DNA from: Longitalea luteola
GTDB lineage: Bacteria > Bacteroidota > Bacteroidia > Chitinophagales > Chitinophagaceae
Assembly: GCF_017356035.1 (NCBI RefSeq)
Contig: NZ_JAFIQX010000001.1
Coordinates: forward strand, 558,001 to 622,000
Reading direction: 5' to 3'
DNA: 64,000 nt
Shown here one piece after another: positions 1-64,000 of the stretch. How positions within the stretch are numbered: position 1 is the first letter of the stretch; every line of letters starts with the position of its first letter. The notes below the pieces were generated by a model that made no database searches, was not told the DNA's origin, and worked only from the letters and a program-made list of their open reading frames with translations. The translations under genes were made by a program, and so were the position numbers.

Positions 1-1013
1 AGGACGATAGAACCTGCGTTGAGGTCGAGCGATAAGCGGCCACCACCGTTCAGACTTGCCACCCGGTATTCAATTTTATATGTGCCTGTGGTGGGGAAGT
101 TAACAGCGCCATAAGCCATCCAGTCATTGGCATCTATCCAGCCAACATTCTGGCCACCGCCGGCATCTGTCGTGGCTTCGGTTTGAACGCCGTTCATGCT
201 GGTATAACTTTCTGCCTGTATGGTGGTGCCGGGCTGGGGATTGCCACCGGCATCCTGGTACACGCGTACGTAATCAACATACATTTTTGCGGGGAAACCA
301 TTGAGGTCGATATTGAAACCCGGCCAGTTGCCACCAACGGCCATGTTCAACAACAGGAAATGATTGTTATGGAATTCGCTGGTGCCGTTGATGCCGCCGC
401 CAATGTACATTTCGTGGAACTTCGTTCCATCGAGAAACCAGCGGATATAATTGGCATCCCATTCAATGCTGTATACGTGATAGTCGGTGACCGTACAGAA
501 GGTGTTACCCCCGTAGGAAGCATAGTTATTGTTGTGATCCCTCCAGTGTGGTGTGCCATACGTTCTGTTTTCAGCATTGATGTGTTCCATGACATCTATC
601 TCACCACAGTCGGGCCAGCCAACTGTAGTGATGTTATCGCCCAGCATCCAGAAAGCAGGCCAGATACCGGAAAATGCCGGCATTTTAATGCGCGCTTCTA
701 TTTTACCATACTTCCATGATCTTCTTCCCTGGGTTTTCATGCGGGCAGAGGTGTAATTGAAACCGCCGAATGATTCGCGTTTGGCCGTGATCACGAGCTG
801 ACCGTTCTCAATGGCAGCGTTTTCGCCGCGGTAATATTGCAGTTCATTGTTGCCCCAGCCGCTGCTGCCATTGCCGGTTTCAAAAACCCAATCGGCGCCA
901 ATGCTGTTGGTAAATTCATCCTGCCATACCAGCTGCCAGTTCTGTGCCTGGGCATTTTTCTGGAGGGTGGTTAGCGACCCTGCCAATAAGCAAGCGAGTA
1001 GAAACTTTTTCAT
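1..1013 (-). CDS. GH16 endo-beta-glucanase (laminarinase-like) with CBM6, 3' end outside window
   Basis: Secreted glycoside hydrolase family 16 enzyme, expected to cut beta-1,3 or mixed-linkage glucans. Reading the minus strand from the ATG at 1013 gives a signal peptide (about residues 1-23, ending AQA), then a GH16 catalytic domain with the diagnostic GEIDVMEH motif (E138, D140, E143, the ExDxxE nucleophile/acid-base set). After the linker GGNPQPGTT a second domain begins with [15 protein letters not shown] and includes [15 protein letters not shown], typical of a CBM6 carbohydrate-binding module. The frame is open to the left edge (about 337 codons), so the C-terminus, possibly with a T9SS domain, is not visible. 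The family call is firm; the exact glucan is inferred. It is adjacent to and divergent from the chitinase gene. Confidence 0.9.
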
Positions 1014-1040
1014 AGATAAACAATTTGGTGTTTTATAATG

Positions 1041-1222
1041 GTCAATAGTCAATAGTCAATGGGCAATAGACAATGGGCAAAAGCCAAACGGCAATCGACA
1101 ATCGTCAATTGGCAATAGACAATGGGCAAAAGCAAAACGGCAATCAACAATCGTCAATTGGCAATAGACAATGGGCAAAAGCCAAACGGCAATCGACAAT
1201 CGTCAATTGGCAATAGACAATT
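1041..1222. repeat. Heptamer array, GNCAATN type (26 units), with 49-bp higher-order period
   Basis: Cutting the sequence from 1041 into sevens gives 26 consecutive units without a phase break: gtcaata, gtcaata, gtcaatg, ggcaata, gacaatg, ggcaaaa, gccaaac, ggcaatc and so on. The consensus is GNCAATN. From 1075 a block of seven heptamers (49 bp) is repeated three times almost exactly (1075-1123, 1124-1172, 1173-1221). The array starts 27 bp upstream of the GH16 start codon. Confidence 0.9.
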
Positions 1223-1246
1223 CCCCGCAGCCGCGCTGCGAGTAAT

Positions 1247-1288
1247 GGTAACTGGTAACAGGTAACCGGAAACCGGTAACTGGTAACA
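1247..1288. repeat. Heptamer array, GGTAACN type (6 units)
   Basis: Six units in strict 7-bp phase: ggtaact, ggtaaca, ggtaacc, ggaaacc, ggtaact, ggtaaca. The same core in both orientations recurs at 7533-7592, 26194-26228 and 42647-42750. Confidence 0.85.
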
Positions 1289-1306
1289 GATTCAAAAGGG
1301 AAAAAA

Positions 1307-1456
1307 ATGGCTATATCTAAACAGTCTCAGGGAAGCGGGTTCAATACCCGCTTAAGTGCCAAGGGATGCAACTACAACTTAATTACTATTTACAGGCAAG
1401 TGATCTCTGCAAAGAAGGTAGAGGCAAAAATCACTCCAATTGAATCATCTCGCTAA
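1307..1456 (+). CDS. Possible small protein, 49 aa (unrecognised)
   Basis: An ATG preceded by the purine-rich stretch AAAGGGAAAAAA opens a 49-codon frame (begins MAISKQSQGSGFNTR, ends PIESSR) that stops with TAA. It has no membrane segment or signal peptide and matches no family I know. It lies between two repeat arrays in a 1-kb intergenic region. The ribosome-binding-like purine run is the only positive sign, so this may be chance. Confidence 0.25.
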   Translation: MAISKQSQGSGFNTRLSAKGCNYNLITIYRQVISAKKVEAKITPIESSR

Positions 1457-1895
1457 ATCGTTTGAAATTTCAAAGCTATACATGATTATCATGATGGCAA
1501 AGAGTAAAATTACTCGATAATCGCCGCAGCGGCTGGCAGACGCTGCCGCCGCTATTTATGGAACCTATAACAGTGACGCAGGGTGGTTTCTTAAGATTAT
1601 CTGTTTATTTTTTGATAAATTGTAAGTCTTGCATGTGTTCGGGTCTGAGAATCAATTTAACAGTAACGGACATCCTTAATGTGGAAAAAAATAAAACTGT
1701 TTAAGTAAACAGAATATTTCGATCTGCTTTTACTTTGTACCTGCTTCTGCAACTATATTACTGCATTTACGAATTACCTTCTTCAATTTTTTAATACTAA
1801 AAAAGCTTAACGCTTAAGGCTTGCTGTGCATTTTTTTATGCGCTCAAATAAAAGTGCGCCTACGTAACGCTTACATGTAAATGACATTGCTTTCA
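1457..1895. other. Gene-free stretch upstream of the chitinase
   Basis: No coding frame is convincing here. A GC-rich imperfect hairpin lies near 1522-1552 (CGCCGCAGCG against CGCTGCCGCCG). A short run of three 7-bp units (gcttaac, gcttaag, gcttgct) lies near 1805-1825, ahead of the longer array. The rest is AT-rich and probably holds the chitinase promoter. Confidence 0.4.
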
Positions 1896-2007
1896 GCCTT
1901 ACGCCTTCAGCCTTGTGCCTTGAGCCTTGAGCCTTCAGCCTTGAGCCTTCAGCCTTGAGCCTTGTGCCTTTAGCGTTCCGCGTTGAGCGTTTAGCGTTGA
2001 GCGTTCC
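1896..2007. repeat. Heptamer array, GCCTTNN grading into GCGTTNN (16 units)
   Basis: Sixteen units in perfect 7-bp phase. Eleven are GCCTTNN (ac, ca, gt, ga, ga, ca, ga, ca, ga, gt, ta in the free positions) and five are GCGTTNN (cc, ga, ta, ga, cc). The array ends about 22 bp before the chitinase start codon, so it probably lies in the 5' untranslated region. Confidence 0.9.
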
Positions 2008-2029
2008 GCGTAATTGTTAACCAAAAAAA

Positions 2030-5000
2030 ATGCCTTACAGTATGAAAACGTTGTCTACCCTACGCAAAAAGCGCCGCTGGCAATTTTTGCAGTATGTTCA
2101 TTTGGCTATTTTGTTTTGTTTGTTTTGCAACAGCCATGCGCAGGTGAGCCCATCGGTGCCGGCGACTACCGCGCAGCACACCAAACAGGTGATCGGTTAT
2201 ATTACGCAATGGGATGCCTGGAAGGAAGTGTCGAACCTGGTTCCCAAAGGCGGCTTTAATCACCTGAATGTTGATTATTCCCAATATACCATTCTGAATT
2301 TCTCGTTCTTTGGCGTTGCCAAAGATGGTTCCTTACACAGTGGTGATTTCCGTAATAAGAATATTTACCAGGCAGGAGCGGTGCAGGAACCGGCTGCCCT
2401 GGTGAATGAAGATATCTATAGCAGCTGGGACCTGTTCCTGTTGTACGGCGAGCTGGAAACTTTGTATTTTATTTCAGATGGCAGTTATGCTTACAGCCTG
2501 GGTTATCGCAATGAAGGCAGCGGCTGGCGGAATGTGAATACCGGCAGAACCGGCGCCTTTCCGCTGTCGATCCATAAACAGGGTGGTGCCCCCGGCGTAC
2601 TTGAACTGGCGCATTCAAAAGGCGTGAAAGTAATGGCCTCTATCGGCGGCTGGAGCATGTGTAAACATTATCCGGAAGTAGCCGCAGATGCCGCCAAACG
2701 CGCCAAATTCATTGCTAATTGTAAAGAGTTGATCGCAATGGGCTTTGATGGCATCGATTTCGACTGGGAATATCCCAATGATCCCGGTATGAATATCGAA
2801 CGTTACAGTACGGCCGATTATAACAATTTTGCCACCCTGCTCGAGGAACTGCGTGCAGCGATAGGTAACAGCAAACTGATCACTTCCTGTTTTGCTGCAT
2901 CCCCTGGAAAGCTGGCCGGCTTTAACTGGACCCGTATGAACAGCGTGCTCAACTACATGAATATGATGACCTATGATTATAATGGCGGCTGGAGCAACAA
3001 AGCAGGTCATAATGCGCCGTTGTATGATTATCCGGGGATGGAGTACCAGGGTTTTTCTTTGGATGGAACAGTGAGGGGTATCCGTAACCTGGGTATTGAT
3101 ATGAGCAAGGTGAACCTGGGCGCTCCTTTCTATGGCAGAGGCGTGATCACGAGCGGAGCGGCTGCCCTGAATGGCGCTACTACCAAACGTGCTGAGACGG
3201 TGCAGCCGGATGGTCCGATTCAAACCTGTGCCGATTTTACCAACTGGGCAAGAGACCTGTGGGATGGTACGCCGCCTTACAGTTATATTCTGCAGGCCAC
3301 CGGCAGTGGTTCGGGTTGGACCGACCATTGGGACGATGTAGCCAAAGTTCCGTACAAAACAAAAGGCAACTATTTCCTGAGCTATGATAACGAAAGATCC
3401 ATTGAGGCGAAAGCACAATACATCAAAGACCAGGGACTGGCAGGGGTGATCATCTGGCAGGTCTATGGTGATATGACCGACATGATCAGCAGCACCGTGG
3501 CAAAAGGCAAACTGATCTTCTGCCCCAATACCAAATCGAAGCTGGTGAACAAGATCAACCAGGTGTTTGCCAATGGCAGCACAGGTGGAAATCAGGCGCC
3601 AACTGTGTCAATCACAGCACCCGCCAATAACGCCACATTTACCGCACCGGCCGGCATCACCCTTACTGCGAATGCAGCTGATGCCGATGGCAGCATTTCA
3701 AAGGTGGAGTTCTTCAATGGCAGCACACCTATCGGTACTGCTACTGCCTCTCCCTACACCGTTAACTGGAGTAATGTGGCAGCAGGCAGCTATTCGGTTA
3801 CAGCTGTTGCTACCGATAACAGCGGTGCCACTACCACTTCTTCCGCTATAACATTAACGGTTAATGGAAATACCGGCGGCAATGGCGGTAACAAGGTGAT
3901 CGTGGGTTACTGGCATAACTGGGGTACTGCTACGGGAACGCCTCCTTATATCCGTTTACGCGATGTGAATCCTAAATACAATGTAATACAAATAGCTTTC
4001 GGGATGAGCGGCGCCGACCATGCTACCATCAGCTTTACACCGGAAGGTACTTCCGTAGCGGATTTCAAAGCCGATATTCAAACCTTACAATCACAGGGCC
4101 GTAAAGTGCTGCTGTCACTGGGCGGTGAGAACGGCGTTCTGTTACTGAATACAGCGGCTGCTAAAACCGCCTTTGTAAATTCCATGAAGTCGTTGCTGGA
4201 TCAATACAATTTCGATGGATTTGATATTGACCTCGAAGGGGGCAGCAACCTCGTGCTTGATAATGGCGACAACAACTTTATGAATCCAACCACCGCCAAG
4301 GTGGTGAACCTGATCGCTGCGGTAAAAGAGATCATCAGCTACCGCAAAGCAAATGGAAAAGAATGCTGGTTGACTATGGCGCCCGAGACCTATTATGTGC
4401 AGGCTGCCTATGCTTCCGCCTATTCGCCATTGGTAGGTGCTTACCTGCCTTTGATCTATGGGTTGCGCAATGAATTAACGTTCATTCACCCGCAACTGTA
4501 TAATACCGGTCCAATGACGGGTATGGACAATAAAAACTACTCTTCCGGCAATGCAGACTTCATTGTGGCTATGACTGAAATGTTGTTAAGTGGTTTCCCT
4601 GTAGCAGGTACCAGTCAAACCTTCCCTGCCTTGCGCGAAGACCAGGTAGCCTTTGGTTTACCTGCTATGACCTCAGCGGCGGGCTCTGGCTACACAACAC
4701 CTGTCAATGTAAAGAATGCTTTGAATTACCTCACAAAAGGGCAATCTTTTGGCGGTGGTTATGTTATGCGTAAGGCAGGCGGTTATCCCGGGCTGCGAGG
4801 TATCATGACCTGGTCGATCAACTGGGATAAGGCCAACGGCGACGAGTTTGCCAATAACTATTATGAGTATTTCTTTGGCAATACCGGTGGCAATAACAAT
4901 GCGCCGGTGGTGAGTATTACATCACCTGCCAATAACGCCACCTATACAGCACCGGCTACGGTGGTTATCACTGCTGCTGCCAGCGATGCCGATGGAACGG

Positions 5001-6124
5001 TAAGCAAGGTGGAGTTCTTTAATGGCGCCAGTAAACTGGGCGAAGCTACCGCATCACCATACACTTATACCTGGGGCAGTGTTGCCAATGGTACTTATAC
5101 ATTAACGGCAAGAGCCACGGATAATAAAGGCGCTGTAACCACTTCTGCTGCTGTAATTATCACAGTAGGAACAGGTGGCGGCACAGGCTGTAATGGCATT
5201 GAACCATGGAGCGCAACTAAAGTTTATGTAGCGCCTAACCAGGTAGTGTATAATAACAAAGTGTATGAAGCTAAATGGTGGACACAAAACGAGCAACCTG
5301 ATCTGAATTCAGGCGAAGGCAGGGTTTGGAAATATATCAGCGATTGCAATGGCGGCGGTAATAACAATGGGCCTGTTGTAACTTTCACTTCCCCTGCAGC
5401 CGGTGCTAACTTTACGGCTCCTGCAACAATTACAATGGTGGCCACTGCCAGCGATGCAGATGGTTCAGTAAGTAAAGTGGAATTCTTTAACGGGGCCACC
5501 TACCTGGGCGAAGCTACGGCATCGCCATACAGCTATACCTGGAGCAATGTAGCGGCCGGTTCTTATACCCTTACAGCAAAGGCTACAGATAACAGTGGTG
5601 CGGTTACTACATCTGCGGCAGTAACGATCACCGTTGGTAGCAGCACAGGCGGCGGCAATTGCGCCGGTGTTGCTGAGTACCAGCCTTATCCCAGAATTTA
5701 CAGCAGGGGCGACAAGGTTACTTACAATGGCAATCTATACGAAAGCCAGTCTGATGCGCTGTACAATGTAACACCTGGTACGGCTGACTGGTGGTGGAAA
5801 CCGCTGGGCGCCTGCAGTGTTGCTACAATGAGCAGTGCAGCCACCAATATGGCGACTACAGTAGGAGGGGCTTCTGTTGTGCCCAACCCGATCAGCGGTA
5901 GCCAGGCCCAGGTATTGAAATATGCGGAAGCCGGCGATCAGTTGATCATTGAAGTGCAAAGTGCACGTGGTTATGTGGTGAGCAGCCGCACGTATACTGC
6001 CTCAGCTACCGGCGTCAGTGCTATAACTATCCAGACAGGTGGACTGGCCAAAGGGATCTGGATCGTTCGCATCACTAACAAAAAAACAGGCAATGTGAGC
6101 ACAACCCGGTTGGTAAAACTATAG
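2030..6124 (+). CDS. Multidomain chitinase with two GH18 domains, T9SS-secreted
   Basis: Secreted chitinase of 1364 residues. After a signal peptide (about 1-37) comes a first GH18 domain (about 50-500) with DGIDFDWEYP, catalytic E247. A bacterial Ig-like domain (about 523-612) follows, then a second GH18 domain (about 622-945) with DGFDIDLE, catalytic E736. Next come another Ig-like domain (about 954-1042), a CBM5/12-type chitin-binding domain with AKWWTQNEQP (about 1048-1106), a third Ig-like domain and a second CBM5/12-like domain (about 1208-1263, GTADWWWKPLG). The C-terminal ~78 residues form a T9SS type A sorting domain (begins VVPNPISGSQ, ends TTRLVKL). Both GH18 sites keep the DxxDxDxE motif, so both should be active, perhaps as an exo/endo pair. 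A second ATG four codons in (2042, MKTLSTL) may be the real start. It resembles in plan the two-domain ChiA of Flavobacterium johnsoniae. Confidence 0.95.
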   Translation: MPYSMKTLSTLRKKRRWQFLQYVHLAILFCLFCNSHAQVSPSVPATTAQHTKQVIGYITQWDAWKEVSNLVPKGGFNHLNVDYSQYTILNFSFFGVAKDGSLHSGDFRNKNIYQAGAVQEPAALVNEDIYSSWDLFLLYGELETLYFISDGSYAYSLGYRNEGSGWRNVNTGRTGAFPLSIHKQGGAPGVLELAHSKGVKVMASIGGWSMCKHYPEVAADAAKRAKFIANCKELIAMGFDGIDFDWEYPNDPGMNIERYSTADYNNFATLLEELRAAIGNSKLITSCFAASPGKLAGFNWTRMNSVLNYMNMMTYDYNGGWSNKAGHNAPLYDYPGMEYQGFSLDGTVRGIRNLGIDMSKVNLGAPFYGRGVITSGAAALNGATTKRAETVQPDGPIQTCADFTNWARDLWDGTPPYSYILQATGSGSGWTDHWDDVAKVPYKTKGNYFLSYDNERSIEAKAQYIKDQGLAGVIIWQVYGDMTDMISSTVAKGKLIFCPNTKSKLVNKINQVFANGSTGGNQAPTVSITAPANNATFTAPAGITLTANAADADGSISKVEFFNGSTPIGTATASPYTVNWSNVAAGSYSVTAVATDNSGATTTSSAITLTVNGNTGGNGGNKVIVGYWHNWGTATGTPPYIRLRDVNPKYNVIQIAFGMSGADHATISFTPEGTSVADFKADIQTLQSQGRKVLLSLGGENGVLLLNTAAAKTAFVNSMKSLLDQYNFDGFDIDLEGGSNLVLDNGDNNFMNPTTAKVVNLIAAVKEIISYRKANGKECWLTMAPETYYVQAAYASAYSPLVGAYLPLIYGLRNELTFIHPQLYNTGPMTGMDNKNYSSGNADFIVAMTEMLLSGFPVAGTSQTFPALREDQVAFGLPAMTSAAGSGYTTPVNVKNALNYLTKGQSFGGGYVMRKAGGYPGLRGIMTWSINWDKANGDEFANNYYEYFFGNTGGNNNAPVVSITSPANNATYTAPATVVITAAASDADGTVSKVEFFNGASKLGEATASPYTYTWGSVANGTYTLTARATDNKGAVTTSAAVIITVGTGGGTGCNGIEPWSATKVYVAPNQVVYNNKVYEAKWWTQNEQPDLNSGEGRVWKYISDCNGGGNNNGPVVTFTSPAAGANFTAPATITMVATASDADGSVSKVEFFNGATYLGEATASPYSYTWSNVAAGSYTLTAKATDNSGAVTTSAAVTITVGSSTGGGNCAGVAEYQPYPRIYSRGDKVTYNGNLYESQSDALYNVTPGTADWWWKPLGACSVATMSSAATNMATTVGGASVVPNPISGSQAQVLKYAEAGDQLIIEVQSARGYVVSSRTYTASATGVSAITIQTGGLAKGIWIVRITNKKTGNVSTTRLVKL

Positions 6125-6292
6125 CATATCGAACTGTGAAGATCGATGATAAAGTGGGTATTGGAAGATGATTGGAAAAACCAAGGTATAAGGTGCCAGG
6201 GGGAAGATGTCAAGGCTCAGGTTCCCCGCCTGATCCGGTCCTGCCCCCTGGGCCTTATCTTTTGTATCTGTTTCCTGTATTCTTGTTAATTC

Positions 6293-6340
6293 GTCAACCC
6301 GTCAACCCGTCAACCTGTCAACTCTTTAACTGGTCAACTT
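6293..6340. repeat. Octamer array, GTCAACCN type (6 units)
   Basis: Six units of 8 bp: gtcaaccc, gtcaaccc, gtcaacct, gtcaactc, tttaactg, gtcaactt. The array lies between two convergent genes and its last bases overlap the stop codon of the MFS gene (6339-6341 on the minus strand). Confidence 0.8.
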
Positions 6341-7493
6341 AATCCTTCATTTCACTCACCAGCCAGGTGATCAATGCGCCGAATAAAGCAATCAATGCAA
6401 TTGACCAGCGCAGGTTAAATGCTTCAGCAATAAAACCAACAGCAGGTGGCACGATCAAAAAGCCAAAATAACCAATGGTAGAAACGCCGGCAATGGCAGG
6501 TCCGCCACTCATATGTTTGATCTTGCCTGCCATGCTGAAGACCATTGGTACCACACAGGATAATCCGAAGCCCGTCATCATAAAACCCACGGCGGTTGTA
6601 ATGGTATAAGGAAAGACAGCTGCAAGCAACAAGCCGGTGAGGATGAGCAGGCCGCTGTACTTCAACATATTTTTTACGCCGATGCTGCCAGCCAGTTTAT
6701 CGCCGGTCAAACGGCCGAGGGTAATGGCCACCATATAAATGGCATAACCGGTCGTGGCCATTTCTTTGGAAGCATGTACCGCTTTTTTCAAGTAAATAGC
6801 GCTCCAGTCGTACATGGTGCCTTCACAGGCCATGGCTGCAAAACAAATGAATCCCAGCTTGAGCAAGGCTTTATCGGGCATCCTGAATTTCGTTTTCTGT
6901 AACCGCTCATGCGGTTGTGGTTGCTGGTGAACCGTATCTTTAAAAAAGAAAACACAGAGACTGGTGAGGATAATACATACCGACAGGAAATGCCATGAGG
7001 GTGGAATGCTGAAACTGACCAGCAGCGACCCGATGGCTGCAGCGGCAAAACCGGCAATGCTCCAAATACCATGAAAGGTAGTAATGATGCTTCGGTCATA
7101 CATAGCCTGCACCCCAATGGATTGTGCATTGGCCGAAATATTGAACAGGTTGCGCGAACAGCCGAAGAAGAACAATACCACTACCAATTGCCAGGTTTCG
7201 GTGGTAAATCCAACCAGGCATAACATGAGATTAAAGATTACCGCACCGGTGAACATGGTATACCGGCTGCTGACCCGGCGCAACAAATAACCCGTGACCG
7301 GTAAGGTGCACATAAGTCCGGCGGGCAGGGCGAACAGAACCGCACCCAGCCTGCCTTCACTTAAATGTAAATTTTGCTGAATGGTTGGAATACGGGAAGC
7401 CCAGGAGGAAAAACCAAAACCCGACACAAAGAAAAACACAGCCGTAGCTATTCGGGATTTCCGGGGAGAAACATTGATCGACGCACTAGACAT
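6339..7493 (-). CDS. MFS transporter, YbjJ-like
   Basis: Inner-membrane major facilitator superfamily transporter of 384 residues with about 12 hydrophobic segments. The N-terminus contains GFGFSSWASRIPTIQ followed by LSEGRLG, the pattern of the YbjJ group of MFS proteins (SWASR-P near the end of the first helix). The substrate is not predictable from sequence. It lies directly downstream of the AraC-type regulator on the same strand (104-bp gap holding a hairpin-forming repeat), so the regulator may control it. Confidence 0.8.
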   Translation of the reverse strand: MSSASINVSPRKSRIATAVFFFVSGFGFSSWASRIPTIQQNLHLSEGRLGAVLFALPAGLMCTLPVTGYLLRRVSSRYTMFTGAVIFNLMLCLVGFTTETWQLVVVLFFFGCSRNLFNISANAQSIGVQAMYDRSIITTFHGIWSIAGFAAAAIGSLLVSFSIPPSWHFLSVCIILTSLCVFFFKDTVHQQPQPHERLQKTKFRMPDKALLKLGFICFAAMACEGTMYDWSAIYLKKAVHASKEMATTGYAIYMVAITLGRLTGDKLAGSIGVKNMLKYSGLLILTGLLLAAVFPYTITTAVGFMMTGFGLSCVVPMVFSMAGKIKHMSGGPAIAGVSTIGYFGFLIVPPAVGFIAEAFNLRWSIALIALFGALITWLVSEMKD

Positions 7494-7532
7494 AATTAAT
7501 ACAACGAGATTAAGATTTCAATCAATTTAATC

Positions 7533-7592
7533 GTTACCGGTTACCGGTTGCAGGGAAAATCCCTGTAACCGGTAACTTGTAACCTGTAACTG
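7533..7592. repeat. GTTACCG/GTAACCN heptamers arranged as a long hairpin
   Basis: Units gttaccg, gttaccg, gttgcag on the left and gtaaccg, gtaactt, gtaacct, gtaactg on the right. The two halves pair: GTTACCGGTT at 7540-7549 with AACCGGTAAC at 7567-7576, one mismatch, then CAGGGA with TCCCTG around an AAA loop. It sits between the AraC gene's stop and the MFS start, where it could act as an attenuator or RNA stabiliser. Confidence 0.8.
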
Positions 7593-7597
7593 TTTTC

Positions 7598-8488
7598 TCA
7601 GGCTGTAGCAGCCGCTACCATTTTCCGGTCGAACATTACCTGTTTACGGTAGCCGGTAGGGCTCATGCCTTTGTATTTTTTAAAAATGCGGTTCAAATGG
7701 CTTTCATCGGTAAAATGTAATTCAAAGGCAATCTCGTTAATGCGCATATCGCTGTGCAGCAATCTTGTTTCTACCAGTTTCAGTTTGTAGTTGGTGATAT
7801 ATTGTTGTAAGGTTTCGCCGGTATGTTTTTTAAAGTACTCACTGAGGTAATTGACCGAGATCTGGAAAGTGTTGGCAATTTGTTCGGCCTTTAATAATTC
7901 AGGTTTGTAAATATTGGCCTGCACATAATGTATGATCTTGTAAATGGTTTCATCATTGTTGGAATCATACTTCATTTTCCCCGGCACTTTGATGTACAGG
8001 TTGCGGGCAACAATAGAGATCACGGTATTCACCATTTGATGAATGATCTCCTGGTGATAGGGATCTTTATTGATATGCTCCTTGATCAATCCTTCTATCA
8101 ACGCTTTTACTAACACACGATCGTTCATTCCTTTCAGGATGCAGCCGGGTGAATGCGTGGTATTATGAAAAATGAACTCCAGCTTTTTTATCCATTCATT
8201 CTGATGGCTGTTAGCCAGTTCATTCTGTGATTTGAAATAAATATCATTGAAGCGGATCAGGAAAAATTTGGTTGTAGTCCTGACCGTCAGCTTGTGTGAG
8301 TCCTGCGGCGTAAGCAGGAAAAGATGACCGTTACTGTATTCGAATTTATTCTTATTGATGCAATGGGTGCCGGTGCCATCGATGATATATACCAGTTCGA
8401 AGAAGTTGTGTTTGTGGGTTGGTTTGAGGCACTCATCTGTTTCTTTATAAAGTATCTCGAAAGGCTGATGGAGGTTCTCCGTGTTCAT
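7598..8488 (-). CDS. AraC-family transcriptional regulator
   Basis: Cytoplasmic regulator, 296 residues from the ATG at 8488 (MNTENLHQPF). An in-frame TTG at 8515 would add nine residues but is less likely. The N-terminal half is a cupin-type sensor domain (PTHKHNFFELVYIIDGTG, a typical beta-barrel start). The last ~100 residues are the double helix-turn-helix HTH_18 domain (AEQIANTFQISVNYLSEYFK, then INEIAFELHFTDESHLNRIF). It is divergent from the TolC/RND/MFP efflux genes (250-bp shared upstream region) and upstream of the MFS transporter, so either may be its target. Confidence 0.88.
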   Translation of the reverse strand: MNTENLHQPFEILYKETDECLKPTHKHNFFELVYIIDGTGTHCINKNKFEYSNGHLFLLTPQDSHKLTVRTTTKFFLIRFNDIYFKSQNELANSHQNEWIKKLEFIFHNTTHSPGCILKGMNDRVLVKALIEGLIKEHINKDPYHQEIIHQMVNTVISIVARNLYIKVPGKMKYDSNNDETIYKIIHYVQANIYKPELLKAEQIANTFQISVNYLSEYFKKHTGETLQQYITNYKLKLVETRLLHSDMRINEIAFELHFTDESHLNRIFKKYKGMSPTGYRKQVMFDRKMVAAATA

Positions 8489-8738
8489 GCCTGTAAAAGT
8501 ACAGAATAAACCCAAAATTGTACAACAGAATATCGAACCGGAATTTGCATTTTTACATGCCTGTTAAAATTCGCGCAGCCTGGTAAAAACCGGATCATTG
8601 ATCACCTGCTACATGAACGCTGAGCAAACATACTGTCTCTGCCACGATGCTTTCCATTAAAAACGGATTAAAAGGTGAGGAGTAACTTCTTTCACTGCGA
8701 AGGATTTTTCACCGTTAACGTTCAATTAACAACCAATC

Positions 8739-10211
8739 ATGGTCTTACGCGAAAGAATTTACGGGTTACACTTTCTAACTACAGCAAGAACCCAAAAAAG
8801 TACTAAACGTGTCACTCCACTACCGGTGATCGTTATGGGGCTGCTATTGTTTGGATTTGACAAGCCGGCAACAGCGCAGTCATCATCACCGATGCTATTA
8901 TCAGAAGCCATCGATGCGGGATTAAAGAATTATCAAAGCATAAAGGCGAAGAAAAATTACCTGGATGCTTCAGCCGCATTGGTGCAAAATACCCGCAATG
9001 AATATTTGCCTAATGTAATTGCCTCGGTGCAACAGGATTATGGTACCATTAACGGACAGTATGGTCCTCTGGGCGCGGTGGGCGTTCCGGGACTGGCATC
9101 GAGTGGTCCGGTCAGTGCTTCGCAAAACTGGAATGCCTCTTTTGGCTCGCTGTACTTCATAAACACCAACTGGGAATTCTTTACGTTCGGCCGGTTGAGA
9201 TCAAAGATCAACCTGGCCAGTGCCCAGGTGCAACGGGATTCTGCCGACCTGGTACAGGAACAATTTATTCATAGTGTGAAGATTGCAGGGGCTTACCTGA
9301 ATTTACTCACCTCCCAGAAGCTGGTGCAGAATGCGCAGGCGAATCTCAACAGGGCATTGTCGGTAAAAGAAGTGGTGACGGCAAGAACCCGCACCGGGTT
9401 AAATGCCGGCGTTGATTCTGCCATTGCCAATGCGGAAGTTTCCCGCGCCCGCCTGGCGCTGATCAATGCACGCAACAACGAGCTGCAATTGCGGATCCAG
9501 CTGGCGCAGTTCCTGAATGTACCGCCGGCCGCTTTTAATCTCGACACCAGCTTTTTTACGGCGCTGCCCGCCGAGGTAAAAACCAATGCGCCTGTTACGC
9601 AAAATCCGCAAATAAAGTTTTTTCAGTCACGCATCAATCAAAGCGATGTGGCTACCGCCTACCTGAAAAGAAGCATTTTACCGGGCGTGAACCTGTTTGG
9701 TGTTTTTCAAACCAGGGGTTCGGGGTTTGATCATACTTATTCACCGGCTACCAACCCAAAGTATTCAGGTGATTACCTGGATGGTATCAGGCCAACGCGC
9801 AGCAACTATGTGGCAGGACTGGCCGTTACCTGGAATATCATGAGCATTGCTAAGATAAAACAGCAGGTAAAAGCACAGCAGTTCATTACCGAGGCCTACA
9901 AGAATGAGTACGACCAGGTGAATACCCAATTGCAGGATCAATTGATCCTGGCCGATCAGCGCATCGAGAACAGCCTGGAAAGTGTGCATGAGGTGCCGCA
10001 GCAATACCAGGCCGCTGCCGACGCCTTTTTACAGAAAAGCGTTTTGTACAAAAATGGCTTAACCAATATCGTTGACCTGCAGCAGGCCTTGTTTACGCTG
10101 AACCGCGCAGAAACCGACCGCAGTGTGGCGTATATCAATGTATGGCAGTCGTTGTTGTTGAAATCGGCTGCTTCCGGAGATTTTGATCTTTTTATAAGGC
10201 AGGTTAAATAG
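8739..10211 (+). CDS. TolC-like outer-membrane efflux protein
   Basis: Outer-membrane channel of a tripartite efflux system, 490 residues. The N-terminal ~47 residues contain a long charged stretch and a signal peptide core (VIVMGLLLFGF, cleavage near ATAQ). An internal ATG at 8835 would give a shorter signal peptide. Two TolC repeats follow, with long amphipathic helices typical of the periplasmic tunnel (for example LVQNAQANLNRALSVKEVV and NEYDQVNTQLQDQLILADQ). Genes for the inner-membrane pump and the adaptor follow in the same direction, so the three probably work together although repeat-filled gaps separate them. Confidence 0.88.
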   Translation: MVLRERIYGLHFLTTARTQKSTKRVTPLPVIVMGLLLFGFDKPATAQSSSPMLLSEAIDAGLKNYQSIKAKKNYLDASAALVQNTRNEYLPNVIASVQQDYGTINGQYGPLGAVGVPGLASSGPVSASQNWNASFGSLYFINTNWEFFTFGRLRSKINLASAQVQRDSADLVQEQFIHSVKIAGAYLNLLTSQKLVQNAQANLNRALSVKEVVTARTRTGLNAGVDSAIANAEVSRARLALINARNNELQLRIQLAQFLNVPPAAFNLDTSFFTALPAEVKTNAPVTQNPQIKFFQSRINQSDVATAYLKRSILPGVNLFGVFQTRGSGFDHTYSPATNPKYSGDYLDGIRPTRSNYVAGLAVTWNIMSIAKIKQQVKAQQFITEAYKNEYDQVNTQLQDQLILADQRIENSLESVHEVPQQYQAAADAFLQKSVLYKNGLTNIVDLQQALFTLNRAETDRSVAYINVWQSLLLKSAASGDFDLFIRQVK

Positions 10212-10308
10212 TTCAAAGTTTATAGTTCAAAGTTCAAAGTTCAAAGTTCAAAGTTCAAAGTTCAAAGTTCCAAGTTCAAAGTTCAAAGTTTACAGTTTAT
10301 AGTTCTTA
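10211..10308. repeat. Heptamer array, GTTCAAA type (14 units)
   Basis: Fourteen units of 7 bp in one phase; nine are gttcaaa and the others are gtttata, gttccaa, gtttaca, gtttata and gttctta. The first base of the array is the last base of the TolC-like gene's TAG stop codon, so the array starts exactly where translation ends. Confidence 0.9.
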
Positions 10309-10371
10309 GTCCTTTATTGTATGCGAACAGTAATCGCAAATCCGCTAAACTTTTTACGTATCAAGCATTCT

Positions 10372-10406
10372 GCGTTCAGCGTTTTGCGTTCAGCGTTCAG
10401 CGTATT
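10372..10406. repeat. Heptamer array, GCGTTNN type (5 units)
   Basis: Units gcgttca, gcgtttt, gcgttca, gcgttca, gcgtatt. The array ends 11 bp before the RND pump's start codon, the same relation seen before the chitinase gene. Confidence 0.85.
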
Positions 10407-10417
10407 AAATATAATTT

Positions 10418-13400
10418 ATGAATCTCATTAGATTAGCATTACGAAAACCCATAACGATCCTGGTGTTGGTGGCAGGGTTGTGCTTTTTTGGGGTAAGCGC
10501 CGTGCGGAGCATCAAGGTAGACATCTTCCCCAAGCTCGACCTGCCGGTTATTTATATCTCTCACCCCTTTGGTGGTTATACGCCCAACCAAATGGAAGCA
10601 TTCTTTGGTAAACAATACGTGAACCTTTTACTGTATGTATCTGGTGTAAAGAGCATTGAGACAAAGAATATCCAGGGGCTAACGTTGATGAAGCTGTCTT
10701 TTTATCCCGGAACCAATATGGCGCAGGCTGCAGCGGAGGTCAGCGCGTATTGTAACCGGGCCCAGGCAATTTTTCCGCAAGGGTCACAGCCGCCGTTCAT
10801 CCTGCGTTTCGACGCCTCCACGCTGCCGGTAGGACAGCTGGTATTGAGCAGTGCAGTGCGCAGCAACAACGAGCTGATGGACCTCGCCAACGTGTATGTA
10901 CGTTCTTCTTTTACTTCTATTCCCGGCCTGGTATCACCGGCGCCTTTTGGTGGTAACGTGCGTACGGTGGTCATAAAGGCCGATCCGGAGTTGCTGCGGG
11001 CGCACAATATGACGCCCGATCAATTGGTGGCCGCCATACGCATCAACAACCAGACCTCTCCTTCGGGCAATGTGCGTATCAATGATAAGAACTATATAAC
11101 ACCAACCAACACCACTATCAAAACGATAAAAGATTTTGAGAACATTCCGTTATTCAAGGGCGGGGTTCAGAACCTGTACCTGCGCGATGTGGCAACCGTT
11201 GAAGATGGCGCCGATATTACCTCAGGGTATGCCCTGGTAAATGGAAAGCGGTCGGTGTACCTGCCGATCACCAAATCGGCCGATGCCAGCACCTGGGAAG
11301 TGGTGCAGAACCTGAAGAAAGCCATTCCAAAATTTCAGGCCCAGTTGCCTGATGATGTAAAGTTGTCTTATGAATTCGACCAGTCGGTATATGTGATCAA
11401 TGCGGTGAAGAGTTTGATCTCGGAAGGCGCTATTGGCGCCATACTTACCGGGTTGATGGTACTGTTGTTCCTGGGCGATGCAAGAGGCGCGTTAATTGTG
11501 ATATTGACTATTCCAACCTCCATCATTTCCGGTGTCTTGTTCCTGTCGCTGTTCGGGCAAACCATCAATATCATGACCTTAAGCGGTCTGTCGCTGGCCA
11601 TTGGTATCCTTGTCGATGAATCAACGGTGACGATCGAGAACATACACCAGCATTTTGCGATGGGGAAACCGAAGGCGCTGGCCATCTGGGATGCCTGTAA
11701 GGAGATCGCTTTTCCCAAGTTGCTCATCCTGTTGTGTATCCTGGCGGTTTTTGCGCCGGCATTCACCATGGGCGGCATACCCGGTTCTTTGTTCCTGCCG
11801 CTGGCGCTGGCAATTGCATTCTCCATGGTAACCTCTTATTTCCTGGCCCAGACCTTTGTACCCATCATGGCCAACTGGATCATGAAGGCGCATCCTGTAA
11901 ACCATCATACCATGGAACAGGTTAAAGCAGTGGTTGAACATGATAAAGATACCTGGGATCAAAAGAAAGTATTGCTCGATAAAACAGGCAAAGATGCCAA
12001 AGGTTTTGAAAAGATCCGCGCACGCTTCCTGCGGTTCCAGGAACGGATCTTACCTTACCGCAAACCTGTAGTGATCGCCTATCTTGTGCTGGTAAGTGGC
12101 GCCGCCGTATTGTTGCTATCGAACATTGGCCGTGACGTTCTGCCCCGCACGAATGCCGGACAATTTCAGTTGCGGATAAAAGCGCCTGAAGGTACCCGTA
12201 TTGAACGTACTGAAGGGTTTATGCTGAAAACGCTTCAGTCGCTGGATGACCTGATCGGCAAAAAAAATATCTCTGTTACTTCTGCATACGTAGGTCAGCA
12301 CCCCGCATTGTTCAGTACCAGCCCCATCTACCTGTTCATGCCTGGCCCCAATGAGGCCGTTGTGCAGGTGCAGTTGAGTGAGGAATATGAAGAAGACCTG
12401 GATGAACTGAAGGAAAAGATCAGGGCGAAACTGGCGACGGTTATCCCGGAAGTGAAATTATCTTTTGAACCGATTCAACTAACCGATAAAATCCTGAGCC
12501 AGGGATCGCCTACACCGGTGGAGATCCGCATTTCAGGCAGAAATAAAAAACTGAATGAGGAATATGCCAACAAGGTGATCGATAAATTGAAAACGATCCC
12601 GTACCTGCGGGATGTGCAATTGGGCCAGTCGACCAAATACCCTGCTATCAACATCAATATCGACAGAACCAGGGCCGCGCAACTGGGCGTGGATATCAAC
12701 GATATTTCGCGTTCGCTGATCACGTCTACTTCTTCGTCACGTTATACCGAGAAGAACGTGTGGGTGGATGAAAGGTCAAACCTGTCGTACAGTGTGATGG
12801 TGTACGTACCTGAAAACAAAATGACCAGCGTAAGCGATATCGGCGAAATACCGCTTGTAAGCAATCAGCCACGGCCGGTTCTAAGCGATGTGGCTTCCAT
12901 TACACCCGATTTTACGTATGGTGAGAACGATAACGTGGGCGCCATGCCGATGCTGAGTGTTACTGCCAACTTGAATAATAAAGACCTGGGTACCGCTACC
13001 AGGGACATTCAAAAGGCCCTTCAATCGATGGGCGAATTACCGCGCGGTTTAACTGTTGAGCCCAAAGGTTTAAGTGAAGTGCTGACCGATACGCTCGACA
13101 GTCTGCAGGGTGGATTGCTGGTAGCCATTGTGGTGATCTTTTTGATGCTGGCTGCGAACTTTCAATCGTTCAAGGTGTCGGCAGTGATCCTGGCCACCAT
13201 ACCAGCGGTTGTGTTCGGGTCGCTGGTGATGTTGCAATTAACCGGTTCTACGCTTAACCTGCAATCGTATATGGGTATCATTATGTCGGTGGGTGTGTCC
13301 ATCGCCAACTCGGTGCTGCTTATTACCAATGCAGAGCACCTCCGCCTGCACAACGGCAATGCCTGGGCATCCGCGAGGGAAGCAGCAGCGCTGCGGTTAC

Positions 13401-13696
13401 GGCCTATTCTCATGACAACCATTGCGATGGTGGCGGGGATGATACCAATGGCTTCGGGTTTCGGTGAAGGCGGCGACCAGGCATCTCCTTTGGGACGTGC
13501 CGTAATTGGCGGTTTGATCGCTTCTACAATTGCCGCCTTGTTTATTCTGCCCATGGTATTTGCGTGGGTGCAGGGAAAAGCTTCCATTCAATCTGTATCC
13601 CTCGATCCTGAGGATAAGGAGAGTAAATATTATCATGAGGGTGAGTCAGCAATCGTCAATCGTCAATCGACATTCGGCAATAGTGAAAATTCGTAG
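10418..13696 (+). CDS. RND-family efflux pump, inner-membrane permease subunit
   Basis: Proton-driven RND pump of 1092 residues: an N-terminal helix (MNLIRLALRKPITILVLVAG), two large periplasmic loops and about 12 membrane segments. Conserved signatures include VDIFPKLDLPVI near residue 35 and, in the fourth helix, GILVDESTVTIENI with D400-E401. HAE1 pumps such as AcrB carry two Asp here, so the second acidic residue is Glu; I believe this subfamily often has it. The substrate is unknown. The last ~17 residues (AIVNRQSTFGNSENS) are encoded by a heptamer repeat array and are unlikely to be functional sequence. It lies between genes for a TolC-like protein and a lipoprotein adaptor. Confidence 0.9.
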   Translation: MNLIRLALRKPITILVLVAGLCFFGVSAVRSIKVDIFPKLDLPVIYISHPFGGYTPNQMEAFFGKQYVNLLLYVSGVKSIETKNIQGLTLMKLSFYPGTNMAQAAAEVSAYCNRAQAIFPQGSQPPFILRFDASTLPVGQLVLSSAVRSNNELMDLANVYVRSSFTSIPGLVSPAPFGGNVRTVVIKADPELLRAHNMTPDQLVAAIRINNQTSPSGNVRINDKNYITPTNTTIKTIKDFENIPLFKGGVQNLYLRDVATVEDGADITSGYALVNGKRSVYLPITKSADASTWEVVQNLKKAIPKFQAQLPDDVKLSYEFDQSVYVINAVKSLISEGAIGAILTGLMVLLFLGDARGALIVILTIPTSIISGVLFLSLFGQTINIMTLSGLSLAIGILVDESTVTIENIHQHFAMGKPKALAIWDACKEIAFPKLLILLCILAVFAPAFTMGGIPGSLFLPLALAIAFSMVTSYFLAQTFVPIMANWIMKAHPVNHHTMEQVKAVVEHDKDTWDQKKVLLDKTGKDAKGFEKIRARFLRFQERILPYRKPVVIAYLVLVSGAAVLLLSNIGRDVLPRTNAGQFQLRIKAPEGTRIERTEGFMLKTLQSLDDLIGKKNISVTSAYVGQHPALFSTSPIYLFMPGPNEAVVQVQLSEEYEEDLDELKEKIRAKLATVIPEVKLSFEPIQLTDKILSQGSPTPVEIRISGRNKKLNEEYANKVIDKLKTIPYLRDVQLGQSTKYPAININIDRTRAAQLGVDINDISRSLITSTSSSRYTEKNVWVDERSNLSYSVMVYVPENKMTSVSDIGEIPLVSNQPRPVLSDVASITPDFTYGENDNVGAMPMLSVTANLNNKDLGTATRDIQKALQSMGELPRGLTVEPKGLSEVLTDTLDSLQGGLLVAIVVIFLMLAANFQSFKVSAVILATIPAVVFGSLVMLQLTGSTLNLQSYMGIIMSVGVSIANSVLLITNAEHLRLHNGNAWASAREAAALRLRPILMTTIAMVAGMIPMASGFGEGGDQASPLGRAVIGGLIASTIAALFILPMVFAWVQGKASIQSVSLDPEDKESKYYHEGESAIVNRQSTFGNSENS
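13645..13689. repeat. GNCAATN heptamers inside the end of the RND coding sequence
   Basis: Units gtcaatc, gtcaatc, gacattc, ggcaata and gtgaaaa (13655-13689), preceded by an imperfect unit gtcagca, continue the GNCAATN family seen at 1041-1222. They lie upstream of the RND stop codon and encode its C-terminal tail. Confidence 0.75.
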
Positions 13697-13715
13697 AGTT
13701 CGAGTAAAATGTAAA

Positions 13716-13763
13716 AGGTGTGCCACATTTCCCCGCATCGTCGAAAGTAAATGTGGCACACCT
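13716..13763. repeat. Perfect 15-bp inverted repeat, GTGTGCCACA core
   Basis: AGGTGTGCCACATTT at 13716-13730 is exactly complementary to AAATGTGGCACACCT at 13749-13763, with an 18-base loop. It lies between the RND gene and the adaptor gene. A related hairpin with the same GTGTGCC/GGCACAC core follows parC at 46269-46301. There is no T-run, so it is not an ordinary terminator. Confidence 0.8.
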
Positions 13764-13787
13764 CAATCAAATAGAAAAAGCGCATAT

Positions 13788-14969
13788 ATGCAACTGAAAA
13801 ATGTAATACATCATGATCCTGTACGTCAGCCGGTTTTCAGCCGGTTGTTAAAAGGAAGCACGGGCTTTGTGCTGGCGGGTATTGGCCTGCTGGCTTTATT
13901 GCAAAGCTGCAAGTCAACCAATGGGGAGGAAACGGCGAATAATACGAAAGCAGCACCGGTTGTGGTTTCAACCGAAGTGGTGTCGCTGCAAAAAGGCAGG
14001 CTTTCTTCTTCTTTGCAGATCCCTGGTGAGTTGGTGGCTTTTCAACAGGTTGACCTGTATGCCAAGGAAAACAGCTTTGTACGGAAATTATACGTAGATG
14101 TGGGCTCTGAAGTAAAGACCGGTCAGTTACTGGTAACCATGGAGGCGCCTGAACTGGCTTCGCTGGAGGCGGCGGCACAGTCGAGGTTAAGATCGCAGGA
14201 AGCACTGTATATAGCCAGCAAATCGAACTACGAACGGTTGCTGGAGACGAGTAAAACGCCTGGTACCATTTCGCAGAATGACCTGGATCAGGCCCTGGCC
14301 AAAAAGAATTCAGACTTTGCCCAATGGGATGCGGCCAAAGCACAGTCCCGCGAAGTGGCCAACAGAAGGGGCTACCTCGAGATAAGAGCGCCTTTCAATG
14401 GTGTGATCACCGCCCGTAATGTTAACCCCGGCGCTTATGTAGGTCCGTCAGGAAAAGGGTCTGAATTTCCGTTATTCACGCTGCAGGAGCAAAAGAAATT
14501 GCGGTTGGTGATCTATGTACCGGAAGCCTATACCGGTTACCTGAACCAGCAGGATATTGTGAACTTCAACGTGAACGCATTTCCGAATGAAAAGTTCTCT
14601 GCCCAGGTAAAAAGGCTGGCTGGTGCGCTGGACAGCCGCCTGCGCTCGCAGCGGATAGAAATGGATGTAACCAATGCGAACAAACGATTGCTGCCGGGTA
14701 TGGTTGCCAATGTCATGATCCCGCTGTCAACGAAAGACAGCACGTTCATTTTGCCCAAAACGGCTGTGGTAAGCTCACAGGAGCGGGTGTTTGTAATTAA
14801 AGTGGTTAACAATAAAGCGGAGTGGGTGGATGTGAAGAAAGGCCGGGAAACCGATGGTAAAGTCGAAGTGTTTGGTGAGCTGAATGCAGGCGACCTTATT
14901 GTGAAGACGGGGAGTGAAGAAGTTCGGGATGGTTCTACCGTAATATTAAACAGTAGTCTACAGTTTTAA
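13788..14969 (+). CDS. Efflux RND transporter periplasmic adaptor (membrane fusion lipoprotein)
   Basis: Periplasmic adaptor linking the RND pump to the TolC-like channel, 393 residues from the ATG at 13788. The frame is open further upstream, but that stretch overlaps the pump gene and the 13716-13763 hairpin. The N-terminus has a hydrophobic segment followed by the lipobox LLQSC, giving lipidated C41. Then come the barrel-sandwich (lipoyl) half QQVDLYAKENSFVRKLYVDVG, a helical hairpin (about 110-190), the second lipoyl half LEIRAPFNGVITARNVNPGAYV, and the beta-barrel and membrane-proximal domains. The gene order TolC-RND-MFP is reversed from the common MFP-RND-TolC. Confidence 0.9.
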   Translation: MQLKNVIHHDPVRQPVFSRLLKGSTGFVLAGIGLLALLQSCKSTNGEETANNTKAAPVVVSTEVVSLQKGRLSSSLQIPGELVAFQQVDLYAKENSFVRKLYVDVGSEVKTGQLLVTMEAPELASLEAAAQSRLRSQEALYIASKSNYERLLETSKTPGTISQNDLDQALAKKNSDFAQWDAAKAQSREVANRRGYLEIRAPFNGVITARNVNPGAYVGPSGKGSEFPLFTLQEQKKLRLVIYVPEAYTGYLNQQDIVNFNVNAFPNEKFSAQVKRLAGALDSRLRSQRIEMDVTNANKRLLPGMVANVMIPLSTKDSTFILPKTAVVSSQERVFVIKVVNNKAEWVDVKKGRETDGKVEVFGELNAGDLIVKTGSEEVRDGSTVILNSSLQF

Positions 14970-15078
14970 AGTTTACCGTTTTTAGTTTGTTCGTTGTATA
15001 TAGCCAGGTTTTGATTTTTCAGTCAGGAATTGTTTGTAGTTTTAGAAAAGTGATGAGAGATGAAAAAAAAGCAAAAAG

Positions 15079-15109
15079 CCGTGTAAGGGTTGATCCTTGC
15101 ACGGTTTTT
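15079..15109 (+). terminator. Rho-independent terminator after the efflux genes
   Basis: Ten-base stem CCGTGTAAGG / CCTTGCACGG with one G-T pair and a GTTGAT loop, followed by TTTTT. It lies 110 bp after the adaptor stop codon. Confidence 0.75.
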
Positions 15110-15124
15110 AATTTCAGGCTGCTT

Positions 15125-15173
15125 ACTTAGTACTTAAAACTTAAAACTTATAACTTAAAACTTATAACTTAGA
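15125..15173. repeat. Heptamer array, ACTTAWA type (7 units)
   Basis: Units acttagt, acttaaa, acttaaa, acttata, acttaaa, acttata, acttaga. The array overlaps the 3' end of the esterase gene on the minus strand (stop at 15162-15164), so its last units encode the final residues SKL. Confidence 0.8.
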
Positions 15174-15791
15174 ATTATGGAAGATCAATTCGCGCACCTG
15201 GTCAATCTCGTCCTGGCTAATGGTATGCCCCATGTTCTTATAGATCTTCTTGGTTACCTGTGCATGCATTCCTGCCAGTATTTCTGCTGACGCATGAACC
15301 CTTTCTACCGGTACGTGCGGATCGGGATCGCTGGTGCCAATGAAGACGGGGGTTCCGGCAAAATCACCGGTATAATTTTGATCATATATTTTATCGCCGA
15401 TCAGTCCGCCGGTAAAAGCAACCGCACCACCGTAACGGTTTGCATGGCGGGTGATAAATTCCAGCGTTAAACAGGCGCCCTGTGAGAAGCCGAGAAAATA
15501 GATCTCTTCTTTTTTAATGCCGGTGGCTTCTACATCGGCTACTACTTCTTTCAGCAGGGCCAGGGCACTGGATAACCACGGCTCGTTGTCTTTCGGAGCT
15601 GCCAGAAAAGAATACGGGTACCAGGTATTATTAGTGGCCTGCGGCGCAAACAGGGCAAAGTCTTTCACCGGCAAATAATCTGCAAGCCCCAGAATGTCTT
15701 CTGCACTGCCGCCTCGTCCGTGGATCATAATTAACGCTTTTGTCGCTTCGCCTGTTTGCTTGCCGGCCCGTATAACTTGTTTTGTATGCAT
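15162..15791 (-). CDS. Alpha/beta-hydrolase, phospholipase/carboxylesterase family (MhqD-like)
   Basis: Cytoplasmic serine hydrolase of 209 residues. GFSQGACL gives nucleophile S103; IGTSDPDPHVP holds the likely Asp (D155 or D157) and NMGHT the His (H189). The fold also shows the oxyanion region MIHGRGGSAED near residue 25. It starts 4 bp after the ring-cleaving dioxygenase gene. The same pairing exists in Bacillus subtilis, where mhqD and mhqO respond to methylhydroquinone, so a role in handling quinones or their ring-cleavage products is a reasonable inference. The substrate is not shown by the sequence. Confidence 0.82.
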   Translation of the reverse strand: MHTKQVIRAGKQTGEATKALIMIHGRGGSAEDILGLADYLPVKDFALFAPQATNNTWYPYSFLAAPKDNEPWLSSALALLKEVVADVEATGIKKEEIYFLGFSQGACLTLEFITRHANRYGGAVAFTGGLIGDKIYDQNYTGDFAGTPVFIGTSDPDPHVPVERVHASAEILAGMHAQVTKKIYKNMGHTISQDEIDQVRELIFHNSKL

Positions 15792-15795
15792 GATA

Positions 15796-16734
15796 TTATT
15801 GTATCAGTTTGGGTAATACTTTTTCTATCGTAGCACGTTCCGGTTCATATTGTACCGGCAGTTTTAAATTGGTACCGAGTTCATTTACCGGTTCATCTAT
15901 GGCAAAACCGGGATTATCGGTCGCCAGTTCAAACAACACTCCGCCCGGTTCGCGGAAATACAATGAGTAAAAATAGTTCCGGTCTATTTTCGGGGTAATA
16001 TTGAAGCCTTTGCTTTCAATGATCTCCCGGAAATGCATGAGCTGCTCGTCATTCTTTACCCGGAAGGCTACGTGGTGATTGGTGCCGCCGGCTACCAGTC
16101 CGTGCGTTACTTCAGGTTCTTCTACCAGGTCAACGATAGCGGCGTTTTCAACGGCATCGGTTACAAAGCGGTAACGGTTACCTTCCTGCTGCAATAATGT
16201 ATAACCGAAGATATCGGTAAGAATGCTGGCAGTAGGTTTAATATTCCGTAAGGCCAGAACGACGTTGTGAAATCCTTTGATGGCCACATCCTTGTTGATG
16301 TCGCTGGTTACCCAGGGCGTGCGGTTGTCTGGTTTCGAAGGAACTACCAGCTGTAAACGTAATCCATCCGGGTCTTCCAATCGAAGGATCTGTTCGCCGA
16401 ACTGTTCGTCTATTTGTCCAAACCGTACCTGGTGTTTCTCAAAATGGTTACTCCAGAAATCGAGACTGCCTGCAGGTACTGCATAACCGATATCGGTAGC
16501 CATGCCGGTTCCTACACGTCCAGGTTTTACATGGGTCCAGGGAAAGAAAGTAAGAATAGTGCCGGGCGTACCGGTTTCATTTCCAAAATAAAAGTGGTAG
16601 GTACCCGGATCATCGAAGTTCACGGTTTTCTTTACCAATCTCAATCCGAGCACTTTGGTATAAAAGTCATAATTGCGCTGGGCTTCACCGGCTATGGCCG
16701 TAATGTGATGGATGCCCAAAATTTTATCTTCCAT
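15796..16734 (-). CDS. Ring-cleaving dioxygenase of the VOC superfamily (MhqO-like)
   Basis: Cytoplasmic extradiol-type dioxygenase of 312 residues made of two VOC modules. The first begins GIHHITAIAGEAQRNYDFYTK (H9/H10 region); the second contains GFHNVVLALRN, GGTNHHVAFRV and GGVLFELATDNPGF, whose His and Glu are the probable Fe(II) ligands. The length and pattern match the hydroquinone/catechol dioxygenases MhqA/MhqO. It forms a tight two-gene unit with the downstream carboxylesterase. The start is the ATG at 16734. Confidence 0.85.
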   Translation of the reverse strand: MEDKILGIHHITAIAGEAQRNYDFYTKVLGLRLVKKTVNFDDPGTYHFYFGNETGTPGTILTFFPWTHVKPGRVGTGMATDIGYAVPAGSLDFWSNHFEKHQVRFGQIDEQFGEQILRLEDPDGLRLQLVVPSKPDNRTPWVTSDINKDVAIKGFHNVVLALRNIKPTASILTDIFGYTLLQQEGNRYRFVTDAVENAAIVDLVEEPEVTHGLVAGGTNHHVAFRVKNDEQLMHFREIIESKGFNITPKIDRNYFYSLYFREPGGVLFELATDNPGFAIDEPVNELGTNLKLPVQYEPERATIEKVLPKLIQ

Positions 16735-16838
16735 AATTGTAAATTCTAATATGAAGCTACGATAAGGTTTTGGCTTTTTTCGCCGGCCATGGTATTATAC
16801 CATGACCGGCTGCCCGACGTGGGAACTGTGCGATTTCC

Positions 16839-17375
16839 TTAAGCGGCTTGCTTTACCAGCTGGATTTCTGCAGTGAATTTGATGTCATCGCCTACTACTA
16901 CATTTCCGGCTTCTGTCACGGCGTTCCAGGTCAAGCCGAATTCTTTTCTGCTTACTTTACCGGTTACGGTAAAACCTGCCTTTGTTTGTCCGTATGGATC
17001 AACTACCACACCGCCGACTTCTACATTCAATACTACGGGCTTGGTAACACCTTTAATGGTCAGTTCACCATGTAATTTGCCTTCATCACCATTTACGTCC
17101 AGCTTGTTGCCTTTGAAAACGATCTGGTTGTGATTTGCCGCGCCGAAGAAATCGTCGCTTTTCAGGTGGCCGTCCCTTTGCTCATTATTGGTATCGATTG
17201 ATGCTACATCGATGGTTGCCTCTACATGACCGGGCTGGCTGAAATCATCACCTGCGGTTTCTGCAACTACATTAAAGTTTCTGAACTGTCCGGTTACGGT
17301 ACTGATCATCAGGTGTTTTACTTTGAAAGTTATTTCACTGTGCATTGGATCGAGTGTCCATTTAACTTGTGCCAT
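16839..17375 (-). CDS. YceI family lipocalin-like protein
   Basis: YceI proteins are beta-barrels that bind long isoprenoids such as polyprenyl quinones. This one has 178 residues from the ATG at 17375 (MAQVKWTLDPMHSEI); an upstream in-frame ATG would add an AT-rich, leader-like 14 residues. Family marks are the WTLDPMHSEITFKVKHLMISTV start and the TIDVASIDTNNEQRDGHL motif. No signal peptide is visible, so it is probably cytoplasmic. A second YceI gene lies 320 bp upstream and the quinone-type dioxygenase/esterase pair lies just downstream, all on one strand. Confidence 0.88.
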   Translation of the reverse strand: MAQVKWTLDPMHSEITFKVKHLMISTVTGQFRNFNVVAETAGDDFSQPGHVEATIDVASIDTNNEQRDGHLKSDDFFGAANHNQIVFKGNKLDVNGDEGKLHGELTIKGVTKPVVLNVEVGGVVVDPYGQTKAGFTVTGKVSRKEFGLTWNAVTEAGNVVVGDDIKFTAEIQLVKQAA

Positions 17376-17493
17376 TGTTTTACTATTTTTTGTTTTGTTA
17401 TTAATTATTGACATCACAAATTTCGCCCGGAAACAGGAGCTGGAGAATAGTGATATGATGGAATCTGTTGTACATTTTATGGGAAGAAAGCCA

Positions 17494-17570
17494 AACGCTT
17501 AACGCCGAACGCGGAACGCTTAACGCCGAACCTGCCTGCCGGCAGGCAGGTGCTTAATGCGGAACGCAAA
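17494..17570. repeat. Heptamer array, AACGCNN type, interrupted by a 22-bp palindrome
   Basis: Units aacgctt, aacgccg, aacgcgg, aacgctt, aacgccg at 17494-17528. A perfect palindrome at 17530-17551 built on CCTGCCTGCC/GGCAGGCAGG follows, then further units near aatgcgg, aacgcaa. On the minus strand the units read GCGTTNN, pointing towards the downstream YceI gene as the GCGTTNN arrays before the chitinase and RND genes do. The palindrome looks inserted into the array. Confidence 0.8.
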
Positions 17571-17597
17571 AGGGTAGGAGAGCGTACAAAATAAAGA

Positions 17598-17626
17598 AAG
17601 GTCAGCAGAACATTTCTACTGACCTT
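17598..17626 (-). terminator. Terminator after the second YceI gene
   Basis: Stem AAGGTCAG / CTGACCTT (8 bp), extended by AGAA/TTCT inside, followed in the minus direction by TTCTTTATTTT. It lies downstream of the 17695-18237 gene. Confidence 0.6.
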
Positions 17627-17655
17627 AACCTAAATATGTTAACTGTTTATTTTCA

Positions 17656-17690
17656 GCCTTGAGCCTTGAGCCTTCAGCCTTTAGCCTTGA
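17656..17690. repeat. Heptamer array, GCCTTNN type (5 units)
   Basis: Units gccttga, gccttga, gccttca, gccttta, gccttga, ending 5 bp from the stop codon of the neighbouring YceI gene. Confidence 0.85.
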
Positions 17691-17694
17691 GCCC

Positions 17695-18237
17695 TTAAGA
17701 TAGTTTTAACAATTGCAGATCGCAATGCACCCTCACTTCATCGCTGAGCAACAGTCCGTTTTTGTCGAACAGCTGGTTCCAGGTGATGTTAAAGTCTTTC
17801 CGGTTGAGGACGGTATCCATCTCAAACCCGGCTTTCGTATTACCCATAGGATCGGCGCACATCCCTAAAAAGGTAGCGGTAAAGCTGAATGGATGTTCAA
17901 TGCCTTTTACGGTCAATATTCCATTGATCTGAATGTTCTTTTCCTGCATGGTAACTTCCCTTGAGCGGAAATGTATCATGGGAAAGTTCTTCGAATCAAA
18001 GAAATCGGGTGATCGTAAATGGTTGTCGCGCTCATCGTTACCGGTGTTTAACGAATGGGTATATATAGTGAGGTTGATCTCACTGTTGCAAAAACCGTCC
18101 TGCCCGCTCACTACGGTCCCTTCAAATTCCCGGAACCAGCCTGATACAGACGAGATCAACAGGTATTTGGCATCGAACCGGATGGTTGAGTGCGTGGGGT
18201 CGATGGCCCAGGTTGCATGTTTTACGGTTGTGTTCAT
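17695..18237 (-). CDS. YceI family lipocalin-like protein (second copy)
   Basis: Second YceI protein, 180 residues (MNTTVKHATWAIDPTHSTI). It keeps the family start WAIDPTHSTIRFDAKYLLIS and the HSLNTGNDERDNHLRSPDFF motif, but is clearly diverged from the copy at 16839. No signal peptide is visible. A terminator and a heptamer array separate the two genes, so they are probably separate transcripts. It starts about 130 bp from the end of the AraC regulator on the same strand. Confidence 0.87.
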   Translation of the reverse strand: MNTTVKHATWAIDPTHSTIRFDAKYLLISSVSGWFREFEGTVVSGQDGFCNSEINLTIYTHSLNTGNDERDNHLRSPDFFDSKNFPMIHFRSREVTMQEKNIQINGILTVKGIEHPFSFTATFLGMCADPMGNTKAGFEMDTVLNRKDFNITWNQLFDKNGLLLSDEVRVHCDLQLLKLS

Positions 18238-18364
18238 ACTTGTTCAATTGACAAAATAAATGAAAATCAAATTGCCCTGCAATTGACGTTCAAAGGATGT
18301 TGATGTACAAATCATGGAAAAGTTGGTATCGCTTGTTACACCGGATGATCTGTGGCTATCAAGG

Positions 18365-19237
18365 TTATTCTTTCTGATTTCTCGCCCTGAAATCGGAAAA
18401 ACTTTCACCTGATGCGTTCTTGAAGAACTTACTGAAATGGGCTGTGTCGTCGAAGCCGAGCTGGTAAGCGATCTCCTTCATAGTGACCCGTGAATATACG
18501 GCCTGGCGTTTGGCTTCGAGGATAATGCGTTGCTGAATGTGATGACTGGCAGGGGAACCGGTTATTTTTTTTACGACTTCATTCAGGTGATTGGGTGTAA
18601 CGGCCAGCTCTTCGGCATAATCCGTGACCATTTTTTTGCTGGTGAAATTTTTTTCTACCAGGGCAAAGAATTGTTTTACCAGGTCGATGCTTTTTGACTG
18701 GGCTTCCGTTTCTCTTGGCCTGTCGTACTGGCGGGTAAGGTAAATGAGGAAAATCTTCAGGAAACCGCGCAGGATCTCGGCCCGCAGGATAAAGAAGTTA
18801 TTGAACTCTTTCTGCATTTTAACCACGGCATCCTGCATTTCAATGCTCATTTCTTCGTTTACCTTAATAACCGGCGAATTGGAAAAAGTGTAAAAGAGGC
18901 CGGTATTGAACAACAGATCGTAATTTTCTTCGGCGCCACCCAGGAACTCGGCCATAAATGAGATCACATAACCTTCCGCGGGTCCTGTGGTATTTAGCTG
19001 ATGTACCTGTCCGGGCGTAATGCAATACACCGTATTATCTTCCAGTTCGTATTCTTCCAGGTCGATCAGGTGTTTACCTAAACCTTTTTTCACCCAGATG
19101 ATCACAAAATAGTTATGGCGATGCGGAACGGCGTTCTGGTGAAACCTGTTTTGAGCGATCCATTCCATGGTATGTATCTCGAAAGGTACATTCACCACAG
19201 ATCTGCTGAGCTCCAGTAATGGATTAGTGACGGACAT
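18365..19237 (-). CDS. AraC-family transcriptional regulator
   Basis: Regulator of 290 residues. The N-terminal cupin sensor domain includes PHRHNYFVIIWVKKGLGKHLIDL and TPGQVHQL. The C-terminal HTH_18 pair is VTDYAEELAVTPNHLNEVVK and MKEIAYQLGFDDTAHFSKFF. It is divergent from a DHFR-fold reductase gene and upstream, on the same strand, of the YceI/dioxygenase/esterase cluster; either may be its target. Start ATG at 19237. Confidence 0.88.
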   Translation of the reverse strand: MSVTNPLLELSRSVVNVPFEIHTMEWIAQNRFHQNAVPHRHNYFVIIWVKKGLGKHLIDLEEYELEDNTVYCITPGQVHQLNTTGPAEGYVISFMAEFLGGAEENYDLLFNTGLFYTFSNSPVIKVNEEMSIEMQDAVVKMQKEFNNFFILRAEILRGFLKIFLIYLTRQYDRPRETEAQSKSIDLVKQFFALVEKNFTSKKMVTDYAEELAVTPNHLNEVVKKITGSPASHHIQQRIILEAKRQAVYSRVTMKEIAYQLGFDDTAHFSKFFKNASGESFSDFRARNQKE

Positions 19238-19385
19238 GATATTGCTTAAGGGACTTCAATAATAAATCTTTTTGGCGGTAAAAAGCCATCTTTCCGCAAA
19301 ATAGCAAAAGATGCCGATACCTGATTGACGGGATCACCCCTTGAGATTGTCGCATTTCACCCTTATGAAATTCAAGCCGCCATAG

Positions 19386-19393
19386 TAGGTTTG
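19386..19393 (+). promoter_or_regulatory. Candidate -7 promoter element for the DHFR-fold gene
   Basis: TAGGTTTG fits the Bacteroidota -7 consensus TAnnTTTG and lies 38 bp before the ATG at 19432. No clear -33 element (TTTG) is seen at the right distance, so support is partial. Confidence 0.35.
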
Positions 19394-19431
19394 TGTCATC
19401 AATTATTTATCTTAAACTTCAATTTAATAGT

Positions 19432-19998
19432 ATGCGCCGACTCGTATCATTTATGCATGTTTCCCTGGATGGTTTTGTGGCTGGACCCAACGGAGAAATG
19501 GATTGGATAAAGGTAGACGATGAAATTTTCGATTATGCCGGTGACCGCACCAGTGCGAGTGATATGGCTTTATACGGCCGGGTTACATATGAATTGATGG
19601 AATCTTACTGGCCAACAGCAGCCGATAAACCCAATGCTTCCAAACATGATCTTGAACATTCCGCCTGGTATAAGCAAGTAGACAAAGTGATCCTGTCGAA
19701 ATCGATGAAAGGCCAGCAACTGGCTAATACCATGATCATTAGTGACGAAGTGGAGCATCGCGTGAAAGCGCTGAAACAGCAGGGCGAAAAAGAGATCATC
19801 ATTTTTGGCAGTCCCCGTGCTACGCATTCCCTCATGTATTACGGACTGATAGACGAATTCTGGTTGTTTGTAAATCCGGTTCTCGTTGGCAAAGGCATTC
19901 CTTTGTTTAAAGATATTCAGCAATTGACCCGGTTGAAGCTGGTTACCAATAAAGCGTTTAGCTCAGGGGTTGTTTGTTTGCACTACCAGAAGATCTAA
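19432..19998 (+). CDS. Dihydrofolate reductase family protein (RibD C-terminal fold)
   Basis: Cytoplasmic NADPH-dependent reductase-like protein, 188 residues from the ATG at 19432 (MRRLVSFMHVSLDGF). An upstream in-frame start at 19393 would add an unlikely leader. Family marks are SLDGFVAGPNGEMDWI, LYGRVTYELMESYW, KVILSKSM and IIIFGSPRATHSLMYYGLIDEFWLFVNPV, the pattern of the RibD_C/DHFR-like stand-alone reductases common in Bacteroidota. The substrate is unknown; it is probably neither a true DHFR nor RibD. Confidence 0.87.
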   Translation: MRRLVSFMHVSLDGFVAGPNGEMDWIKVDDEIFDYAGDRTSASDMALYGRVTYELMESYWPTAADKPNASKHDLEHSAWYKQVDKVILSKSMKGQQLANTMIISDEVEHRVKALKQQGEKEIIIFGSPRATHSLMYYGLIDEFWLFVNPVLVGKGIPLFKDIQQLTRLKLVTNKAFSSGVVCLHYQKI

Positions 19999-20001
19999 TG
20001 C

Positions 20002-20079
20002 AATTTCTGATTTCTGATTTCTGATTTCGAGATTTAAGATTTCGAGATTTTGAGATTTCAAGATTCAGAGATTTTGAAA
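20002..20079. repeat. GATTTCN heptamer/octamer array between convergent genes
   Basis: Three 7-bp units gatttct/gatttct/gatttcg pass into 8-bp units gatttcga, gattttga, gatttcaa, gattcaga, gattttga. A weaker array of the same type lies near 48330-48350 upstream of smpB. Confidence 0.7.
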
Positions 20080-20141
20080 TTTATCGGGAAGTAGAACATA
20101 AGCAAATCAAAAAATCAGCAATCTCCAAATCAGCAATCATT

Positions 20142-21371
20142 TTATGGGTACAACAGGTATTTTTTGCGCATCTTTTTATATTGGGAAAGGCCTGGTTCCC
20201 AGGAATCCTGGATCTGTTTTACCGTTTTGCCCTGCATGATCTGTTTTTTGAATTCCGGCGTTCCGGCCAGGAAGTCGATATTGCCGATCTGTTTGCTGAT
20301 GGTGCGGTCGAAAAAGCGCTGTTTGTCGGGGTGTGCTTTATACAATTCAATCATCCATTCGATATTGATCCTTTTGCTTTTACGAAGTTTCGATACATCG
20401 TAATTGCGCAGGTCGAGCCCGTAACAAACCTCGTTCATGAACAGCGGCGATTCGGCCATGCCGGGGATGCTTACGGGCGTAAAGGAGAAGCTGTATTTGC
20501 CCTTTAATGCGGGGCCGCCCAGTACGGTGAATGGGAACTGGGTGCCACGGCCATGGTTCAGGGCTACGCCTTCAAACAGGCAGGTAGAGGGATACAGCAT
20601 GATGCTTTGCTGTGTATTTAAATTGGGCGAAGGTTTTACGGGCAGCACATATTCCATATCATGATTGTAATGCTGAACCGGAATGACGGTGATCTTACAT
20701 GTCATTTTATTGGGCAGCCAGCCTTCGCCATTGATCATTTTTGCAAATTCACCAATGGTCATACCGTGTGCAATGGGAATGGGAAATTGTCCGATGCCCG
20801 ATTTGTAATTCATATCGAGGATAGGACCATCCACGAGGTAGCCATTCGGATTGGGGCGGTCGAGGATCAGCAGTTCTTTATTATGTTCAGCGCAGGCTTC
20901 CATCATATCGCGCAGGATATTGATATAGGTATAGAAACGGCAGCCTACATCCTGAATATCGTAGATCATAATATCTACATCGGCCAGGTCTTCAGCAGTA
21001 GGTTTTCTTTTTTTTCCATATAAAGAAATAATGGGAATGCCGGTAGCAGGGTCGGTTTCATCGGTTACTTTTACGCCTGCACTGGCCTTGCCTCTGAAGC
21101 CATGTTCAGGGCCAAACGCTTTTACAAATTTGATCCCCCGGTTCATCAGGCTATCCACCAGGTGTTTGTTGCCGATAATGCTGGTAGGGTTGGCCAGAAT
21201 GCCTACTCTTTTATTAGTAAGCAGGTGGATATATTTTTCAGTTTGATCGGCGCCAGGGATAATCGGGTTAGCCGTCAGCGGTCCGTGTTGAGAGGGCGGT
21301 TCCTTCAACGATCCGACTTCCGACTTCAGGATTACAGCAAAAAACAATACCAGCAGGCTATAGATCTTCAT
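20142..21371 (-). CDS. namZ: Exo-beta-N-acetylmuramidase, NamZ type (DUF1343, GH171)
   Basis: Exported enzyme of 409 residues expected to release N-acetylmuramic acid from the non-reducing ends of peptidoglycan fragments. The N-terminus has a signal-peptide-like helix (MKIYSLLVLFFAVILKSEVG). The family core is clear: VGILANPTSIIGNKHLVDSL, KAFGPEHGFRGKASAG, DIMIYDIQDVGCRFYTY, LLILDRPNPNG and PSPNLNTQQSIMLYPSTC followed by FEGVALNHGRGT. The length is usual for the family. The gene stands alone, convergent with the DHFR-fold gene. The symbol is assigned by family only. Confidence 0.88.
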   Translation of the reverse strand: MKIYSLLVLFFAVILKSEVGSLKEPPSQHGPLTANPIIPGADQTEKYIHLLTNKRVGILANPTSIIGNKHLVDSLMNRGIKFVKAFGPEHGFRGKASAGVKVTDETDPATGIPIISLYGKKRKPTAEDLADVDIMIYDIQDVGCRFYTYINILRDMMEACAEHNKELLILDRPNPNGYLVDGPILDMNYKSGIGQFPIPIAHGMTIGEFAKMINGEGWLPNKMTCKITVIPVQHYNHDMEYVLPVKPSPNLNTQQSIMLYPSTCLFEGVALNHGRGTQFPFTVLGGPALKGKYSFSFTPVSIPGMAESPLFMNEVCYGLDLRNYDVSKLRKSKRINIEWMIELYKAHPDKQRFFDRTISKQIGNIDFLAGTPEFKKQIMQGKTVKQIQDSWEPGLSQYKKMRKKYLLYP

Positions 21372-21605
21372 AACTGAAAATTAGGTGAATGAAAGCTTAA
21401 GTGATTCTGTAGGCGCTAAGATAGTTGCTTCATCCATTCCTGGTGTTCATCCCGGTTATTTTTTTACATTTTAATAAATAACTTCCTGTTTATGCGAAAG
21501 GCGGCGGCAATCGCTTTTACGAGCGGATGAATGAAAGCAGAAAGACGCACGGGAACGGCCCCGGATCCTGCAGAACGGGCACATTTTTTATAGTTCTTAA
21601 GAAAG

Positions 21606-22124
21606 ATGGAAAAAAAGCCATTATATACGATTGGCCATGGCAGACGGGGTTCGGCAGATTTTCTTGCCTTGCTGAAAAAATATGGCATTAATTACCTCGT
21701 GGATGTTCGTTCGTTCCCATTTTCACGGTTCAACCCGCAATACAACCAAAATGCCCTGAAACGCTTTTTAGAAGAACACGCGGTAACGTATGTATTTATG
21801 GGCGATGAGTTGGGCGGCCGGCCAAAAGATGCGAGTTGTTACAGCCATGGAAAAATTGACTATGAGAAGGTGAAGACAAAAGACTTTTTTAAAAAAGGAA
21901 TTGACCGGTTAAAAACAGCTTATAGTAAAGATCTTGATCTGGCAATTATGTGCAGTGAAAGTAAACCGGAGGAATGCCACCGGGCGAGGCTCATCGGCCG
22001 CGCTTTGGCACTTGATCGAATTATCGTACATCACATTGATGAAACCGGCAATATTAAAGACCAGGTTACGGTGATGAGCGAATTGCACAAGGGTTTTCCG
22101 CCGGAGGATCTATTTTGTAGTTAG
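21606..22124 (+). CDS. DUF488 domain-containing protein
   Basis: Cytoplasmic protein of 172 residues with the complete DUF488 pattern: YTIGHGRRGSADFLALLKKYG, LVDVRSFPFSRFNPQYN, YVFMGDELGGRP and the C-terminal MCSESKPEECHRARLIGRAL. The conserved Cys, His and Arg residues suggest a nucleic-acid or small-molecule active site, but the function is unknown. It is followed after 14 bp by a small membrane protein gene, so the two may be co-transcribed. Confidence 0.88.
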   Translation: MEKKPLYTIGHGRRGSADFLALLKKYGINYLVDVRSFPFSRFNPQYNQNALKRFLEEHAVTYVFMGDELGGRPKDASCYSHGKIDYEKVKTKDFFKKGIDRLKTAYSKDLDLAIMCSESKPEECHRARLIGRALALDRIIVHHIDETGNIKDQVTVMSELHKGFPPEDLFCS

Positions 22125-22138
22125 TAAAATGAAAAATC

Positions 22139-22486
22139 ATGAAGCCTTCTGTATGGTTAAAACGAATCCTTCTGTTTCAGGGCATCTATTATATCATCAC
22201 CGGCATATGGCCCATTCTTCATATTCCCTCATTTATAGCCGTTACCGGCGATAAAACGGATATCTGGCTGGTAAAGATGGTCGGCGCCCTGGCCGCTACC
22301 ATTGGCATTTATTTGATCTATAGCATCCGGAATTACCCGGCCCGCTTACTGGCCATATTGTCGGCTATTAGTTTTGGAACAGTAGATGTGTATTATGTGT
22401 ACCAGGATGTTATCCTGCCCATTTATTTAAGTGATGCGGTTGTAGAAGCTATCCTGCTTATACTGCTGTTGATCATAAAAAAATGA
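22139..22486 (+). CDS. Small integral membrane protein, unknown function
   Basis: 115 residues with four predicted membrane helices (about 10-30, 44-62, 68-88 and 92-113) and a short charged end (IIKK). I do not recognise the family with certainty; four-helix proteins of this size in Bacteroidota are usually annotated hypothetical. The 14-bp gap to the DUF488 gene suggests one transcript. Confidence 0.75.
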   Translation: MKPSVWLKRILLFQGIYYIITGIWPILHIPSFIAVTGDKTDIWLVKMVGALAATIGIYLIYSIRNYPARLLAILSAISFGTVDVYYVYQDVILPIYLSDAVVEAILLILLLIIKK

Positions 22487-22536
22487 CCACGATCAAAAAG
22501 TAGCAGTAATGTTGTTCTTCCACTTATTTGCCGTAG

Positions 22537-22801
22537 TATTACGTTTTGTTTTCAGGTATTGATACCGCTATGTGGTTCAATGAATGTATGAACCTTTGTA
22601 GCATCCACACTGTAATCCTCCCAGGTAGGACCCGGCACTGATGGCATTACGTTTAATGTCACCGCTACCACACCTGCGAACTGGCGCCCACCCGTTCAAT
22701 GCGCCTATAGTTTTATTGTACAGGCCTGGGCACGCACCACCAATGGTTATGGCTATATCGGTCATTCCACTTATCATCGCAATTTGACTTTGCTGGTATA
22801 A
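22537..22801 (+). pseudogene. Frameshifted remnant of a secreted or surface protein, C-terminal part
   Basis: Two plus-strand frames join to make protein-like sequence. Frame one (22537-22641) reads FSGIDTAMWFNECMN. Frame two (from about 22616) reads SQVGPGTDGITFNVTATT, then YSFIVQAWARTTNGYGYIGH and HRNLTLLV, ending at TAA 22799-22801. A clean terminator follows 25 bp later. The second frame is rich in Thr, Tyr and Gly like a beta-sandwich end, and an intrinsic terminator placed right after its stop argues that it was once a gene. The family is not recognised. Confidence 0.5.
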
Positions 22802-22825
22802 TCAGGAACAATCACAAATGAAGGG

Positions 22826-22853
22826 CTCCGGCAGTAGCGCCGGGGTCTTTTTT
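22826..22853 (+). terminator. Rho-independent terminator after the gene remnant
   Basis: Stem CTCCGGC / GCCGGGG (7 bp with one T-G pair), loop AGTAGC, then TCTTTTTT. Confidence 0.75.
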
Positions 22854-23095
22854 GTTACCTGTTATCCACCTTTCAGCGTATCGTTTATTGGGCTGCACCG
22901 TTCGTCTGTGATATTTACCAGTTATACAGATTCGTTTAAAAAAGTTTTCCCCGCAAGGGATACTTTAGGCGCTCTGATGCGTCTTTATAAGATGTATTTA
23001 ATATTATTGTTCATTCTGCTGACAATTGAGGCCTGTTTTACTACATGATCATGCCCGGTTTCAGTTTAATCCAGGAAATAAATCAACGTATTATT

Positions 23096-26035
23096 ATGCA
23101 ATTCAACAAGGTTTTTGCACTATTACTGCTCCTTTCGGCAGCCTGCGAAAGTATTGCCCAGAACAAGTACCAGTGGAAACAGGCGTCTGCTGGTGGTTAC
23201 ACGTATAAATATGTCACCAACGATCCCATTCAGACCAGGTTCTATACCCTGAAAAATGGAATGAGTGTGATTTTGACCGTTAATCACAAAGAGCCGCGGA
23301 TTGTGTATCGCATGGCGGTACGGGCGGGCAGCAACAACGATCCTAAAGATCATACCGGGTTGGCCCATTACCTGGAGCACATGCTGTTCAAAGGCACGAA
23401 TAAATATGGTACGCTGGACTGGACGAAAGAAAAACCTTATCTGGATCAGATCGATGCCTTATATGAAAAGTATGGCGCTACCAAAGATGCCGCTGGCCGT
23501 AAGGCGATCTATAGACAGATCGACAGCGTTTCGGGTATCGCCTCCCGCTTTGCCATTGCCAATGAGTACGACAAAATGATGACTAATATCGGCGCTCAAA
23601 AGACCAATGCGCATACCTGGGTAGAAGAAACTGTGTATGAAGAAGACATTCCTTCCAATGCTGTTGATAAATTCCTTACAATACAGGCAGAACGCTTCCG
23701 CCACCCGGTTTTACGCCTCTTCCATACCGAGCTGGAAGCGGTGTATGAAGAAAAGAACCGCTCGCTCGATAATGACGCTGCCAAAGTGCAGGAAGCCATG
23801 ATGGCCGGTTTGTTCCCAACACATAACTATGGACAGCAAACGACCATTGGCACAGTGGAACATTTGAAGAACCCTTCTTTGATCGCTATCAGGAATTATT
23901 ACAACAAATATTACGTGCCCAATAACATGGGCATTATCCTGTCGGGTGATTTTGATCCGGATGCAATGATCAAAAAAGTAGACCAGGCATTTTCTTACAT
24001 GCAAAGCAAACCCGTGCAGGAATATAAATGTGCGCCCGAGAAACCCATTACTGCCCCGGTCGTAAAAGAGATCTTTGGGCCGTCTGCGGAGAACATGCGC
24101 ATTTGCTTTCGTACACCTGCTGCCAGTGCTCATGATGCAATGGTACTGGATCTGGCATCTTCCATTTTGTCAAATGGAAAAGCCGGTTTGTTCGATCTGA
24201 ATCTGAACAAACAGCAAAAAGCGCAAATGACCCAGGCCGGTCTACAACAATATAAAGATTATGGCATATTCATAATGTTTGGCACGCCTAAACAAGGCCA
24301 GCAACTGGAAGAGGTGAAAGACCTGTTGATGGCACAGCTGGCTTTATTAAAGAAAGGGGAGTTTGATGAAAGCATGATCAAAGCAATTGTGGCCAATACC
24401 AAATTAGCCCTGTTACAACGGCTCGATAACAGTACCCACTGCGCACAGCAATTGATGGACGCTTTTATCAAGAACCGTTGCACATTATGGGATAAAGATG
24501 TAAGCTACCTGGATGATATGGCGAAAGTTACCAAAGCGGAATTAGTGGCTACGGTAAACAAATACCTGAACGATAAGAACTATGTGCTCATCTATAAAAG
24601 AAAAGGGGAGGACAAGAACAACGTAAAAGTGGAAAAGCCAACGATCACCCCTATCGAGACCAATGCCGGCAAGTCTTCTGATTTTTTAAAGAAAATGGAA
24701 GCCATCGCCGTATCGGATATTCAACCCCTGTGGCTCGATTACGATAAAGACATCACCCTTACCAAAAGCGGAATTGCCGACGTATTGTACGTGCAGAATA
24801 AAAGCAATGAGCTGTTCACCCTGAATTATCAGTTCGACATGGGCTCCTGGAACAATAAACTGCTGCCCCTGGCAGCCCAGTACCTGCAGTTCTTAAGCAC
24901 AGATAAATATTCTGCAGAGCAGATCAGCAAATCGTTTTACAATATTGCCTGTAACTTCAACATCACTACTACCAGTGAAATGACCACCGTAACGATTAAC
25001 GGCCTGCAGGAGAATTTTCATAAAGCGGTAAGTTTATTCGAAGATATTCTGACCTCCTGCAAACCCGATGAAACTGCGTTAACGGCATTGAAATCGCGCC
25101 TGAAAAAGGCTCGCGCCAATGCCAAGGCCGACAAGCAAAGCATTATGCAGGGACTGGTTTCCTATGCACGGTATGGTGCGAAAAATCCGTTCAACACCGG
25201 GCTTACAGACGCCGAGATCGATCAGTTAAAAGCCTCCGACCTGGTGAATGTATTACACAGCCTGATGCAGTACAAACACCGCATTATGTATTATGGTCCG
25301 CAAACAGATGCTGATTTCAAGACGGCTATTGCGATGTTGCACCCGCTGCCTGCATCGTTTACTGCTTATCCTGAAAGAGTGCATTTTGCTCCGGCGGTTC
25401 AATCAACCAATCAGTTGTTGTTCACTAATTACGACATGGTGCAAAGTGAAATTGCCTGGGTGAGAAATGACATAGCCTATGATGCCAACAAAGAGGCGGT
25501 GGTGAATGTGTTCAATAATTATTTTGGTGGAGGCATGGGCTCGGTGGTCTTTCAAACGATCAGGGAATCGAAAGCGCTGGCCTATTCAACCTACGCTTTT
25601 TATAATACCCCTGCCCGTAAAGAATATCCATTCTATATGGTAGCGTACGTAGGGTGCCAGGCTGATAAAATGAATGAAGCTATAAAGGGCATGAATGAAT
25701 TATTGACGGAGCTGCCGGTTTCTGAACAACGTTTTGAACTGGCCAGAACAGGATTTAAAAAAGACCTGGAAACCCAACGGATCACGAAGGAGGGCATTAT
25801 TGCTTCCTACCTGTTGGCCCAGCAAAAAGGCTGGAAAGGCGATTTCCGGAAAGAAGAATATGCTTCCCTGTCTTCACTTACCATCCAGGATGTTCAGAAA
25901 ATGCATAAAGAGCAGATCAGCGGTAAACCATATACCTATTGTGTTGTGGCTTCCGACAAAAAGATAAAACTGGAAGATCTTAAGACGATCGGTGAAGTAA
26001 AGACATTGAGTTTGGAAGAGCTGTTTGGTTATTAG
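23096..26035 (+). CDS. M16 family zinc metallopeptidase (insulinase/pitrilysin type)
   Basis: Exported peptidase of 979 residues from the ATG at 23096, which opens a good signal peptide (MQFNKVFALLLLLSAA). The upstream ATG at 23045 would bury it. The inverted zinc motif is H91-Y-L-E94-H95, with the distal glutamate region ELEAVYEEKN at 212-221. A KTNAHTWVEETVYEEDIPSN segment matches the family's substrate-pocket signature. The inactive C-terminal half domain is also present (NNYFGGGMGSVVFQTIRESK), so the enzyme is a full two-unit clamshell acting on peptides in the periplasm. A terminator follows. Confidence 0.92.
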   Translation: MQFNKVFALLLLLSAACESIAQNKYQWKQASAGGYTYKYVTNDPIQTRFYTLKNGMSVILTVNHKEPRIVYRMAVRAGSNNDPKDHTGLAHYLEHMLFKGTNKYGTLDWTKEKPYLDQIDALYEKYGATKDAAGRKAIYRQIDSVSGIASRFAIANEYDKMMTNIGAQKTNAHTWVEETVYEEDIPSNAVDKFLTIQAERFRHPVLRLFHTELEAVYEEKNRSLDNDAAKVQEAMMAGLFPTHNYGQQTTIGTVEHLKNPSLIAIRNYYNKYYVPNNMGIILSGDFDPDAMIKKVDQAFSYMQSKPVQEYKCAPEKPITAPVVKEIFGPSAENMRICFRTPAASAHDAMVLDLASSILSNGKAGLFDLNLNKQQKAQMTQAGLQQYKDYGIFIMFGTPKQGQQLEEVKDLLMAQLALLKKGEFDESMIKAIVANTKLALLQRLDNSTHCAQQLMDAFIKNRCTLWDKDVSYLDDMAKVTKAELVATVNKYLNDKNYVLIYKRKGEDKNNVKVEKPTITPIETNAGKSSDFLKKMEAIAVSDIQPLWLDYDKDITLTKSGIADVLYVQNKSNELFTLNYQFDMGSWNNKLLPLAAQYLQFLSTDKYSAEQISKSFYNIACNFNITTTSEMTTVTINGLQENFHKAVSLFEDILTSCKPDETALTALKSRLKKARANAKADKQSIMQGLVSYARYGAKNPFNTGLTDAEIDQLKASDLVNVLHSLMQYKHRIMYYGPQTDADFKTAIAMLHPLPASFTAYPERVHFAPAVQSTNQLLFTNYDMVQSEIAWVRNDIAYDANKEAVVNVFNNYFGGGMGSVVFQTIRESKALAYSTYAFYNTPARKEYPFYMVAYVGCQADKMNEAIKGMNELLTELPVSEQRFELARTGFKKDLETQRITKEGIIASYLLAQQKGWKGDFRKEEYASLSSLTIQDVQKMHKEQISGKPYTYCVVASDKKIKLEDLKTIGEVKTLSLEELFGY

Positions 26036-26059
26036 GTTAACGAGTGATCAATTTATTGC

Positions 26060-26107
26060 CTGGCAGGCTGAAGCGACGCAAGGAGCTTTAACCTGCCAGT
26101 TTTTTTA
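26060..26107 (+). terminator. Terminator after the M16 peptidase
   Basis: CTGGCAGG at 26060-26067 pairs with CCTGCCAG at 26092-26099, extended by inner AAGC/GCTT pairing, and is followed by eight T. Confidence 0.75.
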
Positions 26108-26193
26108 TGGTGAATGGTCAATCGGAAATTTCTATTCCGCTGGCAGCGATACCGGCGGGTCTAATGGCAGTAGTGAATGTTGATCTTTGAGCC

Positions 26194-26228
26194 CTAACCT
26201 GTAACTGGTTACCTGGTAACCGGAAACT
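26194..26228. repeat. Short GTAACN heptamer array with internal inversion
   Basis: Units ctaacct, gtaactg, gttacct, ggtaacc, ggaaact. The middle units are in opposite orientation, so CTGGTTACC-type palindromes form. It lies about 50 bp upstream of the arabinofuranosidase gene. Confidence 0.65.
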
Positions 26229-26276
26229 TCGTACATTTAGTGTCAATTATACGATTATAGCCAACAATTGCTGTGT

Positions 26277-28289
26277 ATGAAAAAACTTGCCTGCTTTTTT
26301 GTATATGTTTTTGTTTGTATGGGAATGGGTGCTCAAGCCCAAACAGCCCACAAACTGAAACCAAAGCTGCCCGCCGGCAGTAAAGCTATTAGCCCGCATC
26401 TGTTTGGAATTTTCTTTGAGGACATCAATTACGCCGCAGATGGCGGTCTGTACGCTGAGTTGATCCAGAACCGTTCCTTTGAATACACGGCCAGTGATAA
26501 CCGTGAATGGCATCCGTTAACAGCCTGGCGGTTTACCACAGAGGGCTTTGGCTATGGAACTATTACGATCGAGACCAATTCCCCGCTACATGCCAATAAC
26601 CCGCATTATGCTGTGCTCAATGTAGAGGACGAGGGCAGGGAAGGCGTTGGCCTCACCAATACCGGTTTCGATGGCATTGCAGTAAAAGGCGGCGAGCAGT
26701 ACGATTTCTCCGTTTTTATTAAACAGCTGACCGATAATTCATTTCCTGTTACCGTTTATCTCAAAAGCAGGAAGGGAAAATTGTCAAATGAAGCTACATT
26801 CAACACCCAGGGAAAAGACTGGAAAAAGTATACAGCTGCTTTAACAGCTACTGAAACAAACGACAGCGCCATGCTCGTGATCGTGGCAAAGACAAAAGGA
26901 AAGCTGGCGTTGGATATGATCTCCCTTTTTCCGAAAAAGACATTCAGGAACAGGCCGAATGGCCTGAGAGCCGATCTGGCGCAAACCATTGCCGACCTTC
27001 AACCAAAATTCATGCGGTTTCCCGGGGGCTGCCTGGTGCACGGGGATGGATTAGGCAATATTTACCAATGGAAAAATACGATCGGGCCCGTTGAACAACG
27101 TATAACCCAGCGAAATATCTGGAACTATCACCAGTCGGTAGGGCTAGGTTATTTTGAGTATTTCCAGTTTTGTGAAGACATTGGCGCTAAACCATTACCG
27201 GTAGTAGCAGCCGGCGTAAGTTGCCAGAACTCGGGTGGCACCTGGCGCATTGGCGGCACGGGTCAAAAAGGATTTACGCCGGATGAAATGAAAGCGTATA
27301 TCCAGGATATACTCGACCTGATAGAGTACGCTAATGGAGCGCCTACAACAACGTGGGGGGCCAAACGCGCAGCAGCCGGCCACCCAGAGCCATTTAAATT
27401 GGAATATATCGGCATCGGGAATGAAGATAAGATCACCCCGGTTTTCAAAGAACGGTTTAAAATGATCTATGATGTGGTGCGCGCTCAACATCCGGAGATC
27501 ACGATCATTGGTACTACCGGTCCCTTTCACTCGGGCGAAGACTATGACCTGGGCTGGCAGTTCGCCAATGAGATAAAAGTAGACATGGTTGACGAACACT
27601 ATTATGAAAAACCCGAATGGTTTATCAATAACCTGAAACGGTATGATACGTATGCCCGCTCTGCCTCAAAAGTATACGTTGGCGAATATGCGGCGCACGA
27701 TGCCGGGCGGAAGAACACGCTTCGTTCTGCATTGGCAGAAGCTCTTTATATGACTTCGCTCGAACGTAATGGGGATGTGGTATCATTTGCTTCTTATGCG
27801 CCCCTGCTCGGACGCCGGGGACATACCCAATGGAATCCCAACCTCATTTATTTCACCGGAACACAAATTTGTCCTACTATCAATTATTATGTGCAAAAGC
27901 TATTTGCCAATAATGATGGCGATATATACTATTCCAATATCGTTACTGCCCATGTTCCGGATACCGCTAAAACTTTTGCAGCCTCCTGTGTGAAAGACAG
28001 CAAAACCGGCGATATCATCCTCAGGATAGTGAACAGGGATTCAGTGCCTGTTCCGGCAAAGATCAACCTGGGTAGTCTGGGTGGCCTGCAGTCAACAGCA
28101 GTAGTCACTACATTGAGTGGTGATCCAATGGCAGAGAACCGTTGTGGCGATGCGCAAAATATAATACCGCAAACATCAAATATTAGTATCGGCAAGTCGT
28201 TTTCATATCAGGCGCCTGCAAATTCATTATCTGTTATCAGGATTCAATCGAGGGCGAAAGTCAAAAAACAGCATGTGGAGAAAAAATAA
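26277..28289 (+). CDS. Alpha-L-arabinofuranosidase, GH51
   Basis: Secreted enzyme of 670 residues from the ATG at 26277 (MKKLACFFVYVFV, signal peptide ending AQAQ); an upstream TTG is less likely. It removes arabinose side chains from plant polysaccharides. An N-terminal family part (ISPHLFGIFFEDINYAADGG) is followed by a carbohydrate-binding-like insert (about 80-220), then the barrel with FMRFPGGCLVHGDG. The acid/base is E383 in YIGIGNED and the nucleophile is E470 in VYVGEYAAHD. The C-terminal beta domain has LRIVNRDSVPVPAKINL. The gene stands alone and is followed by a terminator. There is no T9SS domain. Confidence 0.92.
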   Translation: MKKLACFFVYVFVCMGMGAQAQTAHKLKPKLPAGSKAISPHLFGIFFEDINYAADGGLYAELIQNRSFEYTASDNREWHPLTAWRFTTEGFGYGTITIETNSPLHANNPHYAVLNVEDEGREGVGLTNTGFDGIAVKGGEQYDFSVFIKQLTDNSFPVTVYLKSRKGKLSNEATFNTQGKDWKKYTAALTATETNDSAMLVIVAKTKGKLALDMISLFPKKTFRNRPNGLRADLAQTIADLQPKFMRFPGGCLVHGDGLGNIYQWKNTIGPVEQRITQRNIWNYHQSVGLGYFEYFQFCEDIGAKPLPVVAAGVSCQNSGGTWRIGGTGQKGFTPDEMKAYIQDILDLIEYANGAPTTTWGAKRAAAGHPEPFKLEYIGIGNEDKITPVFKERFKMIYDVVRAQHPEITIIGTTGPFHSGEDYDLGWQFANEIKVDMVDEHYYEKPEWFINNLKRYDTYARSASKVYVGEYAAHDAGRKNTLRSALAEALYMTSLERNGDVVSFASYAPLLGRRGHTQWNPNLIYFTGTQICPTINYYVQKLFANNDGDIYYSNIVTAHVPDTAKTFAASCVKDSKTGDIILRIVNRDSVPVPAKINLGSLGGLQSTAVVTTLSGDPMAENRCGDAQNIIPQTSNISIGKSFSYQAPANSLSVIRIQSRAKVKKQHVEKK

Positions 28290-28348
28290 GCGTTTAGAGA
28301 ACAATAAATAAGTGCCGGCTTTACAACATTGATATAAGTTACAACATT

Positions 28349-28376
28349 AGTCCCGGCATGCCGGGACTCTTTTTTT
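28349..28376 (+). terminator. Terminator after the GH51 gene
   Basis: A 20-base perfect palindrome AGTCCCGGCA/TGCCGGGACT is followed by C and seven T. Confidence 0.8.
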
Positions 28377-28394
28377 AGTTATTGGTGTAATTAT

Positions 28395-28402
28395 TAAATT
28401 TG
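28395..28402 (+). promoter_or_regulatory. Candidate -7 element for the MBL-fold gene
   Basis: TAAATTTG matches the Bacteroidota -7 consensus TAnnTTTG and lies 57 bp before the ATG. The -33 region is only T-rich, so support is partial. Confidence 0.35.
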
Positions 28403-28459
28403 CTTTCCGTAACAACCAGGGCTTTAATGCCTACCCTTTAAAAGCAATTAATCAGTACT

Positions 28460-29290
28460 ATGAAAAAGATTTCCGTTATGCTCTTAGGCCTGTTCATCTC
28501 CTGCCTGGCCATTTCGCAAACCACTACCCCATACGAAGTGTATGCTATCAAATACGGCTCTCTGGTGCATGACTCACTCGCTGTAAGAAAGGAAAATGAC
28601 AGTGTGAGCATAGACTTTATGGTGTGGCTCATCAAAGGAAATGGCAAAAGCATTTTAATGGACGCCGGTTATCTGTACAGTTTTGTATCTGCCCGGGATT
28701 TTGATATGATCGATGATTTCCGGCCCGATTCTACCCTGCAAAAGCTTTCGATCCGTAATGAAGATATCACCGATATCATTTTAAGCTATCAGCACCTCGA
28801 CCATGTGAACAATATCGATGAGTTTCCCAATGCCCAGGTATGGGTGCAGAAAGACGACTACAATTTTTTCACCACTACTGCCTGGCAGAAAGGCGGTGTG
28901 AACAGCGAGTTCAACCGCAAGGAAGTGCGTAAGCTGATAGAAGTACATACAAATGGCCGCGTTACGCTGGTAGAAGGTTATAATAAGGAAATAATTCCGG
29001 GTCTAAAAATGTTTCCCGGTTCAAGACAACCGGTGCTGCCGCAATGTGCACTGGTGAAAACCGATCTGGGTAATATGGCCCTGGCATCGGATAATGTCTG
29101 GATCTATTACAATTCAAGTTTTGTAACGCCGGCGCCCACTTTCGGCAATTTCGATGCCAATGGGTATATAAAATCCATGCAACGCATGCAGATGCTGGTG
29201 GCTGATGAAAAGTTCATCATGCCTGGTTATGACTCTGCCTCTTTCTCCAAATTCCCGGTGATTACCGAGGGCGTTATCAGGGTGAGATAG
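28460..29290 (+). CDS. Metallo-beta-lactamase-fold protein with an incomplete metal site
   Basis: Exported protein of 276 residues (signal peptide MKKISVMLLGLFISCLAIS) resembling the N-acyl-homoserine-lactone lactonase branch of the MBL fold (SIDFMVWLIKGNGKSILMDAGY, DITDIILSYQHLDHVNN). The usual HxHxDH motif reads Y110-Q-H112-L-D114-H115, so the first His is Tyr. The usual PGHTPGH stretch is FPGSRQPVLP (186-194) with no His, and the final GHD is P-G-Y257-D. D211 is kept. At least three metal ligands are therefore missing. It may be catalytically altered or dead while keeping a binding role. The fold assignment is firm, the activity is not. Confidence 0.82.
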   Translation: MKKISVMLLGLFISCLAISQTTTPYEVYAIKYGSLVHDSLAVRKENDSVSIDFMVWLIKGNGKSILMDAGYLYSFVSARDFDMIDDFRPDSTLQKLSIRNEDITDIILSYQHLDHVNNIDEFPNAQVWVQKDDYNFFTTTAWQKGGVNSEFNRKEVRKLIEVHTNGRVTLVEGYNKEIIPGLKMFPGSRQPVLPQCALVKTDLGNMALASDNVWIYYNSSFVTPAPTFGNFDANGYIKSMQRMQMLVADEKFIMPGYDSASFSKFPVITEGVIRVR

Positions 29291-29361
29291 TAAACGCCAG
29301 CCCATTTGCCTTGCTAATCAGCGCCTTAAAACAAGATTTTGTTCATTTTCGGCCAGTGGGT

Positions 29362-29393
29362 GTTGGCCGGAATGAATTAACCCCTTATTTTTG
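29362..29393 (+). promoter_or_regulatory. Promoter of the tRNA-Lys gene
   Basis: GTTG at 29362-29365 (-33-like), a 20-bp spacer and TATTTTTG at 29386-29393 match the Bacteroidota TTTG-n(19-21)-TAnnTTTG promoter. The tRNA begins 28 bp further on. Confidence 0.6.
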
Positions 29394-29421
29394 CAATCTT
29401 TTCCAACCAGTCAGGTTGAAT

Positions 29422-29494
29422 GTCTCCGTAGCTCAGTTGGTAGAGCAATTGACTCTTAATCAATGGGTCCAGAGTTCGAGTCTCTGCGGGGACA
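29422..29494 (+). tRNA. tRNA-Lys (anticodon CTT)
   Basis: A full cloverleaf of 73 nt can be drawn. The acceptor is GTCTCCG with CGGGGAC (one T-G pair), D arm GCTC/GAGC, anticodon arm ATTGA-CTCTTAA-TCAAT with CTT at 29455-29457, and T arm CAGAG-TTCGAGT-CTCTG, with discriminator A. No CCA is encoded (the next bases are CGC). A terminator hairpin follows directly. Confidence 0.95.
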
Positions 29495-29504
29495 CGCTAA
29501 AAAG

Positions 29505-29531
29505 CCTCCAGGTAATGCCTGGAGGTTTTTT
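29505..29531 (+). terminator. Terminator of the tRNA-Lys gene
   Basis: CCTCCAGG and CCTGGAGG pair around a TAATG loop and are followed by TTTTTT. The same hairpin, lengthened, recurs in each downstream repeat unit. Confidence 0.85.
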
Positions 29532-29532
29532 A

Positions 29533-29607
29533 TTTGGCGTAGCTCAGTTTGTAGAGCATCCCGACTTTTAGTCGGGAGGGCCCAGCCTTCGAGTTGCTGC
29601 GGGGACA
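29533..29607 (+). pseudogene. tRNA-Lys(TTT)-like element, copy 1
   Basis: 75 nt. The D arm (GCTC/GAGC) and T loop (TTCGAGT) are kept, and the anticodon loop is CTTTTAG (anticodon TTT). However, the anticodon stem has six pairs (TCCCGA/TCGGGA) instead of five. The D loop lacks the GG pair (GTTTGT). The acceptor stem TTTGGCG against CGGGGAC has three mismatches. It is unlikely to be a working tRNA, yet the anticodon arm is perfectly paired. Confidence 0.7.
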
Positions 29608-29645
29608 CGCTAAGAAGCCTCCAGGTAATGCCTGGAGGCTTCTTA

Positions 29646-29720
29646 TTTGGCGTAGCTCAGTTTGTAGAGCATCCCGACTTTTAGTCGGGAGGGTCCAGCC
29701 TTCGAGTTGCTGCGGGGACA
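29646..29720 (+). pseudogene. tRNA-Lys(TTT)-like element, copy 2
   Basis: Same as copy 1 except for GGGTCC in the variable region, the base found in the functional upstream tRNA. The acceptor-stem and D-loop defects are the same. Confidence 0.7.
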
Positions 29721-29758
29721 CGCTAAGAAGCCTCCAGGTAATGCCTGGAGGCTTCTTA

Positions 29759-29833
29759 TTTGGCGTAGCTCAGTTTGTAGAGCATCCCGACTTTTAGTCG
29801 GGAGGGCCCAGCCTTCGAGTTGCTGCGGGGACA
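29759..29833 (+). pseudogene. tRNA-Lys(TTT)-like element, copy 3
   Basis: Same tRNA-like sequence as copy 1. Its following hairpin carries changes (GTAATCCCCGGAGG) and ends in a T-run, so this copy closes the array. Confidence 0.7.
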
Positions 29834-29883
29834 CGCTAAGAAGCCTCCAGGTAATCCCCGGAGGTTTTTTATTTGGCGTAGCT

Positions 29884-30764
29884 TCCCATCCTTTTTCATT
29901 CTCGCTTAACACTGCTGACCAATTAGCAAACTGCTTTATACCAGGAACATTTTGCCAGTCACTTTGCTAGTATCTACCTTGCATATGCGAACTGCAAAAA
30001 CTTTTGCATGCCAAGCGGTCACATTCGGCTAAAACAAGTTGCTAATTTCTGGCTTCTATAGCAACCTTCTATTTTTTTGACATCTGTCAAAAAAAGAACA
30101 AAAAGGTATTATTTTTTTTAACAATACGTTGTTCTGAACATTTTCTAATCTACCTTCGATAACGAATTACATCACTGGTTATACTGCAGGTTAATTGCCA
30201 ACCTGCCTAATTCGCCCCCTCGTTAATCCTTTTTGTTTACTTCATATTGTATCCAGCAAACCAATCTTCGTCTATCCGTATCACATTCAAAAGGGTTTCT
30301 TGTATATAGAGTGCAACGCACTAATTACTCCAATCTCCAACTTCAACTGTTAAGCAGTATTGATCCTGCCCGCACTTTCATGTCGTCATTTATTGTCAGC
30401 AAGCTGATAGCTATTCGTGTGCAATTGCTCACGATACGCTAAACGGGTTCGGCTTGATGTAAAGCTTGAGATCATGACAAATTATAGAAATAACGCGGGT
30501 AAATATAAAAATCATTTGGAGGGACGTCTGTATACTGTGACCAATGTTCTATTCGTAACAACGCCTTATTTTTTTAAACCGGTCAATGAGCGTCACTGTA
30601 GCCCACTATTGCATACGTTGAAGATCCACGGCGCCAGGGCGCCATGTTCAAAATTATTCGCATAGACCAGATTGTTGTTACCCACGCTTTGCTGTTCCAA
30701 AACAGCAACAGGGCAACCCATGCCGCTATTCTAAAGCAATTTTTTTTATCCTCAATTAATTTTT
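29884..30764. other. Gene-free region of about 880 bp upstream of a T9SS-secreted protein
   Basis: Only short frames without family features are found. A perfect palindrome lies at 30072-30095. The rest is AT-rich, with scattered TTTG and TTTTTT tracts. The long leader could hold the promoter and regulatory region of the downstream gene. Confidence 0.5.
30072..30095. promoter_or_regulatory. Perfect palindrome with 11-bp arms, possible operator or terminator
   Basis: TTTTTTTGACA, a two-base spacer TC, and TGTCAAAAAAA. The TTGACA-type symmetric site could bind a dimeric regulator. As RNA the arms are A/U-rich, so a terminator role is weaker. Confidence 0.45.
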
Positions 30765-33152
30765 ATGAGAATAGTAACCCTACTTAACCAAGGTATTACA
30801 TATTGCCATCGGGGCCTGACACCCATTATGCTGGCCATCCTGTTTCTTGCACCAGTAAAAATATTTAGTCAATCGGGCAATCTCGATCAAATAAGAAATG
30901 GCCCTAAAAACGATCCTTCAAAAAATTTCTACGATGACTTTGATAATCCAACTTACGTAAACGGTAATGCCGGTGCTTCCAATGCACACTATGTAGAAGG
31001 CCATTCCATCTCTTACAGAAGTTTGATAACGGGCGCTATCATTAATCAACAGTATGAATATGTAATTGAATATGATACCAAACACAGCGGAAGAATGGCA
31101 ATCGATTACCTGACCCACTTCCAGCGTTTGTTACCACACCAACAGTTCGGCCATGACGCCGAAGTGATCAATCCACTGATCTTTGAAGACGGCAGCAAAG
31201 AGTATATTTTCAATGTTAAGAGCACCAATACTTTTCCAATTCCGGCGCCCAATCAGCCAAATGCCAATACACCGGTGGATGGTATGCCACAAAACAGTTT
31301 CAATGCGTTGACTGCAGCAGAGAAACTGTTCACGATCTATAATGGCGTCATCACTAATATCTCGTACGTTTTTCAGGGCAACCTTGAAAATAACGCAACG
31401 GAATCAATGACCAGGGTCAGGATCCGCTTCACTGCGCAGGATGACTCTGTATTACTGGCCTGGGGTGGGCATATTGCCAGCCAGATCGATTGGGGATTCT
31501 TAAACCCCACCACGCCTCGTTCGGCAGCCGGTATCAGTGGTTCGCCCTACCACATGCGGCAGATCTCAATGAATACCTTCCCGGGAAATGTTAATATTTC
31601 CGGTGTAGGTAACCAGGACCGGTCATTATCTGCCAATGCGGTAATTGCACCGCCACCATGCGCTATCAGCCCGGCGCAATTGGCTTGTCCTGAAACCGAT
31701 TCGCTCCGCTTCTTCTATACAGCAAGCGGTACCAATGTCAGCTTCCTTTGGTCATTACTTAATAACACAGCGAATGCAACTATCGAAGGCAGCAATTCAG
31801 GCTCTTCTGTGAAAATAGTTCCAGGTACAGGCGGAGATTTTACAGCGGGTGGTTCGTTCAGCCTGAAGCTGGTAGTAACGGCGAACGGGATCAAGGATTC
31901 CTGTACACTCAGTCCTGCAGGTACCATCCAGAATGTACAGGTAACGGCGGCGGCCAATCCAACGACCATCAACCTGGCGACCAGTAACACCTCACAGCTT
32001 ACTGCAACTGCTGCGCCGGCCCCGAATACTTTGTATACTTTCTCATGGACGCAGAGCCCAACTACAGGCGGTTCGCTGAGTGCTGCCAATATCTCCAATC
32101 CGGTGTTCACGGCAACCGCACAGGGTACTTACCGGTTCATCGTTACCGCCACTCAGATCGCAGCACCGAATTGCGTGGCAAAAGACACGGTAGAAGTTAC
32201 TGTAACAAATCCGCCAGCACCATGCGGTATAAGCGGACCAGACCCAGTTTGTCCGAGGACGACCAATATATACAAGTATGACCCGGATAACAATGGTGTT
32301 GCCAATCCGGTTCCGGATAATTTCACTGTAACCTGGAGCTTCTCAGGCAATAGCAACAATGCTACCTTCAACGGGCCGTTAAATGATACAACAGTCTCGG
32401 TAACGGCCGGTGCAAATTGTGAAACCAGTTACAGGCTGAAGATCGTGATCAGATCCACTTCAGGCTTGATAGAAGACAGCTGCTTCAAGACCGTAAATGT
32501 AGATGTGAATGCAGACCTGGTACAAACCTGTCCGCGCGATACATCGCTGGCATGTGGTGCATCTACCGATCCGGTAACAAGTACCGGAACACCAAACGTG
32601 CCGGATAATGGTTGTGGCATTAAGGTGTACTACACCGATGTGATCACCAGGACATGGATCGCAGTGGATGCTTGTGGTAACCGGGATACCTGCACACAGA
32701 TCATCACCGTAGATTCATGTATAACTACCAACACCATTTCGAATAACAACGCAAGGATGATCACCAATACCAGTCCGGCGCCGGCAACGCAGGGTGTTGT
32801 AAGTCCAGGTACCTCAGGCCAGGTAAAAAGCCAGATCAAAAATGCGCCTGCCATTAATCCGAAGACAACTTCATTAAAAACAGCAACTAAAGAGCTGCAG
32901 ATCCAGGCATTCCCCAATCCTTTCAGTAATACGGTCAACTTTCGCTTCGTTTCGCCAATGAGCGGCCGGGCTGTGCTGGAAGTGTTCAATACCCAGGGGC
33001 AACGCGTGGGGATCGCTTTTGATGGGCGTGTAGATGCCGGTACTGTTAAAACTGTACAATTCAGTACGCGTTTGAATAACCAGGCACTTATTTATAAACT
33101 TAAGATAGGCGATAAGATAGTAAGAGGCACTGTATTGGAACTGAAGAGGTAA
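30765..33152 (+). CDS. T9SS-exported surface protein, unknown function
   Basis: 795 residues. The N-terminus has a signal-type hydrophobic segment (MLAILFLAPVKIF, cleaved near SQ). Residues about 40-290 form an unrecognised domain that begins DQIRNGPKNDP and contains YEYVIEYDTKHSGRMAIDYL and a conserved-looking WGGHIASQIDWGF. Then come Ig/PKD-like repeats rich in Thr and Asn (about 300-560), a Cys-rich segment CPRDTSLACGAS similar to HYR-type repeats, and a T9SS type A sorting domain (ends GTVLELKR; AFPNPFSNTVNFRF is the typical opening). Function is unknown; adhesion or binding is plausible. It is the only gene after the long gene-free region. Confidence 0.75.
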   Translation: MRIVTLLNQGITYCHRGLTPIMLAILFLAPVKIFSQSGNLDQIRNGPKNDPSKNFYDDFDNPTYVNGNAGASNAHYVEGHSISYRSLITGAIINQQYEYVIEYDTKHSGRMAIDYLTHFQRLLPHQQFGHDAEVINPLIFEDGSKEYIFNVKSTNTFPIPAPNQPNANTPVDGMPQNSFNALTAAEKLFTIYNGVITNISYVFQGNLENNATESMTRVRIRFTAQDDSVLLAWGGHIASQIDWGFLNPTTPRSAAGISGSPYHMRQISMNTFPGNVNISGVGNQDRSLSANAVIAPPPCAISPAQLACPETDSLRFFYTASGTNVSFLWSLLNNTANATIEGSNSGSSVKIVPGTGGDFTAGGSFSLKLVVTANGIKDSCTLSPAGTIQNVQVTAAANPTTINLATSNTSQLTATAAPAPNTLYTFSWTQSPTTGGSLSAANISNPVFTATAQGTYRFIVTATQIAAPNCVAKDTVEVTVTNPPAPCGISGPDPVCPRTTNIYKYDPDNNGVANPVPDNFTVTWSFSGNSNNATFNGPLNDTTVSVTAGANCETSYRLKIVIRSTSGLIEDSCFKTVNVDVNADLVQTCPRDTSLACGASTDPVTSTGTPNVPDNGCGIKVYYTDVITRTWIAVDACGNRDTCTQIITVDSCITTNTISNNNARMITNTSPAPATQGVVSPGTSGQVKSQIKNAPAINPKTTSLKTATKELQIQAFPNPFSNTVNFRFVSPMSGRAVLEVFNTQGQRVGIAFDGRVDAGTVKTVQFSTRLNNQALIYKLKIGDKIVRGTVLELKR

Positions 33153-33304
33153 ACGTTCCCTTGACTTTTCATTATGAAACCAGGGTTGCTTTGCAAGAAG
33201 CAGCCCTGGTTTGTATCTGCCCATTAGTTATTTTCGCGGCTTAAATACTGATCATAAACTTTATTTTTCAGCACTGATTCAGCGGAATATAAAAACCAAA
33301 GCGG

Positions 33305-35611
33305 ATGAATTCAACTCATTGTAAGAAACCACTTGCTTCGTTGCTAATGACCGGCGTATGGATGCTGTTAGCCCTACAAACACAGGCGCAATCCAGCGCT
33401 CCCATACCCCTGATCCCGTATCCAACATCCCTTACCGCAGCACAAGGAGCGTTTGTAATAACGCCTGCTACTGCTATCAACGCAGCACCCGGCTTTGAGC
33501 CGTCGGTAGCAGCACTGCAGCGTTTGGTAAAGCAGGCCTGGGGCAAGCCATTGAAGACAACGACAGCATCCAGCGGTAAACAGATCGTATTACAAAAAGA
33601 CGCTGCTATAACAACACCCGAAGGCTATCGCATTACTATTACAGAAAAAGAGGTGCAACTGGCAGCCGGCGAACCGGCCGGTATGTTCCGCGCGGTACAA
33701 ACCATCAGACAATTGTTGCCGCCGACAGTGGAGAAAAAGACGGCACGTGCCCAAACGTGGACGCTTCCCGCGCTTACGATCAGCGACGCGCCCGGTTATG
33801 CGTGGCGTGGCATTCACCTCGATGTAGCCCGTCATTTCTTCAGCATTTCTTACCTGGAAAAGCTCATCGACCGAATGGCCCTGTATAAACTTAACAAACT
33901 GCATCTTCACCTCACCGATGACCAGGGCTGGCGGGTAGAGATCAAAAAATATCCGGCGCTTACAGCAAAGGGCGCCTGGCGCACCTTCGATAAAAATGAT
34001 TCTGCCTGCATGCGCGAGCAGAAAGACAATCCTGATATGGCCATTGATCCAAAACATATCGTACAGCGCAATGGTAAAACCATGTATGGCGGGTTTTATA
34101 CCCAACAGCAGTTGAAAGACCTCGTCCGTTATGCAGCTGACCGCTACATCGACATCATACCCGAGGTAGATATGCCGGGACATATGATGGCTGCCATTCA
34201 TGCTTTTCCCGACCTTTCCTGTACAGGCGGAAGCCAGTGGGGCGAACTGTTCTCTACTCCCATTTGTCCCTGTAAGGAGAGCACGTTCGAATTTGCGCAG
34301 CATGTATTTACCGAGATCATGGACATTTTCCCTTCTGAATACATTCACCTGGGCGCCGATGAGGTAGACCGGAAAAGCTGGGCGGAAAGTGCGCTTTGCA
34401 AAGAGCTGATGGAGAAAGAAGGATTGAAGAACACAGCAGAACTGCAAAGTTATTTTGTAAAAAGAATGGAACGGTTCTTTCAGTCGAAGGGCAGAAAACT
34501 GATCGGCTGGGACGAGATACTGGAAGGCGGTATTAGTGCAACTGCCTATGTGATGTACTGGCGTAGCTGGGTGCCGGATGCACCGGTTTCGGCTGCCCGT
34601 AATGGTAACCGGGTTATTATGAGCCCGGGTAATCCGTTGTATTTCGATTATCCGCCCGATGCTCATTCTCTAGCCAATATTTATAATTGGAAGGTGGTGC
34701 CCGAAAAACTCACTGCTGCCGAAGCGAAATATATTATAGGGGCGCAGGCGAACTTATGGACGGAACGCGTGCCTTCAGAAAACCGCGCCGATTACCTGTA
34801 CTTTCCCCGGATGCTTGCTTTAGCTGAACGGGTATGGAGCCGGCAGCTCGATTTTGCCTCTTTTCAGCAACGCCTGCCGGCACATTATAACCGGTTGGAA
34901 GCATTGGGCGTTCATTACCGCCTGCCCGACCTCAGCGGTTTTGCCGGCCAGAATGTTTTTGTTGACCAGGCGATACTGGATATCAAAAAGCCGATACCCA
35001 ACCTGGTACTGCGGTATACTACAGACGGCAGCCTGCCTGTTCAGCGTTCAACCGTATTGAGTAAACCTTTGGTAATTAAACAACCGGGCACTATTAAAGT
35101 GGCTGCTTTTACGCCTGGTGGTTTGCGGGGCGATATTTATGCCCTTGAGTATAAAAAAGAAAATTACCAGCAGCCGGTGGCCACTTTGTTGAGCCGGCCC
35201 GGATTGCAATGCAAATACTTTAAAAAATATTTCCTGAACACCGGTGGTATGAAGTCGCTTGAACCCGACAGCCAGTTTGTTACGCAGAATATTGTAGTGC
35301 CGGCGACAGTCAATGCACCTTCCTTTGGCTTGCAATACAATGGCTACATCGATATCCCCGAAACCGGCATTTACAGTTTTTACCTGTTATGTGATGATGG
35401 GGGTACATTAACCATTGGCGACAAAGAAGTGGTGAACAATGATGGTCAGCACGCGCCCCTGGAAAAAAGCGGACAAATTGCATTGATGAAAGGATTGCAT
35501 CCATTCGCCCTGCACTTCATCGAAGGCGGTGGTGGCTTCACCCTGCAACTTAGATATAGTAAGGGAAGTGCACCGGCGACCAATATTCCTGATAGCTTTT
35601 TTAAACACTAA
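33305..35611 (+). CDS. Beta-N-acetylhexosaminidase, GH20, with PA14-like domain
   Basis: Exported enzyme of 768 residues cutting terminal N-acetylglucosamine/galactosamine from chito-oligosaccharides or glycans. A signal peptide (about 1-28) is followed by the GH20b N-terminal domain (VITPATAINAAPGFEPSV) and the GH20 barrel with YAWRGIHLDVARHFF, HLHLTDDQGWRVEI and the catalytic pair D352-E353 in HLGADEVD. A chitobiase-C-like domain (LVLRYTTDGSLP, about 570-630) and a C-terminal PA14-like domain (YNGYIDIPETGIYSFYLLCD, about 640-768) complete it. There is no T9SS tail, so it is probably periplasmic or lipid-free secreted. It fits with the chitinase at 2030 in a chitin pathway. Confidence 0.93.
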   Translation: MNSTHCKKPLASLLMTGVWMLLALQTQAQSSAPIPLIPYPTSLTAAQGAFVITPATAINAAPGFEPSVAALQRLVKQAWGKPLKTTTASSGKQIVLQKDAAITTPEGYRITITEKEVQLAAGEPAGMFRAVQTIRQLLPPTVEKKTARAQTWTLPALTISDAPGYAWRGIHLDVARHFFSISYLEKLIDRMALYKLNKLHLHLTDDQGWRVEIKKYPALTAKGAWRTFDKNDSACMREQKDNPDMAIDPKHIVQRNGKTMYGGFYTQQQLKDLVRYAADRYIDIIPEVDMPGHMMAAIHAFPDLSCTGGSQWGELFSTPICPCKESTFEFAQHVFTEIMDIFPSEYIHLGADEVDRKSWAESALCKELMEKEGLKNTAELQSYFVKRMERFFQSKGRKLIGWDEILEGGISATAYVMYWRSWVPDAPVSAARNGNRVIMSPGNPLYFDYPPDAHSLANIYNWKVVPEKLTAAEAKYIIGAQANLWTERVPSENRADYLYFPRMLALAERVWSRQLDFASFQQRLPAHYNRLEALGVHYRLPDLSGFAGQNVFVDQAILDIKKPIPNLVLRYTTDGSLPVQRSTVLSKPLVIKQPGTIKVAAFTPGGLRGDIYALEYKKENYQQPVATLLSRPGLQCKYFKKYFLNTGGMKSLEPDSQFVTQNIVVPATVNAPSFGLQYNGYIDIPETGIYSFYLLCDDGGTLTIGDKEVVNNDGQHAPLEKSGQIALMKGLHPFALHFIEGGGGFTLQLRYSKGSAPATNIPDSFFKH

Positions 35612-35613
35612 AT

Positions 35614-35652
35614 AAAAAAAGGCTCTCCCAATTAACAGGAGAGCCTTTTTTT
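35614..35652. terminator. Bidirectional terminator between convergent genes
   Basis: A7 GGCTCTCC pairs with GGAGAGCC T7 around a nine-base loop, so it can end transcription from both sides. Confidence 0.85.
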
Positions 35653-35687
35653 CGGAATGCTAATATCTAAACTAAATCGGAAACTCT

Positions 35688-36011
35688 TTATTGCTCCAGT
35701 TTAATTTCGCCGATATCAGTTGCCTGGCCATCAGTTATAGTAACGCCGTCTTTAGCAGCATTTTTATAAGGTGGTTTGGCTTCAATGATCACCCGGTAGG
35801 TGCCTGGTTTTGCATCGGTAATTTCAAAAGCGCCCTTATTGATATCAGCTCTTAATGTGTCAGTAGAAGACAGTGCCCATGCTCTAACAGCAGCATCTGC
35901 CGGATTCACTGTTCCCTTAATGGAACCTGTTCTAACAGCATTAAAAGCAAATAATCCTAATCCGGCGGCAGCAAATGCTAACGCTACGATGCTCTTCTTG
36001 GCATTTTTCAT
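35688..36011 (-). CDS. Small exported protein with carboxypeptidase-regulatory-like fold
   Basis: 107 residues: a signal-type N-terminus (MKNAKKSIVALAFAAAGLGLFAF) followed by one beta-sandwich domain with GSIKGTVNPADAAVRAWALS, ITDAKPGTYRVIIEAKPPYKN and ITDGQATDIGEIKL. This is the pattern of CarboxypepD_reg-like domains found on many Bacteroidota exported proteins, here free-standing. Function is unknown. Confidence 0.75.
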   Translation of the reverse strand: MKNAKKSIVALAFAAAGLGLFAFNAVRTGSIKGTVNPADAAVRAWALSSTDTLRADINKGAFEITDAKPGTYRVIIEAKPPYKNAAKDGVTITDGQATDIGEIKLEQ

Positions 36012-36609
36012 AACTCAACAAATTATAGGTTTAACAAATAATGATTGCTTACACTTATGCTACAAAGATCAGCCGCGGTAACAAGGGTGGAATTGTAATT
36101 TAGATCATCAGAGGATCGTCAAAGGGAAGACAAGTACTATGCCAGAAAATTAAAGTTGAATATGAAAATATTTTAACATTTTTTAGAGAGGCACTGGCAT
36201 AATTATTTTGCCTGTGGAATAATTTCAACACACCTGGTATCTTCGTTTGCGTAGCATAGTTAGTATGTACCTATTGTATCTCTTAAGAGGAGAGGTTAAC
36301 GATAAAGATTACTGTCAATAAAAAATAAAAAGGTAAAGACGGTCATCAGTGCGCGGGGGAAACGAGGGCAACCGTTAGCCGCGAAACCTTCGGGCGGGGA
36401 ATGTATGTAATAAGCGGTAGGTTGTGGGCGATTTGGCGGTTCCGGCTAATGGCTTCAATATGAATATTCTTTTATCTGTCTGGCCGTTTTAATGATCTGT
36501 AGCAACATTTGGGTAATTTACCGGCAAAACCCGGGCATCTGTCTATTTTTAGCGCAGAAAACCAACATTTTTTAAGGATATTACGTACGTAATACGACGA
36601 TCAACCTAT
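36012..36609. other. Gene-free region of about 600 bp between divergent genes
   Basis: I see no coding frame or RNA gene. There is a small inverted repeat around CTCTTAAGAG (36280-36289). It separates the small secreted protein from the M43 protease gene and should hold both promoters, but no complete consensus promoter is visible. Confidence 0.4.
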
Positions 36610-38745
36610 ATGATGAGAAAACATTTACAAAACCTTATAGTTGGCTTTACATGTACATTGGGCCTTGCGACCCTCCAGGCCCAGGAAAGATGCGGAACAG
36701 TGCCGGTGATGGAGAACAATTTTAAAAAGAATCCTGCCCTCAAATCCCGTTATGAAATACAATCCCGTAACATTCAGCAGGCTGCAGGGGAAAGAAAAGC
36801 CCGGCAGCAGGCGCTTCGCATTGAAGCCGCCACTATGTACATCCCGGTTGTATTTCACATCGTGTTGATCAATCAGGCCTGGGTTACTGATGAACAGATC
36901 CAGCAGCAGCTCGATCAGTTGAACCGCGACTTTGGGGGGCTCAATCCAGATTCTACCCGTATTCCGGCAGCCTTTAAACCGCTGTTTGCTAAAACAAATA
37001 TTCAGTTTAAACTGGCGCAGCGGACTCCCGCCAATGAACCCTCAAACGGAATCAACCGTGTCACAACTTTTCAACAGGACTTCGACATAAACGACGCCCG
37101 CGTTAAATACAATTCGCTCGGTGGCGCCGATGCCTGGGATAATACCCGGTTCTTTAATGTATGGATAACTGACCTGTCGGGTGGTTACCTGGGTTATGCC
37201 ACTCTTCCCGGCAACTCCATAGCCAACGAAGAGGGCGTCGTGATAAGATATACCGCTTTGCCTGGTGGCAATAACCCATACGATATAGGCCGTACCCTGG
37301 TGCATGAGACCGGCCATTACTTCGGCCTGCAGCATATCTGGGGCGATGAAAATTTTTGTGATGTCGACGATGGTATCATGGATACCCCCAAACAGGGCAA
37401 GTATACCTCCGGCTGTTGGTCTGGTGAAAAGTATGATACCTGTGCAAAGGGTTCACCCGGCGTTATGTACCAGAATTTCATGGATTATACAGATGATGCG
37501 TGTATGGTGATGTTTACGGAAGAACAGAAGATCCGGATGGAAACGACGGCCAGCACCTACAGGGCATCGCTGCTGACGTCCAACGGCGCTGATCCGGTTA
37601 TCGCATTTAACCTCGACGCATCAGCCAAAAGCATTACAACGCCCTTACAGCGTATTTGCAATCCAACATTTGCCCCGGTCATTACTTTGCGGAACAATGG
37701 GGCGCAAACGCTTACCAGCGCTACGATCGTTGCCACACTCGATGGGGGAGTGGCTACCACCACCACCAACTGGACGGGCTCGCTGGGGTCATTAAGAGAG
37801 ACTGCGGTTACGCTGAATGCGTTTACAGTAGCTGCGCAGGGCGCCCATCTGCTCACCGTGAACATTTCTTCACCCAATGGCAGTACCGATGAAAACGCGG
37901 CCAACAATACCATTACCATTAATTTTTTGTATACCCTGCCGGTAGCGCCGCCATTGACTGAAAGCTTTGAAGGCAGCGTATTTCCGCCAGGCCATTGGGA
38001 TCTTGTGAATCCCGATCAAAATGTTACCTGGTCAAGAACGACTGCTGCCGCCAAAACCGGCACTGCAAGTGCGGTGATCCGTAATTTCGAGTATCCCTTC
38101 AATGCACAAAAAGACTACCTCCGGCTGCCGGTGATGAATATTACCAGCGGCGATTCGGCATTCATGACGTTCCAGGTAGCGGCTGCAGTTGTAACCGATC
38201 CCAAGGACTCTGTCAATGCCTTCGATACCCTGGAAGTGCTCTTAAGCAAGGACTGTGGCGCTACATTTACCAGTTTGTATAAAAAAGGCGGCAGTGATCT
38301 GATCACCCGTGCTGCAGCTACGCCTACATCTTTTGTACCTAATGCCGCTGAGTGGCGAAAAGATTCGGTGAACCTGACGCCTTACATCAACGATGGACCG
38401 ATCCTCCTGGCATTTGCCAGTACCAATCAGCACGAGAATAATATTTACCTCGACGATATCAATGTGTACAGCTTAACGATAAATCCTGTTCTGAAAACGA
38501 AAGGATTTATGATAACACCCAATCCTACAACGGGCATGATCACTGTGCAGTTCTATCCTTACCCGGCATTCATTAAAGGCATTAATATCTTTAGCAGTGC
38601 CGGCGAAAAACTGGCTTCACAACGGCTGAACAGCACCGGTAGCAGTGGTTACACGTTTGATCTGAGCAGGTATGCCAGCGGCGTATATATTGTACAGGTA
38701 GTCCTGGGCGATAAGGTCATAACGCAAAAGGTGATTAAGCGGTAG
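36610..38745 (+). CDS. M43-family zinc metalloprotease (pappalysin-like), T9SS-secreted
   Basis: 711 residues. The start could be either of two adjacent ATG codons (36610 or 36613). A signal peptide (about 1-25) is followed by a propeptide-like segment and the M43 catalytic domain. This contains H232-E-T-G-H236-Y-F-G-L-Q-H242 (zinc ligands and catalytic E233), then a conserved Cys-rich stretch with DDGIMDTPKQ and QNFMDYTDDACM (the Met-turn). A CARDB-like repeat (about 345-445), a MAM/jelly-roll-like domain (about 450-620) and a T9SS type A sorting domain (MITPNPTTGMITVQF to QKVIKR) complete it. It probably acts on extracellular proteins. The gene is a single unit. Confidence 0.92.
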   Translation: MMRKHLQNLIVGFTCTLGLATLQAQERCGTVPVMENNFKKNPALKSRYEIQSRNIQQAAGERKARQQALRIEAATMYIPVVFHIVLINQAWVTDEQIQQQLDQLNRDFGGLNPDSTRIPAAFKPLFAKTNIQFKLAQRTPANEPSNGINRVTTFQQDFDINDARVKYNSLGGADAWDNTRFFNVWITDLSGGYLGYATLPGNSIANEEGVVIRYTALPGGNNPYDIGRTLVHETGHYFGLQHIWGDENFCDVDDGIMDTPKQGKYTSGCWSGEKYDTCAKGSPGVMYQNFMDYTDDACMVMFTEEQKIRMETTASTYRASLLTSNGADPVIAFNLDASAKSITTPLQRICNPTFAPVITLRNNGAQTLTSATIVATLDGGVATTTTNWTGSLGSLRETAVTLNAFTVAAQGAHLLTVNISSPNGSTDENAANNTITINFLYTLPVAPPLTESFEGSVFPPGHWDLVNPDQNVTWSRTTAAAKTGTASAVIRNFEYPFNAQKDYLRLPVMNITSGDSAFMTFQVAAAVVTDPKDSVNAFDTLEVLLSKDCGATFTSLYKKGGSDLITRAAATPTSFVPNAAEWRKDSVNLTPYINDGPILLAFASTNQHENNIYLDDINVYSLTINPVLKTKGFMITPNPTTGMITVQFYPYPAFIKGINIFSSAGEKLASQRLNSTGSSGYTFDLSRYASGVYIVQVVLGDKVITQKVIKR

Positions 38746-38786
38746 TTGACGCAGTTTGCGGCATTTCACATTTGCCGTTCGCCTGT

Positions 38787-40238
38787 TCACGATGGCCAGT
38801 TGCCAACGGTAAGCTTTCCATTTTCCAGATAAGCCGTATGTGAAACACACCCCGGCAGGTCCTTGCTGTAATGACTAACATAAAGCAGGGTAGTGTTGAA
38901 GCTGTTGCACAATTGGTTGATCAGCGTTTTAAAATAACTGATCTGTTCCTCATCGAGGCCCTGGCAGGGTTCATCCAGGATCAGCAATGGCGGATTCTTC
39001 ACCAGCGCCCGGGCCAGCAATACCATGCGCTGTTGCCCCAGCGACAGCTGAAACAGGGGCCGCCGCTTTACAGCCTGCAATTGCAGTAAATTGATCCAGT
39101 TCTCCACCTGCTCCTGTTGAGCCGCAGCAATTTGCCTGAACAGGCCGATGGTATCAAACAGACCCGAGGCAATGACGTCGAAGCAGGAAGTGCCGCGGTC
39201 GAAATACAGGTGCAGCTCGGGAGAAACAAAACCGATGCGCCGTTTAATGTCCCAGATGCTTTCGCCGCTGCCGCGCCGCTGGTCGAACAGGTAGAGCTCA
39301 TTGGCATAGGCCTGTGGGTTATCGGCGGTTACCAGGCTCAGCAGGGTGCTTTTGCCGGCGCCATTGGGTCCGGAAATACTCCAGCATTCTCCTTTTTTGA
39401 CTTCCCAGTTAACATCTTGCAGAATTGTTTTTTCGCCATACCGGATGCTGACGTTCACCATTTTAACCGCTGTTGTGAAATGATTGGCCTCCGTACTGGC
39501 TTTCAGTGTATGGATGATTTCGGCAGGCAAGGCAGGCGCCGCTGTTTTTGCGGCCACCGTTACTGCCGATCGCTTACCGGCTTTTACCAGCCGGCCGTTT
39601 TCGAGCACTGCAACATGCGTAATGGAATCAGGCAGCTCTTGCGGCGGCGTTACCAGGATGATCGCGATGCCGCTGGCTGCAATGGAATCTATTATCTGAT
39701 GAAGGGTTTGCCGGCCTTCCACATCCAGACCCACAAAAGGATTATCCATAATAAGCACGGCCGGGTCAAGGAACAGGGCTTTCGCCAGCTGCAGCCGTTT
39801 ATTTTCGCCGTTCGACAATTGAATTAGTGGTTCGTCGAGTACATGGGTCAGGTGCAGCTGTTCGATCCAGTTGATAGGTGATCCGTTTAAAAAGGGAGCC
39901 AGCGCTTCCTGCACCGTCATCGTGTCTTCCGAATCAGCTGAATTATACCGTTGCTGGTAATAGAAATCGCTGGTATTTGACCGGTTCCTGAAAAAATGCT
40001 GTTGTTCTATGAGTAAAATACGGTTTGCATGGGTATGGTTGGGCAAATGGAACGAAACGCTGCCGCTGTGAAAAACGGTGCCGGTAAGGGCATGTGCCAG
40101 GGTGGTTTTACCGCTGCCCGATCTGCCCACGATCGCCCATTGTTCACCGGGCGCTATTGTCAGGTTAATATTTTTCAGGATCTCAACGCCGTTAAAGGTC
40201 ACCGAAACATCGGTCAGTTGGGCCAGTGGACTACTCAT
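38787..40238 (-). CDS. Double ATP-binding cassette protein, ModF-like
   Basis: Cytoplasmic protein of 483 residues with two ABC ATPase domains and no membrane segment. Domain one has GRSGSGKTT, LSNGENKRLQLAKAL and LIMDNPFVGLD. Domain two has GPNGAGKST, LSLGQQRMVLLARAL and LILDEPCQGLDEEQ. This plan matches ModF/PhrA-type proteins. In domain one the catalytic Glu after Walker B is Asn (MDN), so that site may be weak. No transporter partner lies nearby, so its role is open. Confidence 0.85.
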   Translation of the reverse strand: MSSPLAQLTDVSVTFNGVEILKNINLTIAPGEQWAIVGRSGSGKTTLAHALTGTVFHSGSVSFHLPNHTHANRILLIEQQHFFRNRSNTSDFYYQQRYNSADSEDTMTVQEALAPFLNGSPINWIEQLHLTHVLDEPLIQLSNGENKRLQLAKALFLDPAVLIMDNPFVGLDVEGRQTLHQIIDSIAASGIAIILVTPPQELPDSITHVAVLENGRLVKAGKRSAVTVAAKTAAPALPAEIIHTLKASTEANHFTTAVKMVNVSIRYGEKTILQDVNWEVKKGECWSISGPNGAGKSTLLSLVTADNPQAYANELYLFDQRRGSGESIWDIKRRIGFVSPELHLYFDRGTSCFDVIASGLFDTIGLFRQIAAAQQEQVENWINLLQLQAVKRRPLFQLSLGQQRMVLLARALVKNPPLLILDEPCQGLDEEQISYFKTLINQLCNSFNTTLLYVSHYSKDLPGCVSHTAYLENGKLTVGNWPS

Positions 40239-40740
40239 GTCTTGACTATTTGCAGTGGTTCAGGCTGCAACTTAGGTGGTAAATTTTAAAAAACAACTAT
40301 TCAACCCATTGAAAATGACGGCATGCGGTTGAATCAGGGGTTTTCCGCATGGAAACACGCATATTCATGGTTTTCAGGGAATTTTAGTCACAAACAAGCC
40401 TTTTTCCACATTAGTTAATAAGTCTGTAAAAAAACGGTATTCCTCATTTGGCTATATTTGCCCGGTTTAGGCTTTTTTGGTGTACGATTTGCACACAGGG
40501 AGCGGCTGTGCCGGATGTGCCGGATGTGTATCATAATAGGATGGAAATGAGTAATATATAAACTGGTGACCAGTTGAGATGTGGCGCAGAACGGGCCGAA
40601 TAGCGAACAGAACGCAGCAATGAGTGACACAACCAAAGGTGCTGGCAGTACTGTAGCTGATGATATAATAGAAAACTCACATTTGAGTTATAGGACTCAG
40701 CAATACTCAAAACTCAGAACATAGAAGAATCCGTATAAAC
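40239..40740. other. Intergenic region upstream of parE, about 500 bp
   Basis: No gene is visible. TATATTTG at 40453-40460 fits the -7 promoter consensus but lacks a clear -33 element. Loose 7-bp-spaced ACTC motifs lie near 40673-40725 (aaaactc, aggactc, aaaactc), weaker than the other arrays. Confidence 0.35.
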
Positions 40741-42645
40741 ATGGCAAAAACAGAAAAAAACGACTTGTTTGATTATACCGAAGACTCGATTCGATCGCTC
40801 GATTGGCGCGAACACATTCGCCTGCGTCCGGGTATGTATATCGGTAAGCTGGGCGATGGTTCCAGTCCCGATGACGGTATTTACGTGTTGATCAAGGAAG
40901 TGATCGATAACTGTATCGACGAATATACCATGGGTTATGGTAAACAGATTGATATTACCATTAATGAAAAATCGGTTACCGTACGTGACTACGGCCGGGG
41001 TATTCCCCTCGGTAAAGTGGTGGAAGTGGTGAGCAAGATCAATACCGGCGCCAAATACGACAGCAAGGCGTTTCAGAAGAGCGTAGGTTTGAATGGGGTG
41101 GGTACCAAAGCCGTGAACGCCCTCAGTACCTATTTTAAAGTGACCGCTTACCGCGAAGGCAGGGAAAAAACAGCCGAATTTGAACGCGGTGTGCTTACAA
41201 AAGATCACAAGGAGAATAAAACATCAGAGAGCAACGGCACTCTTGTCACTTTCATCCCTGATGAAACTGTATTCAAGAACTTCCATTATATTCATGAGTA
41301 TCTCGACAGCCAGCTGTGGAACTATTGTTACCTGAATGCCGGTTTGGTAATTAACTTCAACGGCAAGAAGTACGTTAGTAAGAACGGTCTGCTCGATCTG
41401 TTACAGCGCAAAACGAACGAAGATGAACTGCGCTATCCCATCATTCACCTCAAGGGTGATGATATTGAGGTGGCTCTTACCCACGAGAACCAGTATGGCG
41501 AAGAATATTACTCATTTGTAAACGGTCAGTATACAACCCAGGGCGGAACCCACCTGGCGGCCTTCCGCGAGGCGGTGGTAAAGACCCTGCGTGACTTCTA
41601 TAAAAAAGATTATGATGCGGCCGATATCAGGGCCAGCATTTGCGCCGCAGTATCGGTGCGTGTACAGGAGCCGGTTTTTGAATCGCAAACAAAGACCAAA
41701 CTCGGTTCACAGGTAGTGTATGAAGGCGGTCCTTCCATGCGCAACTTCGTGGGCGATTTCATGTCGAAAGAGCTGGATAATTACCTGCACCGTAATCCTG
41801 CAGTAGCTGATGCCATGAAAAAGCGCATCGAGCAAAGCGAACGGGAACGTAAAGAGCTGGCCGGTATCAAGAAGCTGGCCAACGAACGCGCTAAAAAAGC
41901 CAACCTGCACAATCGCAAATTGCGCGATTGCCGCTACCACCTGAACGATGAGCCTACAGGCCGTGACAAGGAAATGATCATGGAAAAGGCCAAAGAAAGC
42001 ACCATCTTTATTACCGAGGGTGATTCGGCCAGTGGATCCATTACCAAATCACGTAATGTGGAAACCCAGGCGGTATTCAGCCTGCGCGGTAAACCGTTGA
42101 ACTGTTTTTCACTCACCAAGAAAGTGGTGTATGAAAATGAAGAGTTCAACCTGCTGCAGCACGCTTTGAATATTGAAGAAGGCTATGAAGGATTGCGCTA
42201 TAACAACATCATCATCGCCACGGATGCCGATGTGGATGGTATGCACATCCGGTTATTGATGATGACCTTCTTCCTGCAGTTCTTCCCCGACCTGGTAAAG
42301 AACGGTCACGTATACATTCTGGAAACACCGCTCTTCCGCGTACGCGATAAAAAGCAGACCTTCTATTGCTATGATGAAGCGGAAAAACAGGCGGCTATAA
42401 AAAAGCTGGGCGGTAAACCAGAGATCACCCGTTTTAAAGGATTGGGTGAAATTTCGCCGGAAGAATTTGCCCGTTTTATTGGTCCGGAAATGCGTAAGCA
42501 GCCGGTGATCATCGAGCAGGGAGAACACGTTCAGCAATTGCTGGAATACTATATGGGTAAGAACACCCAGGAGCGCCAGGAGTTTATCATCGATAACCTG
42601 CGGGTTGAGCTTGACCTGGTGGAAGAAACCGAGGAGAAGAAATAA
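40741..42645 (+). CDS. parE: DNA topoisomerase IV subunit B
   Basis: ATPase subunit of the type IIA topoisomerase that unlinks daughter chromosomes, 634 residues. The GHKL ATPase part has [24 protein letters not shown] and GRGIPLG followed by [14 protein letters not shown]. The TOPRIM domain has EGDSASGS (E426) and the metal-binding D495-A-D497-V-D499-G. The length and sequence fit ParE rather than GyrB of this phylum, and its partner parC lies 1.1 kb downstream with a DUF1835 gene between them. Confidence 0.92.
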
Positions 42646-42646
42646 A

Positions 42647-42750
42647 GTTACCGGTTACCAGGTCCCGGTTACCCCGTTAAAGAGAGCCCGATTATTGGTA
42701 CAATAATCGACATTCAAGGCCCGGCAACCGGTAACTGGCAACCGGTGACC
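42647..42750. repeat. GTTACCN / GGNAACC heptamers forming an inverted pair around a hairpin
   Basis: Left half: gttaccg, gttacca, ggtcccg, gttaccc. Right half: ggcaacc, ggtaact, ggcaacc, ggtgacc. Between them lies a perfect hairpin CGATTATTG-GTA-CAATAATCG (42690-42710). It starts directly after the parE stop codon and resembles the inverted array at 7533-7592. Confidence 0.8.
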
Positions 42751-42825
42751 CTGCATCATGGAACTTGCAACGCAAAAACAGTTAACCAGGCCATTTTTTT
42801 ATAGAAAGAATAAAGTTATATGTAA

Positions 42826-43671
42826 ATGATCCATATAGTTTTTAATGAACCAGACGTAGAAGTCCTGAAGAAAGCGATCGAGCTCGATGAAACATTACAG
42901 GGCGAGGTGATCCAGATAAAGGACGATTATGCGGTTGGTCCCATAAAAGATATATACACCGAAGAAGGCATTGAAGCCCGTAAACAATGGTGGCGTGAAG
43001 TGCTGGCCGGTGGCGATTACGACGGTAAAGCAGATGCAGGTGAGGTAGATGATATGAAAACCGTTGTTGATCTCATTGTGGAACTGGCCCGCACGCCCGA
43101 TGAGAAAGTGTACATCTGGGCAGCCCAGAACAAACACGATGTAAGCGGTTACTACTGGCTGATGAGCCAGCTAAAGGATTTTCAGGGAAGATTGTTCATC
43201 CTTTATTTGAACAACCTGCCCTTTATCAATGAAAAGGGATTGATCTTTTATCCCGAATGGCTGAGCCAGATCCCGCCCAAAGAATTCCTGAAGGCCAAAA
43301 AACTGGCCCGTCCCATAACGCTGAGTGAGTTTGAAGTAGATCCCGATGAGTGGACGCGTTTACAAAACGAAGACAAAGGCGTTCGTTTGCTGGAAGGCGG
43401 AAAGAAACTGGCCCAAAAGGATTACGATTTTTACGACGAGGACCTGAAGAAGTTCATTACCAACGATTGGCAGAAAGCGAGTAAGATCATTCATAATTTC
43501 CTGAACAAGAGTAAACATACTACCGGCGACGCCTATATTCTATGGCGCCTGAAACAATTGCTGGCAAGTGGAAATTATGACGTACAGGGCGAGTTGAAAG
43601 GCATGAAGGATTTTGAGGTGAAAGCCAAGTCGGCCCAGCCGGCAGCGGTAACGGAAGAAGCGCCGCAATGA
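42826..43671 (+). CDS. DUF1835 domain-containing protein between parE and parC
   Basis: Cytoplasmic protein of 281 residues starting MIHIVFNEPDVEVLKKAI. The first ~120 residues match the DUF1835 pattern (GEVIQIKDDYAVGPIKDI, KVYIWAAQNKHDVSGYYW), and the C-terminal half (about 160-265) is the DUF3658-type domain often paired with it. Function is unknown. It is placed between the two topoisomerase IV genes on the same strand (180 and 63 bp gaps), so it may be co-transcribed with parC. Confidence 0.8.
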   Translation: MIHIVFNEPDVEVLKKAIELDETLQGEVIQIKDDYAVGPIKDIYTEEGIEARKQWWREVLAGGDYDGKADAGEVDDMKTVVDLIVELARTPDEKVYIWAAQNKHDVSGYYWLMSQLKDFQGRLFILYLNNLPFINEKGLIFYPEWLSQIPPKEFLKAKKLARPITLSEFEVDPDEWTRLQNEDKGVRLLEGGKKLAQKDYDFYDEDLKKFITNDWQKASKIIHNFLNKSKHTTGDAYILWRLKQLLASGNYDVQGELKGMKDFEVKAKSAQPAAVTEEAPQ

Positions 43672-43734
43672 TAGGGAAGAAGGGGATTATATCGTTTAGC
43701 AAGAATTTGAAACAACTGTATCAGCGAACATATT

Positions 43735-46260
43735 ATGGCAAAAAGCAAAGACAATAGTTTTTTACAGCAACACAACGATTCCGGGGTAACCGGCCAGTAT
43801 AAGAACTGGTTCCTGGATTATGCTTCGTATGTGATCCTTGAAAGAGCCGTGCCGGCTGTTGAAGACGGATTGAAACCCGTGCAACGCCGGATCCTCTACG
43901 CTATGAAAGAAATGGATGATGGCCGTTTCAACAAAGTGGCCAACATCATTGGGCAGAGTATGCAATACCACCCGCATGGCGACGCCAGTATCGGCGATGC
44001 ACTGGTGAACATGGGGCAAAAAGACCTGCTGATTGAAACCCAGGGTAACTGGGGCGACGTGCGTACGGGCGACGAAGCAGCTGCCCCGCGTTACATCGAA
44101 GCCCGCCTCAGCCGCTTTGCGTTGGAAGTTGCCTTTAATGCCAAAACCACCGACTGGGCGGTAAGCTACGACGGTCGTAAGAACGAACCGGTAACACTGC
44201 CCATGAAATTTCCCTTACTGCTGGCGCATGGCGCCGAAGGCATCGCAGTGGGTTTGGCTACCAAAATATTGCCACACAACTTTTGTGAACTGATAGAAGC
44301 CGCCATCAAATACCTGCGGGGAAAGAAATTCGAGTTGTATCCCGATTTTCAAACAGCAGGTATGATCGACGTTACCAACTACAATGAAGGTAAACGCGGC
44401 GGTAAAGTGCGGGTGCGGGCCCATATTGAAGAAGTTGATAAGAAAACGCTGGCCATTCGCGACGTTCCATACGGGGTTACCACCACCCAGTTGATGGATT
44501 CCATCGTTAAGGCCAATGAGCAGGGCAAGATCAAGATCAAAAAGGTAACCGATAACACCGCCGCCGAGGTGGAGGTGCTGATCGATCTGGCGCCCGGTAT
44601 CTCACCCGATATTACCATCGATGCGCTGTATGCGTTCACCGATTGTGAAGTAAGCATTTCGCCGAACGCCTGTGTGATCGTTGACCAAAAGCCAACCTTC
44701 ATCAGTGTACATGAACTGCTGCGCATTTCAACCGAAAAGACCAAGGACCTGCTGAAACGCGAGCTGGAGATCAAACTGGCCGAACTGCAGGAAAAATGGC
44801 ATTACACCTCACTGGAAAAAATATTCTTCGAAGAGAAGATCTATAAGGAGCTGGAAAAGCGCTATTCAACCTGGGAAAAGGTATTGGATGGTATTACCGA
44901 AGCCTTCAAACCGTATCGCAAACAGCTTCGCCGTGATATTACCCGCGAAGATATCGTAAAGCTTACGGAAAAGCCGGTACGCCGCATTTACAAGCTCGAT
45001 ATAGAGGAACTGAACGAGCAGATCAAAGGACTTGATAAAGACATTAAGCAGGTAAAACACGACCTGAACAACCTGGTTGATTTTGCCGTAGCTTATTACG
45101 AAGGCTTATTGCAAAAGTATGGCAAAGGCCGCGAGCGCAAAACAGAGATCAAACTGTTTGAAGCCATTCAGGCCAAGCAGGTAGCCATCGCCAATACCAA
45201 ACTGTATGTGAACAGGGCCGATGGTTTCGTAGGAAGCGGTTTAAAGAAGGATGAGTTTGTGGTGGATTGTTCTTCACTCGATGATATCATTGCTTTTACG
45301 AAGTCGGGTAAGATGAAGATCGTGAAGGTGTCTGAAAAAGCCTTTATCGGCAAGGATATCATTCACGTTGCTGTTTTTCAGAAGAACGATGAGCGTACTA
45401 CATACAATATGATGTATGTAGATTCCAAGACCGGCATCACTTACGCCAAACGCTTTAATGTAACCGGTATTACCCGCGATAAAGAATACGACCTTACCAA
45501 TAAAGGATCTGAAAAGTCTAAAGTACATTACTTCAGTGCCAACCCCAATGGCGAAGCGGAAGTAGTAAGAGTGACATTGGATCCTAACAGTACAGCCCGG
45601 AAGAAAGAGTTTGATTTCTATTTCGAAGAACTGGAGATCAAGAGCCGCCAAAGCCTGGGTAACCAGGTAACCAAGTTCAGGGTTAAATCGGTTAAATTCA
45701 AAGAAGCCGGTAAGTCAACGCTCGGCGGTAAAAAGTTGTGGTTCGACGATCAGTTCGGCCGTTTGAATACAGAATCGAAAGGGGAGTACCTGGGCAGCTT
45801 CCAGCCGGAAGATAAGATCCTGGTGGTGTACAGCGACGGTAACTACGAGATCACCGACCAGGAACTGACCCAGAAATTCGATATCGAGAAAGTGATCGAG
45901 ATCGAAAAATTCGATCCTGAAAAGGTCCTGACCGCCATTTACCTGGATAATGACAAACAACAGTTCAACGTAAAACGGTTCAAGATCGAGACCACTACCT
46001 TGCGCAACAAGTTTATGCTTATTAAGGAAGGTGATGGCAATTACCTGGAAGCCGTGACCACACATCCCGAGCCTATCGTTCAAATAAAAACGGGCAGGGG
46101 GGCGCAGGTTCGCACCCAGAAGATCAAGATCGCCGATATGGTAGAGGTAATGGGCTGGAAGGCGGTAGGTACCAAACTGGCCGATTTCAGCAAGAGCACC
46201 GAATTTGAATGGGTCATGAAAGAGCAGAAAGAAGATCCGGAGCAACCGGAATTGTTCTGA
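43735..46260 (+). CDS. parC: DNA topoisomerase IV subunit A
   Basis: Breakage-reunion subunit, 841 residues. The winged-helix region has ERAVPAVEDGLKPVQRRIL and QYHPHGDASIGDALVNMGQ. The catalytic tyrosine is Y120 in AAPRYIEARLS. A coiled-coil tower (about 340-480) and a C-terminal beta-pinwheel follow. The pinwheel lacks a GyrA box (QxxGGKG-type), in keeping with ParC rather than GyrA. A hairpin and a terminator follow. Confidence 0.92.
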   Translation: MAKSKDNSFLQQHNDSGVTGQYKNWFLDYASYVILERAVPAVEDGLKPVQRRILYAMKEMDDGRFNKVANIIGQSMQYHPHGDASIGDALVNMGQKDLLIETQGNWGDVRTGDEAAAPRYIEARLSRFALEVAFNAKTTDWAVSYDGRKNEPVTLPMKFPLLLAHGAEGIAVGLATKILPHNFCELIEAAIKYLRGKKFELYPDFQTAGMIDVTNYNEGKRGGKVRVRAHIEEVDKKTLAIRDVPYGVTTTQLMDSIVKANEQGKIKIKKVTDNTAAEVEVLIDLAPGISPDITIDALYAFTDCEVSISPNACVIVDQKPTFISVHELLRISTEKTKDLLKRELEIKLAELQEKWHYTSLEKIFFEEKIYKELEKRYSTWEKVLDGITEAFKPYRKQLRRDITREDIVKLTEKPVRRIYKLDIEELNEQIKGLDKDIKQVKHDLNNLVDFAVAYYEGLLQKYGKGRERKTEIKLFEAIQAKQVAIANTKLYVNRADGFVGSGLKKDEFVVDCSSLDDIIAFTKSGKMKIVKVSEKAFIGKDIIHVAVFQKNDERTTYNMMYVDSKTGITYAKRFNVTGITRDKEYDLTNKGSEKSKVHYFSANPNGEAEVVRVTLDPNSTARKKEFDFYFEELEIKSRQSLGNQVTKFRVKSVKFKEAGKSTLGGKKLWFDDQFGRLNTESKGEYLGSFQPEDKILVVYSDGNYEITDQELTQKFDIEKVIEIEKFDPEKVLTAIYLDNDKQQFNVKRFKIETTTLRNKFMLIKEGDGNYLEAVTTHPEPIVQIKTGRGAQVRTQKIKIADMVEVMGWKAVGTKLADFSKSTEFEWVMKEQKEDPEQPELF

Positions 46261-46268
46261 TAAGATCT

Positions 46269-46301
46269 AAGTGTGCCGCACCTCCCGGGTGTGGCACACT
46301 T
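46269..46301. repeat. Inverted repeat after parC with GTGTGCC core
   Basis: AAGTGTGCC and GGCACACTT (9 bp) with further inner pairing. It shares its core with the inverted repeat at 13716-13763. A proper terminator lies just downstream, so this element is something extra. Confidence 0.7.
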
Positions 46302-46309
46302 TTAAAAGC

Positions 46310-46341
46310 AAAAGCCCCGACGGTTACCATCGGGGCTTTTG
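46310..46341. terminator. Bidirectional terminator after parC
   Basis: AAAAGCCCCGA and TCGGGGCTTTT pair around a nine-base loop. It serves both parC and the convergent 46391 gene. Confidence 0.85.
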
Positions 46342-46390
46342 TATTCAATTCTCGCATCAGCTGATTATCACATTAGCTAATTGTGTATTC

Positions 46391-47374
46391 CTAGTGTCGC
46401 GATATTCGTTTTTTGATGCGTACCGTGGCATTCTGCGTGTAAGTACTTGAAAGGAACACTTCGAACCGGGAAATACCATCGGTAACCACCATTAATGCAG
46501 TATTGGGTGGAATGCGGCCCAGGTTCTCGGCAAACAGGCTCACTTCATTTACATCCTTGCTATTGTCGAGCGTAAGGTAAATATTCGTGGCCCGGGCGGT
46601 GAGCTCCTGGTGAGTTATAACCGGCTTGCCATTCAGGAAAACGGTAACGGTATCGCCATCAATTTCACCATTGTCATACAGGCTTACGCGAATGGAATCA
46701 CTGGCTATTTCGAGGTCTTTTATATAAACGATCTGTCTGCGGGTGAACTGCGCTAACAGGTTGCGCTCGTTGTATTCAAGGGCGCTGTCGGTGATCTTAG
46801 CCGGCGCAATGGTCGTTGCGGTAGGACTGCCGTTCACCGTGGGGGTACTGGCCTTTACAACCACATCTTCGCGCTGCGGCATCCAGAAGCGTTTGCCAAC
46901 AATGGTGCTGCCCAGCAGACTGTCAAGGTTTTTGGTGGCTACATCGAGGTTAAAGCTCACCCGCATTTCAGGGCAGGTGTACTTGTATCTGTCAATAGTA
47001 ACAAACGACCCGTTCATGGAGCTTTTGACCTTACTTACCCGCAACGTGCCTTCAAAATCCATCAAACATTCCGCTCCGTTTACGGTAGATTTGCTGCCAT
47101 AGAAGATCATGGGCAAATTCTTGATCTTTACAGCCCGGGTTTCCTTGTTGTATGTGCCGCGAACAAAAAAGCTTTGGTATGTATCTTTGAAATAGTAGCC
47201 AAAAACACCTTCTACTTGATTGCCTTTTTGTTTTAAGACCAGTTCGGTGAGATAGTTATTGTACACGCCCTGCACCACTACGTCTGCCTTACCAAACCAG
47301 GAACCCGATATGGATTGGGAAAATGCAAACCTTCCGATAACTAATAATGAGAGAACTAAAATAAAACGTAGCAT
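46391..47374 (-). CDS. Exported protein of unknown function
   Basis: 327 residues with a signal peptide (MLRFILVLSLLVIGRFAFS). The first part looks like a small beta-barrel (SISGSWFGKADVVVQGVYN, MNGSFVTIDRYKYTCPEM). The C-terminal ~110 residues form a beta-sandwich-like domain (SIRVSLYDNGEIDGDTVTVF, NGKPVITHQELTAR, DVNEVSLFAENLGRIPP) seen in several hypothetical proteins of the phylum. I do not recognise an enzyme. It stands alone on the minus strand. Confidence 0.65.
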   Translation of the reverse strand: MLRFILVLSLLVIGRFAFSQSISGSWFGKADVVVQGVYNNYLTELVLKQKGNQVEGVFGYYFKDTYQSFFVRGTYNKETRAVKIKNLPMIFYGSKSTVNGAECLMDFEGTLRVSKVKSSMNGSFVTIDRYKYTCPEMRVSFNLDVATKNLDSLLGSTIVGKRFWMPQREDVVVKASTPTVNGSPTATTIAPAKITDSALEYNERNLLAQFTRRQIVYIKDLEIASDSIRVSLYDNGEIDGDTVTVFLNGKPVITHQELTARATNIYLTLDNSKDVNEVSLFAENLGRIPPNTALMVVTDGISRFEVFLSSTYTQNATVRIKKRISRH

Positions 47375-47670
47375 ATGTTAATTTAAGTAGAAAAATCAAG
47401 CCAAGCAATAAATAGCAAATTTCCTAATACATACGATCCGTTAAGTTAACCAGTAGGGAGTACTTAACGATTTTCTTAACGGCCTATGGCTTGTTTCCGG
47501 GTGGGTGTTTTTCAAGGGATGGAGGTACGGCAGGCACAAAAATATATCGCAGTTTCCATATCTCAGAGTAATTGGCAGACTCTGTGGAAAATAAATTTCT
47601 TTAATAGGTAAGGCGAATGGTAAAAGGGTAAAAATCAAGGCGTAGGGCTTACTTTTACACGGTCAAGTAA

Positions 47671-47702
47671 TTTGATGATGTGATAATTCGATAATTTGAT
47701 AA
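47671..47702. repeat. TNNGATAA octamer array (4 units), inverted relative to the next array
   Basis: Units tttgatga, tgtgataa, ttcgataa, tttgataa. They are the reverse complement of the CATTATCA-type units at 47766-47876, so both arrays can pair. The remainder of the 47375-47765 gap shows no gene. Confidence 0.75.
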
Positions 47703-47765
47703 TGCCCTAATTCGGGGAAGTCCTTTTTAATCCGAAATTCAAGCGAAGCTTTCCCTGCCTGTATT

Positions 47766-47876
47766 CATTATCACATTATCACATTATCACATTATCACAT
47801 TATCACATTATCACATTATCACATTATCACATTATCACATTATCACATTATCACATTATCTCATTATCACATTATT
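47766..47876. repeat. Octamer array, CATTATCA type (14 units)
   Basis: Fourteen units of 8 bp, nearly identical (one CATTATCT; the last unit ends CATTATT). On the minus strand the units read TGATAATG and begin exactly at the smpB stop codon (47872-47874), so the array forms the start of smpB's 3' untranslated region. Confidence 0.92.
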
Positions 47877-48309
47877 TCAGGTATCGTTTCATTTCCCGTT
47901 CCGTATCCCGTTGTTTGATCGTTTCGCGTTTGTCGTATTGCTTTTTACCCTTTCCGAGGCCGATCTCCATTTTTACAAGTCCTTTGCTGCTGAAGAAGAT
48001 GCGCAGTGGAACGATAGAAAAGCCTTTTTCCCTGATCTTCGACTCCAGTTTTCGCAATTCTCTTTTTGTAAGCAGCAATTTTCTTTCCCGCACCGGGTCA
48101 TGGTTGTTTACCGTGCCGTGCGAGTATTCGGCAATATGCAGGCTTTTGATCCACAACTCGCCTTTATGAAAATAGCAGTAGCTGTCGTTAAAGCTGGCGC
48201 GTCCGTCGCGCAGTGATTTCACTTCCGTTCCAAGCAATACCATGCCCGCATCGTATTTATCTTCGATGAAATAATCGTGGTAAGCCGAGCGGTTCCTGAT
48301 CTCCGACAT
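47872..48309 (-). CDS. smpB: SsrA-binding protein SmpB
   Basis: tmRNA partner in ribosome rescue, 145 residues. All family marks are present: NRSAYHDYFIEDKYDAGMVL, GTEVKSLRDGRASFNDSYC and HDPVRERKLLLTKRELRKL, with the basic tail GKGKKQYDKRETIKQRDTER that inserts in the mRNA channel. The length is usual. The gene stands alone; its 3' end abuts an octamer array. Confidence 0.97.
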   Translation of the reverse strand: MSEIRNRSAYHDYFIEDKYDAGMVLLGTEVKSLRDGRASFNDSYCYFHKGELWIKSLHIAEYSHGTVNNHDPVRERKLLLTKRELRKLESKIREKGFSIVPLRIFFSSKGLVKMEIGLGKGKKQYDKRETIKQRDTEREMKRYLK

Positions 48310-48386
48310 GAAGAAATTGCGGGATTTAGTGATTTTGAGATTTTGAGATCTGTCGGAAAGTTCAAATGTAAGAAAATCCCGAAAAA

Positions 48387-48436
48387 CTGCCTGCCGGTCT
48401 TGCTTCGCCGTAGCTTCGCGAAGGCACAGCAGGCAG
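48387..48436. repeat. Nested hairpin with CTGCCTGCCGG arms, REP-like
   Basis: CTGCCTGCCGG at 48387-48397 and GCAGGCAG at 48429-48436 are inverted, with an inner stem of GCTTCGC type. The outer arm shares CTGCCTGCCGG with the palindrome at 17530-17551, so it is a dispersed element. It lies between accD and smpB. Confidence 0.65.
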
Positions 48437-48470
48437 CTCTCAAGATCCCGAAATCAGAAATATTCGTTTA

Positions 48471-49382
48471 TTAGTTTTTAAACAAAGACAGCACAGTAGC
48501 TAATTTCTCTTTCAATTCCTTGCGCGGAACAATGAAATCCAGGAAGCCATGCTCCAGTAAGAATTCGCTTCGCTGAAAACCTTCCGGCAGGTCTTTTTTG
48601 ATGGTTTCCTTAATTACCCGCGGACCGGCAAAGCCGATGAGGGCGCCTGGTTCGGCAATATTCAGATCACCGAGCATCCCAAACGATGCCGAAATACCAC
48701 CAAATGAAGGATCGGTCTGTAAAGAGATATAAGGAATTTTTGCATCTGTTAACTGCGACAGTTTGCCCGATACCTTGGCCAGCTGCATCAGGGAGAATGC
48801 GCTCTCCATCATGCGCGCGCCTCCTGATTTACAAATGATCATCAGGGGTATGTTTTCCTCGAGGCAAACATCAATGGCGCGGGCGATGCGTTCGCCCATT
48901 ACACTGCCGAGTGACCCGCCGATGAATTCAAAGTCCATACAACCCATCATCAGGTGCAGGCCTTTGACAGTGCCTTTGCCAATCCGAATGGAATCGGTGA
49001 TATCGGTTTTCGACCAGATCTCCTCAAGCCTTTTTCCATACGACTTCAGGTCGGTAAAGTGCAGGAAATCTTTCGATCGTATGTTCTCGAACAGTACGTC
49101 GTACTTATTGTCGTCGAAAATGATTTCAAAATATTCGGCGCTGCCGATGCGGTGGTGGTGATTGCATTTGGGGCAAACAAATAAGTTCTCCCGAAGTTCG
49201 GTCATAGTACATATATAACCGCATTCAGGGCATTTGCTCCATAAACCTTCCGGTGTTTCTTTTTTTTCAGCAGTACTGGTAAGGATGCCTTTCTTAATGC
49301 GTTTGAACCAGCTTCTTTTGGCCTCTTCACCCTGACCATCTTCACCTGCTAAGTTGGCTTCAAAATCCTCTTCCTGTTTCAT
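48471..49382 (-). CDS. accD: Acetyl-CoA carboxylase carboxyltransferase subunit beta
   Basis: Zinc-binding beta subunit of the carboxyltransferase that makes malonyl-CoA for fatty-acid synthesis, 303 residues. The N-terminal zinc ribbon has C51-P-E-C54 and C70-P-K-C73. The crotonase-type core includes GSVMGERIARAIDVCLEENI, ICKSGGARMMES and GFAGPRVIKETI. Length and order are typical. It lies upstream of smpB on the same strand, 160 bp apart. Confidence 0.96.
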   Translation of the reverse strand: MKQEEDFEANLAGEDGQGEEAKRSWFKRIKKGILTSTAEKKETPEGLWSKCPECGYICTMTELRENLFVCPKCNHHHRIGSAEYFEIIFDDNKYDVLFENIRSKDFLHFTDLKSYGKRLEEIWSKTDITDSIRIGKGTVKGLHLMMGCMDFEFIGGSLGSVMGERIARAIDVCLEENIPLMIICKSGGARMMESAFSLMQLAKVSGKLSQLTDAKIPYISLQTDPSFGGISASFGMLGDLNIAEPGALIGFAGPRVIKETIKKDLPEGFQRSEFLLEHGFLDFIVPRKELKEKLATVLSLFKN

Positions 49383-49561
49383 TAACTAGATTTAAAGGGG
49401 CTAAGATAGGGATTTTAACAAAATGAGTCCCGAAACTCAAGCTTTTACATCACCAGAACGTACAAAGCACATAAGTAGTATATACGATAAAAAATCATTT
49501 CTTCCGTTATTTAAGGGCTGTTAAACTTTGCCGCCTTTTACAGGAAAATTTTAACAGGATG

Positions 49562-49591
49562 TTGATTTTTAACCTTGCTGCGTTAAATTTG
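49562..49591 (+). promoter_or_regulatory. Candidate promoter of the sdh operon
   Basis: TTG at 49562-49564, 19 bp, then TAAATTTG at 49584-49591, fitting the Bacteroidota consensus. It would give a 5' leader of about 250 nt before sdhC. Confidence 0.45.
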
Positions 49592-49848
49592 CGGCAAATT
49601 TGATGGCTGTATTCAGCGAAGAATTTTAAAAAGCTCTTTGTTCTTTAACCTATCTTATTCAATACAGGTGCCTATTTATCGTCCTTGGTGGAATAAATAA
49701 TTACCTGTGCCCTTAACATTTTTTAAGATGAATCGTCCATGGCAAATTTCATTATAGATAAAGGGCAATGAAATTTTTGCCGGGCGCGATCACTGTTTGC
49801 TGGCAGGCTTACAGTGTGGCCTTAAAATCGCATTTAATTCATTTTCGC

Positions 49849-50559
49849 ATGAAATGGTCTGAGTTCTTCACGTCTTCGGTAGGTAAAAAGTTAGTAATGG
49901 CATTTACCGGATTGTTCCTGATCTCCTTTCTGATCGTACACGTTGGGATCAACGCCTGTGTTTTTGCAGACATTTATGATGATACCGACAACGGTGAAAT
50001 GTTCAACAAAGCCGCTCATTTTATGGGTGCATCCTATGTGATCCGTTTAATGGAGATCGGTCTCTTCATTGGAATTCTCGCTCACATCGTACAGGGTTAT
50101 ATGCTCGAAGCACAAAACAGGGCCCGCCGCAAACAGGGCTACGCCGTAAGCATGGGCAGCAAAGGAAGCGCCTGGTACAAAAAATCAATGGGCTTACTGG
50201 GTACGTTGATCTTACTCTTCCTCATCGTTCATATCTCTCACTTCTGGGTTCCTTCCCGTATAACATACGAAACAACATTGAATCAAGTATCTTATAATGG
50301 CCGTGAGATGCACGACGTGTTCAGCAAGATGGTAGATGTGTTTCATAACCCTATTGTGGTGGTTTTATACCTGCTGGGTTGTTTTTCCCTGGCATGGCAC
50401 CTGCTGCATGGTTTCCAGAGCTCTTTCAGAAGCGTGGGTGTGCACAATAAAAAATGGATGGCGCTGATAAAAAGTGTGGGCGTGGGTTTTTCAATCATCG
50501 TTCCCACCATCTTTGCATTGATGCCTATTAGCTTTTATTTTGACTGGGTGACCAAATAA
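49849..50559 (+). CDS. sdhC: Succinate dehydrogenase cytochrome b subunit
   Basis: Membrane anchor of respiratory complex II, 236 residues from the ATG at 49849 ([19 protein letters not shown]); an upstream in-frame ATG at 49768 adds an unlikely leader. Five membrane helices contain the haem-ligand histidines ([36 protein letters not shown]). This is the two-haem b558 type used with menaquinone in Bacteroidota. It is followed by sdhA and sdhB in one operon. Confidence 0.92.
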
Positions 50560-50642
50560 CATCAACAACACCGCCTGCACACACGGGCGGAACTGGCATT
50601 TTCCACATTCACGACATTAAAAAAATAAGAAACTTTCGAGAT

Positions 50643-52634
50643 ATGCTTAATTCAAAAATTCCCGCCGGGCAGTTAGAGCATAAGTGGACAGAGTATAAGG
50701 GACATTGCAAACTGGTAAACCCCGCCAATAAACGCAAGCTGGAAGTGATCATCATTGGAACCGGGCTGGCCGGCGCTTCTGCTGCCGCTTCATTAGGCGA
50801 ACTGGGATATAAAGTAAAAGCATTTTGTTTTCAGGACTCACCCCGCCGTGCACACTCCATCGCTGCACAGGGTGGTATTAACGCTGCAAAGAACTATCAA
50901 AACGACGGTGACTCCGTTTTCCGTTTGTTCTACGATACGATCAAAGGTGGTGACTATCGCGCCCGTGAGGCCAATGTACACCGCCTGGCCGAAGTGAGCG
51001 CCAATATCATTGACCAGTGTGTGGCGCAGGGCGTGCCTTTCGCCCGTGAATATGGTGGCCTGCTCAGCAACCGTTCATTCGGTGGAACACAGGTACAACG
51101 TACATTCTATGCGGCCGGCCAAACAGGCCAGCAGTTACTGATTGGTGCATACCAGGCCCTCGAACGCCAGGTTGCCCTCGGTAACGTAGCCATGTATACC
51201 CGCCATGAGATGCTCGAGATCGTAAAGATCAAAGATGAAAAGACCGGCGAAGAAAAATGCCGCGGTGTCATCGTGCGTAACCTCATTACCGGTGAACTGG
51301 AAAGACATTTCGGCCATGCCGTATTGTTATGTTCCGGCGGTTATGGCAACGTCTTCTATTTAAGTACCAATGCCATGGGTAGCAATGTAACTGCTGCCTG
51401 GAAAGCACACCGCAAAGGCGCTTATTTCGGAAACCCGTGCTTTACGCAGATCCACCCCACCTGTATTCCCGTGAGCGGTGATCACCAGTCGAAACTGACC
51501 CTGATGTCGGAGTCGCTGCGTAACGACGGCCGCATCTGGGTACCCAAAAAGAAGGGCGATAACCGCAAACCCAGCGAAATTCCTGAAGAAGAAAGAGATT
51601 ATTACCTCGAAAGAAGATACCCCGCATTCGGTAACCTGGTACCACGCGACGTGGCCAGCCGCGCTGCCAAAGAGCGTTGCGATGCCGGTTATGGCGTAGG
51701 TTCATCCAAACAGGCGGTGTACCTCGACTATGCTGCCGCCATCGAACGTTATGGCAAAATAGAATGCGGCAAGCTGGGCATTACCAACCCTTCCAAAGAA
51801 GTGATCCGCCAGCATGGCGTAGATGTAGTAAAAGAGAAATACGGTAACCTGTTCGATATGTACGAAAAGATTACCGGTGAGAACCCTTATGAAGTGCCCA
51901 TGCGTATTTACCCCGCCGTGCACTATACCATGGGTGGTTTGTGGGTCGACTATGAACTGATGACCACGGTGCCCGGTTTGTATGCACTGGGTGAGGCCAA
52001 CTTCAGCGACCACGGCGCTAACCGCCTCGGAGCTTCAGCCCTCATGCAGGGTTTGGCCGATGGATACTTTGTAATTCCTTACACCATTGGTAACTACCTG
52101 GCCGATGAAATCCGCACCTCGGCGATCTCTACCGATCATCCTGCCTTCGTACAGGCCGAGAAAGATGTACGCGACCGTATTGAAAAGCTGATGAGCATTA
52201 AAGGAACGCAATCAGTGGAAAGCTTCCATAAACGCCTGGGCAAGATCATGTGGGATAAATGCGGAATGGCCCGTAACGAGCAGGGTTTGCAGGAAGCCAT
52301 CAAAGAAATACAACAACTGAAAAAAGAGTTCTGGAGCGATCTGCGCATTCCCGGCGGCATCAATGAAATGAACCCTGAGCTTGACAAAGCCAACCGGGTA
52401 GCTGATTTCATTGAGCTGGGCGAACTGATGTGTAAAGATGCCCTGAACCGTAATGAAAGCTGCGGCGGTCACTTCCGCGAAGAATCGCAAACCGAAGAAG
52501 GGGAAGCAGATCGTAAAGATGCCTTATACAGTTATGTAGCTGCCTGGGAGTTCAAAGGCGAAAGCGAATGGCAGTTACACAAGGAAGAGTTGATCTTTGA
52601 AGTAGCAAAACCAACTCAGCGCAGCTATAAATAA
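50643..52634 (+). CDS. sdhA: Succinate dehydrogenase/fumarate reductase flavoprotein subunit
   Basis: Catalytic subunit of complex II, 663 residues. It shows the FAD dinucleotide fold [21 protein letters not shown]71 in [13 protein letters not shown] (covalent FAD site) and [15 protein letters not shown]. Substrate-site residues lie in [13 protein letters not shown], with [20 protein letters not shown] at the capping junction. The length is normal for the Bacteroidota type. It lies 83 bp after sdhC and 31 bp before sdhB. Confidence 0.96.
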
Positions 52635-52665
52635 ATTCACAAATTTTCAAATTAACACGATTATA

Positions 52666-53430
52666 ATGGAGCATTATACAATGAATCTTACGCTGAAAGT
52701 CTGGAGACAAAAGAACAGCAACGATAAGGGCCGGTTTGAGACTTATCAGGTAAGTGATATCTCCTCTGAAATGTCATTTTTGGAAATGTTTGATGTGTTG
52801 AATGAGCGACTGATCAAAGAAGGAAAAGACCCAATTGCATTTGACCACGATTGCCGCGAAGGTATTTGCGGTATGTGCTCCATGTATATTAATGGCCGTC
52901 CTCATGGTCCCTGGCATGCCAATACAACCTGCCAGTTGCACATGCGTGCTTACAAAGATGGCGATACCATCGTAGTGGAGCCCTGGCGCGCCAATTCTTT
53001 CCCCGTCTTAAAAGACCTGGTAGTTGACCGTACAGCATTCGATCGCATAATACAGGCTGGTGGATATATCTCAGCAAATACCGGGAATGCCGTTGACGCC
53101 AACGCCATGCCCATCGAAAAAGATAAGGCCGACGCCGCTTTCGCTGCTGCTGCCTGTATAGGCTGCGGCGCCTGCGTGGCGGCCTGTAAGAACAGCTCGG
53201 CCATGTTGTTCCTGTCGGCCAAGGTATCGCACCTGGCATTACTGCCACAGGGCGAACCGGAGCGCAAGAGCCGTGTGCTGAACATGGTTCAGCAAATGGA
53301 TAAGGAAGGATTTGGTTCCTGCACCTTTACAGAAGCCTGTGAAGCCGTTTGTCCGAAAGAGATCTCTGTAACGAATATTTCGCGCCTCAACAAGGAATAT
53401 CTTGCTGCCGGCATGACCGTCGACAAGTAG
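52666..53430 (+). CDS. sdhB: Succinate dehydrogenase iron-sulfur subunit
   Basis: 254 residues carrying three clusters. The [2Fe-2S] ligands are C63, C68, C71 and C89 ([16 protein letters not shown]). The [4Fe-4S] and [3Fe-4S] ligands lie in [11 protein letters not shown] (C164, C167, C170, C174) and [12 protein letters not shown] (C219, C225, C229). It passes electrons from SdhA to the cytochrome b subunit. An ATG six codons in (MNLTLKVW) could be the true start. A hairpin terminator follows. Confidence 0.96.
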
Positions 53431-53450
53431 TTTTTTAGTTGAATATACAT

Positions 53451-53514
53451 AAGGTTGACAAGTTGAAAGGTTAATAGGACTATTGACGCTTCAACTTATC
53501 AACCTTATTTTTTT
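53451..53514 (+). terminator. Terminator of the sdh operon
   Basis: AAGGTTGACAAGTTGAA at 53451-53467 pairs with TTCAACTTATCAACCTT at 53490-53506 (one mismatch), followed by ATTTTTTT. Confidence 0.7.
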
Positions 53515-53518
53515 GTCA

Positions 53519-53640
53519 TACCTTGTTATTTAGTTGATCGGTTACTCGTTAACTAGTCAACTTGTCAACTCTTCAGCTTATTTAACTACCTTGTTATTTA
53601 TTTGATCAGTTACTCGTTAACTAGTGAACTCGTCAACTTA
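53519..53640. repeat. 68-bp direct repeat (two copies) of GTTAACTAGT/GTCAACT type
   Basis: Copies begin at 53519 and 53587 with taccttgttattta, then TTACTCGTTAACTAGT in both, and differ at several bases. The inner 8-bp motifs GTCAACTT/GTCAACTC belong to the octamer family at 6293-6340. Confidence 0.7.
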
Positions 53641-53672
53641 TATAACTATATTCCTTAAATTAACCGCCAATT

Positions 53673-54155
53673 ATGGACTACACTGTACCATCCGGAACAC
53701 GTATCGGCCATGTACACCTGAAAGTGTCCGACCTGGACAAAGCGCTTGCGTTTTACCAGGGGTTGCTGGGTTTTGAGATCATGCAACGTTATGGCACGCA
53801 GGCCGTATTTATTTCAGCCGGTGGTTATCATCACCACATCGGGTTGAATACCTGGTACAGTAAGAATGCGCCTCCGGCGCCGCAACGCGCCTGCGGCTTG
53901 TTCCATACGGCTATATTATATCCCACACGGCGCGACCTGGCAGTAGTATTGAAACGCCTGATCGATGCCAATTATCCTTTAACCGGTACCGCCGATCACG
54001 GAGTATCGGAAGCCATTTATTTAAACGATCCCGACGGCAATGGTGTTGAGCTGTATTTCGACAGGCCCCGCGAGTTATGGCCTTTTGATGCCGAAGGTAA
54101 CCTGCAAATGGTGACCGAAGCCCTCAATACGAATGAGCTGTTAAGCCTCCTCTGA
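53673..54155 (+). CDS. VOC family protein (glyoxalase/catechol-dioxygenase-like)
   Basis: Cytoplasmic protein of 160 residues made of one VOC module: RIGHVHLKVSDLDKALAFYQ (His ligand in GHVHL), SAGGYHHHIGLNTW and NDPDGNGVELYFDRP (Glu ligand). It resembles the N-terminal half of CatE-type catechol-2,3-dioxygenases, shortened to one module. Substrate is unknown. The gene stands alone after the sdh terminator. Confidence 0.85.
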   Translation: MDYTVPSGTRIGHVHLKVSDLDKALAFYQGLLGFEIMQRYGTQAVFISAGGYHHHIGLNTWYSKNAPPAPQRACGLFHTAILYPTRRDLAVVLKRLIDANYPLTGTADHGVSEAIYLNDPDGNGVELYFDRPRELWPFDAEGNLQMVTEALNTNELLSLL

Positions 54156-54197
54156 ACATGGTACCTAATGTAAACCATCCTGTAATACTTTAACCTT

Positions 54198-54733
54198 ATG
54201 ACCGGCATTCAACGGAAAGATGTTTACTTCCTGGCCCTTTTATTCCTGGTAGTCATTCTTATCTTTTATCCCGTTTGTTTTGCAGAATATATATATACCG
54301 ACGAGGTCATTCAGCTGTGGAACTACAGGCCCGGCAGCGGTTTCGAAATGTATGGCTCCCAGGGCCGGTGGATCCCCGAGCTGATCCTGTCACAGGCTTA
54401 TGCGGCTATCGATTCCGTTAAAGGAATTACCTATATCAGGATCTGGGCCCTGCTGTTATGGCTTGCCTGTATACCGGTTTGGTATGTTACCATGAAACGA
54501 ATCGTAGCGATGGACCAGGTTATGAATACCTGCCTTTCTTTACCTGCCTGTATCTGGTAACCAGTTTGCCCTTTGCCGTTACCATTCAATGGGCTACCTG
54601 TATGGAACTGTCGATCGGCAACACCGCCGGATTATTATCGGGCGCTATCTGGTACCTGAAGATCAGGGATAAAGCAAAGCTGTTTGATATACGCGACCCC
54701 AGCCCGGCGCCAACTGCTTTGGTAGGTGAATAA
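54198..54733 (+). pseudogene. Frameshifted, truncated copy of the neighbouring membrane protein gene
   Basis: The start (MTGIQRKDVYFLALLFLVVI) and the pattern YTDEVIQLWNY match the intact gene at 54897 (MQRKDFYLLG, FMDEAFQLWGY). Near 54510-54530 the frame shifts: the intact gene has 18 nt from GTGGCC to TATGAATAC, this copy has 17. The continuation in the new frame (GYEYLPFFTCLYLVTSLPF, then VTIQWATCMELSI) again matches the intact gene, but stops at 54733 after an unrelated-looking tail. About 170 of 500 residues remain, so it should be non-functional. Confidence 0.8.
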
Positions 54734-54896
54734 CGAATCATTGGTTTTCCTGCCTGCCCAGAAAGAAATGTATCCTGACATAGGGGTTATCGCCGTTTTC
54801 TGGTTTTAATAAGGAATCAATTTTGTAAACCAGAAAGCGCTTTGGTTAAATGCTGCATTTAATCAATGGGCTTTTATTGCCATAGGGCTGCCATAT

Positions 54897-56399
54897 ATGC
54901 AACGAAAAGACTTCTACCTATTGGGATTTTTATGGCTTTGCGCTTTGTTTATTTTCCTGCCTCTTTTTTACAGTGATTATATTTTCATGGATGAAGCTTT
55001 TCAGCTTTGGGGGTATAGAGCCGTCCCCGGATTTTATATGTTCATAGATGAAGGGCGGTATTTAACGGAAGTGCTGCAACGGTGGTTATTCAATATGATC
55101 GATACCATACACGAGGTCATCTACATGCGGCTGATCTCCCTGTTTGGCTGGTTGCTGTGTTTGCCTATATGGTATGTTGTCATTAAACGCGAAGTGGCCA
55201 ATGTAGCCCGCTATGAATACCTGCCGTTCTTTACCTGTTTATACCTTATCACCAGCCTGCCCTTTATAGTAGCGGTACAATGGGCCACCTGTTTGCAGTT
55301 CTTTATTTCAGCCACTGCGAGTTTACTCGCAGGCTCGCTTGTTATGCAAAGTATCCGTTCCGGCGACGGTAAATTACGAATGGCCTTCAGGGCAGTTTTT
55401 TTGCCTCTGCTTTTAGGCATCCCTGCTCTTTTTCTGTACCAGGGATCATGGGCCTGTTTCCTGCTGCCGGTGTTGCTGCACTTTATAAATCCCATGAACC
55501 ATCGAAAAGACCGGGCGCTGATGACAGGCATGCTGGTTTACTTTTTAGTGAATGCCGTGTACTTTATAGTCTATAAACTGAGCTTTCATTTTTTCGAAAA
55601 TATTGTACCCGACCCGCGGAATTCCCTGTATATACACCCCATCGAAAAAATGTCGTTCTTCCTGGCACGGCCTTTGGAAAGAAGCTTCCGCTTTACGCTG
55701 TTGACCCATGAGGATAGTTCCGTTTCAAAGGTGTATTATGCCCTGATGCTGGTAATACTGGCGGTGCTGGCTTTCGTACGGTTCGGCCGCGACAAACGGT
55801 TACAGGCCGTTAAATACCTGGTTGTAATAGGAGGTGTTTGGGTGCTTTCCTATTTACCGGCCCTGCTGATCAAGGAAAGTTTTGCCTCCAACAGAACGCT
55901 CATGGCGCTGAATATGTGTGTGTTCATCGTTTGCCTTGAAATGGTATTGTATTTCATAAAGAACAAACGGCTACTGCAGGCAATAGGAGTAGCCGCCCTG
56001 TTGTTCTTCATTTTCTGCGCCCGCTATAATTTCAGCGAGGCATTTGTGCGGCCCCAGGTCGATGAAACGGCGGCCCTTAAGAAGTATATCCGGCAGCATT
56101 ACCACAAGGATATTCAGACCATTCATTTTATCAGGCCATCGGAAACCTATATAGCTGACAAATACCGTGTGTACAGGTCGATGGACGAATTTGGCGTGGC
56201 CTCCAGCCACTTCGACTGGACGCCTGAGCCCCTGGTTAAACAGCTGGTTTATGAACAAACCGGCAGCAGGCAGCAGGCCGCCCGGCTGGTGGTAAAGCAA
56301 TGGGGCAGTAAAGAAGCCTACACCCGCTCGGGCGAGAAACTCGATAAAACGATCTTACTGGTTGACGTAGAGGACGTTATGAATACATTCGCACAATGA
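54897..56399 (+). CDS. Polytopic membrane protein, possible GT-C-type glycosyltransferase
   Basis: 500 residues with roughly 11 membrane helices and a C-terminal soluble tail of about 100 residues. An acidic pair in the first extracytoplasmic loop (D32-E33 in YIFMDEAFQLWGY) is at the place where GT-C glycosyltransferases bind their lipid-linked sugar, which suggests that family, but no further signature is certain. It lies directly after the broken copy of itself, so the pair arose by tandem duplication. Confidence 0.6.
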   Translation: MQRKDFYLLGFLWLCALFIFLPLFYSDYIFMDEAFQLWGYRAVPGFYMFIDEGRYLTEVLQRWLFNMIDTIHEVIYMRLISLFGWLLCLPIWYVVIKREVANVARYEYLPFFTCLYLITSLPFIVAVQWATCLQFFISATASLLAGSLVMQSIRSGDGKLRMAFRAVFLPLLLGIPALFLYQGSWACFLLPVLLHFINPMNHRKDRALMTGMLVYFLVNAVYFIVYKLSFHFFENIVPDPRNSLYIHPIEKMSFFLARPLERSFRFTLLTHEDSSVSKVYYALMLVILAVLAFVRFGRDKRLQAVKYLVVIGGVWVLSYLPALLIKESFASNRTLMALNMCVFIVCLEMVLYFIKNKRLLQAIGVAALLFFIFCARYNFSEAFVRPQVDETAALKKYIRQHYHKDIQTIHFIRPSETYIADKYRVYRSMDEFGVASSHFDWTPEPLVKQLVYEQTGSRQQAARLVVKQWGSKEAYTRSGEKLDKTILLVDVEDVMNTFAQ

Positions 56400-56450
56400 T
56401 GCCCTGACGCTGGAAGATCCGCCATGGTTGCCGCCGCCGAGGTGTATTTA

Positions 56451-56498
56451 ATTTGCCCATTTTCCCATTTGCCCATTTGCTAATTTGCCCATTGCCCT
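56451..56498. repeat. Octamer array, ATTTGCCC type (6 units)
   Basis: Units atttgccc, attttccc, atttgccc, atttgcta, atttgccc, attgccct. It ends about 40 bp before the ABC-F start. Confidence 0.75.
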
Positions 56499-56502
56499 TT
56501 GA

Positions 56503-58161
<1,659 letters not shown>

Positions 58162-58184
58162 CTCGATAATAGGTGATATGTTAG

Positions 58185-58217
58185 CCCCGTCCTAGGTTTT
58201 ACCAGGGCGGGGTTTTT
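58185..58217 (+). terminator. Terminator after the ABC-F gene
   Basis: CCCCGTCCT and AGGGCGGGG pair (9 bp, one T-G) and are followed by TTTTT. Confidence 0.8.
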
Positions 58218-58295
58218 ATTTGGCAGTAGCAATAAATATTTATCTTTATCACCCTTGGCTTCACAGCAGGATCAGACACCTATCAACGTTCAACC

Positions 58296-59027
58296 ATGAG
58301 CACAAAAGGCTGGGATAATTTCTGGAAAGATCAACGGCAATCGTTTTACGCGGTTATGAAAATGGCTACCGGCTATTTTGTAACCCAATTGGAAAAAAAA
58401 TACCAGCTACAACCAACCGACCAGATCTTCGACTATGGATGTGGACCCGGCTTTGTGGCCGATGCCCTGGCCGGTAAACATATTCAGATAACCGGCGCCG
58501 ATATCAACGAATTTTTTATACAACAGTGCCGCAGCAACCATCCCGGCGCTTTATTCTTCCTTATTACAACCGATGTGGCCACCAATAAAAAGATCCTGGA
58601 AGAACAGTTGCAGCGCCGGAAGTTCGATTATATCCTCGTCCTCAGCATCGTACAGTACCTGCCACACGAAAAGGACCTTGAAGAGATCATCCGTTTGCTT
58701 AGCCGCTTTCTGCAGCCGCAGGGCACCATGATCATAGCCGATGTGCTTGATGAGAACACTTCTTCCATCAAAGATGCATTTTCCCTTTTCCTGCATTGTA
58801 TCAGAAAGGGTAGAATAGGGGCTTTTGTCGGTTTTATCTCGTACCTGTTGTTTTCCGATTACCGTACCATCTCGAAACAGAATAAGCTGCTCCACGTTTC
58901 GGAACAGGCTATCCGCGACATGGCCAAACGCCAGGAGCTGTCCTGCGAAAAAGTGATGGGGCTCACCCTGCAGCGATCGCGGTCAAATTACGTATTGCGT
59001 CATTCCTCCGTAAAATCGTCGGTTTAA
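58296..59027 (+). CDS. Class I SAM-dependent methyltransferase
   Basis: Cytoplasmic protein of 243 residues. The SAM-binding motif I is IFDYGCGPGFVADAL (about 46-60), followed by the acidic end of strand two (ITGADINEFF) and motif post-II around KFDYILVLSIVQYLPHEKDL. The substrate is not predictable. N-terminal WDNFWKDQ resembles small-molecule methyltransferases. It stands between the ABC-F gene and the large outer-membrane protein gene. Confidence 0.85.
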   Translation: MSTKGWDNFWKDQRQSFYAVMKMATGYFVTQLEKKYQLQPTDQIFDYGCGPGFVADALAGKHIQITGADINEFFIQQCRSNHPGALFFLITTDVATNKKILEEQLQRRKFDYILVLSIVQYLPHEKDLEEIIRLLSRFLQPQGTMIIADVLDENTSSIKDAFSLFLHCIRKGRIGAFVGFISYLLFSDYRTISKQNKLLHVSEQAIRDMAKRQELSCEKVMGLTLQRSRSNYVLRHSSVKSSV

Positions 59028-59211
59028 GCCTGTTACAGGTGCATAAACTGTCATTTCATGCAATAAATGCTAACTTTAAGCGCTATTTACCTGTATGACT
59101 GATATCGCTTACTGTAAAGTGAAGATCAGCGGGGCTACCCAAACCAACTTCTTTTCAGAAGATGCCGTAAGTATCCTCTTTTGAAAAGACGCATAAAAAT
59201 CAAACTAAAGG

Positions 59212-62200
59212 TTGTTGATCGGGAAGTACCTGATACTGTGCTTTTGTTTTTCCGTAGGCTGGCTGCTGGCCGCTGCCCAAACTCCGCGCCCCATGGCGTC
59301 TGGCTCTAACCTGCGCAAAAAAATGGTTCCTGCCCAACAACAGGTCGTACAGCTCGATACCTTCAGTATTGTTCCCGGTACCGTTTCTGTAGCGGGTATT
59401 CCCGACAGCTTGTACGACATTGACTTTGTAAACGCCCGCCTCACCTGGAAGCAGCTACCCGCCCTGGATAGTATTCTTGTTCGTTACCGCGTATTCAGAA
59501 CGCGTCTGAACGCCGTGGTTAATCGCATGCAGTACGACAGCATCATGAATAATTTCATGGGTGCGCCTTTTGCCCCCAATTATGTAGGCGTTGGGGCAGG
59601 CGATAACTTTTTCAATTTCGGTAACATTAATTATAACGGCAGCTTTGGCCGGGGCATTTCCTTTGGCAACAGCCAGGATGCCGTATTTAGCAGCAACCTG
59701 AACCTACAGTTAAGCGGTTACCTGGCAGATAGCATCGAGATCGTGGCCGCCATTACCGATAACAATATACCCATTCAGCCAGATGGTACTACCCAGCAAT
59801 TAAACGAATTTGACCGCATCTTTTTACAGTTCAAAAAAAAGACCTGGCAGCTAAGCCTGGGCGATATTGATATCCGCCAGCAGCAGCAAAGCTATTTCCT
59901 CAACTTTTATAAACGCCTGCAGGGTATTGCCTTCGAAACAACCACAGCCATTACCGACAGCATATCCAACAAAACCCTGCTCAGCGGTTCCATTGCCAAG
60001 GGTAAATTCACCCGTAATATATTGACGCCGCAGGAAGGCAACCAGGGACCTTATCGCTTACAGGGCGCCAATAATGAATTTTACTTTGTGGTGCTGGCCA
60101 ATACCGAAAGGGTATATATCGATGGGGTGTTGATGCAGCGGGGCGAAGACCGCGATTATGTGATCAATTACAATACGGCGGAAATTTCCTTTACGCCCCG
60201 GCAGATGGTCACCAAAGACAAACGCATTGTGGTGGAGTTTGAATATGCCGACCGCAATTACCTGAACTCGAATATTTACATTACCAACGAAACCGATTTC
60301 AACCGGAAAGTAAAACTGCGGCTGGGATATTTCAGTAATGCTGATGCTAAAAGCTCGCCCATCAATCAAAGCCTCGATGCCGATCAAAAAACATTTTTGC
60401 GCAACCTCGGTGATAGTATAAGCAGGGCTTATTATCCCTATTCAACCCTCGATACCTTTTCAACCGGCGCCATCCTGTACAAAAAGATCGATACAGTATA
60501 TAATGGCGGAGCCCGTGATTCCATCTTTGTGTATTCAACCAATCCCGACGAAGCGCTGTATTCCCTGTCGTTTATCGACGTGGGCGTTAATAACGGCAAT
60601 TACGTTCCTGATCTCAACGGGGCCAATGGTAAAGTATATCGCTGGATTGAACCTGTTGGCGGCGTACCGCAGGGTTCTTTTGAACCGGCTGTCTTCCTGG
60701 TAACGCCAAAAAAACAACAGGTAGCCAACCTGGGGGTGGAGTATAATATTGGGAAGAATACTGTATTGAACACCGAGGTGGCCATGAGTAATTATAATGT
60801 AAATACGTTTTCGGATCTTGACAAAGCCGATGATCGCGGCTATGCGGCCAAAGTAGATTTTAAAAATGTCCTTCCTTTTAACAGATCTAAAAAGGGCCTG
60901 AAGCTGACGACTGATCTTGGGTATGAATATGTAGATGCCCGCTTTAAGCCGCTGGAACGGTTACGGAATATTGAATTTACCCGCGATTGGGGGCTCCCCT
61001 TGCTGTTGAATGTACCCGAACATGAAAATATTGTAACAGCCGGTTTGCAGGTATCGGACGCAAAAAATAACTCGCTGCGGTATCAGTTCACAGAATACAA
61101 CCGCGGAACCAGTTTTACCGGTTTCCGCCATAGCGTTACCCATATTCAAAGTATCCGGCAATGGCAGCTGAATAACCAGTTGACGCTGTCGAATATAGAT
61201 GCTACCAATGATAAAGGGTATTTCTGGCGGCCGACCATAAACATCTCCCGGCAGTTCAAGAAGCTGAAAAATTACACGATTGGCGGTGCCTATGCGGTGG
61301 AACATAATGCCATTCGCAATAAGTTCACCGATAGCATGGCTATACAAAGTTTTTCCTTCAGCCAGACCTCGGCCTTTTTGAAGTCAGACCAGAACATACC
61401 CAACCGCTGGGGTATTAACTGGTTCACCCGAACCAATTCTTATCCCCAGGGAACAGCTTTGGTAAAGGCCGACAAAAGTCAGAACGTAACAGTAAGTGGT
61501 GAACTGGCGAAAGATCCCCGCCACCAGGTACGGTTTACCAGTACCTACCGCAAGCTGCAGATCCTCGACAGCACCCTGAACCGGCAGCTACCGGAAGAAA
61601 GTCTGTTGGGCCGGGCTGAATACCAGGTGAATATTTTAAAAGGCTTACTGAGCGGCAACCTGCTGTATGAAGTAGGAGCGGGGCAGGAGCAAAAAAGAGA
61701 TTATTCTTACCTCGAAGTGCCGGCAGGGCAGGGGGAGTTTACCTGGATCGATTACAACAATGACCGCATTCAGCAGTTGAATGAATTTGAAGTGGCCCTG
61801 TTCCAGGACCAGGCCAAGTTCATTCGCATCTTTACGCCTACCAATGTATACGTGAAGGCCAATTACAATACGTTCAACTATAGCATTAATCTTAATCCCC
61901 GCGCCGTGATCGATGTAGCGAAGGCTAAGAACCTGCGTAAGTTCATTTCGAGGGTGAACCTGCAATCCTCGTTACAGATCAGCAAAAAAGAAGTGGCCGA
62001 TAAGATCGTTCAGTTCAATCCGTTCAGGTCGCCGTTGAATGATACTTCCCTGATCACCCTTACTTCCAATCTGGTAAATACATTTTCCTTTAACCGCTTC
62101 AGTACAAAATGGGGGTTCGATGTGACCAATGCCCGTAATGAATCGAAATCATTGCTTACGTACGGGTACGAAAGTCATAAACTCGATGACTGGACGGTGC

Positions 62201-62724
62201 GCGGCCGCTTGAATATCACCAGGATGTTTGCCATCGAGATGGCGGGCCGCACAGGCATCAACCAGCTCATTTCTTCCAATCCGAAATTCGATAACCGCAA
62301 TTACAGGATCAACCAGTATTCGGCAGAACCCCGGCTCACTTTTACGAAGGGAACCAATTTCAGGATGGGGGTAGGTTATAAGTACAGCGATAAAGAAAAT
62401 ACCCAGGGCAGCCAGGAAAGATCAATAGCGAATTCGCTGAACACCGATGTGAAGTATAACATATTGCAGAACACATCCATAATGGCGAAATTCACTTACA
62501 CCGGTATAAGCTTCTCTTCGCTCGATAGTGTGCCTAATGTAAACTCTTCATCTGGCTATATCATTCTGGAAGGATTAATGCCGGGCAAGAACTTTTTATG
62601 GACGCTCGATCTTACCAAACGTCTTTCGAACAATCTTGAGTTCAGCATGCAGTATGAGGGGCGTAAACCTGGTACTTCCCGTATTGTTCATATCGGACGG
62701 GCTTCTATCCGGGCGCTCTTATAA
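59212..62724 (+). CDS. Large predicted outer-membrane beta-barrel protein, TTG start
   Basis: 1170 residues. A TAA stop lies directly upstream in frame (59206-59208) and no ATG precedes the signal peptide (ILCFCFSVGWLLAAAQ), so translation must begin at TTG 59212 or 59215. The N-terminal third has a globular, repeat-like part (VYIDGVLMQRGEDRDYVIN, VVEFEYADRNYLNSN) similar to segments of very large surface proteins of the phylum. The rest alternates Tyr/Phe/Asn-rich strands typical of an outer-membrane beta-barrel and ends with aromatic-rich strands. I do not recognise a named family. No T9SS tail is seen. Confidence 0.7.
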   Translation: MLIGKYLILCFCFSVGWLLAAAQTPRPMASGSNLRKKMVPAQQQVVQLDTFSIVPGTVSVAGIPDSLYDIDFVNARLTWKQLPALDSILVRYRVFRTRLNAVVNRMQYDSIMNNFMGAPFAPNYVGVGAGDNFFNFGNINYNGSFGRGISFGNSQDAVFSSNLNLQLSGYLADSIEIVAAITDNNIPIQPDGTTQQLNEFDRIFLQFKKKTWQLSLGDIDIRQQQQSYFLNFYKRLQGIAFETTTAITDSISNKTLLSGSIAKGKFTRNILTPQEGNQGPYRLQGANNEFYFVVLANTERVYIDGVLMQRGEDRDYVINYNTAEISFTPRQMVTKDKRIVVEFEYADRNYLNSNIYITNETDFNRKVKLRLGYFSNADAKSSPINQSLDADQKTFLRNLGDSISRAYYPYSTLDTFSTGAILYKKIDTVYNGGARDSIFVYSTNPDEALYSLSFIDVGVNNGNYVPDLNGANGKVYRWIEPVGGVPQGSFEPAVFLVTPKKQQVANLGVEYNIGKNTVLNTEVAMSNYNVNTFSDLDKADDRGYAAKVDFKNVLPFNRSKKGLKLTTDLGYEYVDARFKPLERLRNIEFTRDWGLPLLLNVPEHENIVTAGLQVSDAKNNSLRYQFTEYNRGTSFTGFRHSVTHIQSIRQWQLNNQLTLSNIDATNDKGYFWRPTINISRQFKKLKNYTIGGAYAVEHNAIRNKFTDSMAIQSFSFSQTSAFLKSDQNIPNRWGINWFTRTNSYPQGTALVKADKSQNVTVSGELAKDPRHQVRFTSTYRKLQILDSTLNRQLPEESLLGRAEYQVNILKGLLSGNLLYEVGAGQEQKRDYSYLEVPAGQGEFTWIDYNNDRIQQLNEFEVALFQDQAKFIRIFTPTNVYVKANYNTFNYSINLNPRAVIDVAKAKNLRKFISRVNLQSSLQISKKEVADKIVQFNPFRSPLNDTSLITLTSNLVNTFSFNRFSTKWGFDVTNARNESKSLLTYGYESHKLDDWTVRGRLNITRMFAIEMAGRTGINQLISSNPKFDNRNYRINQYSAEPRLTFTKGTNFRMGVGYKYSDKENTQGSQERSIANSLNTDVKYNILQNTSIMAKFTYTGISFSSLDSVPNVNSSSGYIILEGLMPGKNFLWTLDLTKRLSNNLEFSMQYEGRKPGTSRIVHIGRASIRALL

Positions 62725-62738
62725 GGCGGAAGGCACTC

Positions 62739-62773
62739 ACCATTGACCATTGACCATTGACCATTCACCATTG
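62739..62773. repeat. Heptamer array, ACCATTG type (5 units)
   Basis: Units accattg, accattg, accattg, accattc, accattg in one phase, between the convergent ends of two genes. Confidence 0.85.
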
Positions 62774-62805
62774 ACCCACTCACAACATCAGGCAATCTAA
62801 AAAGA

Positions 62806-62838
62806 AAAAGGGACCAACCTTTTCGGTCAGTCCCTTTT
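62806..62838. terminator. Bidirectional terminator between convergent genes
   Basis: AAAAGGGAC and GTCCCTTTT pair around a loop of about 15 bases that can itself pair in part (ACC/GGT). Confidence 0.75.
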
Positions 62839-62859
62839 CGAATATAGTATAGTGAAAGA

Positions 62860-63837
62860 TTATCCGAAGATGCCGCCTTTCTTCAGTGAACGGGTAGCTT
62901 CGCCGATCTTGAAACCATTGTGGTATACTTCGATCTTGTAGTTACCTTGTTTGAAAGGGCTGTTTTGTTTCCAGGCAAATTCAACGTGTTTGTTTTTGCC
63001 TTGTTCGAAATCCACAGGAACTTTAGCAGTGAATAATTTTTCACCTTCTTCACGAGTAGTGAATTTACCAGAACCTAAAGCTTCAACAGCTACTGGCTGG
63101 CCATCAGGACCAGTGATGCAAACATAAACATCAGTAGAACCTGTTTGGGCGATACGGTTACTAACGTCCATGGCAATTACCAGTTTGTCAACTTTCTTTG
63201 CAGAGGTTGTTTCTGATTCTTTGCCACCTTTTTTCTCGTTAACCGGTGTAACAGAGATGTTAGTTGCGTTCAGTGTAGAAGCTACATCAACTTTTGCAGC
63301 TAACTCATCTTTTTGTTGAGTAGTAGTTTGCAGGTCAGTTGTGAGTTTTTCTTTGTCAGCTGTTAACTGCGTTTTTTCGGTAGTCAGGGTTTGATTTTCC
63401 TGAGTTAAACGGGCAACTTCAGCTTCAAGGTTAGCGATCTTGTCATTCAGCTCACCGATTAAAGACTGGGCTTTCTTCTTTTCGCTTTCAGACAGACGTT
63501 GTTTTTTCAGGATGCTTCCGATCTGACCTTTCAGCTTTTGAATTTCGCTGGTTTTGTCATTCACTTTACCTTCCAGTTCATTGTTGTAACCGGTTAATGA
63601 ATCCAGGCGGGTTAAAGCAGCATCGAAGCTTTTTTGTAATTCATTCTTAGATGAATCTACTGCCACGTATTGTGTTTGCAGTTGTGTGATCTTTTGATCA
63701 GATTTGTTTTTGTCCCATAAAAAGTATCCCCAAGTTCCAAGAATACCTACGGCCAGCAAACCGATGATCAGGTTCTTTGAATCGCGTTTTGGGGGTGTGC
63801 CTTGTGGACTAGCGGATGGATAATTGGTTGTACTCAT
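62860..63837 (-). CDS. Membrane-anchored coiled-coil protein, unknown function
   Basis: 325 residues. A short cytoplasmic start (PQGTPPKRDSK) is followed by one membrane helix (LIIGLLAVGILGTWGYFLW, about 23-41). A long coiled coil (about 50-195, with repeats such as LTQENQTLTTEKTQLTADK) leads to a C-terminal beta domain (about 215-325; KLVIAMDVSNRIAQTGSTDV, VYVCITGPDGQPV). This build is common in hypothetical Bacteroidota envelope proteins. Function is unknown. Start ATG at 63837. Confidence 0.75.
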   Translation of the reverse strand: MSTTNYPSASPQGTPPKRDSKNLIIGLLAVGILGTWGYFLWDKNKSDQKITQLQTQYVAVDSSKNELQKSFDAALTRLDSLTGYNNELEGKVNDKTSEIQKLKGQIGSILKKQRLSESEKKKAQSLIGELNDKIANLEAEVARLTQENQTLTTEKTQLTADKEKLTTDLQTTTQQKDELAAKVDVASTLNATNISVTPVNEKKGGKESETTSAKKVDKLVIAMDVSNRIAQTGSTDVYVCITGPDGQPVAVEALGSGKFTTREEGEKLFTAKVPVDFEQGKNKHVEFAWKQNSPFKQGNYKIEVYHNGFKIGEATRSLKKGGIFG

Positions 63838-64000
63838 AATAAGTGTATGTTTATTTTGAAAGGTTATAAAATCGGGTTCAGTATTCGAGTATTAACGGGT
63901 TAGTTATACTTAGTGATTGGGTTTCGCATAAGGGTTTGACCAAAACCATGCCAGAATTTGACATTTACCCATTCCACAGGTCGGGGAAAAACGATGAAAC

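What the first reader, a model, noticed from the sequence alone, without database searches (positions are those of the whole stretch)
1041..62773. Window-wide system of heptamer/octamer arrays, each with its own core, between genes
At least 17 arrays share a strict 7-bp (sometimes 8-bp) period with a fixed core and one or two free positions per unit. They include GNCAATN (1041), GGTAACN (1247), GCSTTNN (1896, 10372, 17494, 17656), GTCAACCN (6293), GTTACCG (7533, 42647), GTTCAAA (10211), ACTTAWA (15125), GATTTCN (20002), CATTATCA (47766), ATTTGCCC (56451) and ACCATTG (62739). Different sequences with one shared period suggest a common mechanism rather than descent from one repeat. Heptanucleotide STRR arrays of similar design are known from filamentous cyanobacteria. 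I know of no described system of this kind in Bacteroidota. They could be made by slippage, be targets of a protein with a 7-nt footprint, or act in RNA.
Basis: partly seen in the sequence, partly recalled or inferred. Interest (0 to 1): 0.78.

Follow-up and report, generated by a model that had tools for sequence, protein, structure and literature searches.

The report
Paired heptamer arrays bracketing bacterial genes
Spacers between genes in this soil bacterium, and patchily in its family, hold tandem repeats of almost exactly 7 or 8 bases that often face each other across the spacer in one fixed direction, which hints at small spreading foldback elements rather than random copying slips alone.

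Summary
The arrays are real. In 464 kb of this genome, intergenic DNA holds 73 arrays at lag 7 and 40 at lag 8, against 0-2 each at lags 5, 6 and 9-13. The host shares a genus with a genome that matches Niastella yeongjuensis. The trait is patchy in Chitinophagaceae: 80 named loci hold 76 and 17 arrays at lags 7 and 8, and 0, 0, 1, 0, 1 at lags 5, 6, 9, 10, 11. Beyond the finding: cores are shared (97 of 113 arrays fit nine words) and word counts differ up to 200-fold between sister species; arrays sit at gene 3' ends and avoid divergent promoters; inverted pairs keep one polarity 46:1, the word reading from gene into spacer. I read them as arms of small foldback elements, later altered by slippage; the spreading agent is unknown and only one clean whole-pair empty site was found. 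Close precedents exist: Xanthomonas GGGAATC pairs (PMC4692102) and TAACTGA heptamers, also in five Bacteroidetes (PMC4679880). So this is a new variant of a known kind.

The parts
1043..1221 (+). 7-bp array, word CAATnGn, 25.6 units, with a 49-bp (7 x 7) higher-order repeat of 3.7 copies at 93%
   Evidence: word family
1242..1289 (-). 7-bp array GGTAACN (word GTTACC read on the minus strand)
1892..2011 (-). 7-bp array AGCCTTN then AGCGTTN just upstream of the gene at 2030 (words AAGGC/AACGC on the minus strand, as the rule predicts before a start codon)
6292..6322 (-). 8-bp array CGTCAACC, 17 bp from the 3' end of the minus-strand MFS gene (6339-7493); word GTTRAC in sense
7533..7549 (+). short GTTACCG array, left arm of an inverted pair
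7562..7591 (-). GGTAAC-type array, right arm of the pair, next to the stop of the AraC-type gene (7598-8515 minus). With a lower threshold the spacer holds a lag-7/8 array in 7 of 9 Niastella species, with differing words
10210..10305 (+). 7-bp array AGTTCAA, 13.7 units, starting inside the stop codon (10209-10211) of the outer-membrane efflux gene; by lag scan 14.0 units here against 5.7 in G007
10364..10403 (-). 7-bp array GCGTTCA before the AcrB-type gene (word AACGC on the minus strand)
13650..13681 (+). 7-bp array CAATCGT inside the last codons of the AcrB-type ORF (10418-13696)
15125..15174 (-). 7-bp array ACTTAAA overlapping the 3' end of the minus-strand esterase gene (15162-15791)
17486..17531 (+). 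GAACGCC array (word AACGC), left arm in the spacer between two YceI genes
17652..17693 (-). AGCCTTG array (word AAGGC in sense), right arm, ending at the stop of the YceI gene 17695-18237
20003..20083 (+). GATTTCT (7) passing into GATTTCGA (8) array right after the stop of the RibD-type gene (19393-19998); left arm of a convergent pair
20113..20139 (-). AAATCAGC array, right arm, next to the stop of the NamZ gene (20142-21371 minus)
42647..42673 (+). GTTACCG array directly after the stop of the gyrase-B/ParE-type gene (ends 42645)
47668..47714 (+). 8-bp GATAATNN array, left arm
47766..47875 (-). 8-bp CATTATCA array, 13.8 units at 98%, right arm, reaching the stop of smpB (47872-48309 minus); word GATAAT in sense
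48323..48349 (+). 8-bp GATTTTGA array
53551..53638 (.). two short 8-bp GTTAACTN/GTCAACTN arrays (53551-53570 and 53612-53638)
56451..56501 (.). 8-bp ATTTGCCC array between two plus-strand ORFs
62739..62776 (-). 7-bp ACCATTG array (word CAATnG on the minus strand) between convergent ORFs; judged by its nearest gene it breaks the orientation rule
   Evidence: rule

Best explanation
Many of the arrays are arms of small intergenic foldback elements. Such an element is an inverted pair: a tandem array of one 7- or 8-nt word (a fixed core of about 5-6 nt plus 1-3 free positions), an unrelated stretch (9-196 bp in the pairs found, searched up to 200), then the reverse complement of the word. The word reads from the flanking gene into the spacer and is usually G-richer than its complement. 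Shown here: period, shared words, 3'-end placement, polarity, orientation, turnover between species, and one clean presence/absence of a whole pair. Inferred: pairs are gained and lost as units and words spread within a genome in bursts, as REPINs or eukaryotic foldback elements do; slippage then lengthens, shortens and homogenises arms; selection removes them from coding DNA and promoters, leaving gene 3' ends, where a transcript could fold into a hairpin. The agent that spreads them is not identified.
For: Arrays occur at lags 7 and 8 and hardly at others. Arrays lie within 15 bp of a gene 3' end at 41 of 139 ends (random placement mean 18.3, maximum 32 in 1000), in G018 26 of 58 (7.2, 14), in G005 8 of 19 (3.2, 8); 5' ends are not enriched (12 of 87 against 9.8 here). 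Arrays run over gene 3' ends 23/17/5 times against 5/2/0 over gene starts in this genome, G018 and G005. Density per kb: 4.68 convergent, 0.54 divergent. G018 neighbour pairs: 18 inverted, 0 direct of 20. An inverted partner in the same spacer (p<=0.05) exists for 38 of 95 arrays here and 28 of 46 in G018 (expected 4.8, 2.3). Polarity 46:1 over the 14 words, of 16 tried, that formed pairs. The word follows stop codons 152:19 and its complement precedes start codons 56:3. Word-free check on 3' sides: GC skew read from gene into spacer +0.31 to +0.63 in four groups against -0.07 to +0.01 in array-less spacers. Matches of AAGGC arrays: 405 here, 2 in sister G007; AACGC 568 and 19; ATTATC 167 here, 0 in G009. 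Of 144 orthologous spacers, 16 share the word, 15 hold different words. One 99-bp insert is a whole AACGC...GCGTT pair, both 22-nt flanks 91% identical in the empty sister.
Against: Only one clean whole-pair empty site: a plain aligner found 6 clean large gaps, of which 1 held an array, and that was a mere length change; the one-gap search solved 18 of 56 length-different spacers, 6 with arrays, 2 with strong inverted arms. Arms are not unit-by-unit copies: 40 pairs, excess -0.001 +- 0.041. In this genome direct neighbours (16) outnumber inverted ones (10) among 42 pairs, and 24 same-strand pairs occur. On 5' sides the skew rule is clear in G018 and other Chitinophagaceae (+0.44, +0.50 against +0.18 in array-less G018) but weak here (+0.21 against +0.13) and absent in other Niastella (+0.06 against +0.12). 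Stretches outside arrays are mostly unrelated; of 121 hits among spacers here I saw the top 40, concentrated in a few spacers. Array spacers fold only slightly better than array-less ones here (median z -1.81, -1.42) and in G018 (-3.60, -3.29); G005 -3.14 (n=6), -1.56. No transposase is tied to the arrays; no target-site duplication was seen. Orthologous loci of related species are counted separately, so counts are not fully independent.
Confidence: 0.4

Rival explanations
1. Local replication slippage. A DNA polymerase that slips by 7-8 nt seeds arrays anywhere; selection keeps only those outside coding and promoter DNA, so they collect between stop codons and the next promoter. No mobile unit is needed.
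For: 49-bp higher-order repeat and nearly perfect long arrays; array lengths differ by half a unit or more in 14 of 16 same-word spacers between sister species; exact-core runs fall off steadily, 98, 54, 25, 13 for 2-5 units; arrays are rare in long ORFs; fixed cores within single arrays depart from a neutral slippage simulation in only 8 of 38 arrays (1.9 expected). The idea that 7 nt is the stretch in contact with the polymerase was read as cited in PMC4692102 and PMC4679880.
Against: Independent slippage does not give the same word at many loci of one genome and almost none in its sister, inverted pairs with fixed polarity, the orientation rule, or different words in the same orthologous spacer.
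Confidence: 0.28
2. Binding sites. The core of each word is bound, in DNA or in the 3' part of mRNA, by a protein with a 7-8 nt step, and selection keeps core, spacing and orientation; free positions are not contacted.
For: Cores are conserved across loci while 1-3 positions vary; orientation is fixed relative to genes; each word keeps its own period, save GATTT (7 and 8) and one AACGC run at 9; a CAATnG-type array stands beside the Y1 gene in 9 of 10 Niastella genomes.
Against: Nine or more words per genome would need many specificities; words are replaced between sister species in the same spacer; neighbouring genes in the window belong to unrelated families.
Confidence: 0.15
3. Transcription terminators. 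The inverted pairs are long terminator stems, or the C-richer right arms are Rho loading sites.
For: 3'-end placement and inverted pairs.
Against: No T run follows the right arm (T fraction 0.32 in 10 nt; 0.31 at the inner flank) and 6 of 36 inter-arm stretches hold a terminator-like hairpin; array spacers here hold one in 2 of 57, array-less ones in 9 of 112. Published rut descriptors use YC spacings of 9-13 nt (PMC9160355, passages).
Confidence: 0.07
4. Fail-safe stop codons. Period 7 or 8 puts the stop codons of a word in all three frames behind a gene.
For: Many G018 units after genes contain TAA, TAG or TGA. Stops per 100 nt within 40 bp of a gene's stop: sense 10.2, antisense 5.1 here; 13.2 and 6.5 in G018. 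At 4-40 bp, where ORF calling does not bias the count: 8.4 and 5.2 here, 12.0 and 5.0 in G018.
Against: Periods 5, 10 and 11 would serve equally and are absent or nearly so. In other Chitinophagaceae the bias at 4-40 bp is reversed (7.0 and 8.9). GTTACC and CAGGTT words cannot hold a stop.
Confidence: 0.05

Closest known systems
Xanthomonas GGGAATC and Nostoc GGGGA(C/T)T heptamer repeats (Rehm et al. 2015, PMC4692102; passages, section 10 and Discussion read)
   Same: 7-bp units with fixed core and free positions (GGGANTN); mostly intergenic; on average 28 nt from the 5' neighbouring ORF; 70 and 75 inverted pairs in two Xanthomonas genomes; few between divergent ORFs; [quoted passage not shown] four units commonest; strong length and sequence variation between related species.
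   Different: One G-rich word type with G-quadruplex capacity, and in Nostoc few paired repeats; here many words per genome, mostly without G runs, two period classes (7 and 8), and word counts that differ between sister species.
TAACTGA repeats of marine Beggiatoaceae, Cyanobacteria and five Bacteroidetes (MacGregor 2015, PMC4679880; abstract, section 10 and passages read)
   Same: Heptamer direct repeats between genes, also in Bacteroidetes; indels in 7-nt steps between close Cyanothece strains; sporadic phylogeny.
   Different: One word; in the Beggiatoaceae strain studied mostly just upstream of start codons, not inverted pairs at gene 3' ends.
Cyanobacterial STRR heptanucleotides and bacterial long SSRs (Calothrix and a 2007 survey as cited in PMC4692102; primary papers not read; the name STRR is from the finding)
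   Same: Excess of 7-nt units, noted for intergenic DNA in Xanthomonas and Nostoc.
   Different: No inverted, oriented pairs or period-8 class in the passages I saw.
REPINs and REP-associated tyrosine transposases (Bertels and Rainey 2011, PMC3116915; abstract and passages read; authors recalled)
   Same: Inverted doublets in extragenic space, less conserved spacer, hairpin potential, many copies per genome; a Y1-type transposase gene with an array beside it exists in Niastella.
   Different: REPs are palindrome-bearing 16-mers, not tandem 7/8-mers; no cognate transposase is shown here.
Foldback transposons of eukaryotes (search listing only; further detail recalled)
   Same: Terminal inverted repeats that are internally repetitive.
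   Different: Eukaryotic and larger; the one search made showed no bacterial case in its 8 listed papers of 65.

Membership tests
Bacterial intergenic heptanucleotide SSR / STRR | 7-nt tandem units in excess of other unit sizes, mainly between genes | tested here: met
Bacterial intergenic heptanucleotide SSR / STRR | array length changes between relatives | tested here: met
   lengths differ by 0.5 unit or more in 14 of 16 same-word spacers; whether changes are whole units was not tested
Xanthomonas/Nostoc-type G-rich heptamers | inverted pairs, near the upstream ORF, rare between divergent genes | tested here: met
Xanthomonas/Nostoc-type G-rich heptamers | GGG(G) tracts able to form G-quadruplexes | tested here: not met
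   cores AACGC, AAGGC, CAATnG, AGTTC, GTTACC, GATAAT, GATTT, GCTAAT, GTTRAC
TAACTGA repeats | word TAACTGA, forward, just upstream of start codons | tested here: not met
   other words; 3' ends enriched, 5' ends not
REPIN/RAYT | inverted doublets in extragenic space with fixed polarity | tested here: met
   many arrays lack a detectable partner
REPIN/RAYT | conserved REP 16-mer with its own palindrome | tested here: not met
   arms are tandem 7/8-mers with free positions
REPIN/RAYT | cognate Y1 transposase flanked by the same repeats | tested here: inconclusive
   a CAATnG-type array stands beside the Y1 gene in 9 of 10 Niastella genomes, but nearby spacers hold other words, array-poor G011 has a Y1 hit with no array beside it, and the best hit of array-rich G018 is broken
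Foldback/MITE elements | presence/absence as a whole at orthologous sites | tested here: inconclusive
   one clean case; one search found none; one search shows less clean ones
Foldback/MITE elements | target-site duplication | tested here: inconclusive
   none visible at the one clean site
Intrinsic terminators | T run directly after the right arm | tested here: not met

The most novel reading that the evidence does not exclude
A trans-acting enzyme, possibly the IS200-like Y1 protein encoded between aroF and aroB in Niastella, copies short foldback units made of tandem 7/8-nt words from spacer to spacer. They would be REPIN-like elements whose recognition ends are heptamer arrays, and the same would hold across phyla where heptamer repeats obey the same orientation rule (Xanthomonas, Nostoc).
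Probability: 0.15. Interest if true: 0.85.

Novelty: new variant of a known kind. Interest (0 to 1): 0.63.

Why it matters
Why many bacteria favour 7-nt tandem repeats is an open question in the papers read, with polymerase slippage as the guess they cite. The orientation rule, pair polarity and species-specific words found here are hard to get from slippage alone, and they match a layout reported for Xanthomonas and Nostoc, where the repeats were studied as G-quadruplexes. Words without G runs that follow the same rule argue that quadruplexes are not the cause. Chitinophagaceae, with many words and related species at hand, offer a system in which the question can be tested by resequencing.

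Tried and rejected
Terminator role: not supported as the main explanation. Rho loading sites: published spacing does not fit. Stop-codon safety: mixed evidence. Strong RNA fold as the distinguishing mark: small differences only. Dispersed MITE with conserved interior: most spacers unrelated, though a few share stretches (for example several G005 spacers at 79-88% over 55-114 nt), perhaps another element. Arms as direct copies of each other: not seen. Fixed core within single arrays as proof of selection: only 8 of 38 arrays. A preferred length of four units is partly a threshold effect: exact-core runs decline from two units on, while allowing one mismatch five units are commonest (33 arrays). 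The 'control' is invalid, because GGTAAC reversed is CAATGG, itself a real word. Y1_Tnp as the driver: no clear link. Pattern AGCCTTNNAGCCTTNNAGCCTT gave 0 hits because I wrote the wrong spacing. A synteny search with L010 met a poorly shared region.

Limits: gene calls are plain ORFs (60-100 aa minimum). The words were chosen by me after seeing the catalogue; pair members are counted again, which left out 140 of 370 arrays (70 further than 60 bp from a gene, 70 not inside one called spacer). In one search G007 arrays were sought with a lower threshold, yet some 'array here only' spacers show degenerate repeats in G007 to the eye, so 22 is an upper figure. The genus name rests on equal contig lengths (G009 C24 and L022, both 788043; G018 C1 and L037, both 3115359).

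Full report
Observation. Intergenic self-match in the window is raised at lags 7 and 8 by 11.2 and 10.3 SD over dinucleotide shuffles; coding DNA has no such peak. In the 400 kb upstream the values are 20.9 and 17.6 SD, with lag 6 at 6.5 and mild side lags. Scanning 464 kb for arrays gave 73 and 40 at lags 7 and 8, 58 at lag 14, 7 at lag 4, and 0-2 at lags 5, 6 and 9-13. TRF on the same DNA gave 144 repeat clusters, 60 with smallest period 7, 37 with 8 and 17 with 14.

Host and spread. Of 80 named loci, 32 hold at least one array; totals 76 at lag 7, 17 at lag 8, and 0, 0, 1, 0, 1 at lags 5, 6, 9, 10, 11. The trait is patchy in the family.

Words. Pooled arrays show fixed cores with free positions, for example AACGC + 2, AAGGC + 2, CAATnGn and GATAAT + 2. 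Nine words cover 97 of 113 arrays (column-permuted mean 35.7, maximum 47); 109 of 113 have a look-alike in another spacer (permuted mean 80.6, maximum 90). Each of 11 words tested keeps one period, except GATTT (7 and 8) and one AACGC run at 9. Genome-wide pattern counts differ strongly between species. AAGGC: 405 here (6 in the reversed-pattern control), 2 in the nearest sister G007, matches in 22 of 147 family genomes. AACGC: 568 here, 19 in G007, 1 in G001. ATTATC: 167 here, 173 in G007, 174 in G006, 0 in G004, G009 and G008 (61% complete). GAACT: 98 here, 356 in G006, 0 in G001 and G008. GAATTAR: 286 in G018 (20 in control) and 75 in a congener (21 in control), matches in 10 of 147 genomes. 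Long arrays count several times in these totals.

Place. Arrays are sparse in divergent spacers (0.54 per kb) and dense in convergent ones (4.68); they lie within 15 bp of gene 3' ends more often than random placement allows (41 of 139; mean 18.3, maximum 32), but not of 5' ends. They start 0-4 bp from a stop codon in 25 of 105 cases here and 23 of 46 in G018. They overlap gene ends 23, 17 and 5 times and gene starts 5, 2 and 0 times in this genome, G018 and G005; 13, 3 and 3 lie inside called ORFs, here mostly of 81-123 aa and perhaps spurious. With a lower threshold, the orthologous divergent promoter 8515-8739 holds an array in 0 of 9 species and 19237-19393 in 0 of 2, while 3' spacers hold one in 7 of 8, 7 of 9, 4 of 7, 1 of 3, 2 of 9, 4 of 8, 4 of 7 and 2 of 3.

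Pairs and orientation. In G018, arrays often begin at the stop codon with an inverted partner 9-317 bp on; of 20 neighbouring pairs 18 are inverted and none direct. In this genome 42 neighbouring pairs divide into 10 inverted, 16 direct (14 with gaps of 27 bp or less, so probably one broken array), 7 neither and 9 of different period. A supported inverted partner exists for 38 of 95 arrays here and 28 of 46 in G018 (expected 4.8, 2.3), a direct one for 22 and 0. Inverted pairs keep one polarity 46 times and break it once. The same words read away from stop codons 152:19, and precede start codons as their complement 56:3. A word-free measure, GC skew read from gene into spacer, gives +0.39, +0.63, +0.31 and +0.37 on 3' sides (this genome, G018, other Niastella, other Chitinophagaceae) against -0.07 to +0.01 in array-less spacers; on 5' sides +0.21, +0.44, +0.06 and +0.50 against +0.12 to +0.18, so there the rule is weak or absent in Niastella.

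Turnover. Of 144 orthologous spacers between this genome and G007, 84 have no array, 16 share a word, 15 hold different words, 22 have arrays only here and 7 only in G007, one of these facing a weak array here. Array length differs by half a unit or more in 14 of 16 same-word spacers. At C11:471594-471876 (313594-313876 of the 464-kb stretch) a 99-bp insert made of an AACGC array, a short stretch and the inverted array is absent from G007, with both 22-nt flanks at 91% identity; it is the one clean case among 56 length-different spacers, of which 18 gave a one-gap solution and 6 of those held arrays. A plain aligner missed it. The best inverted partner of 41 tested arrays lay in the same species' spacer 14 times against 5.1 expected. 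Arms are not unit-by-unit copies.

A side lead. Each of the ten Niastella genomes has one strong hit to an IS200-type Y1 protein, some with one or two weak ones. In this genome it lies between aroF/chorismate mutase and aroB; the other nine have ORFs of like size around it, not identified by profile and in part cut by the fetched stretch. Its score against the REP-associated tyrosine transposase model is far below the cut-off (23.3 against 80 bits). The spacer beside it carries a CAATnG-type array in 9 of 10 genomes. Since nearby spacers carry other arrays, G011 has a Y1 hit without one, and the best G018 hit is broken, this is only a lead.

Reading. Slippage surely shapes array length. It does not by itself give shared words, polarity and orientation. 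Rehm et al. 2015 report much the same layout for Xanthomonas and, apart from pairs, Nostoc, there with G-quadruplex words. I therefore take many of the arrays to be arms of small foldback elements of a kind that may occur in several phyla, with the mechanism of spread unknown. The searches for earlier reports were made; their listings showed no description in Chitinophagaceae, in a library that lacks most subscription journals.

Noticed in passing
29475-29883: A 113-bp tandem repeat of 3.6 copies (96%) whose unit contains tRNA-like sequence, beginning at the 3' end of a tRNA-Lys gene (29422-29495); it looks like repeated partial tRNA copies.
   Followed up: no
L252 1447-1902 (G000 C39 257267-257602 for the matched part): An IS200-like Y1 transposase gene sits between aroF/chorismate mutase and aroB; similar ORF layout in other Niastella, so it looks domesticated.
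   Followed up: partly
window 1043-1221: The array has a second-level 49-bp repeat (seven heptamers) of 3.7 copies at 93%, a sign of later block duplication.
   Followed up: no
window 13650-13681: A heptamer array lies within the last codons of an AcrB-type pump ORF, so arrays may alter protein C-termini.
   Followed up: no
L245-L252, L270, L272: spacer beside the Y1 gene: A roughly four-unit array keeps its word family, and in several species its unit order, across the genus, unlike many arrays, which turn over.
   Followed up: partly
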